Positions 1-33,632 of a stretch of 33,632 nucleotides of DNA are shown one piece after another. The position numbers were made by a program, and so were the translations under genes. How positions within the stretch are numbered: position 1 is the first letter of the stretch; each line of letters begins with the position of its first letter. Below the pieces are notes generated by a model. It did not search any database. It was not told the DNA's origin and saw only the letters and a program-made list of their open reading frames with translations. The stretch lies in the NCBI GenBank assembly GCA_009377575.1, contig WHTU01000029.1:1-33632 (forward strand). Reading direction: 5' to 3'. This DNA comes from Nitrososphaeraceae archaeon (GTDB taxonomy: Archaea; Thermoproteota; Nitrososphaeria; Nitrososphaerales; Nitrososphaeraceae).

Positions 1-111
1 ATTTTATTTATTTTCATATTATTATTCATCTCAAATCATATTTTAACTTACTATCATCCATTAACTGATCGGAATTCATATTAAAAAAGAAAAGATAGAG
101 CGGTTTGCTCC

Positions 112-453
112 TTAGTCGTCATCATCGTCATCACAGTCATCATCATCGTCGTCGTCACAGTAATGATGACGATCATCATCGTCATCATCAGATGATGCCG
201 CTGCTGCTGCTGATCCACCACTAGCTGCCGCTGCCGCTGAATTATCCCCTGCTGCCGCTGCCGCTGCTGCTGATCCACCACCAGCTGCCGCTGCCGCTGA
301 ACTATCGCCTGCCGCTGCCGCTGCTGCTGCCGATCCACCACTAGCTGCAGCTGATGCAGCAGAAGATGCAAAAGCTTGTTCAAAGGATACACTAACTCCT
401 ATCATTGCTGTAATTATGACTACAGCTAAAATTACGGGTACAGTTCTATACAT
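112..453 (-). CDS. secreted Ala-rich repeat protein with poly-Asp tail
   Basis: A 113-aa protein of unknown function. Residues 1-29 form a signal peptide (MYRTVPVILAVVIITAMIG, cleavage likely near AFA-SS). The body is Ala/Ser/Gly with three 20-aa repeats of the type SGGSAAAAAAAGD, encoded by a 60-bp DNA repeat. The last 27 residues are almost all Asp, broken by RHHYC and one further Cys. The Asp runs with His/Cys suggest cation binding outside the cell, but that is inference. The composition is extreme yet the frame is open from ATG to TAA and the signal peptide is convincing, so I take it as a real gene. The opposite-strand Gln-rich frame is its shadow. Confidence 0.65.
   Translation of the reverse strand: MYRTVPVILAVVIITAMIGVSVSFEQAFASSAASAAASGGSAAAAAAAGDSSAAAAAGGGSAAAAAAAGDNSAAAAASGGSAAAAASSDDDDDDRHHYCDDDDDDDCDDDDDD
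191..351. repeat. 60-bp tandem repeat inside the Ala-rich gene
   Basis: The marker gatccacca recurs at 212, 272 and 332, an exact 60-bp period, between blocks of gctgcc-type Ala codons. The period is a multiple of three, so copy-number change keeps the frame. Confidence 0.8.
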
Positions 454-845
454 TTAAGATATAGAAGTGATCCGAGATATATTAAACAGACGAATATAGG
501 CATCATAATTATCTTCCACAATATTCGTATAGATTTATCTTTACTAATGTTAGCTAAAACTTAGAATAGAATTCAGATGGGATTATTCCCTCAATTATGA
601 TAACACAGCTTAGTGTACATTACTAGTGACCATTGGACTATATTCTAACTACGATAAATCACGTAAACTAAACATAAACTAAGGAAAACTACTACAAATT
701 TTCAAATATAGATGGTATTGATTCAAAGATATACCATTTTTGGCAGTCTTTGTAAGAAAATATGAAGTATTGCAATTAACTTTATAGAGTCGAATTGATT
801 GCGTCTAATAATTAATCCTTTGCTAGAAATCACCTGTAAGATTTC
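454..845. other. intergenic, no gene recognised
   Basis: AT-rich spacer with stops in all frames. A 7-bp inverted repeat (atggtat/ataccat) lies near 712-738. It holds the promoter region of the Ala-rich gene; nothing else is supported. Confidence 0.4.
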
Positions 846-1046
846 TTATCGCCTCAGTACCCCGTCCCAACGTGCTTTACAATCCGATCCATCACTCCTT
901 TTCGTAGCCCCCAATATATCACCAATTAGGTCATGTATTTCATGCTCAATCACTGGATTAAATGATGTCATGAGGGATATGTGTCCATTTAAATGGAGAT
1001 TTTCACCACCAAAGCGCAGGAAGAATATCATAAAGATTGAATTCAT
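846..1046 (-). CDS. small ORF, doubtful hypothetical protein
   Basis: A 66-aa frame (FGGENLHLNG, FNPVIEHEIHDLIGDI) with a protein-like middle but no recognisable family. It may be a fragment of a decayed gene. The opposite frame at 799-1050 is less protein-like. Weak call. Confidence 0.2.
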   Translation of the reverse strand: MNSIFMIFFLRFGGENLHLNGHISLMTSFNPVIEHEIHDLIGDILGATKRSDGSDCKARWDGVLRR

Positions 1047-1845
1047 ATGATCTTGAGAGGGAATAATACGTGACCCACACCAGTTTAAATGACCTAAAGG
1101 GCAATTATCATAAGCCTAATCTCTAGAGTATGTTACACTGACCCAAGGAGGGGGGATAACAATCCCTCGTAAGGTTGCTTGGCTGGCACTTGAAAGCTTT
1201 AGTCGTGATTGAAAATTAAGAAATCTGAATCCTCTTTGCACGTCGCCCGGTATCTGCAGCTTAAAATACATTCTTGTCGGGGCCTGATATTTACATACCT
1301 AGACTCAACCTTAGAAGAATTTTCTAATTGGTCACAGTGACAGTCGAACGGGAATGACATGTCAGGAGATGAGGGGTTCCAAAAAAAAGTAAAGATAAAC
1401 GAATTCGAAAAGAGCAAGATGCTTTACACTACAGCTTGGTTTCTTCATCTAGTCAAATCATAATTGAGGACTTTGTTCTGACGCGCTGACCCTCAATATT
1501 CATGGCTACTGCGGGTCAAGTATGGCACTAATGAGCGACTATGTCTGGCAATATCAAATGTATCAGACTTAATGCACCGTTATAAAATCCGAATACTAAT
1601 CAGGCGATCTTTTCGGCCATTTAATTCCTATCGACTAAATTTGACCAAAAATGCCGAAAAAGTGATTTTTAATTTATCAGATCAAACGATCATCTAATTT
1701 CTGCTATTATGTCAGAATTGCCTACTAACGGATCGCATTGCTCGCCTCTTCATTTTATGAACTTGCAATAATCTCAAAATATTAGTTGAGGAATTTCAAG
1801 CTCAAGGTGCCACTTACTCATAGCAATTGAAATTAAAACAAGAGA
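1047..1845. other. intergenic, no gene recognised
   Basis: 800 nt with only one weak ORF (1199-1417, minus), which has no plausible protein character. A short hairpin GAGGG/CCCTC sits at 1148-1168. No tRNA or conserved RNA was recognised. Confidence 0.4.
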
Positions 1846-2340
1846 TCACTGAACAATCATTACAGGACATCGTGCATACGACAAAACAGCTGACGCAACA
1901 CTTCCTAAAAGCACTCTTCTAAAACCTGATCTTCCTCTAGTCCCCATTACTATAAGATCTACATTTTCACTCTCAGCATAGTTGAGAATTGCATTTTCCA
2001 CCTTAGAGAAGGGGTCTTCGATAATTTCTGATCTAAATTTTCCCTTCACATATTCAGCTTTTTTCAAAACACCTAGCACTGATTTTTCGACCTCGTCCAA
2101 CCATTTTCTTGCTTCTCTTCTTTTTTCTTCCAATATGTTATCATGTGAACGAGTGCCAGGCTGAATGAGGAAACTTCCGTATGGTAGAGACATCAGATCA
2201 ATTACCGTCAAACCAATTAAATCTGATGCAAATGTGCTGGCAAGACTGATACCATAGCGAGCGGCCTTCATTGAAGTCGCCGATCCGTCTATTGGAAGCA
2301 ATATCTTTCTGATATTTTTTATTCCTGTATTAGATATCAT
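1846..2340 (-). CDS. universal stress protein (UspA family)
   Basis: A 164-aa single-domain cytoplasmic USP. The N-terminal strand KILLPIDGSATSMKAARYG carries the Asp of the nucleotide site. The C-terminal GTRGRSGFRRVLLGSVAS fits the ATP-binding pattern G-2x-G-9x-G-S/T of the family. Length is typical (140-165 aa). It begins 70 nt after the stop of the CBS-domain gene on the same strand, so the two probably share a transcript. Both families bind adenine nucleotides, which suggests a stress or energy-state sensing pair; substrate and partner are unknown. Confidence 0.9.
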   Translation of the reverse strand: MISNTGIKNIRKILLPIDGSATSMKAARYGISLASTFASDLIGLTVIDLMSLPYGSFLIQPGTRSHDNILEEKRREARKWLDEVEKSVLGVLKKAEYVKGKFRSEIIEDPFSKVENAILNYAESENVDLIVMGTRGRSGFRRVLLGSVASAVLSYARCPVMIVQ

Positions 2341-2410
2341 GAACCCCTCTACAATAGTAATACGATGTATCTCAGTAATTAGCTCTGCGCAAACTCAAAA
2401 TTGTAGTCCC

Positions 2411-2872
2411 TCAAATATAATATTCTAACATCCTTTCGATTTCATCCTTAGCTACTTCGTCATTTGGAAATTCATCATATCTTGCAAAATCAAGAGGAGT
2501 AATTATTCCAACAAAGTGTTTTGAACCGGATTTATCATTAATACTGTTATCATCAATAACAAGCAAGTGTCTCACATTATATCGTAACATCGTATCAGCA
2601 GCAATTGCAGGGGTAGATGTGGAGCCAATCGTGATGAGAGGCACTGACATTATCTGCTTTATCGTAATTGCACTTGTAAAGGTATCGTTAATACATACCT
2701 TGGTGACTAAATCTCGCTCAGTGACCAAACCCTGTGGTTTACCATCACTGTCGACTACTATCAGCGAGCTAACATCCTTATCCTTCATTTTTTTAGCTCC
2801 GTCCTGGACGGAAGCCGAATCGTCAATAGTCTCTAGTCTTTTCCTCATAATATCTCTTAAAGTCGTCGCCAT
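2411..2872 (-). CDS. CBS-domain pair protein
   Basis: A 153-aa protein made of two CBS motifs. The first covers about residues 5-70 (LRDIMRKRLETIDDSASVQD, GLVTERDLVTKV), the second about 75-140 (IKQIMSVPLITIGSTST, VGIITPLDFARYDE). Such stand-alone pairs bind AMP/ATP or SAM and act as regulatory modules. It is the upstream member of a probable operon with the universal stress protein. A paralogue lies at 4516-4992. The ligand cannot be told from sequence. Confidence 0.9.
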   Translation of the reverse strand: MATTLRDIMRKRLETIDDSASVQDGAKKMKDKDVSSLIVVDSDGKPQGLVTERDLVTKVCINDTFTSAITIKQIMSVPLITIGSTSTPAIAADTMLRYNVRHLLVIDDNSINDKSGSKHFVGIITPLDFARYDEFPNDEVAKDEIERMLEYYI

Positions 2873-3087
2873 CTATACGAAATGATAATCGTCTTCAACT
2901 TTTAAGGATATTGACGATATTATCGATCCGACGTGAGGAACTCAATATCACTGCCATTTTGTGGACTTGGTTCTCAACTTTGTTCATTCCCTTAAAATCG
3001 ACAACTGGTATTATCAACATGAAGCATCTCTAACAAATATTTACCATAACTATCTCGCCTGCAATTCACATTAAATGGGACAAATAG

Positions 3088-3097
3088 CGTATATATG
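3088..3097 (+). promoter_or_regulatory. TATA box for the gene at 3119
   Basis: gtatatatgt is centred about 26 nt upstream of the TTG at 3119, the spacing expected for a leaderless archaeal transcript. It supports the TTG start, since no in-frame ATG is available. Confidence 0.5.
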
Positions 3098-3118
3098 TTC
3101 TAGTGTATTAACATTAAG

Positions 3119-3505
3119 TTGGCACGATCTGATAATTTTGCCATAGAGAAGGGCAAAGCAGAAAAAGGAATAAATTGGATGAATACTTATGCCGCCACGA
3201 GAAACAAAAAATTCAACGCAAAGCTTAGCGGCTATACTTTATCAACTGTAAACTTTGGAAATTTTGAAGTAATTTCATGGGAAGGAGAATGGTCTGCGGC
3301 CCGTCAGATAATAGTTAAAGCGAGCAGCAAATTGAATATGAAAATAGTTGAAGCCGGATATCATTCCAAATCTAACATCCTGGAATCATTTCTTGGACTC
3401 GGTAAAGAATATGCTAAAGTATACAGCGGCGGAGTACTCACGGGTAACGTCGTATTAGGAATAAAGGGTGGAAAAATCATCGCCGATTCTGAAAAATTAG
3501 TCTAG
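3119..3505 (+). CDS. conserved-looking hypothetical protein, 128 aa
   Basis: Not recognised. The protein is basic, soluble, without signal peptide or helix long enough for a membrane, and has a Gly-rich C-terminus (YSGGVLTGNVVLGIKGGKII). It starts at TTG, which a TATA box places at the 5' end of the mRNA. It stands alone between the CBS/USP pair and the SHOCT gene, each in the opposite orientation. Codon use resembles its neighbours, so I believe it is expressed. Confidence 0.65.
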   Translation: MARSDNFAIEKGKAEKGINWMNTYAATRNKKFNAKLSGYTLSTVNFGNFEVISWEGEWSAARQIIVKASSKLNMKIVEAGYHSKSNILESFLGLGKEYAKVYSGGVLTGNVVLGIKGGKIIADSEKLV

Positions 3506-3629
3506 GTGACTATGGTGATGATTGCAGCTATAACAATTCATATCAAGTATAGGAGTCCAAAAATATCACTATTCTCAATTGAAGTTCCTTACAGCAGATT
3601 CCCAGTCTGGAATTCTAACATTCTTTCAA

Positions 3630-4310
3630 TCACTTCACTTCCCTGCCTACAAGATCTTTTTTGATGCGGAGAAATTCTTCCTCATTCAATACTCCTTGTT
3701 CTTTTAGTTTTATAAGTTTGGTCAATTCATCTGCAATCGAATAACTGCCTATTTGATTGGACTGGATGGACAAGGCGGAGTAATTTTCTTTTTCAGTGTT
3801 GTGAAGGCCTTCTATTCCCTTTTGATGCATTCCAAAACGAATTACCTCTATTAAATCCTGTGCCTTCACTTTCGGGATCGCTTGTATCATACCTTCATTA
3901 TCGTTGTTTCCGTGTATAATTTCATGTATCATACCTAACTTTTTGGAACCAACTAAGGCAGGAGCTTCGAATCTTATAGTAGATGAGAACAACCCTTTTT
4001 CAAGCTTAATACTTGTAATAACATCATATGGGATATCAATTAGGTTTTCTTTTATGCCTAACATATATGGGTCTCTAATAATTAATCGCTTTTCCGTCGC
4101 ATAAATAGTATTAGGAGTAACATAGGAACCTCCAGGCAAGATTCTCGATTGACGAGCAACAATTATCACATTCTCATTTGGATTTAGTACGTCTTGAATT
4201 TTTCTAATCTCGTTCAAATCATCACTGTTGAGCGGCAGAATCGAAAATTTTTCACTTGTTCTCATGACTAGGTCTTTAGTATTATCTAGTCTCTTTCCCA
4301 AACCAAACAA
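3630..4310 (-). CDS. PH-like domain protein with C-terminal SHOCT domain
   Basis: A 226-aa cytosolic protein. Residues about 45-125 (GGSYVTPNTIYATEKRLIIR, DIPYDVITSIKLEKGLFSST) have the pattern of bacterial/archaeal PH-like domains: an 'easily seen in this frame' strand set followed by the I-x-Y-x-x-I-x-S-I turn. The last 32 residues (IADELTKLIKLKEQGVLNEE, then EFLRIKKDLVG) are a SHOCT domain, a short oligomerisation helix pair. The start is TTG; a TATA-like ttaaataag lies about 26 nt upstream on the minus strand. Role unknown, probably an oligomeric adaptor. Confidence 0.8.
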   Translation of the reverse strand: MFGLGKRLDNTKDLVMRTSEKFSILPLNSDDLNEIRKIQDVLNPNENVIIVARQSRILPGGSYVTPNTIYATEKRLIIRDPYMLGIKENLIDIPYDVITSIKLEKGLFSSTIRFEAPALVGSKKLGMIHEIIHGNNDNEGMIQAIPKVKAQDLIEVIRFGMHQKGIEGLHNTEKENYSALSIQSNQIGSYSIADELTKLIKLKEQGVLNEEEFLRIKKDLVGREVK

Positions 4311-4515
4311 CTTCTAGCTTACACATTGATATCTTAATACTTATTTAAGAACTACGAAGAAATGATCCCTATAAGTATTTTGTCTACATTTCATAAATGA
4401 CTGTATGCGCTTCGCAACAGAAAATTCGTGTCAAGATTTCATCATTCTCAACTGCCTTTTACACTCATAGTTAATCTTTTTAAGGGTTGCATGTTAAAGT
4501 TAAGAGACTACCTCG

Positions 4516-4992
4516 ATGATCGACATAGCGGAGAAAGTAAAAAATATAGATGTAACAAATTTGATGACCAAACGAGTAATAACTGTGTCAGACAACCAAC
4601 CTTTACAAGAGGCGTCCAAATTGATGTATCAGAACAATATTGGAAGTATAATAATACTCAAGAGCAACGACGAAACTGAGAGTGAAAGCGTTCCCATAGG
4701 AATCGTTACGGAAAGAGATATCGCCAGAATAGTGGGATTCGCATCGACATTTTCTCCTACGATGCCAATATCAGAAGTAATGAGCAAACCATTATTGACG
4801 ACAACTACGAGTTCCTCTTTAAAAGAAGCTGCAGATTTGATGCAACAGAATAATATTAGGAGGCTTCCGGTACTGGATAGTAAAGGGAAACTAGTTGGAG
4901 TTGTTACTGCAAAAGATATACTTAAATCAACTATGGATATTCTGAAAAAGATTATGGTTGAACAGGATTTTATGACCTTGCATTTTAATTGA
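4516..4992 (+). CDS. CBS-domain pair protein (paralogue)
   Basis: A 158-aa tandem CBS protein. Motif 1 is VTNLMTKRVITVSDNQPLQE with GIVTERDIARIV; motif 2 is ISEVMSKPLLTTTTSSSLKE with IRRLPVLDSKGKLVGVVTAK. It is more canonical than the paralogue at 2411-2872. Expected to bind an adenine nucleotide and to regulate an unknown partner. It is the last gene before the attL-like repeat, with about 450 nt of non-coding sequence between them, and so belongs to the host flank. Confidence 0.9.
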   Translation: MIDIAEKVKNIDVTNLMTKRVITVSDNQPLQEASKLMYQNNIGSIIILKSNDETESESVPIGIVTERDIARIVGFASTFSPTMPISEVMSKPLLTTTTSSSLKEAADLMQQNNIRRLPVLDSKGKLVGVVTAKDILKSTMDILKKIMVEQDFMTLHFN

Positions 4993-5440
4993 GGGTGATC
5001 ACACTCATAATTGTTAATGATTAAAGAAGCGAATAACAAACGAGCTTCATAGGCAGTACGTACGCAATAGTAAGTAGTGATTTAGTTGGTTCTTTCTCTA
5101 GAATAGATATCTTGGAGTGAATCCACTTCAAGACGTTTGCAAGTTAAAAACTCTGAACCTCTACATCTTCAATAGCTTTGCAAAATTCTGTTTGCAAACA
5201 CTTGGTTGAGCCATAGGCAATATTCCGATCTATTATCAGTACGATAAAACAAGAAGGCGTGAAAATCTGGCCGAATGGCTGGTCACGCTTTTGTACTACA
5301 TAGATGAACAATTTGAGATTGGACATTTATTCTCGTTCGTCATGGAAGGTTACATCACCTGTCTTTTTAAAAAGATTGGCTATGATCTTCTTTAGACATC
5401 ATGTCTTTACGAATCAAATACGTTCACGGCAAGTGAACTT
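4993..5440. other. intergenic flank left of the element
   Basis: No convincing gene. A 60-aa minus frame (5144-5326) is open but unlike any family I know. If the element model is right, this DNA originally lay directly downstream of the small gene now at 28743-28955. Confidence 0.4.
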
Positions 5441-5467
5441 ATTATTCTATCTTTAGATAATACTCTG
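5441..5467. repeat. putative attL (27-nt direct repeat)
   Basis: Identical over 27 nt to 28742-28768 (starts attattctatctttagat). Flanking bases differ on both sides, so the repeat is a bounded core and not part of a longer duplication. Confidence 0.7.
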
Positions 5468-5701
5468 AGGTAGTGCTGTCTACTTATTGAGGGTATTCAA
5501 ACCTCATCCAAAGCAGTTTAAACAATTGACATGTTGAAAGCGCACCAAACGCATTAAATATTGTTCGATTAACAGTCCAGATAAGTTTCTCCTAATACAC
5601 ATTGTCTATCATATATGAAGACACAGCTGGCATATCCAGCTTTTGATTTCTGAATGGTTTTGGGATCTATGAGTATATGGCTAACGTTTGAGATGGAATT
5701 T

Positions 5702-5711
5702 GTTTATATAT
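5702..5711 (+). promoter_or_regulatory. TATA box for the gene at 5733
   Basis: gtttatatat is centred about 26 nt before the ATG at 5733, so that ATG rather than the TTG at 5721 is likely the leaderless start. Confidence 0.55.
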
Positions 5712-5732
5712 AGTGGATAATTGTTTGCGTTT

Positions 5733-6368
5733 ATGAACAGGGATCCTAACGTGGCGACGCTTCTTCAATGGGCATCAGAGTACCAGATCACCAATTCTTT
5801 GCCAACAGAATTGGAAAATGACTCACAAAAGCTGATTGAAATAGTAGACATGGTTGAGTCGTGTGTTGGTAAGGAATTTGAGAAAGGCAAAGCTAAATTC
5901 AAGCTGCAATATGGAAGAGAACCGACATCGCTGGAAGCGTCAAAGAATATAGTACCATTTGCATTATATGATCCAGTAAGAAAACAAGGATTTTTAGGAT
6001 GTATTAAGCAATGTATTCAAAATAAACTTCCTGGAATAGAGGAAAAATACCAACTGAATTTTGCGCTTAAGCTCTGGTCTGGTTGTCTTGCAACAGCGAA
6101 AACCATTGCTCTTGGGACTCAAACTGGCAAGAACACGGCACAGTTTAGAAGTGAAATGATTCCAAGAATAGATACGACCTCAACTAAGGACATGATTTAC
6201 AGAAAGGGAGAGGAGATTGCTTGTATTTGGAAGCCAGATCCAAAAGATATTAGTTTCGACGGCGTTCCAACTAATTCAAACGCTAGGAAGTATGAAAGCG
6301 AATGGTCTGAGACAAGGAACAAGATCAACCAAGCAATGCACGTAATGTGTAAAATCAGATGGAATTAG
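5733..6368 (+). CDS. hypothetical protein of the element's left end
   Basis: A 211-aa soluble protein, not recognised. Four Cys residues occur in the second half (FLGCIKQCIQ, WSGCLATAK, EEIACIWKPD, HVMCKIRWN), spaced without a clear zinc motif. Helix-rich, no signal peptide. The ATG at 5733 is chosen because the TATA box puts the transcript start there; a TTG at 5721 would add four residues. It is the first gene inside attL and is followed 47 nt later by the coiled-coil gene, so the two may be cotranscribed. Confidence 0.7.
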   Translation: MNRDPNVATLLQWASEYQITNSLPTELENDSQKLIEIVDMVESCVGKEFEKGKAKFKLQYGREPTSLEASKNIVPFALYDPVRKQGFLGCIKQCIQNKLPGIEEKYQLNFALKLWSGCLATAKTIALGTQTGKNTAQFRSEMIPRIDTTSTKDMIYRKGEEIACIWKPDPKDISFDGVPTNSNARKYESEWSETRNKINQAMHVMCKIRWN

Positions 6369-6415
6369 CTAGATTCACTTAGTTCATGCCTACCTACGTT
6401 TTTTAGCACGAATTA

Positions 6416-6727
6416 GTGAATACAACTTCATTGATTGATAGGCTAAAAGTGGAAGACGAAAAACTCAATGTTGAACTAGAAGAGTCACACGGAGATTGTG
6501 AAAAAATGAAGGCGGTATTTGAAAAGCGAATTGACCTCTACAAACAAACCCTGAAAGAAGAAAGTCTTACTGAGCTGGATAGACTTAGGCTAGAAAATAA
6601 GAAAGAATGGACCCTGAACCACCTCTTGAATCTAATAATAGAGAAAGAATTACGTGACAAAATCACAAGCCTAACAAAACGTGTATACAAATTAGAGAAG
6701 GCAGTCGAACTGGGCGAAGGAGCTTAA
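6416..6727 (+). CDS. small coiled-coil protein
   Basis: A 103-aa, highly charged, almost wholly helical protein with heptad-like leucines (LIDRLKVEDEKLN, LDRLRLENKKEW, LTKRVYKLEKAVEL). The start is GTG. A broken paralogue lies at 7599-7881; the MKAVFEKRI core and the LTELDR-LENKK-W segment are shared between the two, which confirms that this frame is coding. Function unknown, perhaps a structural or DNA-organising accessory protein of the element. Confidence 0.7.
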   Translation: MNTTSLIDRLKVEDEKLNVELEESHGDCEKMKAVFEKRIDLYKQTLKEESLTELDRLRLENKKEWTLNHLLNLIIEKELRDKITSLTKRVYKLEKAVELGEGA

Positions 6728-6823
6728 AACTTCTCATGCACTTCCCTTTAAAAAGTGTCGTCAAGTAATAATCTTTGACAATAATATGAATATGACAATG
6801 AGAAGTATTCAGGAAATAAGATA

Positions 6824-6843
6824 ATAGAGCCACGTGGCTCTAT
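6824..6843. terminator. 20-bp perfect palindrome
   Basis: ATAGAGCCACGTGGCTCTAT has no spacer at its centre (CACGTG). It lies about 100 nt after the coiled-coil gene. It could act as a transcript-end structure or a protein-binding site; no T-run follows. Confidence 0.4.
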
Positions 6844-7046
6844 GTGAAGTACTTTTTTGTGAAATCTTCATGTATGCAGACAGATATGAATGAAGCAGTA
6901 TTATGGTAGTTCTAGATATTCTTAACCTTTCTGCAACGATTTTATATCACTTAATCCCCTAATCATCTTCTGCTGATTCTTCTTTCTTACTCTTATTTTC
7001 TCCTTCATGTACTACAATGAAAATTACAACTGCGTACGTCACAATT

Positions 7047-7508
7047 TTATCCTGAATCTTCTTCACCAGATGACTCCTGACCTTCAGTTGACGACCTTAT
7101 GAATTCATTTTCTAAAACCAACTTAGAATAATCGTTTCCGCCTGAATCTTGCCATTGAAGAGTAAGGCTATATGTTGCTGCTTCGTTGGTTACAGTATCA
7201 CTAGTTATCAGTATAGTAAATGGTGATTTCATTCCTGGTTGTATCGTCTCTGGGTCTGCAAAACCTGAACTTGTTCCTACTATGTCTCCAAGAGAATCAT
7301 AGAATGATGTTGTCGCTCCTACAAACTCTGCAACTTCGCTGCCATTGTTGATAACTTCACCCACTATTTGATTAAAAAAAGATTCTTCAATATACCTCTG
7401 GCTTTCTAGTGATACATCTGGTTGTGCTATTACATTATTGATTTCAGGCGTTAATATGATCATTACTGCGACCCCAATTAAAATAGAAAACGCTCTTTCC
7501 ACATTCAT
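7047..7508 (-). CDS. secreted FxLYD-like domain protein
   Basis: A 153-aa exported protein from the ATG at 7508 (an upstream ATG at 7556 would add 16 residues ahead of the signal peptide and is less likely). The signal sequence is MNVERAFSILIGVAVMIILT, cleavage near VIAQ. The mature part (VGEVINNGSEVAEFVGATTS, FYDSLGDIVGTSSGF, IQPGMKSPFTI) has the order seen in FxLYD-type beta-sandwich domains: intrinsic 'new versus old value' strand, FYD-G-x-V turn and the PG-x-x-S/T-P-F strand. The tail is Glu/Ser/Gly-rich. Probable cell-surface protein; ligand unknown. Confidence 0.7.
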   Translation of the reverse strand: MNVERAFSILIGVAVMIILTPEINNVIAQPDVSLESQRYIEESFFNQIVGEVINNGSEVAEFVGATTSFYDSLGDIVGTSSGFADPETIQPGMKSPFTILITSDTVTNEAATYSLTLQWQDSGGNDYSKLVLENEFIRSSTEGQESSGEEDSG

Positions 7509-7598
7509 TGTGGAAATAGAAATGACTTTCCTATATAACCATGCGCCTGGGGTCATGAAAAATATAATTAACAGAGGTTAATCAAGCAGCAGCAGGGC

Positions 7599-7881
7599 AT
7601 GAAAACGCTAATGGATAGATTGCAAATGGAAGAGGATAAACTAGACCAAGAGCAAGAAGACGCATAGAGAGAATACAAAAAAAATGAAAGCAGTCTTCGA
7701 AAAACGAATCCAACTGTACAAGCGGTATCTAAAAGAAAATGGTCTTACAGAGCTAGATAGAATTATGTTGGAAAATAAGAAGCAATGGCAAATGCGTCAT
7801 TTACTAGGATTAATAGAGCATGAAGAGAGTATCAATAGGTTAAGTGATCTCACAGAGCGAAGTTACAGACTAGAAAAGTAG
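7599..7881 (+). pseudogene. broken paralogue of the coiled-coil protein
   Basis: The frame from the ATG at 7599 reads LMDRLQMEEDKLDQEQEDA and meets TAG at 7665. Five codons later a run of eight A (7677-7684) shifts the frame by one base into MKAVFEKRIQLYKRYLKEN, which matches the gene at 6416-6727 in the same alignment register. So the copy carries a nonsense codon and a +1 frameshift. The 65-aa second half (from 7684) could still be translated alone. Confidence 0.65.
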
Positions 7882-8073
7882 GCTGGTACATACTGTATGT
7901 TCTGTCTATACATTTGACCTATATTTTCTCCCAATGGACAAACATAAAAAGGGTAGTTGTAGAACTTCGGAGTTATCATTATTATTAGCCAACTATGAAT
8001 TCCTTAATGAGTCACAAGTGTTGACCTAATTTTACTACACAACAAAATTAATTTATCCGACATCGTTAAATTA

Positions 8074-8082
8074 CTAAATATT
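8074..8082 (+). promoter_or_regulatory. TATA-like element for the gene at 8101
   Basis: ctaaatatt lies about 23 nt upstream of the ACG at 8101, where a leaderless start codon would be expected. Confidence 0.35.
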
Positions 8083-8100
8083 AGCCAAAAGTGATTTACT

Positions 8101-8505
8101 ACGGAAAGAGATTCTTTTAGTCACCGACCCACTGCTGTTACAATAATAGCAATTCTGGTTATTATAACCGGAGTGATTGCTATCGCTGGCGGACTTGGTC
8201 TTTTGGGCATTGCGGCGCTCATTCCAGAATTAAGCATAGTATTTCTTTCGATAGGTGTTATTCTAATAGCAATAGGGATCGGATATCTGGCCGTCAGTTA
8301 TGGTTTGTTTAAAGGTAGGGGATGGGCCTGGTCAATAGCATTAATCTTATCTTACATAGGAATTGCGCTTGCTATTGTCTCAATTGTGACTGGAAATTTC
8401 TTGCCCATAATAAATCTGGCAATCAACATAGTAATTGTATACATTTTGTACAGGCCTCAAGTTAGGGCTTTTTTCGGAAAATCGGCTAGAGCAAAAATCA
8501 GTTAG
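8101..8505 (+). CDS. four-helix membrane protein; ancestral start now ACG
   Basis: The homologous frame begins well before the first usable start (GTG at 8173): codons from 8101 read ERDSFSHRPTAVTIIAILVI and supply the first membrane helix. The frame closes upstream at TGA 8092 without ATG, GTG or TTG; the codon at the expected leaderless start is ACG, one change from ATG. The full product would be 134 aa with four helices and the segment YGLFKGRGWAWSIALILSYI followed by a basic tail, a layout I recall for small archaeal integral membrane proteins of unknown role. From GTG 8173 only 110 aa and three helices remain. Confidence 0.6.
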   Translation, partial: TERDSFSHRPTAVTIIAILVIITGVIAIAGGLGLLGIAALIPELSIVFLSIGVILIAIGIGYLAVSYGLFKGRGWAWSIALILSYIGIALAIVSIVTGNFLPIINLAINIVIVYILYRPQVRAFFGKSARAKIS

Positions 8506-8705
8506 TATACTCTAAATATGTAACTGCGTCTGTGGAGAATTAATGCCACAGTTGTGCCAGTGTTACAGTCGTTGGCATTTGCTTGGGTTTGGGTGTTAGT
8601 AGCATACTTGGCATTTACATAGTTTTTAGTGTCACCAGATATCAGTGGTATGCCTGACATTAAGACTAGGAATATAATGAAAATCGATACGTACGTGACC
8701 TTCAT
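8502..8705 (-). CDS. small secreted protein, C-terminus probably frameshifted
   Basis: A 67-aa protein with a clear signal peptide (MKVTYVSIFIIFLVLMSGIP). The mature part has NANDCNTGT. After this the annotated frame gives an unlikely TVALILHRRSYIFRVY, whereas a one-base shift gives NCGINSPQTQLHI and a stop at 8512-8514. NCxINSPQTQ after NDCNTGT is a pattern I recall in small secreted thaumarchaeal proteins, so a single lost A near 8550 is likely. Function unknown. Confidence 0.45.
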   Translation of the reverse strand: MKVTYVSIFIIFLVLMSGIPLISGDTKNYVNAKYATNTQTQANANDCNTGTTVALILHRRSYIFRVY

Positions 8706-8831
8706 TTACATTTGTCACGAATAGTATGTGACATTTCTAGGATTGAAAGGCTTCGAATTCTACATAAGCATATATCTTAGAGAATTTATGATTTCTCACC
8801 TATCTTATGCTTCTTTAATTGTTCGTTCTTA

Positions 8832-8975
8832 TTACCCCTTTAGAGATTCTTCTATCTTATTGCTCCATGTCATCTCTCTTCCTTTATTCCATTTATCTAC
8901 TCCTGCCTTCAATGCTGACCCTCTAATCTTTTCCCTTGTTTCTTGTGGATGTGGTCTACCTTTGTTTACGGAACG
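8832..8975 (-). pseudogene. NUMOD3-like fragment of a homing-endonuclease type protein
   Basis: A 47-codon open stretch between two stops and without a start reads NKGRPHPQETREKIRG, then KWNKGREMTWSNKIEESLKG. This resembles the repeated NKG-x-x-H-S-E-E-T-R-K-K-I / S-E-S-L-K-G DNA-binding motif (NUMOD3) found in GIY-YIG and HNH intron endonucleases. Only the motif region is left; no nuclease domain was seen nearby. The plus-strand ORF over the same bases is its shadow. Confidence 0.4.
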
Positions 8976-9055
8976 TTAATCACCACAGTAAAGCTAATGC
9001 AGATAGAACCTCTTTAAGAAGCAGATGTAAATACGAAGAGAACTTTAACGGTCAT

Positions 9056-9375
9056 TTATTTAGGTAGATCCTTTATCTGTTGCTCTATGTTTCCTCCAGC
9101 CTCAAGTTGTACTGATTTGGGAAATCCTTCCAGATTAATTGTGAAATGGTGCACTTTTCGTTGCTCAGCTAAATAGACTGTTGCATTATCCTGTTCTTCT
9201 GCTGGTAGGACATTCCCGTTAAACCTCTGTAACTCTGGTCTTCAATTTATACAGTAACGAACGGGATGGCTCAGTTCCATGCGGTTGCTTGGCCTACTTC
9301 AGAATCAGCAGATAGTGTTATTATTCTTAGACCACCAGTCACAAATCCTACTACTGTTGCAATTATTCTATGCAT
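9056..9375 (-). pseudogene. decayed secreted protein
   Basis: From the ATG at 9375 a signal-peptide-like start MHRIIATVVGFVTGGLRIIT runs to ADSEVGQATAWN and a TGA. The same-strand sequence further on is open in another frame and protein-like (FNGNVLPAEEQDNATVYLAE, HHFTINLEGFPKSVQLEAGG, NIEQQIKDLPK) down to TAA at 9056-9058. At least one stop and one frameshift separate the halves. Family not recognised. Confidence 0.4.
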
Positions 9376-9477
9376 ACTTGTACTCTGCTTGCGGTGTCAT
9401 AAAACTACTCCTTGTCACAATGACTCAAACCTAAGGTACTGACTTGAAAGATCAAGCAGCAATAATAAGAAAAAGGC

Positions 9478-9520
9478 AGGACGACCAGGTCATTGAACAA
9501 CTCCGGTTCCTGGTCGTCCT
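9478..9520. terminator. 12-bp perfect hairpin, 19-nt loop
   Basis: Arms aggacgaccagg (9478-9489) and cctggtcgtcct (9509-9520) pair without mismatch. The overlapping minus ORF 9405-9779 has no protein character, so this is probably an RNA structure or terminator. Confidence 0.5.
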
Positions 9521-10069
9521 TCGCATAGGAACCTGCTGTTGGAGAATACATTAAGATAAAAAGGCGTTCCGGAACTTGGTTATCTAAGGAAAAAATTCTG
9601 GATAGATAGTTACATGAAAATAAATGACTGCACAAATTGGTCAACAAGAGAGAAAACCTATCTACTGTCACCATAAGAATAATATTTAAATTTGTAGGAT
9701 GCCATTTTTTCATTATTGCAGAATAGGTTGGCGTCATTGGGGATCCCCTAACTTGATTTCCGGATTTGAATATGTTCAAGTTTCTTTTCCATTTCTTTTT
9801 AGTTTCAAATAACGGGACTACTTTAGTTTAGTAAATTAAAACGCCAAGTTAGGATTTAGAACGCATACAGCACAATGCTAAGGACTTGTAACAATGCATA
9901 CAATACCATTGCTCCATTGATTATTTACTAAGCATATGCCACCAAACTCCTCAAAGACGGCAGTTCAAATGGAATAAGGTCATTACAGTAAAGAAACTAA
10001 AAAAGACGGAAGGTGGATTACATGAATCCTTACTTCAGAGTCCTCTTGCTTATTCCATTAACCCATCAT
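9521..10069. other. intergenic, no gene recognised
   Basis: No open frame with protein character on either strand and no further clear structure. Confidence 0.4.
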
Positions 10070-10926
10070 TTACTTTCCTTTTGTTGCATTGAGGATGAAA
10101 CCGGCAATTTCATTTGGGTATGATACATACGATGAGTGACTAGCGTTGAGTGACAGAGTGGTAGCATTCATTTGTTCTGCGAAGGTATGCTGGACGTCTG
10201 GAGGAATCATTTTATCAGATTCAGAAATTTGATACCATGTTGGTAATTCTTTCCATGCTGGAGGACCAGAATTTGCAGCAAAGTTCGATTGATGGAAGGG
10301 TTTTTGTACAGTTGCCATAATGTCGGCCTCAGCAGGATCAACATCTTGAGCAAAATTTTCTCTAAAGATTTCAGGGTTTAAGTATATAAAGCCGCCACTG
10401 TCAGGCATTGAAGAGTTCTTTCGGGAAGTTTGCTGGGTTGACGAAAGTCGACAGTGATTGTCCCTCATCTGGGGCAAAAGCAGCAATATAGACAAGCCCT
10501 GTAACGTTGGGATTATTATAGCCAGCATTCGTGATTACTGCTCCACCGTATGAATGACCTACAAGGATTGTTGGTCCGCCAATGTGTTCAACAGCACGTT
10601 TAACTGTTTCAACGTCGTCTGACAGAGAGGTGAGAGGTAGTTGTACAGCGACTACTCTATGTCCTGCGTCCTTTAGAATAGGAATTTGTTTGCTCCATCC
10701 AGATCCATCAGCCCACCCTCCATGAACTAGTATGATATTTGTGGCATTAGTGGTATTTGACATACTTTGTGTTCCCTGAGGTTGCATTAATGTCTTCCTC
10801 AGGGGTAGCGAACCCAAAATATGTAGTAGTTGATGCAAGCCCAGTGGTTACTGCAATACTTAAGCACAGTAAAATCAAAACAAAAGGTTTCGATCTTATT
10901 CTATACGTTTCACCGTTACAATACAT
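10070..10926 (-). pseudogene. secreted alpha/beta hydrolase, broken by two frameshifts
   Basis: An esterase-like hydrolase in three frames. From ATG 10926: signal peptide (SKPFVLILLCLSIAVTTGLA). A shift between about 10765 and 10800 leads into IILVHGGWADGSGW (oxyanion loop) and ILVGHSYGGAVI (nucleophile Ser in G-H-S-Y-G). A second shift, an extra base near 10403, links FPKELFNA to DSGGFIYLNPE, and the last frame carries SLNASHSSYVSYPNEIAGF with the catalytic His. All catalytic parts survive, so loss is recent or the shifts are sequence errors. The piece 10401-10763 (from MSNTTNATN) could still be made but lacks the His. Confidence 0.7.
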
Positions 10927-11049
10927 TATAAATACAATTCACACGCTTGCTATTAAACAGCGTGATTGATAGGTGGTAAGCTATTCTATAGCACTCATTG
11001 TATCTATATATGTAATAGCTTAACACTATATATATAATTATATCACGCC

Positions 11050-11319
11050 TTACATCTTGGGACGTAAACCACATAATGCCAGCCTTATAGCATCAAGCTG
11101 GTCATTGTACGCTGATACTGCTTTGTCTAATGAGTACGGGTTTGTTGGTTTGTTCTTTGCTGATTTTAATGACATTATTATTTCACCCATTGACGGATGA
11201 ATCTTTAGTATGCCTTTGCTTATGCATGCCTGTGTGAGCTTCATCATTTCCAAATGTTCTTTGTTGAACATAACTGGTACTATCATAGGACTCCTATATT
11301 CAAGATGATAAAAGTCCAA
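11050..11319 (-). CDS. hypothetical protein, possible C-terminal fragment
   Basis: An 89-aa frame starting at TTG (SPMIVPVMFNKEHLEMMKLT, KGILKIHPSMGEIIMSLKSA, KPTNPYSLDKAVSAYNDQLD). The order 'core strand, lower helix, PYSLDKA, NDQLDAIRLAL' resembles the end of a terminase nuclease domain, where a late Asp precedes a helix, but the likeness is weak and I do not rely on it. In-frame codons continue upstream (NPTSLL) to a TGA, with no ATG, which suits a truncated gene. Confidence 0.4.
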   Translation of the reverse strand: MDFYHLEYRSPMIVPVMFNKEHLEMMKLTQACISKGILKIHPSMGEIIMSLKSAKNKPTNPYSLDKAVSAYNDQLDAIRLALCGLRPKM

Positions 11320-11506
11320 AAGAGAAGTAGGATTAGGTAATTTTATTCATGTTTCAGATCCCATTTCATAATCCCTAAGCTACTTTCATTTTGTTTAATT
11401 AAATCATATTCTATTATAGTAATGCTTGCTTCATGGGTGTCCCTCACAAAAGCAAGCAATGGCAAAATGGAACACAACTAGAAGACCCCACATCATTGAC
11501 AACATG

Positions 11507-11541
11507 GGCCCCTGGTCTTTGCAGAATTTCTTCCAGGGGCC
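11507..11541. terminator. 9-bp perfect hairpin, 17-nt loop
   Basis: Arms ggcccctgg (11507-11515) and ccaggggcc (11533-11541). No gene runs into it; free-standing structure. Confidence 0.45.
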
Positions 11542-11683
11542 TCTCTATTCTTGTTAAACGGCACTGGTACAATTAATGTGCTTCAAGTAACTAATAAGCC
11601 AGAGTGATTTATTATTATTAATACAAATTAAACAGATACTACATTAAGAACACGTTATTAGGCAGAAAGTATCTATAATAGAT

Positions 11684-11702
11684 AGAAATCCCAGCGATTT
11701 CT
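11684..11702. terminator. 7-bp hairpin, 5-nt loop
   Basis: agaaatc / gatttct around ccagc, followed by a T-rich stretch. Confidence 0.35.
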
Positions 11703-12109
11703 TTATTGACATTGTAGGGTGATCCAGGTGGGTAACTGACTGGGTCGCTCTATTTTTCCTTATCATGATATTATTATGCTGTGTTAGAAAAAGTCCAAGT
11801 GATAGCAGTATTTTGTCTTCATTCCAGGGGGACCTTCGTGATCATCTACCTCAATTTACAATATGTCACTACCTGATCTAATGACACAATGAAGTTAAGT
11901 CAGGCAATTCATATGATAGTCGCCCTTATTACAGGGTTTGATTCAAAGGTAGGCGACCTACACTATGCCCAACCTGCTTTACAAGGTCGTACTATCTTTT
12001 GCTATTTCATTATAACATACTCTTATGAGGACTTCAATTCATCTTTAATTAATCAAAAATAAGCGTAGAATAACCTTATTTGTTTTCTCTATATAACAAG
12101 AAACTGGAA

Positions 12110-12340
12110 ATGAATAAGAGTCTATTTGTGGTAACGGTTGTAGTGGCAGTCATCGCTTTGGCAATGTTAATGTCTACGGTAGTAACGTCTGACGTTTTGG
12201 CAGACAGTAAAAAGGATAGAGCGAATGAGGTTTTAGACAAGTATATTGAAAAAGGCGGGGAACATGGAGATAAAGCAAGAGAAATTAAGAGTAAGTTTAA
12301 TGGAGGAGGTGGCGGTGGCGGAGATCATCCACGCCCATAA
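12110..12340 (+). CDS. small secreted protein with Gly-run tail
   Basis: A 76-aa protein from ATG 12110 (the TTG at 12080 adds residues ahead of the signal peptide). The signal peptide is MNKSLFVVTVVVAVIALAML with a VLA-DS cleavage site. The mature part is a charged helix (KKDRANEVLDKYIEKGGEHG) and a GGGGGGG-DHPRP end. Function unknown; exported, possibly attached to the cell surface. A hairpin with T-run follows 29 nt after the stop. Confidence 0.65.
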   Translation: MNKSLFVVTVVVAVIALAMLMSTVVTSDVLADSKKDRANEVLDKYIEKGGEHGDKAREIKSKFNGGGGGGGDHPRP

Positions 12341-12368
12341 TGATCAATAACACCGGACTTAACGAAAA

Positions 12369-12408
12369 ATGGTGGGAATTAAAGAAGGAAGCTCACCATA
12401 ATTTTTTG
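12369..12408 (+). terminator. terminator of the gene at 12110
   Basis: atggtg (12369-12374) pairs with caccat (12394-12399), followed by a T-run at 12402-12407. Confidence 0.5.
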
Positions 12409-12596
12409 ATTCTTCATAACTTAACATACTATTAAATAGTTAATACAATGTCGTTGGTGATGGGACAATGTTAAACAGCAGGACTTCACTCTGCTCAAGA
12501 AACAGATGAACCATCGGGATAGCCTTGACATCTTCAAAATGTGCTTATAACTAAGCAAAATTTAAAGAAGACATAAATAAAACATACGTCAGGTAA

Positions 12597-12860
12597 ATGG
12601 CAATGAGTACAAGAATCACGCTGGGAATTCCGACCGTAATAGCTGCCCTTGTAGTAATGGTCTCACCGTTGGCGAATGCGTTAGTTCAAGCACAAACTGA
12701 AAATATGACGATGGAGGAGCTAACAAATGCTTCACTAGCACAATATCCAGATACCATGGAAAATGAGACTACTATGGAAGAGGAGACTAGTGCTCTTGTT
12801 GGAAATATGACGGGTAATATGACCAGCCAAAATATGACAATTGGAAATATAACGGGTTAG
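12597..12860 (+). CDS. secreted Met/Asn-rich protein dense in N-glycosylation sites
   Basis: An 87-aa protein (ATG at 12597 or 12603). Signal peptide to about residue 33 (TVIAALVVMVSPLANALVQA). The mature 54 residues hold seven N-x-S/T sequons (ENMT, TNAS, ENET, GNMT twice, QNMT, GNIT), more than chance. N-glycosylation of S-layer and secreted proteins is common in archaea, so this may be a heavily glycosylated surface peptide. The Met-rich NMT repeats could instead bind copper, which would fit an ammonia oxidiser. No domain is recognisable. Confidence 0.6.
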   Translation: MAMSTRITLGIPTVIAALVVMVSPLANALVQAQTENMTMEELTNASLAQYPDTMENETTMEEETSALVGNMTGNMTSQNMTIGNITG

Positions 12861-12987
12861 AATAAACCCAAATATCACAATAATCATCCCCACATTTTTT
12901 GTTAGGAAAGACTAACTAAATTTTACATCTCCTGTTTTATCTGAATTGTGTTATTTGCTAGTTTTTTAGTGTCAGCCTAGAGAATGC

Positions 12988-12995
12988 TTATATAG
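12988..12995 (+). promoter_or_regulatory. TATA box for the gene at 13020
   Basis: ttatatag lies 25-30 nt upstream of the ATG at 13020 and supports a leaderless or nearly leaderless start. Confidence 0.5.
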
Positions 12996-13019
12996 ATAGT
13001 ATAATGGTAATAGAGACCA

Positions 13020-13298
13020 ATGGATCTTAATCTAAAGTCCAAAGGCGTATTGATAACTGTGGCCGTATGTTCATTAGCGATGGCTTCGATACTCTCAGCG
13101 ATTCCCATTGTTAAACCTGCCTACGGAGTAGCCTGGTGTGATAACCACAAGAGTAAGGACCAGAACTGGAAAGATGGCTGTTCATCAGGAACATCTGACT
13201 GTAGAGGAGGTAAGCCATATCATCCAGGTTCAGGTCATACACGTCAGTTCCATCTAGGATATGACGCTGGTTATACCCATGTGTGTGGATATCGGTAA
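13020..13298 (+). CDS. small secreted Cys-containing protein
   Basis: A 92-aa exported protein. The signal peptide (VLITVAVCSLAMASILSAIP) ends near AYG-VA. The mature part has four Cys (AWCDNHK, WKDGCSSG, SDCRGG, HVCGYR) and a Gly/Tyr pattern LGYDAGYTH. WKDGC-S-G-x-x-DC and GYDAG recur in the larger secreted protein at 21928-22722 (WKYGCIDSG, GYDAGFAQKY), so it is likely a distant short relative. Two disulphides are probable. Function unknown. Confidence 0.65.
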   Translation: MDLNLKSKGVLITVAVCSLAMASILSAIPIVKPAYGVAWCDNHKSKDQNWKDGCSSGTSDCRGGKPYHPGSGHTRQFHLGYDAGYTHVCGYR

Positions 13299-13475
13299 GT
13301 AACTGGAACCACCCGAGGTATTCATTAGCCCAGATAGTTAGAACTTCCTTTTCTTTTTTTAATAATATAGAATAGTCGGGTTCTTAAAGAATACTGTGTT
13401 TTTAAGGTCCTATTCCTGAATGGTTTGCCCGTCAAAAAAGTACTAAGAGATTCTAAGTAGTGGATAGCAGACTAA

Positions 13476-13532
13476 AGGTAGGTGACCTTTTGGTAGATGG
13501 CTGCCGACAGGTCGTTGTTAGATCACCTACCT
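13476..13532. other. long hairpin at the outer end of copy A
   Basis: aggtaggtga (13476-13485) pairs with tcacctacct (13523-13532) around a 37-nt loop. The corresponding hairpin in copy B is 30324-30378; arms differ but pairing is kept. Confidence 0.5.
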
Positions 13533-13683
13533 GATATTCTATGGCTATTGCGTAATATGCATATAACTGCCAACTTTATTTCCATTACGTTAATAGATCA
13601 TATAGAGCATATTGTCAAATGTTAAATATACTGCTTCTGTCATGAATCTTACCAACCCATATCTTAACCTTGACTATGGTCTT

Positions 13684-13740
13684 TAGTAGGTAGGTAAGTA
13701 TTCCAACCTACCTACTATCTTTTCGTTCATACACGAAAAG
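13684..13740. ncRNA. two tandem perfect hairpins, copy A
   Basis: Hairpin 1: tagtaggtaggt / acctacctacta, 12 bp with a 10-nt loop (13684-13717). Hairpin 2: cttttcgt / acgaaaag, 8 bp with a 6-nt loop (13719-13740). One base separates them. Both are identical in copy B. They could be a structured RNA, a double terminator or a DNA-level recombination or replication site; type is uncertain. Confidence 0.45.
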
Positions 13741-13878
13741 AAGTCAATCGGTACGCCCGTTTCCATTGCAATACTCACTATATTAGCTCTATCCCTTCCC
13801 TTCCCTCTTTTTCATCGGTGTAATATCCATATTGCTTCAACTAAAGATATTAATAAACTAGATTAGTACAGCTTGATT

Positions 13879-13977
13879 ATGATGCAATGTCCTAGATGTG
13901 GCGCAAGATGGGAAAGCCCTGATGGAGCGGACCAAAAGCAGTTTGTGATATGCAAGGAATGTGCTAGCAGAAAATAG
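13879..13977 (+). CDS. 32-aa zinc-ribbon microprotein, copy A
   Basis: Starts ATGATG and reads MMQCPRCGARWESPDG, then QFVICKECASRK. Two CxxC knuckles 18 residues apart form a complete zinc ribbon with almost nothing else. The frame is kept in copy B (29643-29744) with one replacement (Gly to Val), against wide divergence of the surrounding module, which supports coding. Too short for standard gene finders. Possible role: a nucleic-acid or protein binding zinc knuckle; unproven. Confidence 0.6.
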   Translation: MMQCPRCGARWESPDGADQKQFVICKECASRK

Positions 13978-14224
13978 CCTTAGTTCAACCCCAAGCCATG
14001 TCTAGAACAGGATTAGTGAAGCCTCATTGTTTGACAATTATTCTGAAGTAGATCATGATATTTATTTTATTACTCTTGATGTTTTCATACAAATGGGACT
14101 ATAACCGCATTCTACCCAGTGTAGAACCTTGTAGCAAGCAACCAGCCTAGGAAAATCTATTTTTATCAATAGCCCATTTTTTTTGTCTAGTTTTTGAGAG
14201 CTGCTGTTAGACAGCTCAAAAAGC

Positions 14225-15063
14225 TCAGGGCAGTGAAGATTTGTCTTCTCTTTTAACCTCTCTCAATACAACGTCGATGTACCTTCTTAATTCTTTTTCA
14301 TCCAATTCGACTTCTCTTTCTTTATATACATCTAGATTATCTTGGCTTTCAATAATTTCTGTTACTGTCTTTTGTATTTCCTTCTCCATTTCTGCGTGTC
14401 CTATTAAGTCTAACAAGTTTGATTTTATTGCATGTTTACGTATAGATTTACGCAAGCTATTATTTGTCGAAACAAGTGAGGCTGAGTTGTAGATTCCTAG
14501 CAACATTCAGTATCCTGCTATATTCAAAACAGTTAAGGTTGCAAGCCCAAATGGAGGATAGGGATTAACAATCTGGATTGCCGCCTGATTTGCAGCAAAA
14601 ATCAGGAATATGCCCAACCAGAAATAATCATGTATGTCTTGATGTTTTTTTCATAACCTACGACTTTGGATATGTTCCAGAATGCTATTCCAAAAAGCAG
14701 ACCTCCAATAGGTTTACTTAGCGATAGGAATGCCGACATTATAATAGAAACAGTTATCGGATCAATTTGCACATAGGAGATTAGTAACTGGCCTAAGAGA
14801 AACTGGTAAGAGTATGTAATTGAAAAATAAACAAGAGCTATAGATAGTATAATCCAAAACAGTATGGGATTGATTAGTTTCTCTCTATAGGATATCATCA
14901 AGATCACTATTGTAATCCAAATACCAAAAAAAGAAATAAAGGAAGAAACTATGTACATTGTATCTAATAATGCGTGGCTGCCTCCAGATATATCACCAGA
15001 AGATCCGACATATTCTCCAACACGATCTGGCCTATCTCCAATCTTTGCACTTGCACTTCTTTT
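14225..15063 (-). pseudogene. integral membrane protein broken by frameshifts and a stop
   Basis: One gene in several pieces. Codons from about 15063 (KIGDRPDRVGEYVGSSGDIS, GGSHALLDTM) lead without break into MYIVSSFISFFGIWITIVIL (14958) and further helices to KTYMIISGW. There a one-base shift near 14610 passes into LGIFLIFAANQAAIQIVNPY and LTVLNIAGY, then an in-frame TGA (14507-14509), then MLLGIYNSASLVSTNNSLRK and a charged C-terminal tail ending at 14225. The whole resembles thaumarchaeal proteins I recall with an extracellular DISGGSHA region, about six helices and a cytosolic helical tail. Its N-terminus is not recoverable. Confidence 0.65.
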
Positions 15064-15126
15064 TCACTTCCATCGGTGCCGTTTGCTATGTCTGTACCTT
15101 TCTTCTTACTGTAGAAATATAAAAAC

Positions 15127-15180
15127 TCAAGAGCTAAAACCCAAGAGCTAAAACGCAATAGCTAAAAGCCAAAGCTTAAA
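15127..15180. repeat. degenerate 14-nt tandem repeat
   Basis: Four imperfect copies of caagagctaaaac. They make up the first codons of the spurious minus frame 14964-15158. Confidence 0.5.
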
Positions 15181-15530
15181 TATTAGAGAGGAAAAAATTG
15201 GCAAACCTGCTCCTGAATTCCTTGGCCTGTATCGGATAGTACTTTCTAAATGTGTCTTTGTTTATTTTTTCCGTGACTCTTTATGATACCTATCAGTAGT
15301 ATTCATCCAAACCCATTCAATTCGTCATTGAGGTATTAGTCAAATTTTGTCGTGCTGTACGTTACAAAAGATATCTCAAAGAAGGTACTCTGATATAGAA
15401 TACTTAACTCTTTAAAATAAGAAAGATTGGACAATGACTGACGCTTAGTGTTAATCAAAAAGGAGGAGACCAAAAAAAGGCTTGACTAGACGTGTATATA
15501 GATTAGGAAGCCTCTAGAGAAATAGAAGAC
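15181..15530. other. intergenic, promoter of the gene at 15531
   Basis: No coding frame. A TATA-like gtatatagat at about 15492-15501 lies 30-39 nt before the ATG at 15531. Confidence 0.4.
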
Positions 15531-15896
15531 ATGAATAAAAAATATGAAAATATCAGAGTATCAGTCGTTCAAATAGGTTCAAAAAATGTTATGCTGTTTT
15601 CAGGAACATCTAATGAGGCAGAGATAGAGTATTCCTTTGATAACCAACTTCAGACTGAGTTGTTAGCATGGTTAGTTAAGAAACACATTCCTTTGTATCA
15701 AGGAAAAGAAGGTGAGACATCTTATGCCGGAAATGTAACTCCGATACATGGTGACATTTCATCAGAAGTAATGAAACTAGTTCAAAAATTGAGGAAGATT
15801 AAACCTTCTGGAAGTACAAATGAGAATATACGCAAGTTTATGCTTGATATGGCTGAAGAAGCAGAGAGACTTGAATATATATTCTGTACTTCATGA
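15531..15896 (+). CDS. hypothetical protein (possibly first part of a split gene)
   Basis: A 121-aa soluble protein, not recognised (IRVSVVQIGSKNVMLFSGTS, LLAWLVKKHIPLYQGKEGET). It ends in a helix, MLDMAEEAERLEYIFCTS. The next gene's frame overlaps and continues that helix naturally (LHDADFIKNRFGW) if one T near 15882 is removed. So this and the next entry may be a single protein of about 345 aa. As it stands the two are separate overlapping frames. Confidence 0.6.
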   Translation: MNKKYENIRVSVVQIGSKNVMLFSGTSNEAEIEYSFDNQLQTELLAWLVKKHIPLYQGKEGETSYAGNVTPIHGDISSEVMKLVQKLRKIKPSGSTNENIRKFMLDMAEEAERLEYIFCTS

Positions 15897-16572
15897 TGCT
15901 GATTTTATAAAAAATCGCTTCGGTTGGCTTAATGCTCTAATGAGTGACATTCAGACCCTAGTAGATGGTTTTGCAGCCTTTCGAAATGGCACCATTAGCT
16001 CCTCAAGCCGTCTCTCTCTTGGAGGAGGAAATTTGGCAATACCGATTCTTGTTTGCACAGGCCTAGAATTGGTCTCAGCACTTCGTACAGGTAAAACAAA
16101 GTATCTGTATGACAGGCAGTATGACCCCGAAGACAATGTAAAAGTATTCGTCACACTTTATTTTGATGATAATCTTAAAAAAATACCTAGACTTATTTGG
16201 GATGGAGTAAGAAATGGAGTTGACCATCTCTTTATTCCTAAATCAATGCAATGCAATCAAAATCGTATTCGTTTTAATTTTCTTATTGACAGCCCTTTGC
16301 AATCAGATGTAGAACATTCTCAAGGGATTATCAAGGTATCCATGGACGCTGCCAGATTTTTTAAAGCCTTTATAAAAGCTGTAGATAGATATAGGATAGA
16401 GTTAATAGAAAAAGAAGGACTTCAAAGGGATTTCATAAAAGCATGGAGCTCAATTGAGGAATTTAACCAAAATATAACTGCCAATGAAATAAAGGTGAAG
16501 GAGATAGATCTCCTATTGGAAGAGTTAAACCTAAATGGTCGTGTCGATCTTTTTGAGGGGATCGGTCAATGA
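15820..16572 (+). CDS. hypothetical protein (possibly second part of a split gene)
   Basis: 250 aa from ATG 15820; other starts are TTG 15871 and ATG 15940. The first 17 residues overlap the previous gene and look non-coding in this frame. From DADFIKNRFGWLNALMSDIQ the protein is well formed: a Gly/Ser loop (SSSSRLSLGGGNLAIPILVC), RTGKTKYLYDRQYDPEDNVK, and a helical charged C-terminus. RTGKTK lacks the context of a Walker A motif, so I do not call it a nucleotide-binding site. No membrane segment. Function unknown. Confidence 0.65.
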   Translation: MRIYASLCLIWLKKQRDLNIYSVLHDADFIKNRFGWLNALMSDIQTLVDGFAAFRNGTISSSSRLSLGGGNLAIPILVCTGLELVSALRTGKTKYLYDRQYDPEDNVKVFVTLYFDDNLKKIPRLIWDGVRNGVDHLFIPKSMQCNQNRIRFNFLIDSPLQSDVEHSQGIIKVSMDAARFFKAFIKAVDRYRIELIEKEGLQRDFIKAWSSIEEFNQNITANEIKVKEIDLLLEELNLNGRVDLFEGIGQ

Positions 16573-16739
16573 TTACAAGCCCATTTGTGAGCAAGCTGAG
16601 GTCTATTTCAGCAACGGCTCATCCAAGAAATACGTCGTTTATAGTTAGTTTTGATGGCGTCATTGGTTAAGATATCAAAAATAGATGCTTATTGATTCTC
16701 AATCCTTTTGAATAGGTTATCAAATGCCCTTCCTTATTT

Positions 16740-17501
16740 TTAGAATCCAATTATAGCTTTTGTAGATTTACATTGAAAAGAAGGATATTGATGATCTGAA
16801 TTATCAGGCAAAGATGAAACAGGTGAACAATGAGACATTCCATTTTCATCGTAGAGATTGTCGTTGTCTGTGATGCCTTCCTGAAATTCAGGTGGGCATT
16901 CATTGAGCATAGTCTTTTGCAGTTCCACCTTTGTGGTCTCCAATTCCTTGATAGACAATTGGAGCTCATCTTCTCTCTTATTTAATGCTACATTTCGGTC
17001 GCAGAACTGTTGGTAGATTTGAACTGAATTGCTTATGTCAGCTTTCAATGAATTTAATTCAGCTTTGTGTCTATCATATTCTAATCTAACCCTGGGAAGA
17101 TATCCGTTTGCTATTTTAAGTAGCTCTGCTACTTCACCCTCACCCATTCCCGAATTTTGAACTAGTTTGACAAAATTCACATATGGCCAAGGATTATCCT
17201 TGACCTTAAGGTAAACCTTAGTGAATTCGGTACATCCCAAAAGCATGAAATATTCTTGATGATAACGTATTGCTTCTTCAGATTTGAGGCCTAGTGTAAT
17301 AGCCACCTGTAATGGGGTCTTTTGTTGAGAGTAGAGTTCAAAGACTCTAGACGATATCGAAGTATTCTGGTCCAATCCTGCTTTATTCAAAATTGCCTTG
17401 ATCGTGTTTGGAGACACCCCGGCCTCTTTTGTAATCTCTCTGTAGGTTTTCCCTTTTTCAGCTAACGCCAAGACAAGAGCTACTTTTTGCTTTCTATCCA
17501 T
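16740..17501 (-). CDS. helix-turn-helix protein with coiled coil
   Basis: 253 aa. Residues 1-42 form an HTH of the resolvase/homeodomain-like kind (VALVLALAEKGKTYREITKE, then AGVSPNTIKAILNKAG). Residues 50-80 resemble a second HTH-like unit (SQQKTPLQVAITLGLKSEEA). Residues 130-200 are coiled coil (LEYDRHKAELNSLKADI, KREDELQLSIKELETTKVEL). The layout matches a DNA-binding family I recall as expanded in soil thaumarchaea and their elements. The ATG at 17501 is preceded by aggagc, and a perfect 22-bp palindrome lies 42 nt further upstream, consistent with autoregulation. Confidence 0.75.
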   Translation of the reverse strand: MDRKQKVALVLALAEKGKTYREITKEAGVSPNTIKAILNKAGLDQNTSISSRVFELYSQQKTPLQVAITLGLKSEEAIRYHQEYFMLLGCTEFTKVYLKVKDNPWPYVNFVKLVQNSGMGEGEVAELLKIANGYLPRVRLEYDRHKAELNSLKADISNSVQIYQQFCDRNVALNKREDELQLSIKELETTKVELQKTMLNECPPEFQEGITDNDNLYDENGMSHCSPVSSLPDNSDHQYPSFQCKSTKAIIGF

Positions 17502-17542
17502 TGCTCCTGTCTTATTTGTCTCTAGAACGATTTAGCTTTTAC

Positions 17543-17564
17543 TATCATATGTTATCATATGATA
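17543..17564. promoter_or_regulatory. 22-bp palindromic operator candidate
   Basis: TATCATATG (17543-17551), 4-nt spacer, CATATGATA (17556-17564), perfect. It sits between the HTH gene and the pseudogene at 17606, where the HTH promoter should be. Confidence 0.5.
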
Positions 17565-17605
17565 TTGACATGCTATTTCTTGTAATTTTCTGCATCAGAT
17601 TGGTA

Positions 17606-17986
17606 TCAGAATGAGCTCAGCAACCTCTCACCTATTGCTATTGCATCCTATGTTGTTCTGACTTGCTGAGCTTGTTGCAATAGATCTGTTGCTTGTGCAG
17701 TTGTTAACAATCATCTGGTTGCAAGAGTATTAACTGAGATACTAAATCTATCCATTATTGCACACGAAATAAAGTCATTTGATGGGTTACTATCACTAAC
17801 AAATATCAATGCTACTCTTAGCTGAGTTGTGAGGGAGGTCTCTACACGAAGGTTTACATTATCAAGATCCCCTACCGTTTGAATTAGATTCTGAAATAAC
17901 TCTAGAACTCGTCATCATGATCGTAATACCTTATCTAATCTGTTGCTCGTTAGAAAAGAACTTTTGAGTAAGATTGATTGAACCAT
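17606..17986 (-). pseudogene. unrecognised gene with four in-frame stops
   Basis: From ATG 17986 a 126-codon frame reads to a final TGA at 17606-17608 with internal TGA TGA (codons 24-25), TGA (92) and TAG (113), but no frame change. Between stops it is protein-like: MVQSILLKSSFLTSNRLDKV, LFQNLIQTVGDLDNVNLRVE, LRVALIFVSDSNPSNDFISC, TTAQATDLLQQAQQVRTT, DAIAIGERLLSSF. Decay by point mutation only, unlike the frameshifted neighbours. Function unknown. Confidence 0.45.
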
Positions 17987-18021
17987 GCAAATAACGCCGC
18001 TTTTTAACCCAAAGAACTCTT

Positions 18022-18639
18022 ATGCGTTGTTCTGTATCCAAGCAGATGAGAAGAGCCAATAGAAACAATCAGGCTTATACTGGAAAAACTTGGTTATTAG
18101 CTATTGCAGGCAGTGCAGTCCTTTTGCTGTCGTCGGTGTTAAGCAATCCGATTATACAATCAGCATATGGCCAACCTTCACTCCCCCCACAAGATCAGGA
18201 AAGACTTCTAGAAGACGCTGGAGCAGGGATTGGTCATCTTGAATTCGATAAAAGACCCAAGTTAGCAGAGTTAAGATTCGAGGGGTCCATAATTGCCGAG
18301 AGAAAAGCACCTCCTGCTATCACAGGTGACAACGTGTATGTGGCATGGTGGACTAACAAGACAGGTAACGATGAAGTGTTATTCAGGGCGTCTACAGATG
18401 GTGGTACTACGTTTGGAGATAATATTAATTTGAGTAATACAACTGATGCAGATTCCACAAGAGCGGAGATAGACTCGGATGCAGATAGTGTGGTAGTTAC
18501 ATGGTGGGAAACAAACCAGACAGATGATATACCGGTTATGAGAGTAAGTAATGATAATGGAGCCACATTTGGGCCTGTCCTGACACTGGCTACTAACGGA
18601 ACTTTAGGAGAAGCATCGGACGGAGAAGGAGATGAATAG
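18022..18639 (+). CDS. secreted Asp-box (BNR) repeat protein
   Basis: 205 aa; ATG 18022, or ATG 18046 (MRRANRNN). A long signal peptide (LLAIAGSAVLLLSSVLSNPI) ends near AYGQ. The mature part has two Asp-box turns S-x-D-x-G-x-T-F: RASTDGGTTFGDNINLS and RVSNDNGATFGPVLTLA, each with the preceding VYVAWW / VVVTWW strand typical of sialidase-like beta-propellers. Only about two blades are present, far short of the six or seven of an enzyme, so it is more likely a short surface adhesin or a truncated propeller. A hairpin terminator follows. Confidence 0.75.
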   Translation: MRCSVSKQMRRANRNNQAYTGKTWLLAIAGSAVLLLSSVLSNPIIQSAYGQPSLPPQDQERLLEDAGAGIGHLEFDKRPKLAELRFEGSIIAERKAPPAITGDNVYVAWWTNKTGNDEVLFRASTDGGTTFGDNINLSNTTDADSTRAEIDSDADSVVVTWWETNQTDDIPVMRVSNDNGATFGPVLTLATNGTLGEASDGEGDE

Positions 18640-18649
18640 GACTAACAGC

Positions 18650-18672
18650 GAGTAGATTTTTTCTACTCTTTC
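18650..18672 (+). terminator. terminator of the Asp-box gene
   Basis: gagtaga / tctactc (18650-18656, 18662-18668) around a TTTTT loop, followed by ttt. Confidence 0.55.
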
Positions 18673-18745
18673 AATCCAGGTTGATCACTGCGAAGGACTG
18701 CAGTAGAGAAAGGAGAAGGGACTCTATATAAGGAGGCAACAAGTC

Positions 18746-19033
18746 ATGGCGACCTCTTTGACTCATTCAGACTATCGTTGCAGTTTTGGCATTGACTAAC
18801 TGCAACTTATATCTATTAATGAATGCTTTGATGGACCCCACTTCTACGAGTGCTTACAACATGGATCAGATAGATACTGGACAGATCGCTGATGGTGCAA
18901 TTCAACCTCAGGTGATAGAAAGGGTTCTGGTAATGATGCCCTTAGTGTTATGAATGTCCTTAACCCAAGTACTAAGCAAGTATTAGACGAGAGTAGTGGT
19001 GTGTCGCCATCTATAGATTCATTTCATCATTGA
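18746..19033 (+). pseudogene. decayed secreted protein
   Basis: A TATA box (ctatataag, 18723-18731) and aaggagg precede ATG 18746. That frame stops after 17 codons. A second frame gives a signal-like TIVAVLALTNCNLYLLMNAL and TGQIADGAIQPQ; a third gives GDRKGSGNDALSVMNVLNPS and TKQVLDESSGVSPSID to TGA 19031. Two frameshifts in about 290 nt. Family not identified. Confidence 0.45.
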
Positions 19034-19467
19034 TCTTGTCAAGCAATATAGAATCCTTATTATTCTTAGGTTTGCTTTAATTTTATTTCTTTATTTGATA
19101 ATTGATAGTATTTCTTCGAAGCTCTGATGAGGATTGGGCTGCTGATTTAGAACACGAAGATAGGAATACAGCCAAGAGTTGTCAAGTGTGTTCTATCCAA
19201 GAGGATATTAAGAGAATATCTAGTCCTGGCTGGGATGGTCAACCTGCTCCTGTTGGCTGTTCTTGTCAACGGAAGGTAAGATATTAATGACAGTTGGAAT
19301 TGGCTGATGCTTCAGTTAGGGACCGGCAGGCACCAGCACTTGTTACCTTATACCGTGCCAGCCCCGCCATTCCATTACTGTTGTTGGGCTGCCACTCCAA
19401 ATTATCCAATGTATACATCACTATTATCTATTACAGAACCCTATTACCATTATCCCATTATAAGTAG
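19034..19467. other. unclear stretch, possible gene remains
   Basis: Holds two short frames: 19102-19287, whose EDWAADLEHEDRNTAKSC and CQVCSIQEDIKRI are somewhat protein-like with a CxxC, and 19307-19519, which is not. Neither can be called a gene. Confidence 0.3.
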
Positions 19468-20064
19468 CGTGTTACGCCGTCCCTGTGCTTCTTCAGAAAT
19501 GATAGTTATGACAGTTTAGGAAGTTGGAGATGCTATGGTTGTATAGATAGAGGATTAACAAAAATAGACTGTGATGAAATCAAAGAAGGAAATGGTAGCT
19601 TAGATCATGCATCATTACAAGAAGAAAATAGAAGGAATTGTTATGATGATGGATTTGAGGACGGTAAAAATAGTAATTCTTTCAATAAAGATAGAGACAG
19701 TGCATGTTCTGAATATGGTGATCCATATGAAGATGGATTCAGTGCAGGGTGTCAGTCAGTAGAAGGAAATACAAATGATAGCTGTGAATTAACAATTGAA
19801 AGACATGAAATATACTGTCCTGATAATCCAGATGATCCAGCTTGCACAGACTTCTTACATGATGTCAGTAATAAAAAACCACTTCCTCCTAAGAACGGTT
19901 CAGTTTGTGACCAGGAGCCTTATCAACCTGGCTGCCCTCAAATTGTTAATCCTGAAAGATATTGTCTCGTTACTGATGATCCAGTCTTTTGTAAGACCAT
20001 AGGTGATATCTGCGATCCAAATGGTTTTGTAAAGCCTAAAGATGCATATTGCAGATCTGATTAA
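19468..20064 (+). pseudogene. start-less copy of the Cys-rich secreted family
   Basis: A 198-codon open frame with no start and no signal peptide. It opens after TAG 19465. From about 19540 it parallels the gene at 21928: CIDRGLTKIDCDEIKEGNGS, SLQEENRRNCYDDGFEDGKN, YEDGFSAGCQSVEGNTN. It then goes on into a different Cys-rich C-terminus (PDNPDDPACTDFLHDV, YQPGCPQIVNPERYCLVTDD, GDICDPNGFVKPKDAYC). The 5' end with the signal peptide has been lost. Fourteen Cys in the open part indicate an exported, disulphide-rich protein originally. Confidence 0.65.
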
Positions 20065-20179
20065 AAATCTCTTTCTAATTTCTATGTGTGGCTGTTATTA
20101 ATGTTATTAATATAGGCAGCTGTACTAGCCCTGCTGTTGTTCTTGGTGTTGTTATATTCATTGTAGCATTAGTTTACAT

Positions 20180-20188
20180 AATATATAA
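20180..20188 (+). promoter_or_regulatory. TATA box for the gene at 20209
   Basis: aatatataa centred about 25 nt before ATG 20209: leaderless start. Confidence 0.55.
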
Positions 20189-20208
20189 CATATACACATC
20201 TATACATC

Positions 20209-21360
20209 ATGTATATATCAATAATCGCAATAGCGGCTTTAATACTAACATTAGTAGGAATGCCCTCCTCCTCTTCGTTAGCATTTGCATCAATAATAGA
20301 CTATGAAGACGAATCAGAAAAAGAGGAAGAGTGTAAAGAAGAAAGCGTTTATGACTATTTATGCAATGGTGGTGGTGGTGGTGGTGGTGTAAATGGATTA
20401 CCATTCTGTGATGAGTATAATGCAACAGAGAGAGTTAGATTACTTCCTAATCTTACAGAAGAAGGCTGTTATGACAGAACAACCGATCCTGTATCCTTTT
20501 GCGAAAAATTTGATGACTTAACTTCTACTTATGAGGACTGTAGATTGGTTCCAGGAAGTGAGGAGTACACCGAATATCTAGAAACAGGTGGACCGGATGA
20601 AAGCTGCCTCTTTGATGTGTATCAGATAAAATGCTTACCTCACCCTCTTGCTGATGATTGCCCTGAAAACTTTTGGACAAATGAAGACGGTTATTGCTTC
20701 CCTGTAAATGAAAATGACAATTGGGTATGTCCTGAAGGCTATCATGATGTAGATGATGATGAGACAGGTCAATGTTATCCAAACAGTGAAAAGTGTCCTA
20801 GTTACTCAATTCTAGTACCAGATGAGGATGAGGAAGACAAGGGTGATCGCTGTGCTAGTATAGATAGCATATGCAGCTATGAGAATCATACTGCTGATAT
20901 CTGCTTGACAAATCCACCAGTGAAAGATTTTGTAGGTGATGAGCTGAATTGTTCTGATTTGCTAAATCAAGAAGCAGTAAACTTCAAGGTACCAGATGAT
21001 GATGAAGAGAGACAGAACTTTGATTCAGACAATGATGGAATAGGTTGTGAAGCCAAAGAAGACATAGGCTTCAGTAGTAATGAGAATGCAATGTTACATC
21101 AAAAATTTGGTAAGCTGGGAGATGAAGTAATCCAAAATGTAACTAATATAGACATAGCTTCATTGAAAGCAAATGTAATGTCAAAGAATCATACTGATGA
21201 CTTTAACGTGAATACCATAGCATTTGGAATAGATAATGACGGTAGAGGCATCTTGTGTTTGGTAGATGAAACTAGGGAAAAAGCCGAATGCCAGGATTTT
21301 CTAGTGCCGGATGCTAGTATATCAGATGATGTAACGTCTTTAATGAAGTTCCCCAAGTAG
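20209..21360 (+). CDS. secreted acidic Cys-rich protein with Excalibur-like domain
   Basis: 383 aa. Signal peptide MYISIIAIAALILTLVGMPS, cleavage near AFA-SI. Residues 50-65 hold a Gly run. Residues 70-235 are Cys-rich and acidic with repeated units of the type GYCFPVNEND / GQCYPNSEKCPS. Residues about 248-285 (ELNCSDLLNQEAVNFK, DSDNDGIGCEAKED) match the Excalibur calcium-binding pattern C-x-D-x(n)-D-x-D-x-D-G-I-x-C-E. The C-terminal 100 residues are not recognised. Probably a Ca2+-binding surface protein stabilised by disulphides. Neighbours are decayed relatives, so the locus has grown by duplication. Confidence 0.75.
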   Translation: MYISIIAIAALILTLVGMPSSSSLAFASIIDYEDESEKEEECKEESVYDYLCNGGGGGGGVNGLPFCDEYNATERVRLLPNLTEEGCYDRTTDPVSFCEKFDDLTSTYEDCRLVPGSEEYTEYLETGGPDESCLFDVYQIKCLPHPLADDCPENFWTNEDGYCFPVNENDNWVCPEGYHDVDDDETGQCYPNSEKCPSYSILVPDEDEEDKGDRCASIDSICSYENHTADICLTNPPVKDFVGDELNCSDLLNQEAVNFKVPDDDEERQNFDSDNDGIGCEAKEDIGFSSNENAMLHQKFGKLGDEVIQNVTNIDIASLKANVMSKNHTDDFNVNTIAFGIDNDGRGILCLVDETREKAECQDFLVPDASISDDVTSLMKFPK

Positions 21361-21594
21361 TTACTGAATCTGGACAATATACGACTTGTTTTCTAGTTCT
21401 AACTATTTCGAGTTTTAGGATACAAGAATAGAATAACTATTTGATGCATCTGAGGTAATTGGAGTTCAAGATCGCTAGAACATAAGAAACTTGTGAATAA
21501 TCACAGATTCAGAGTGTATAGCGTAGTAGGTCTCAAACATTATTTTTTTAACAATCTCCCAGTCGACCAAATCAACGGTTCTACCTTTTGATTG

Positions 21595-21705
21595 ATGATG
21601 AAGGAAGAATGCAAAAACAACGTAAATAATTCATATTATATAGCATTCGTACACGGTTGTAAACATGCTGGCAACACAGAAGAAATATCTGATAATTATG
21701 TGTAA
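21595..21705 (+). pseudogene. fragment of the Cys-rich secreted family
   Basis: 36 codons, MMKEECKNNVNNSYYIAFVH then GCKHAGNTEE, parallel YYKGFIAGCESAGNTKE of the gene at 21928. No signal peptide. A remnant. Confidence 0.45.
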
Positions 21706-21821
21706 CGACTTATGTCTTTCAGTATTATATCTAGGAAGTTTTTTCTGTTATCTATAATAAGAGATTTAATATCTATCATTCCTATTATGATATCCAGGGA
21801 TGGAGAATTCTGATTGGACGC

Positions 21822-21923
21822 TTCGGTCAATGCTATCCAGATGATGAAGAATGTCCTGGTGGTACAGTATGGATGGGAAAAACTGCTGAGAGTCATACTG
21901 CATGCTTTTCAGGAGAGGATTAG
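21822..21923 (+). pseudogene. C-terminal remnant of a Cys-rich protein
   Basis: Open stretch FGQCYPDDEECPGGTVW, MGKTAESHTACFSGED, stop at 21921. GQCYP-x-x-E-x-CP is shared with residues of the gene at 20209. It ends five bases before the next ATG. Confidence 0.4.
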
Positions 21924-21927
21924 AGAA

Positions 21928-22722
21928 ATGAAAAGCAAACTAATTTTTCTTACAGCAATTATTCCAATCTTAATGCTGACAATAATAGTACCGAATGTGT
22001 ACGCAAGCGGTCCTAGGGGAGACTCTCCTGACGGTTCTACAAGAGAAGGTGCAAATTGTTGGGTAGAAGGATATGATGCAGGCTTTGCTCAGAAATATGA
22101 TAAAGATAGAGCTGATCAATGTAAAAATGCGGAGGATGATGAATATAATGCATCTTGGAAATACGGATGTATTGACTCAGGATTAACAAAAATTGACTGT
22201 GACCAAATAAAAGATAATCCAGAGCATATAGAACATGAATCATTGCAAGAAGAAAATAGAAGGAACTGTTATGATGATGGATATGAGGACGGACGTAATA
22301 ACCCATTTGATCGTGAAAGAAATAACGGATGTAATGACTATCAAGACATGTATTACAAAGGGTTCATAGCTGGTTGTGAGTCGGCTGGAAATACTAAAGA
22401 AATGTGTTCCTCTAGTGGTCATAATAATAACAGCGGAGATAATAGTAATGAACCTGATCGTCTTAAAGTAACAGCCACGCTGAATGTTCCATCTTCTTGG
22501 TGTGGAAGAGAATTTCAGGTTACCTTGAGAACAGAAGGTGTGTCTTACACAGAATACAAGGATGGCTGTACTGGAGACGTAGAATTTGCACCAGCCCCAA
22601 TTGATATGAATGAAGAGTTCACAGTTTGCGCACAAGCCTCAAATGGTGCGGTCAGTGGCTGCCAATCTGGTGTAAATGGCCCTGAATCAGAATCAGAGCG
22701 GATTACAATCGACGTAGGCTAA
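21928..22722 (+). CDS. secreted protein with Cys/Gly-Tyr-Asp repeats
   Basis: 264 aa from ATG 21928 (a TTG at 21814 would add 38 residues encoded by a remnant of another gene). Signal peptide KLIFLTAIIPILMLTIIVPN, cleavage near VYA-SG. The mature part repeats a unit of the type W/Y-x-x-G-Y-x-D/A-G (WVEGYDAGFAQKYD, NCYDDGYEDGRNNPFDRE, MYYKGFIAGCESAGNTKE) with spaced Cys. A C-terminal beta-rich part (TATLNVPSSWCGREFQVTLR) carries more Cys. Family unnamed to me; exported and disulphide-bonded. Fragments of paralogues lie at 19468, 21595 and 22800, and a short relative at 13020. Confidence 0.75.
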   Translation: MKSKLIFLTAIIPILMLTIIVPNVYASGPRGDSPDGSTREGANCWVEGYDAGFAQKYDKDRADQCKNAEDDEYNASWKYGCIDSGLTKIDCDQIKDNPEHIEHESLQEENRRNCYDDGYEDGRNNPFDRERNNGCNDYQDMYYKGFIAGCESAGNTKEMCSSSGHNNNSGDNSNEPDRLKVTATLNVPSSWCGREFQVTLRTEGVSYTEYKDGCTGDVEFAPAPIDMNEEFTVCAQASNGAVSGCQSGVNGPESESERITIDVG

Positions 22723-22799
22723 ATGTTATTGGCTTTATTTGATAGATCCTGTTTTATCCCTTCACTGAGGCCAGAATGAAATTGTGGTGATGATCACAA

Positions 22800-22949
22800 T
22801 TTGATGAAGATCGGCACGGAAGATGTGAAAATATCAGAAATAGAAATATGTACCATAAGACAAAGATAAAAGCTAATCAACACTATCATGCATTCATAGT
22901 TGGTTGTGGAGATGTTGAAGGAAATGCTAAAGCTGCGAATGTTTCATAG
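22800..22949 (+). pseudogene. fragment of the Cys-rich secreted family
   Basis: 49 codons without a start: FDEDRHGRCENI, then YHAFIVGCGDVEGNAK. It matches FDRERNNGCNDY and YYKGFIAGCESAGNTK of the upstream gene in order, with changed spacing. Confidence 0.45.
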
Positions 22950-23088
22950 ATGATGGAAGACTACCAGTAGAGAGTTTAAGAAAAGCATATAATTAAAAAA
23001 TATATAGTTTGCTATGATATGTTTATTTTGGTACGTCGAAACGTGCTACGCCTTATGCCATGCATGCCAGCTTCATACAGCCCACTGT

Positions 23089-23463
23089 TTAAAATTTTGA
23101 GGATCTAGGATCTATATTTAGAAATTCCTTAAGACTTTGCATATGTTCCTGTGTTGGAGGATATGGTTTTCGCCATCTGGGAAGTATTGATGTATTTTGG
23201 ATTACGTGATAGACAACTTTACTATGATCATTTAGATTATCCCAATCGTCTTCAAGCGAATATGCTAATCTCTTTTCATCTTCTTCGGTGAAGTCATTCG
23301 CATATGCGACGTCTTCCGACACGATACCATTCAATCGTATCAATTCTGCAATATCAGTTTGATCGATTCGAAATGGATCGTAATAACCGTCTTCAACCAA
23401 TTCATCAAGATACCATTTTCTTTCACGTTCCTCATCATTTAAGGATGCGTCATCCTCATCCAT
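23089..23463 (-). CDS. acidic hypothetical protein
   Basis: 124 aa, strongly acidic, soluble (ERERKWYLDELVEDGYYDPF, ANDFTEEDEKRLAYSLEDDW, LPRWRKPYPPTQEHMQSLKE). Not recognised. It lies 254 nt downstream of the ATPase gene on the same strand, inside the element's likely core. Acidic small proteins near element ATPases can be DNA mimics or partner proteins, but nothing here proves that. Confidence 0.6.
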   Translation of the reverse strand: MDEDDASLNDEERERKWYLDELVEDGYYDPFRIDQTDIAELIRLNGIVSEDVAYANDFTEEDEKRLAYSLEDDWDNLNDHSKVVYHVIQNTSILPRWRKPYPPTQEHMQSLKEFLNIDPRSSKF

Positions 23464-23717
23464 CAGTTCATCAATGTTTGAAATCCATCCCTTGTCAGAT
23501 TTTCCTATTGTCGTTGTCTAACTTCGCCTCTTTCAATTCTTGGTCTAAACACAAACCGTAGTAATTGGTAAGTTTGAACTTAATACACGGATTAAAAACA
23601 ACTTGAAGAGGTACCTAACTTCTTCCCTGCATTTACGGTCTATATTTATGAATGAATTCTGGAGAAGTAGCGACTCCACTTGATGTATATATGGTTCATG
23701 TACAAATTTAGTTGCCG

Positions 23718-25535
23718 TTAAGACCCCTCCTGTTCAAAATTTATCCCAGCATTTCTTGGATTTTCCCAATACATTCCCTGAGGCTCTAGATTATGTTTTT
23801 CCAAATCTGTAGGCCCAGGATAACCTGTCAAACCCTTATGGCATCTAACAACATGTTCTTCATAATGATCCTTATCGCTAAACCCTCCAATAATACAATA
23901 ATAGCACTTAGGTGGATACTCTACATGACTAGGGTGAAGGGGTGAAAGCGGTGAAGGCATTATTTGACTTTGCCTATCATATTTAACTATACTTTTAATA
24001 TCATTATTTTGTGAATTGTAGCTAATGCTTTCACTGCTTTCACTGCCTTCACCTTTCACCTTTTCCTTATCATAGTTTAGAACATCCTCATACATCATGC
24101 CAATCTTATCCAGTTTCTCTTTATCAAAAATCAAGACATTGCCTGACTTCTTATGCTTCCTTTCCGCACCAAGGCCTTCTAAGATCTTTGTTATCGTACT
24201 TCGATAGATGGTATCATAATCATGTGATTGGAATTCATTAGGTTTATCTGGGTTGTATAAACCGACCACATTTTTCATAATTTCTTCCCAAATGTCTGCG
24301 ACTGATATTGTAGTCCCGTGTGTAATAATCATGTTCTTGATTATGTCATACAACACTGGTTCGATAGAAGTATTGTTTCTCCTAATGTTCTTTTTCGCTA
24401 AGAATGATTTAATTGCCTTATCGATCCTGTTATATGATCTTGTATCATGGAAAAATTGCAATAACGGCTTGCAAAGTTCTTTGTCTCTTCCATTAAGCCC
24501 GACATCTAAATCAAAAATTGGATCATCAAAATGTACTAATCTGAATATTAGAAGTAACTTTCTAAGGTTTCGGAGACTCTCATGCAACTTTTCCAATTTC
24601 CCATTCCTTCTAGATGCTGGATGCAACACCTCCTTGATATCATATCTAGGGCAACCTTTAATCGCCCTAATCATAAATGATCTATCAATAACACCCTTTG
24701 CAAAACTGGGTCTCATTGGATCTTCAGCTATCCTCATCTTGAAGCAGTAGCTAAAGAAAAATTCCTGTTTTTCAGTATTCTTATTGATTTTGGAAACCTT
24801 TCCCAGTATTGTGTATCCTTCCTTAAGAATAGACATCATGTCCTTATCGGTGTGAATTCTGTCTGCCTCATCTGCTATGATAATACATTGTCCAGGTTCT
24901 ATCTTACCCAAAATTCTATAGAGACTAGGTGCAGAAGGGTCAGTCATTCTAACAGCTCTATATGCGATTCCCTCAAAGACGTGACCTATGGTACTCTTAC
25001 CAATACCATTACCTGTCCCTGATATGTCATAGTAATGTGTTGTGGGGAATAAGTCTTGGAAGTATGTCCAGAATATATCAGCTGAGATTAGAATCCGAAT
25101 TTCTTCGTCCTGGTCAATATATAGAGATACAGTTTCGAATATTTTTTGGAATAGAATTTCCTTGTTTACTCCCTCCAGTACTATCTGTTGGAATTTCTTG
25201 AGTTCTTCGTATGTACTAAATTCTATTGGTTCATAAGGATATTCTTCGATGCTTGGCGGCCTCAAAATCCTATCTTGTTCTTCAATATTTGGAACTGCTT
25301 GAATCTGACCGTCTTGATATTTTATGAAAACCGGAGCGCCGTTAAGTAAAATTGCTTCGTGAAGTGTACCTCTAAACCTAGAAGAGTACTTGAATGTCAT
25401 ATAGTCGTATTTTTGATTTTGATCTTTCTTGGTGGCCTTACCTTTACCGTTTCCTAACCTCTTTTCAGTATCTTCTAAGTCTTTATCAAATGCTTCCTCT
25501 AATGCTTTGTACGTGTCTTCCTCTATTGAAGTCAA
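23718..25535 (-). CDS. element P-loop ATPase (helicase-like) with C-terminal zinc finger
   Basis: 605 aa. Walker A GTGNGIGKST at about residues 193-202, Walker B CIIIADEADR at about 238-247; the residues between (AYRAVRMTDPSAPSLYRILG) and after (SYCFKMRIAEDPMRPSFAKG, then VIDRSFMIRAIKG) follow the order of replicative or DUF3631/D5-like helicase domains, with an arginine-finger candidate in VIDRSF. Residues 400-480 are winged-helix-like. The C-terminus has a C2H2-type finger (CYYC, then HVVRCH). Likely the replication or DNA-processing ATPase of the element. The start TTG overlaps the stop of the 57-aa gene upstream (TTGA), indicating coupled translation. Confidence 0.75.
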   Translation of the reverse strand: MTSIEEDTYKALEEAFDKDLEDTEKRLGNGKGKATKKDQNQKYDYMTFKYSSRFRGTLHEAILLNGAPVFIKYQDGQIQAVPNIEEQDRILRPPSIEEYPYEPIEFSTYEELKKFQQIVLEGVNKEILFQKIFETVSLYIDQDEEIRILISADIFWTYFQDLFPTTHYYDISGTGNGIGKSTIGHVFEGIAYRAVRMTDPSAPSLYRILGKIEPGQCIIIADEADRIHTDKDMMSILKEGYTILGKVSKINKNTEKQEFFFSYCFKMRIAEDPMRPSFAKGVIDRSFMIRAIKGCPRYDIKEVLHPASRRNGKLEKLHESLRNLRKLLLIFRLVHFDDPIFDLDVGLNGRDKELCKPLLQFFHDTRSYNRIDKAIKSFLAKKNIRRNNTSIEPVLYDIIKNMIITHGTTISVADIWEEIMKNVVGLYNPDKPNEFQSHDYDTIYRSTITKILEGLGAERKHKKSGNVLIFDKEKLDKIGMMYEDVLNYDKEKVKGEGSESSESISYNSQNNDIKSIVKYDRQSQIMPSPLSPLHPSHVEYPPKCYYCIIGGFSDKDHYEEHVVRCHKGLTGYPGPTDLEKHNLEPQGMYWENPRNAGINFEQEGS

Positions 25536-25705
25536 TTCTTTTTGGTTACCTCTATTTCCGGCACTAGTTTATCTAATATTGAAATCAGTTGTTCTAAAAC
25601 TTGGTTAAAGAATTCCTGATCAACCATTGAGAATTTCAATTGAGTTCCTTCACTCTTTGCAAAATGTTTAATTTGATCACTGCAGAATAAATCATAAGAG
25701 GTCAT
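25532..25705 (-). CDS. 57-aa microprotein translationally coupled to the ATPase
   Basis: ATG 25705 to TGA 25532, below usual length cut-offs. Sequence MTSYDLFCSDQIKHFAKSEG, FSMVDQEFFNQVLEQLISIL, then DKLVPEIEVTKKN: amphipathic helices, no membrane segment. Its TGA overlaps the ATPase's TTG start by two bases, which explains the non-ATG start of the ATPase. The arrangement suggests a loader or regulator of the ATPase, by position only. Confidence 0.6.
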   Translation of the reverse strand: MTSYDLFCSDQIKHFAKSEGTQLKFSMVDQEFFNQVLEQLISILDKLVPEIEVTKKN

Positions 25706-25736
25706 AATGTGACTCCGTAATTGTGACCAAACTAAC

Positions 25737-25790
25737 GGATGATGCTGGCTTTCCCGCTGGCATTGGAACCAACATCATCCTTTTTTTTTT
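25737..25790 (+). terminator. strong hairpin with ten-T tail
   Basis: ggatgatgctgg (25737-25748) pairs with ccaacatcatcc (25769-25780), 11 of 12 bp, 20-nt loop, then T10 (25781-25790). It lies between the ATPase operon and the Cys/His gene. As an intrinsic-type terminator it works on the plus strand, where no gene is seen upstream, so an unannotated plus-strand or antisense transcript is possible. Confidence 0.55.
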
Positions 25791-25834
25791 CGTGACATGT
25801 GTATTTCTTGCTATTGAATTCCATTATGTCATTG

Positions 25835-26116
25835 CTATCCATCTTTTGTCAACTCCTTGATTTCGGCAGCCTGATAGGCTGGAGTATCAAAGTGGCATTG
25901 GTGATGACAAATGATTCGCAAGATATCTCCCCTGATACTGTCTATGTATAACCCGGTACATTGGTCGCATGCTGCCAGACAATAATTTATGTCACGTGTA
26001 ATTGTATTTCTATATCCTGAAGAACTTTTTACATTACTTTCAGCATCAGAATTTAATTCTAATTCTTTAATGCCTCCAGTTCCATTTACTGCATGCGTAT
26101 CAGTTTGAGATTTCAT
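25835..26116 (-). CDS. Cys/His-rich hypothetical protein
   Basis: 93 aa. The first 40 residues are polar and likely disordered. The second half has YCLAACDQCTGLYIDSIRGD and RIICHHQCHFDTPAY, giving Cys/His pairs C-x3-C-x2-C and C-H-H-x-C-H, a probable zinc site. A strong Shine-Dalgarno GGAGGTGA (26127-26134) lies inside the end of the RHH gene just upstream, so the two are one transcript. Function unknown, likely nucleic-acid or protein binding. Confidence 0.65.
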   Translation of the reverse strand: MKSQTDTHAVNGTGGIKELELNSDAESNVKSSSGYRNTITRDINYCLAACDQCTGLYIDSIRGDILRIICHHQCHFDTPAYQAAEIKELTKDG

Positions 26117-26126
26117 TGCTTTCTAG

Positions 26127-26258
26127 TCACCTCCTCTCCTGAGAACCCAGTAGTCTTTGTATAACTGAATCGAAGCTGTCTGACAGGGTTCCTAATTTCT
26201 GAAGAGCTGTGTACGTATCAATTGAGATTCTAATCGTTCTTGTGTTATTCGAACACAT
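26127..26258 (-). CDS. 43-aa ribbon-helix-helix regulator
   Basis: ATG 26258 to TGA 26127, too short for usual gene calling. TRTIRISIDTYTALQKLGTL followed by SDSFDSVIQRLLG is the RHH pattern: a short strand T-x-x-I-R-I-S, then helices with L-x-x-L-G and S-F-D-x-V-I-x-x-L-L, as in CopG/VapB-like antitoxins and plasmid repressors. It is divergent from the gene at 26296, with an inverted repeat between them, and leads the operon into the Cys/His protein. Likely an autoregulator of the element; an antitoxin role is less likely as no toxin is seen beside it. Confidence 0.7.
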   Translation of the reverse strand: MCSNNTRTIRISIDTYTALQKLGTLSDSFDSVIQRLLGSQERR

Positions 26259-26265
26259 GATACAC

Positions 26266-26303
26266 TTTATATACACATGGTAACATCATATAGTAGTGTT
26301 ACC
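26266..26303. promoter_or_regulatory. divergent promoter with operator-like inverted repeat
   Basis: GGTAACA (26279-26285) and TGTTACC (26297-26303) form a perfect inverted repeat with 11-nt spacer across the start of the rightward gene. tttatatac (26266-26274) is spaced 26 nt from GTG 26296. A TATA-like sequence for the leftward RHH gene falls in the spacer. TGTGTT/AACACA repeats at 26240-26257. RHH proteins bind such sites. Confidence 0.55.
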
Positions 26304-27003
26304 TAAAAATGAAGGTGAGAAATCCAGGAATATAACTGAGGGTTACGGTCCTAATCGTTCAATTGTTAAATTCATGATTGCTTTGTTGCAATACAAAGAA
26401 GATGTAAAATTAGTGAATGAATTGGAAGAGCATAAAAGATATCTTGACAAGGAAAAAGTTGACTTACAACACAAGGAGAAAATTAAATTGGAAGAGCATA
26501 AAAGATATCTTGACAAGGAAAAAGTTGGCCTACTGAACAACTGCATCTTTCCTTCGATGGCAAATATTGTGTTCTTTTTTAGATATATCTCCAGATATCC
26601 GGAGCTCAAAGAGGTCTTCGATAATGATATTAAAGATCTGTTAGGAGTACGACGGGAAAACCCTAATAAAGATTATTATGGGTATATTTTCTCTGATTTA
26701 CTACGGTCGATTATAATGCCTGAATTGGGCTATTACAATGAAGAAAAATTGCATGACAAAGATTTTCGGTTGCGATTGACCCAGATTCTGCAGGAGACAG
26801 TCATAGCTAAAACTGGTATATATCTCACCGATATGTTTACGAATGAAAGTATACAAGTTGTTCAAAATGATTTTAACAGGGCGGAGGCTTGGGTAGAAGC
26901 GGTAGCAAATAGTGCAGGTCAGAATGCGGTAGACAACAAACCTCCCAACAGACCTATAAGATTTGGCATTACTCAGATAAGGGAAGATGATGAATTGATA
27001 TAA
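26296..27003 (+). CDS. hypothetical protein with duplicated charged helix
   Basis: 235 aa; the GTG start at 26296 is supported by the TATA box 26 nt upstream (leaderless). Residues 40-78 are a charged helix containing LEEHKRYLDKEKV twice, 22 residues apart. The rest is a helical domain (NCIFPSMANIVFFFRYISRY, YPELKEVFDNDIKDLLG, RLRLTQILQETVIAKTGIYL) that is not recognised. No signal peptide. It is transcribed away from the RHH gene and toward the integrase, so is likely under RHH control. Unknown function. Confidence 0.65.
   Translation: MLPKNEGEKSRNITEGYGPNRSIVKFMIALLQYKEDVKLVNELEEHKRYLDKEKVDLQHKEKIKLEEHKRYLDKEKVGLLNNCIFPSMANIVFFFRYISRYPELKEVFDNDIKDLLGVRRENPNKDYYGYIFSDLLRSIIMPELGYYNEEKLHDKDFRLRLTQILQETVIAKTGIYLTDMFTNESIQVVQNDFNRAEAWVEAVANSAGQNAVDNKPPNRPIRFGITQIREDDELI
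26420..26527 (+). repeat. 42-nt exact internal duplication
   Basis: 26420-26461 and 26486-26527 are identical, offset 66 nt (22 codons), within the gene at 26296. Identity at synonymous positions implies a recent event. Confidence 0.8.
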
Positions 27004-27277
27004 GAGCGATGTGTAGACGTAAACATGGCTAACCTATAATAGAAATCGATCCGAAATTCTCACAAAATTGGAAGGTTATCTCTTGTTGAATTTCTGTTGG
27101 TTATTAGCCAAGGTTAAAAATAGTCCATTTTATCATTGAAAAATTATCAACCTTTTCTGATGGTGGCTTAAGTCGTTTACCTGTTTAATTAGCGATCACA
27201 TAAGGTATACCCTTAATAATTGAGCCGGTCCCATTGGATGTAATTTCCAGTCTGACCTCTTGTAGTAATATCTCTTT

Positions 27278-28698
27278 TTATGAGGCCTGTTTTAATATTC
27301 CAGAAGAAAACATTGATTGAGCCACATTCATAAGCTCTTGTTGATCTTTTATTTTAGAAAGACCTGTTATGAGTTTCTCCATCATAGTTTGCATCACATC
27401 AACTCTTTCTTCCATAACTGCCAGTTTATCCTCTTTCTTCTTTTGTTCTTCAATCGTTTCACTATACGCATCGTATGTTAAAACCATCCTACATCTAGCA
27501 CAAAACTTTGAGTCTGGCCTGTTGGGCTCATCACAATTAGGACACTGTTTAGGCTTTAATGCATCCGTCTGTTGTTTCTCTTTTGGTATTATCCCGTACT
27601 CTTCAAGTATAGATTCAGAACTTTCATTACCAAAGTAATGCAAATATTTTAGATGCATTTGAGAATTCCTAGACCATCCGCTGTGTTGCCTCAATATATG
27701 TTCCTTCAGGTATTTACTTTTCTCAGTCAATGCACTATGTCTTCTAATGTATGGGTTCCAAGGTTTGTTTAGCAATTCTTTGATGTGTTGCTTATCATCT
27801 CCTGGAATTTTGGTTTCTAATAGGTTGGGAAAGAGTTTTGTCTTGTAATTTTTATAAATCTGCCGTAAGCCATTTGGACCTAACTTACTTAGTCGACCTC
27901 TATCGCTTAGATTGGGAATTAGGTAAGCGTTAGAATTGCCCCTCTGTGGATGTGCATCTAGCCAATCTTTTATGTATGGTATGCTGCTAATCAACGGGAT
28001 ATGTCTAGAGCCAGTTTTCCCATTGACCAGACATTCAGCATACTGTTTTGCATCAGCTGTACTCTTGAACACTCATCCTTGATTTGTAAATTCAAAATTT
28101 CGTGTGGCCTACAGCTAAGGTCCCTACTGATCGTATGATAACAACGATCCCTTTTGCTAGGACAATATTTTAGAAAAAGCAAGTCATCTTCAGTGCTCCA
28201 AAGGTCAGAAGGTTTGTAAATTGAAGTTTCCTTTCTTTTATATTTTGGAATATTTTCAACAACATTTGGCTTTGGTCTCTTTTTTGGTTCGATTTCTGAG
28301 TAGTACAACCATTTAAAAAACTTGATTATTATTATCCTATGGAGTGAGTGCGTCCCTATCCATTTATGCATTGGATCTTGAGTTTCAGCCTTTTTAAGGG
28401 AATCTAAGTAAGATAACACGTCCCCTCTAGCAACTTTTCCAATGTCTTCCCTCTTGCAGTATTTTGCTAAATCTACGATAGCATAAATATTCATCCTTAT
28501 GTAATTTATTGAAGCATTGTTCTCTCTTTTCAGATCATTAATGACATAATCGATTATGTAAGTCGAATTTTGTTTAGATAATCCCAAGAGTATTTTATGG
28601 AAGTACGGATTTAATCCTTCGACTGCTGACTGAAGCTTAGTTTCGAATTTGACGCATAATGATGTCTGATTCTTAATCTCCGGGTTCGCTACCGTCAC
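27278..28698 (-). pseudogene. tyrosine recombinase/integrase with zinc ribbon, frameshifted
   Basis: About 472 aa in two frames. Part one (28698-28072, GTG start, TATA-like gtttatcta about 26 nt upstream) has the SAM-like core-binding domain (YLDSLKKAET, IIIIKFFKWLYYSEIEPKKR) and the first catalytic Arg in DLSCRPHEILNLQIKD. A one-base deletion at about 28072 joins it to VFKSTADAKQ, with Lys in VNGKTGSRHIPL, the second Arg box YIRRHSALTEKS (His of H-x-x-R replaced), HSGWSRNSQMHLKY and the Tyr in KYLHYFGNESSES. Then a zinc ribbon (CPNCDEPN, FCARC) and a coiled coil. Catalysis of integration at the adjacent att is expected of the intact enzyme. Pseudogene unless recoded or a sequence error. Confidence 0.8.
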
Positions 28699-28741
28699 AT
28701 TGAAATGGCAAGGGTAAAAGATAGATAAACATATCTAGCAC

Positions 28742-28768
28742 ATTATTCTATCTTTAGATAATACTCTG
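28742..28768. repeat. putative attR (27-nt direct repeat)
   Basis: Identical to 5441-5467. It covers the last codons (EYYLKIE) and stop of the gene at 28743-28955, so insertion here leaves that gene whole. 44 nt from the integrase start. Confidence 0.7.
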
Positions 28769-28955
28769 CACAAACGTTCAAAGCTTGCACCATACTCGCA
28801 TCAGTTACTCTCAACATCTCGTCAGTGCACCATTCTATCAGTTTAGCTTGTTGCTGTGTAACACGGATAGTGGTTGCGAGAAGCATATTCGAACCCAAGA
28901 GGCTCATGACGACAGTTAGAAAAAGTATGGAGTAGATTATCTTTATCAATGCCAT
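28743..28955 (-). CDS. small exported protein; integration target
   Basis: 70 aa from ATG 28955 (longer frames upstream to 29150 look non-coding). N-terminal hydrophobic segment MALIKIIYSILFLTVVMSLL, then RVTQQQAKLIEWCTDEMLRV and MVQALNVCAEYYLKIE with two Cys. Likely secreted or anchored by its N-terminus; function unknown. Its 3' end is exactly the attR repeat, and the other copy at 5441 marks the element's far end, so this is the gene the element inserted into without harming it. Confidence 0.6.
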   Translation of the reverse strand: MALIKIIYSILFLTVVMSLLGSNMLLATTIRVTQQQAKLIEWCTDEMLRVTDASMVQALNVCAEYYLKIE

Positions 28956-29633
28956 CCAACAAAGTCTGATACATGAAGTGTTATTAATTCCCTCCGGATC
29001 CCAACCGCCTTGAGGAGATTGTAACAACGTTCTGGAAATGAAGAAACTATGAGAAGATTTCTGCGAGCAGTTATTGAATCCCCTTAGTACATGATTTGAC
29101 TTCATCATGGAAGTTAGGCTAACTCGGTGTCTGATGCTTGCCCATTTCATGGTAATAGGTGACAGTCAGAATAAGGGCAAATGATATTGCATTTGGAGAC
29201 TCCTACAAGAGACATTAAACGTTCTAATGCCAGAACGTTTTATTCAACTAATCCCATTGGCAAAATATATAGTGTTGAATAATAATTAAGGATAGCTGAA
29301 TACGACAATTTACTAATGTGTTTCTTATCCAGACTTTATTAATATCTCTATTGTTTATTGTTTGTTGCTACGTAGAATAATTCAGTGGATTCCCACTGTT
29401 ATCTCTGCTACTTTACTACTTTCGCCATATCAACTGGGGGGAAGATATGATTTGAGTCCATTTTGAAATCAAATAAAGTCGAAAGTAAGATGATTGAATA
29501 ATCATAATATAATTGATAAAATGTCTTATTAGATATTTCAGCAGCTATGTCCAACCGTATCCTCTTCTCGACTAAATCAGCATATGATGATACGTTGGTA
29601 GCATTAGACTGGCTTTATGTTGTATGAGACAAA
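28956..29633. other. intergenic, one hairpin
   Basis: No coding frame. Contains a perfect 9-bp hairpin (29217-29240) and AT-rich sequence. Confidence 0.4.
29217..29240. terminator. 9-bp perfect hairpin, 6-nt loop
   Basis: aaacgttct / agaacgttt around aatgcc. Confidence 0.5.
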
Positions 29634-29642
29634 AGAACTAGG

Positions 29643-29744
29643 CTATTTTCTGCTAGCACATTCCTTGCATATCACAAACTGCTTTTGGTCCGCTACATCA
29701 GGGCTTTCCCATCTTGCGCCACATCTAGGACATTGCATCATCAT
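29643..29744 (-). CDS. 33-aa zinc-ribbon microprotein, copy B
   Basis: Starts with three ATG codons and reads QCPRCGARWESPDVAD, then QFVICKECASRK. Same protein as 13879-13977 except for one extra Met and Gly to Val. Two CxxC knuckles. Identity of nearly all bases, including silent positions, means recent duplication, gene conversion or strong constraint. Confidence 0.6.
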   Translation of the reverse strand: MMMQCPRCGARWESPDVADQKQFVICKECASRK

Positions 29745-29987
29745 CAAGCTGTACTAATTCTAGTTTATTAATGTCTTTAGCTGAAGCTAATCCTTCAATA
29801 TGGATACTACACCAATGAAAAAGAAGGAAAGGAAGGGATAGGGCTAATCCCAACCTTTCACAATATGGAAGATGTCAGTACGGGAGTAATAGAACAACGC
29901 ATATTTACATCTGGTTATCTACAAAAATTTACTGCGTTCACAAAACTTTATCAGCTGCACAATGGAAAAGGGGTCGTAACAACAGCA

Positions 29988-30098
29988 ATGCGTAAGAGGA
30001 AATGTAATTCATGTGGTGGTACCGGCATAACTGTTTTCGACTTTAACAATGATGCAATATATAGTAAGTATTGCAATGGAAACGGGCGTACCGATTGA
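29988..30098 (+). CDS. 36-aa protein with DnaJ-type CxxCxGxG motif
   Basis: From ATG 29988: MRKRKCNSCGGTGITVFDFN, then SKYCNGNGRTD. CNSCGGTG is a complete CxxCxGxG zinc half-site; the second half-site would be CKYCNGNG but the first Cys is Ser (agt for tgt). The longer frame from 29865 looks non-coding ahead of this ATG. In copy A only the last codons survive. Either a degenerating zinc microprotein or a site with one altered ligand. Confidence 0.45.
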   Translation: MRKRKCNSCGGTGITVFDFNNDAIYSKYCNGNGRTD

Positions 30099-30101
30099 CT
30101 T

Positions 30102-30158
30102 CTTTTCGTGTATGAACGAAAAGATAGTAGGTAGGTTGGAATACTTACCTACCTACTA
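30102..30158. ncRNA. two tandem perfect hairpins, copy B
   Basis: cttttcgt/acgaaaag (30102-30123) and tagtaggtaggt/acctacctacta (30125-30158); reverse complement of 13684-13740 without a change. Confidence 0.45.
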
Positions 30159-30323
30159 AAGACCATAGTCAAGGTTAAGATATGGGTTGGTAATATTCAT
30201 AACAGAAGCAGAATATTTAACATTTGACAATAGGCTCTATATGATCTATGAACGCAATGGAATTAAATCAATGGCTTGTTCTTTATGATCACATAACGCA
30301 ATAGACAACAGAAATCTCTAACT

Positions 30324-30378
30324 GGGTGGGTGACCTAACACTTGTCGGCATCCCTGACTATCAATAGGTCACCTGCCT
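30324..30378. other. long hairpin at the outer end of copy B
   Basis: ggtgaccta (30329-30337) pairs with taggtcacc (30365-30373), extended outward by G-C and G-T pairs; 27-nt loop. Counterpart of 13476-13532. Confidence 0.5.
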
Positions 30379-30477
30379 TTAGTGCATATCATTGACTCCC
30401 TACGACTGCTATTACGCTGCATGCTACTAACCAGTAACTTCTAAAACATAGAAGGATGGCTTTGTCATGCGTGAGAA

Positions 30478-31137
30478 CTAATCGCCAGCAAATTTTTTTC
30501 TAACAAGCAAAGCAACAATTGACGTTCCAATAAATGTGGCACTCCAGTACAACCAGAGATTATCCAGCACCCCAGAAGTTAAAGCAGGAGCCAGTGAACG
30601 TGCAGGATTCATTGATGCTCCAGATATAAATGCAAGAAAAAATATGTCAAGTCCGACTATTCCTCCGATGACAAGTCCGCCGTATCCTCTTAATCCTTTG
30701 GTATAGACAACCACTACTATTACAGCCATCAATAATGCAGATGCTAGTATCTCAATTCCAAATATCGTAGGTAACGGAAATGCATAATTAGATGAGTTCG
30801 CACCTAAGTCAGCGTTATTTCCAATTATATACATTACAAATAAACTTCCTAATAATGCACCCAAGATTTCGGCAGTGAAATAGTATACTAGATGTAGCTT
30901 AGTAATATGTTTAGTAATCAGAAATCCTAATGTTACTGCTGGGTTAAAGTGAGCCATAGATATCTTGCCAAATAAATATACTCCTACTGCTACTCCTATG
31001 AATGGAAGAAATGCTATGAACGGTATACCTAATATCCCATTGAATTTAGCATCAATCACTACTGCACCAGTAGCCAGGACAACTACGATGAATGTACCTA
31101 TTACTTCTACAATGAACTTTTTTGATTTAGTGTAAGT
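30478..31137 (-). CDS. aquaporin/aquaglyceroporin (MIP family), arsenic operon
   Basis: The full domain is 219 codons with six helices and both pore motifs: HFNPAVTLGF and SGASMNPARSLAPAL. The first helix (KKFIVEVIGTFIVVVLATGA) lies before the first usable start, GTG 31059; no ATG, GTG or TTG exists between it and the TAA of arsC at 31138-31140, and the frame is the same as arsC. So it is either translated from a rare codon, by reinitiation or read-through, or was once fused to arsC. In ars operons such channels let arsenite out after ArsC has reduced arsenate. From GTG 31059 alone it would lack helix 1. Confidence 0.85.
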   Translation of the reverse strand, partial: TYTKSKKFIVEVIGTFIVVVLATGAVVIDAKFNGILGIPFIAFLPFIGVAVGVYLFGKISMAHFNPAVTLGFLITKHITKLHLVYYFTAEILGALLGSLFVMYIIGNNADLGANSSNYAFPLPTIFGIEILASALLMAVIVVVVYTKGLRGYGGLVIGGIVGLDIFFLAFISGASMNPARSLAPALTSGVLDNLWLYWSATFIGTSIVALLVRKKFAGD

Positions 31138-31596
31138 TTATCTTCTATTATCTTCTTCAGCGACAGAAATGCCTGCTGCAAGTTCCTTGATTCTCCTCTC
31201 TATCTCATCTCTAATTTCTCTAACTTTTTCGATCGGTTTATCTTTAGGATCTTCGATACCCCAGTCAATTACCTTAGGAATAAACAGCGTAGGACAGAAA
31301 TTCTTGTCCATGCATCCCCTGTTAATGATCTTATCTGAATTTCTCATCATATCTTCCATGAGGTCCTTAGACCTTTGTTTAGATATGTCTATTCCAATTT
31401 CGTTCATTACCTGTATTGCAAGTGGGTTGATCTGTGAGGTCGGTTTTGTTCCTGCACTCATTGGTTCAAAACCCTCTGGAGCATATTTTCTAAAGAATCC
31501 CTCCGCCATTTGACTTCTACCTGCATTCTGCACACAGACAAAGAGTATCGTCTTCTTTGTTTTGATTTTTGATTTAGTACTAAATGAAAATTTCAT
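31138..31596 (-). CDS. arsC: arsenate reductase, low-molecular-weight phosphatase type
   Basis: 152 aa. P-loop CVQNAGRSQMAEGFFRKYAP (C-x5-R), a conserved SAGTKPTSQINPLAIQVMNE, GCMDKNFCPTLFIPKVIDWG with further Cys, and DPKDKPIEKVREIRDEIE with the Asp-Pro of the general acid. Thioredoxin-coupled reduction of arsenate to arsenite in the cytosol is the family's role. The gene begins 25 nt after arsM and its stop is directly followed, in the same frame, by the aquaporin. Slightly long C-terminus (AAGISVAEEDNRR) that may be a former linker. Confidence 0.9.
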   Translation of the reverse strand: MKFSFSTKSKIKTKKTILFVCVQNAGRSQMAEGFFRKYAPEGFEPMSAGTKPTSQINPLAIQVMNEIGIDISKQRSKDLMEDMMRNSDKIINRGCMDKNFCPTLFIPKVIDWGIEDPKDKPIEKVREIRDEIERRIKELAAGISVAEEDNRR

Positions 31597-31621
31597 TCAT
31601 AATCACGATTCTTGGTTTTCA

Positions 31622-32446
31622 TCAATCTTTTACTGCTTTGATAACCAGACTGCTAATCCGTCGGTTATCAACCTGGTCCCCCTCAGTATAGATCTTTTCA
31701 TCTAATACCTCTACGTTTTCAAATCCGCCTTTTTTGATGCTAGCAATATAATTATCTTTAGTCAATGCACCATCAATGCAGCTGCACCACTTTTCTGGAT
31801 CTATCGATGAGACGTCTTCTGCTATTTGCTTATCTGTAACAAGGTCTGAAATAACCATTCTGCCAATTCCGTTAGGTTTGAGAATTCTATATATTTCTCT
31901 AAATGCCTTCACCTTATCTGTTGTTAGATTAATTACGCAGTTACTTATTACGACATCTACGCTGTTACTATCAACAGGGATTCTTTCTTCGATATCTCCT
32001 TTCCTGAATTCAACGTTGGTATAACCATTATTGGCTGCGTTCTTGCTTGCTTTTTCTAGCATTTCATTAGTCATATCTATCCCTATTACTCTCCCCGAAT
32101 CCTTGACTATGTTAGCTGCAAGAAATACATCAATACCTGCACCTGAACCTAGATCAACGACCGTATCACCCTCCTTAATAAAAGCAAACTTTGTAGGGGT
32201 TCCACATCCGGCTCCAAGAATTGATGCTTCTGGTATAGATTTTAGCTCCTTAGTATCGTATCCAACTAGTTCAGCAACTTGTGCAGCTGATTGTGAAGGT
32301 TGTAGAACTGTATTATCATTTCCTGAGCAACATCCTCCTCCTCCACTTCCAATACCATCTGAAGGACCACAACAAGATTCTCCTGTCAATGCTATCTTTC
32401 CATATCTCTCCTTTACTTTTTCCTTTATTTTTAGTGAATCAGACAT
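31622..32446 (-). CDS. arsM: arsenite S-adenosylmethionine methyltransferase
   Basis: 274 aa. SAM motif I VVDLGSGAGIDVFLAA, preceded by SILGAGCGTPTKFAFIKEGD. The three Cys expected for As(III) binding are visible: AGCGTP, ISNCVINLTTD and WCSCIDGAL. The N-terminus has extra Cys clusters (ESCCGPSDG, GGGCCSGND), usual in ArsM. Methylates arsenite to volatile or less bound species in the cytosol. First gene of the ars operon; a TATA box (cttaaatag, 32468-32476) is 26 nt upstream of ATG, so the mRNA is leaderless. Confidence 0.92.
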   Translation of the reverse strand: MSDSLKIKEKVKERYGKIALTGESCCGPSDGIGSGGGGCCSGNDNTVLQPSQSAAQVAELVGYDTKELKSIPEASILGAGCGTPTKFAFIKEGDTVVDLGSGAGIDVFLAANIVKDSGRVIGIDMTNEMLEKASKNAANNGYTNVEFRKGDIEERIPVDSNSVDVVISNCVINLTTDKVKAFREIYRILKPNGIGRMVISDLVTDKQIAEDVSSIDPEKWCSCIDGALTKDNYIASIKKGGFENVEVLDEKIYTEGDQVDNRRISSLVIKAVKD

Positions 32447-32467
32447 CCCATATGTTTACTGGAGAAA

Positions 32468-32476
32468 CTATTTAAG
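32468..32476 (-). promoter_or_regulatory. TATA box of the arsenic operon
   Basis: cttaaatag on the minus strand, about 26 nt before the arsM ATG. No clear ArsR-type palindrome was seen next to it. Confidence 0.55.
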
Positions 32477-32550
32477 TTAGCAAGAGAAGCTGGGTAAAGT
32501 AAGTGTAAAAATGGAAACTAAAGCAAAGTCTAAAAAATCGACATATCGCT

Positions 32551-32736
32551 TTACGTTCTTGACTCTACAAACACGATTCTTTGCAACCATAAGAACCTGA
32601 CAACAATGAAGATACCAAATCCTACCATTACACCAGAGCTTATGTAATCTATAATTTCATGTTCCTCTCCTTCTGCGACAAAAAGAGTCGCTTCAAGAAG
32701 CTCACCTGCCATCCATATTCCAAATGATACCATCAT
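32551..32736 (-). CDS. small membrane protein
   Basis: 61 aa with two helices (MMVSFGIWMAGELLEATLFV, ISSGVMVGFGIFIVVRFLWL) around an acidic loop (EGEEHEIID). The frame is open well upstream of the ATG (DKKFACSHWIIGIV), overlapping the end of the next gene, so it may start earlier or be the continuation of that gene after a frameshift. Function unknown. Confidence 0.55.
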   Translation of the reverse strand: MMVSFGIWMAGELLEATLFVAEGEEHEIIDYISSGVMVGFGIFIVVRFLWLQRIVFVESRT

Positions 32737-32747
32737 TACAATTCCAA

Positions 32748-33023
32748 TTATCCAGTGAGAACATGCGAACTTTTTATCTGAAGGATAGAGTATGCGACCA
32801 TCAGCCCAAATGCTGCGACTATGAAGCAGAGTTTTGCAAATATATCATAGTTGATGACCTCAAAAGATTCCAACATCGAATGAATTCCATATGTTAGTAA
32901 CGCTGTGAATAGAAGTAGTGATAGGATTCTCTGACTTTCAGTTTTTATATTCATTACAAAATAAAGAGGAATACTACTAGCGGCAAACACTATGGCCAGA
33001 AAGATAAGTTGGATCAATTCCAT
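32748..33023 (-). CDS. small three-helix membrane protein
   Basis: 91 aa, three hydrophobic helices (LIQLIFLAIVFAASSIPLYF, ILSLLLFTALLTYGIHSMLE, LCFIVAAFGLMVAYSILQI). The fourth-helix-like region of the following gene would extend it if the frame shifted by one, so the two may be a single protein. Overlaps the stop of the 42-aa gene upstream by 10 nt. Layout resembles short archaeal sensor-type membrane proteins; no function assigned. Confidence 0.6.
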   Translation of the reverse strand: MELIQLIFLAIVFAASSIPLYFVMNIKTESQRILSLLLFTALLTYGIHSMLESFEVINYDIFAKLCFIVAAFGLMVAYSILQIKSSHVLTG

Positions 33024-33142
33024 AACTTGTATTTTACTCCTTCAAATCGTAAGGAATAAAGATCAGCGTGTGAGAATAACAATAAAGTACCAAATACAAA
33101 CGCTGCCATTACTACTAGCGCTGACATAATGCTTACTATCAT
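33014..33142 (-). CDS. 42-aa single-helix membrane microprotein
   Basis: ATG 33142 to TGA 33014, MIVSIMSALVVMAAFVFGTL then LLFSHADLYSLRFEGVKYKL. One membrane helix and a short polar tail. Its end overlaps the start of the next gene, a sign of coupled translation. Below usual length cut-offs. Confidence 0.5.
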   Translation of the reverse strand: MIVSIMSALVVMAAFVFGTLLLFSHADLYSLRFEGVKYKLWN

Positions 33143-33390
33143 TTTCCCATCGCAAGATGTTTTCTCATCTTTATGAAATATTATAGAAATAATCCTTTTT
33201 TAACAGTTATTATATATTTTGAAAAGTATTAACAGTGGGCAGACAATTATATCTAGAATCAGTCATATGCAATACTATAACACACTGACCTTTTATTGCT
33301 TATCGCATGTTGAAGGTCAGATCAACTAGCAAATTGCACTAATGTAAAAATGATTTTTATACCTTAGATACTCAATCGAAGGAGTAATTA
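33143..33390. other. divergent promoter region with hairpin
   Basis: ctgacctt (33285-33292) and aaggtcag (33313-33320) form a perfect 8-bp hairpin with a 20-nt loop. tttttatacc (33353-33362) is the likely TATA box for the gene at 33391. Confidence 0.45.
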
Positions 33391-33632
33391 ATGATAACTC
33401 TAGATTCAAAACAATACAAAGAAGCAGAACGTCAGAGCTGGGATAGTGTAGCGAATAATTGGCAAAAGTGGTGGAAGACAATCGAAAAAGGTGCTGAAAA
33501 AGTTAGCAGACGGCTAATAGAACTTGCAGAGATTAAACCAGGCTCTAGAGTTCTTGACATTGCAACAGGTATAGGTGAACCTGCAATTACCGCTGCAAAT
33601 CAAGTAGGTAATACTGGCCATGTATTGGCCAC
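33391..33632 (+). CDS. class I SAM methyltransferase (partial, runs off window)
   Basis: The first 80 codons: a helical lead (YKEAERQSWDSVANNWQKWW) typical of UbiE/ArsM-like enzymes, then motif I RVLDIATGIGEPAITAANQV (D-x-x-T-G-x-G). A ggag Shine-Dalgarno lies 7 nt before ATG 33391. Substrate cannot be told; quinone or other small-molecule methylation is possible. Cut by the window end. Confidence 0.85.
   Translation, partial: MITLDSKQYKEAERQSWDSVANNWQKWWKTIEKGAEKVSRRLIELAEIKPGSRVLDIATGIGEPAITAANQVGNTGHVLA

Follow-up and report, generated by a model that had tools for sequence, protein, structure and literature searches.

What occupies the 23.3 kb between two identical copies of a 27-nt sequence (ATTATTCTATCTTTAGATAATACTCTG) in this Nitrososphaeraceae genome, how did it come to be there, and what was it inserted into? 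The copies lie in direct orientation within the window (the whole 33,632-nucleotide stretch analysed, contig WHTU01000029.1), and their positions are given with those of the other features in Table 1. The repeat is maximal, with T and A adjoining the left copy, C and C adjoining the right copy, and the next base differing on both sides; the first-pass annotation had described identical copies whose flanks diverge at once, and this was borne out. About 2e-7 exact 27-bp direct repeats would be expected by chance in a random window of the same composition, and the 27-mer has exactly two copies in the whole 3.89-Mb genome with up to three mismatches allowed (zero matches for the reversed pattern, used as a control). 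An automatic att search gave the pair 52.6 bits, compared with at most 29.5 bits for chance pairs across 22 contigs; at 21 other integrase contigs, no att pair rose above chance, mostly because the contigs are short. No third (attP) copy or circular form was seen in the 3.89-Mb assembly (380 contigs), and no inverted repeat was found at the two ends of the element. Composition does not mark the element, its GC content being equal to that of the flanks (0.374/0.373/0.373); ORF density is also that of the flanks, and neither measure separates element from host. No Rfam families and no tRNA genes were found in the window. As set out below, the 23.3 kb is very probably a cryptic integrated element (CIE) that a tyrosine recombinase inserted at a 27-nt core, at the point where a host gene encoding an exported protein of 70 aa has its 3' end.

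Table 1. Features of the integrated element and its insertion site, in window coordinates.
Feature	Position	Strand	Basis
Host sequence left of attL, equal to the region after the target stop codon in the empty site	5410..5440	.	congener comparison
attL core (left 27-nt copy)	5441..5467	.	repeat; left-hand sequence continues the empty site of three congeners
Element-side arm adjoining attL, GTAGACAGCACTACCT on the minus strand	5468..5485	.	common to att-like sites in G000:C313 and G001:C145
215-aa protein, first gene from the left end, no family match	5721..6368	+	Pfam/PHROG search
Alpha/beta hydrolase in two frames (10401-10838 and 10070-10528)	10070..10838	-	Pfam search
Phage-type large terminase, C-terminal fragment (74-aa piece)	11050..11319	-	40% identity to residues 406-477 of a 486-aa terminase in TH526
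Multi-pass membrane protein of 456 aa, remnant split over two frames	14225..14958	-	protein comparison
Two overlapping ORFs (121 and 250 aa), no assigned function	15531..16572	+	ORF list, Pfam search
Helix-turn-helix protein, 65-68% identical to proteins on the genus's other elements	16740..17501	-	protein comparison
205-aa exported protein ORF	18022..18639	+	ORF list
383-aa exported protein, weak Excalibur calcium-binding match	20209..21360	+	Pfam search
302-aa exported protein; partial second copy at 19534-19664	21814..22722	+	ORF list, repeat search
Predicted 605-aa AAA+/SF3-type replicative helicase; Walker A GNGIGKST, Walker B ADEAD; C-terminal C2H2-like finger	23718..25535	-	motifs, fold
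235-aa protein, no assigned function, internal 66-nt repeat	26296..27003	+	repeat search, Pfam/PHROG search
Integrase C-terminal part, other frame: GKT Lys, YIRRH, Trp, Tyr, zinc ribbon	27278..28072	-	alignment
Integrase N-terminal part, catalytic Arg (RPHE); residues 1-208 align with intact relatives	27991..28698	-	alignment
attR core (right copy), supplying the target's final 7 codons and stop	28742..28768	.	repeat, empty site
Target gene, 70-aa small exported protein, intact, single copy, this genus only	28743..28955	-	protein search, codon pattern

The empty site was found in three congeners (G001:C38, G004:C121, and G002:C46), where the 3' end of the target, one core, and the left flank follow one another without a gap. 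On G001:C38, the match to window positions 29199-28742 runs into the match to 5467-4431, and their overlap is exactly the 27-nt core; taking L009 as the example, 5146-5599 corresponds to window 29199-28742 and 5573-6608 to window 5467-4431. Genes of the left flank (CBS, UspA, and others) keep their order in G001 and G004. Because the outer flanks are contiguous in these congeners around one core, the 23.3 kb is an insertion at a single core that was duplicated in the process. The first-pass annotation had proposed site-specific integration and named the empty site in related genomes as its check, which three relatives pass. Neither of the outcomes that it listed as refuting was observed: the 23 kb is absent from the relatives, and the genome contains no scattered further copies of the repeat.

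The right core reads in frame, on the minus strand, as E-Y-Y-L-K-I-E-stop of the target gene; it thus supplies the last seven codons and the stop, and the target protein is unchanged by the insertion. We set the start of the target at MALIKIIY, where conservation in the three congeners begins, which gives 70 aa. Its length is equal in four genomes and substitutions between G000 and G001 number 17, 3, and 14 at codon positions 1, 2, and 3, with similar patterns elsewhere; because the length is constant and substitutions avoid codon position 2, the target is a real protein-coding gene. Its N-terminus carries a hydrophobic segment, and its C-terminal part, which contains two cysteines, is almost invariant. 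At E ≤ 0.001, a protein search matched the target in 4 of 61 genomes, its own and those of three among four congeners, with no match at that threshold in the family's other genera; nothing further that was convincing appeared in 70 genomes at E ≤ 1. The earlier reading of the right copy as the 3' end of an intact exported-protein gene, and of the target as a protein gene and not a tRNA gene, therefore stands; the ORF then assigned to it (28743-29150, 135 aa) was too long at its 5' end.

Tyrosine recombinases share the catalytic set R, K, (H/Y)xxR, H/W, Y. In the family to which the element's integrase belongs, the Arg (RPHE), Lys (GKT), YxxRH, Trp, and Tyr are invariant in 18 relatives, and a CxxC...CxxC zinc ribbon follows the catalytic Tyr; Pfam Phage_integrase was matched in 16 of the 18 members, and the family profile matches the archaeal XerC-like structure 4a8e. 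These conserved R, K, R, and Y residues add to the empty site in upholding site-specific integration. The N-terminal integrase ORF begins at 28698, 43-44 nt inside the right copy, in agreement with the 44 nt of the first-pass annotation, which missed that the gene is divided between two frames. Aligned with relatives, whose integrase is a single ORF of 470-520 aa, the two overlapping ORFs match from end to end, the C-terminal one from its residue 1. At the junction, the last aligned codon and the next are separated by two bases in place of a full codon, which means that one base is missing; the resulting 1-nt frameshift, which divides the catalytic residues between the frames, leaves the gene non-functional as assembled. 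Programmed frameshifting was rejected, as the junction lacks a slippery heptamer and the gene is a single open frame in relatives. Together with the broken cargo genes, the frameshift means that the element is decaying and fixed, or can be moved only by integrases of the same family in the genome, or that the assembly consensus is in error; as far as present mobility is concerned, an assembled integrase that is not one reading frame counts against our best explanation.

The most likely sequence of events is as follows. A circular element and the chromosome recombined at their shared 27-nt core under the integrase; recombination duplicated the core, so that the copy beside the integrase still reads as the end of the host gene and the other copy ends against the gene's former downstream sequence. 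Insertion at the gene end keeps the host gene working, and selection against the insertion is thereby removed. The principle is that of integration into tRNA genes, applied here to a protein gene.

Choice of target differs within the integrase family, which is abundant: it has ten matches in the element's own genome, 21 in G001, and matches in 35 of 61 genomes. At six family loci, a tRNA-Ser gene is found at the start of the integrase or immediately ahead of it, overlapped by the ORF in four, and one divergent member adjoins a tRNA-Met gene. The tRNA-Ser users group together (100/98) in a maximum-likelihood tree; the window's integrase falls outside this group, on a branch of its own that is poorly resolved. 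Its nearest relative by tree path, the integrase of G019:C77 (61% identity to the window's in the C-terminal part), has its start 38 nt beyond the end of a gene that we take, from a recognised motif pattern, to encode a DUF488 protein. Similarity of this gene to four longer homologues ends at the same base (..GCTATTATGT), so the G019:C77 element interrupts a protein gene, which is cut at a conserved codon and has lost its C-terminal part. This supports, short of proof, the reading that the branch with the window's integrase may use protein genes. The contrast between a tRNA-Ser clade and a branch outside it whose nearest relative sits in a DUF488 gene is what is new here; protein-gene targets as such are already documented in Thaumarchaeota (PMC6563490), a precedent absent from the first-pass annotation.

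Sites resembling att occur on further contigs. At G000:C313 (10100-10124) and G001:C145 (14567-14591), both the core and the element-side arm (GTAGACA..ACT.CCT) are as in the window's attL, and G001:C38 (13418-13442) and C313 have in common an outer flank of another kind, which contains a hairpin. A protein search found no paralogues of the target that would explain the att-like sites in C313, C145, and C38. Taking tree and sites together, we suggest tentatively, and with rather less than even confidence, that a zinc-ribbon integrase family abundant in Nitrososphaeraceae has one clade tied to tRNA-Ser and, in this element's branch, an attachment to the ends or interiors of protein genes, and that elements of this branch share a core-plus-arm signature (GTAGACAGCACTACCT and CAGAGTATTATCTAAAG), so that these related elements could be rivals for a single protein-gene target or mobilise one another there.

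The same observations bear on whether the element has lost its autonomy and depends on a co-resident element, whose intact integrase of the same family would move it in trans. Nine further family matches lie in its own genome, several of them intact, the C313 and C145 sites share its core and element-side arm, and its two cores are still identical despite several broken genes. Yet direct evidence that the element moved recently is lacking, identity to the C313 integrase is only about 54%, and no helper is needed if the frameshift is a single-base assembly error; we regard mobilisation in trans as unlikely on balance.

The integrase is accompanied by one large gene, the only ORF above 400 aa in the element. 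The 605-aa product has conserved Walker A and B motifs and an invariant Arg, no sequence match in Pfam, PHROG, or PDB, and no relative in 2.9 million viral contigs. Its AlphaFold model (mean pLDDT 67, core regions above 85) matched MCM, BrxL, NrS-1, pox E5/D5, and SV40 large T helicases in Foldseek, with low whole-chain TM-scores of 0.2-0.4 because one third of the model is disordered. Fold comparison alone thus places the protein as an AAA+/SF3-type replicative helicase, its helicase activity being predicted. Since relatives on other contigs (L157, L158, and L162) immediately precede PriX-type primase genes, a role in replication is the best reading. A second copy, 77% identical, is present elsewhere in the same genome, and the integrase, helicase, and helix-turn-helix genes recur together on G003:C271. 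From its gene content, the element may be capable of excision, replication, and transfer, and the excised form would presumably replicate with this helicase.

A different origin is suggested by the 74-aa C-terminal piece of a large terminase: the element could be a defective provirus, left over from a tailed archaeal virus whose structural genes are gone. The 486-aa TH526 homologue of this piece matches a PHROG terminase at 1.6e-22 on a contig that also carries a relative of the helicase, and a full-length terminase is likewise present on those elements of TH526 and RBC_AOA1 that encode a relative of this helicase. Against this, portal, capsid, tail, and protease genes had no match among 20 ORFs searched with Pfam or 10 ORFs searched with PHROGs, neither the integrase nor the helicase family has a match in the 2.9 million viral contigs, and a single terminase scrap can arrive by recombination. 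We therefore judge a provirus remnant to be improbable; the terminase scrap that remains suggests that the element came from, or exchanged genes with, a virus-like lineage.

It could also be asked whether two unrelated contig pieces were mis-joined at a short common sequence, given an assembly in 380 contigs and an integrase frameshift of the kind that assembly errors make. This is very unlikely, as three other genomes have the outer flanks side by side, separated by exactly one core, and an integrase sits at the expected place and orientation; a random mis-join would not produce both of these findings. An integrase of the SSV type ('suicidal'), which integration splits into two, would explain why the integrase is in two pieces and may be dismissed, because the pieces lie side by side at the same end, overlapping and with one base missing between them, and the att core lies 44 nt upstream of the gene and not within it.

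For uncultured soil thaumarchaea, the locus offers clean proof that an element has integrated site-specifically into a protein-coding gene, its boundaries, target, and empty site all being exactly defined. Genetic tools are almost lacking for these archaea, and both the 27-nt core and the integrase family are candidate components for them; with tRNA-Ser users and protein-gene users in one integrase family, target switching becomes testable.

Among known systems, the element fits the thaumarchaeal CIEs, a kind already described: these have a tyrosine-recombinase integrase and flanking direct repeats, range from 2.6 to 98 kb, and carry diverse replication proteins without virion or conjugation genes (Krupovic et al. 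2019, PMC6563490). Here there are a direct-repeat att pair with an empty site, a tyrosine recombinase at one end (frameshifted as assembled), and no virion or conjugation signature genes in the ORFs tested. A provirus would have a complete large terminase, portal, and major capsid protein, where this element has only the 74-aa terminase piece; Pfam searches of the ORFs tested matched neither conjugation genes, including the VirB4/VirD4-type ATPases of integrative-conjugative elements, nor the Cas1-type integrase that, with terminal inverted repeats, distinguishes casposons. SSV-type integrases are likewise archaeal tyrosine recombinases that integrate site-specifically, but their att lies inside the integrase gene, which is split to both ends, whereas here it lies outside. 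The tRNA-Ser elements of Nitrososphaeraceae (G005, G023, G026, and G028) have an integrase of the same family directly by the 3' end of the target and in the same direction; unlike the present element, they target a tRNA gene that the integrase ORF overlaps, and they form one clade without the window's integrase. The G019:C77 element shares a close integrase relative near the end of a protein ORF, but its DUF488 target loses the C-terminal part, whereas the target here is intact. Of 68 thaumarchaeal insertions with defined sites, 14 occupy the 3' region of a protein gene (Krupovic et al. 2019, PMC6563490). Compared with those published CIEs (PMC6563490), the target here is a small exported protein, which is absent from their targets named by function, the core is 27 nt where most of theirs are below 26 bp, and the cargo includes a helicase family without Pfam match as well as a terminase relic. 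A close parallel is NitEve-E2 of Nitrososphaera evergladensis (PMC6563490), which also lies in the 3' region of a small protein gene whose frame is kept open and has its empty site in a relative; in NitEve-E2, a 13-bp att and a stop codon supplied by the element replace the gene end, whereas here the core itself provides the unchanged last codons and the stop.

Sites resembling the att core were also present at other loci, both in the genome that contributed the window and in its congener TH526, and in some of them the 18 nt next to the core on the element side (element-side arm) or the outer flank was shared as well.

Att-core-like sites at other loci
Contig	Position	Element-side arm	Outer flank
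G000:C313 (window's own genome)	10100-10124	as at the window's attL	with hairpin
G001:C145 (TH526)	14567-14591	as at the window's attL	
G001:C38 (TH526)	13418-13442		with hairpin, common to the G000:C313 site

A noncoding motif of 50 to 100 nt lies directly upstream of the element's HTH gene (window 17531-17628) and recurs at numerous sites within the genus, eight or more of them in TH526; one copy, at L009:13427-13525, adjoins the att-like site of G001:C38. The gene for an exported protein occurs inside the element in tandem copies (19534-19664 and 22162-22292), which are 81 to 92% identical in pieces. An inverted duplicate of approximately 440 nt (91 to 98% identity) links the element (13560-13980) to the right flank (29635-30267), where it is broken by an interruption of approximately 210 nt; no further full copies were found in the genome, and a single partial copy was located on contig C348. 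Synteny with congeners stops approximately 430 nt to the right of attR (near 29200), and the window continues with an aquaporin, arsenate reductase-like, and arsenite methyltransferase-like cluster not seen there in congeners.

At L203 (G019:C77, 3994-4480), an integrase relative directly follows a gene that its motif pattern marks as DUF488-like and that is truncated at a conserved codon; this truncation suggests a second insertion into a protein gene, with the target broken in that case. The contig of L155 (JAATVS010000412.1) bears a related integrase-helicase-HTH module and, at the contig end (6860-7459), the C-terminal part of a TM1802-family CRISPR protein. In the tRNA-Ser clade of the integrase family (L138, L140, L134, and L144), the integrase open reading frame overlaps the tRNA gene, and translated tRNA sequence (..GSNPTPRAYLG..) forms the N terminus of the integrase.

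Follow-up and report, generated by a model that had tools for sequence, protein, structure and literature searches.

Two inverted copies of one composite module in the 33,632-nt stretch of archaeal DNA analysed here (the window), one inside an integrated element and the other just beyond it, point to a new family of structured intergenic repeats. The reading that we prefer, at a rough probability of 0.45, is that the module was duplicated long ago and its two bodies became alike again recently, probably through gene conversion, and that it is led by a new genus-specific structured element (H) probably acting as an RNA of the opposite strand. Structured intergenic repeats are already well described in bacteria, whose genomes harbour stem-loop repeat families such as REP and REPIN. 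The literature that we searched on archaeal and thaumarchaeal repeats, structured RNAs and small RNAs yielded no such family in these archaea. Expansion of genomes in this group has been ascribed to gene duplication, according to the part of PMC7603488 available to us.

Module A (13471-13986, + strand) lies inside the integrated element and module B (29635-30383, - strand) outside it. That the two are inverted copies, as a preliminary description of this DNA had proposed, was confirmed by BLAST and by alignment, and the pair is real. A repeat search recovered inverted arms with 96% (13575-13783/30059-30267) and 98% identity (13862-13980/29640-29758). The identical centre described earlier is an exact run of 127 nt (13649-13775 on the + strand, partner 30067-30193 on the - strand), and the divergence of the outer part is likewise borne out: the left ~110 nt (13471-13580) align over 104 columns with 15 mismatches, a further 24 columns being gaps, whereas 13581-13783 and 13862-13986 together have 10 mismatches in 328 columns (Fisher p = 8e-5). 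When the 46 differences between A and B were placed at random, a 127-nt run was reached in 12 of 200000 placements, so that the uneven identity, earlier pictured as conserved islands, has statistical support, and the copies do not show the uniform identity of a plain recent duplication. B is ~210 nt longer than A, owing to a stretch (29849-30058, no strand assigned) that BLAST and alignment find missing from A, a detail which the earlier account had not spelled out.

Each module begins with ~140 nt of H, that is a hairpin and a conserved box, followed by a body that holds two more hairpins and two small zinc-motif ORFs. Both body hairpins lie in the core on the + strand, stem-loop 1 (13684-13717) being a near-palindrome, TAGTAGGTAGGT..ACCTACCTACTA, and stem-loop 2 (13719-13740) pairing CTTTTCG with CGAAAAG. 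A 77-aa ORF with DnaJ-like zinc motifs (29865-30098, + strand; Pfam match under the cut-off, E=0.088) is whole in B and truncated in A, and only its last part falls in the shared stretch. The 32-aa zinc-ribbon-like ORF (13879-13977, + strand, in A; 29643-29741, - strand, in B) differs between the copies at a single position, which alters the amino acid, and shows no silent change; against the LysW-type zinc ribbon PF21344 it scores 18.2 bits, the Pfam cut-off being 27, and its relative in G003 is 86% identical. Apart from such zinc-ribbon relatives, no body was found outside A and B. An origin of the core as phage or plasmid sequence was dropped, as searches of viral contigs (exact pattern), phages (query module A) and plasmids (query module B) all gave no match. 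The window contains no tRNA.

The H parts of A and B are mutual nearest neighbours among the 42 copies of H that we located (73% identity, compared with an all-pair median of 57%), and both therefore belong to the old duplication. A and B would descend from one composite module, in which H preceded an ancestral body with two stem-loops, the tail of the opposite-strand DnaJ-like ORF and the zinc-ribbon-like ORF; B would be the fuller copy and A would have lost the ~210 nt. The left H part would have aged to its present 73% identity, and the right-hand body would by contrast have been homogenised recently, most likely via gene conversion between the inverted copies, as judged from one copy pair in one short-read assembly. 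Alternatively, selection alone might preserve the core and the zinc ribbon against the drift that affects the remainder of both modules, and indeed two strong stem-loops and one ORF fall within the conserved stretches. We regard this as on the whole unlikely, since the identical sequence extends over the end of an ORF which A has in truncated form, since H, despite its constraint at other sites, has diverged more than any other part of the pair, and since the zinc-ribbon ORF lacks silent changes between A and B, yet is only 86% identical in G003, so that near identity there is not simply strong constraint. Of the two causes that the preliminary description had offered for the conserved core, function or gene conversion, conversion is thus the better account of the body, whereas function gains support for another part than the one meant, because the outer stretch, though diverged, is part of an element that occurs genus-wide with its structure conserved. 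The pair is also a natural example of sequence being exchanged unevenly between chromosome and integrated element.

H consists of a hairpin, a ~65-nt spacer and the conserved box. Covariance models (R1, R2) place it at 13472-13611 (+ strand) in A and at 30231-30382 (- strand) in B, and a third copy (11863-12001, - strand; R2 E=1.4e-10) sits in the integrated element as well, in the orientation opposite to that of the H of A. At E<=0.005 it occupies 42 dispersed places in all five genomes of this genus (6-13 copies per genome), 15 of them outside the model's training set, and none in 34 sampled genomes of other genera, where R2 finds no match even at E<=0.1; weak R1 matches occur in 15 of 65 other-genus genomes (best E=0.007). 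A first exact genome-wide pattern for H found nothing; a second matched TH5896, TH526 and one bacterial sequence, the last of which we take as a chance match, its fit to the model being partial (E=0.011). One locus (L067), which matched the box without the hairpin, was discarded. H is thus a genus-restricted family of dispersed intergenic elements, and the covariance model together with the 42 places makes it a searchable target. The many dispersed copies that had been named as the mark of a MITE were therefore found for the first 140 nt of the module but not for the 127-nt core. No Rfam family matches at gathering score in the window, up to E=1 at 13400-14000 or up to E=0.1 in four other loci, and H was set aside as a known RNA within the loci searched.

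The alignments of H comprised eight sequences without locus L060 (A1), nine with L060 added (A2), 35 rows (A3) and 27 rows, the last eight of A3 being left out (A4). In alignments fitted to the model's own structure, cells with a double change numbered 40 against 11.5 in shuffled data (35 rows), 25 against 9.1 (27 rows) and 39 against 13.7 (42 rows), the observed value being reached in none of 500 shuffles each time. Two double-change measures were weaker on the larger sets, pair positions with a double change being matched in 17/500 and 11/500 shuffles. H thus keeps its hairpin via compensatory changes, and its shared structure is backed by covariation, as in stem-loop intergenic repeat families. 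It also resists drift at orthologous sites, being more alike than both flanks in ten of 14 orthologous pairs and not so in the other four; for example, G000:C314 and G002:C4 share an island of 150 nt with 80% identity amid unaligned stretches. H therefore looks functionally conserved.

Several features differ between the strands. Mismatches are A.C in 41 and G.U in nine cases (42 against 18 on 42 rows), a comparison uncorrected for shared ancestry; RNAalifold gives -12.2 for the opposite strand and -4.1 for the strand as written; and AAA stands at the hairpin foot in 25 of the 42 copies, the background being 13%. Single-sequence folding energies show no strand difference (p=0.27). H would probably work as an RNA read off the opposite strand, box first, with the hairpin and a short U run as its 3' end, by analogy with small RNAs or terminator-type 3' ends. 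Conservation of the spacer is low, an unusual feature among small RNAs whose target is conserved. The more far-reaching proposal is that H represents a new genus-specific class of small structured RNAs, each equipped with a start box and a terminator-like hairpin, which would have spread over the chromosome and into an integrated element, and that recombination at the hairpins would reshuffle the gene neighbourhoods between copies; this we hold to be quite improbable. A double-stranded DNA site, in which two inverted protein-binding motifs (AGGYRGGYGACC) and a third conserved box would be recognised, appears unlikely: both arms do keep one motif in inverted order around loops of variable length, and a protein binding both arms could preserve their likeness without RNA, but the excess of A.C over G.U mismatches is a strand asymmetry not expected from paired DNA sites. 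No standard TATA element was evident at the box of H, and a sigma-70 and terminator scan around B returned no more than shuffles did. As a promoter of the next gene H was rejected, its downstream neighbours being split 14 to 14 in orientation. Upstream neighbours are mostly co-oriented (22/31), and a 3'-end bias over both sides of H is not significant (36/59, p=0.12).

The copies of H lie mostly between ORFs and cluster in both orientations, and the genes next to them recur in different combinations. A cassette or integron reading of these clusters was set aside because the joints around H did not look exact. H might instead be a non-autonomous mobile element (MITE- or REP-like), with A and B as insertions extended by a zinc-ribbon passenger, which we consider rather unlikely. 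Its dispersed, multi-copy clusters and variable neighbourhoods would fit, as would the two copies carried by the integrated element itself and the fact that homology between A and B, and between L118 and L117, starts at about the hairpin foot. However, neither a target-site duplication nor terminal inverted repeats across the unit are visible in the flanks of 27 copies, H is better preserved than the adjoining sequence at several orthologous sites, and the one locus tested for an empty site yielded no clean one. Mobilisation of the IS200/REP type was dropped, and H also lacks the REP-associated Y1 transposase (RAYT) of REP elements: the search for a source transposon, which covered the Y1 family only, found PF01797 in none of the five genus genomes (incomplete drafts), while the control was positive in five of 14 genomes. 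Compared with prokaryotic MITEs, as far as the available part of PMC10969869 describes them, H is similarly short, non-coding, intergenic, stem-loop forming and multi-copy (42 places at E<=0.005), but its 140-nt unit has no terminal repeats at two ends, the inverted arms forming a hairpin at one end and an unpaired box standing at the other, and neither a target-site duplication nor, in the Y1 family searched, a source transposon was found. With the bacterial SLS families, in the accessible portion of PMC2267715, it shares dispersed intergenic positions, a common secondary structure and a possible action as RNA; unlike them it belongs to an archaeal genus and is low in copy number (6-13 per genome at E<=0.005). 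From bacterial stem-loop repeat families in general it differs by the separate conserved box beside its hairpin and by the lack of a Y1 transposase among the matches found.

The integrated element (5441-28768, 23.3 kb) is real. It is bracketed by a 27-nt direct repeat, attL (5441-5467, + strand) and attR (28742-28768, + strand), the latter at the 3' end of a small protein gene (28743-29150, - strand), and in two relatives both flanks are joined at the att site without the element; the placing of A inside and B outside thus holds. Its integrase (27278-28698, - strand) is split over two overlapping frames (27991-28698 and 27278-28072), the first of which matches the phrog_1 integrase (E=1.1e-4). 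Recombination between A and B, which had been said to invert about 16 kb, is permitted by their geometry, but nothing shows it: the att repeats are direct and the flanks stand in native order against the two empty sites, and therefore no fixed inversion is seen. An inversion switch with A and B as arms, flipping ~16 kb with integrase and attR and so blocking or permitting excision, would accord with inverted copies 16 kb apart that share an identical 127-nt core, and with G003, where the zinc ribbon has on one side a relative of the hydrolase that stands left of A and on the other a B-like right flank, much like the expected recombinant joint. We judge it very unlikely, given the native order of att repeats and flanks, and as the flank match in G003 is short (26 nt) and the 3.1 kb that separate hydrolase from module are missing there as well. 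The main text of PMC6563490, which describes cryptic integrated elements of Thaumarchaeota, contains none of the words hairpin, stem-loop and non-coding. Like those elements, the present one combines an integrase with att direct repeats at the 3' end of a protein gene and an empty site in relatives, spans 23 kb and carries mostly unknown genes; unlike them, it has its integrase split over two frames.

Contig G000:C221, whose first 33.6 kb make up the window, is 38.4 kb long and comes from a draft genome of 3.9 Mb and 380 contigs. Genome growth in Nitrososphaerales has been attributed to gene duplication in one study (PMC7603488). The inverted duplication read from its sequence in the preliminary description was recovered by repeat search and alignment, with copy A at 13471-13986 (+) and copy B at 29635-30383 (-). 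Its uneven identity was likewise borne out: the copies differ at 15 of 104 columns in the left part, at none over the 127-nt core (13649-13775), at 6 of 71 positions in 13791-13861 and at few in the zinc-ribbon end. A 127-nt run was reached in 12 of 200,000 random placements, and the left-right contrast is marked (Fisher p = 8e-5). On the most economical reading, a composite module attached to a novel family of structured intergenic elements would have been duplicated long ago into A and B, and a recent exchange between the two copies would have involved only the body, everything beyond the first ~140 nt (H: hairpin, spacer and conserved box).

Two stem-loops lie in the body, together with the tail of an ORF and a zinc-ribbon-like ORF of 32 aa, for which no Pfam family scored above its cut-off. 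B is longer than A by about 210 nt, and A is probably a deleted form, because a 77-aa ORF with DnaJ-like motifs crosses the junction of the extra stretch in B while its tail alone is left in A; this ORF falls below the cut-off for PF00684 (E = 0.088) and its relatives elsewhere are weak. Beyond A and B, only the zinc-ribbon has clear relatives: one at 86% identity in G003:C499 and, in G000:C348, a 71-nt fragment at 90% (G000 is the source genome, G001 to G004 the other four of its genus). G003:C224 has one weak match to a stretch of the core (29 nt, E = 0.004), beside a tRNA gene. In G003:C499 the zinc-ribbon adjoins a relative of window 10026-10739, a gene that we take to be hydrolase-like, and the right flank is B-like; the zinc-ribbon gene has therefore been at a recombination joint before.

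The placement of A inside and B outside an integrated element was confirmed by a 27-nt direct repeat (5441-5467 and 28742-28768) and by empty sites in G001:C38 and G004:C121, where a relative of the repeat is present and the left and right flanks of the window are joined without the element. The 3' end of a small protein gene falls within the right repeat; in a published survey, 14 of 68 thaumarchaeal integrated elements with defined sites have theirs in the 3' portion of a protein-coding gene (PMC6563490). Since the repeats are direct and the flanks in native order, the assembly shows no fixed inversion between A and B. Homology of the window to the two empty-site contigs ends at 29060 and 29199, and B with its adjoining aquaporin-arsenic genes is therefore not at the same place in either relative. 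These genes (30478-32446, -) comprise an aquaporin and two others, presumably arsenate-reductase-like and methyltransferase-like; the set recurs at several loci of the genus, three of them in G003, and resembles a moving arsenic cassette. Neither B nor H was found at the other aquaporin loci of the genus in the stretches examined, some of which end at a contig end. Within the element, the integrase (27278-28698, -) is divided between two overlapping frames and may be inactive, carry an assembly-error frameshift or be produced via frameshifting. A direct repeat of 80% identity (19534-19664 and 22162-22292) lies within two small predicted secreted-protein genes.

Searching with the module gave a short match of its left part in G000:C122, where a hairpin precedes the common box. 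The box pattern had ten matches in 4 of 70 family genomes, every one of the source genus, and a hairpin lies upstream in nine. A covariance model of H built from nine copies (R1) matched 15, 7, 9, 7 and 11 times in G000 to G004 at E<=1; a second, from 27 copies (R2), found 42 places at E<=0.005 in all five genomes (13, 7, 8, 6 and 8), 15 of them outside its training set; the 34 genomes sampled from other genera yielded no match at E<=0.1. In the literature on thaumarchaeal and archaeal intergenic repeats, mobile elements, MITEs and structured or small RNAs, we found no paper on an H-like family.

H looks constrained, judging by sequence comparison. Its stem retains 87-89% standard pairs, and in alignments of 35, 27 and 42 rows, themselves fitted to the model, the covariation score was reached by none of 500 shuffles each, with shifted partners scoring far worse. 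Pair positions with double changes are less decisive (reached by 17 of 500 shuffles with 27 rows and 11 of 500 with 42). Of 14 orthologous pairs, which are not independent, 10 show greater similarity in H than in either 120-nt flank, against a random baseline of 49%; two further pairs were left out because their loci are not orthologous. Between G000:C314 and G002:C4, H forms a 150-nt island at 80% with unaligned stretches on either side.

Stem mismatches favour the strand opposite to that on which H is written: A.C exceeds G.U by 41 to 9 in 27 rows with one extra column included, by 25 to 8 without it and by 42 to 18 in 42 rows, and A.C becomes G.U when the other strand is read. RNAalifold also favours that strand (-12.2 vs -4.1 kcal/mol), while single-sequence folding energies do not differ (p = 0.27). 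AAA stands at the hairpin foot in 25 of 42 copies (background 13%). On the other strand the box comes first, followed by the hairpin and a short U run, an arrangement that hints at a small RNA or at a 3' end of the terminator type.

H copies in clusters occur in both direct and inverted orientation. The covariance model placed a third H of the window at 11863-12001 (-); at 11863-13611, inside the integrated element, two H in inverted orientation enclose three small ORFs, resembling a small composite unit. At four loci (L099, L100, L104 and L116) H lies at the 3' end of one same small gene (ending HSFNEET), with differing genes downstream. A TTTTGCGCGCAAA-type palindrome occurs near several copies, upstream or downstream, at L099 (G000:C266), L117 (G004:C24), L118 (G001:C83) and L105 (G003:C533).
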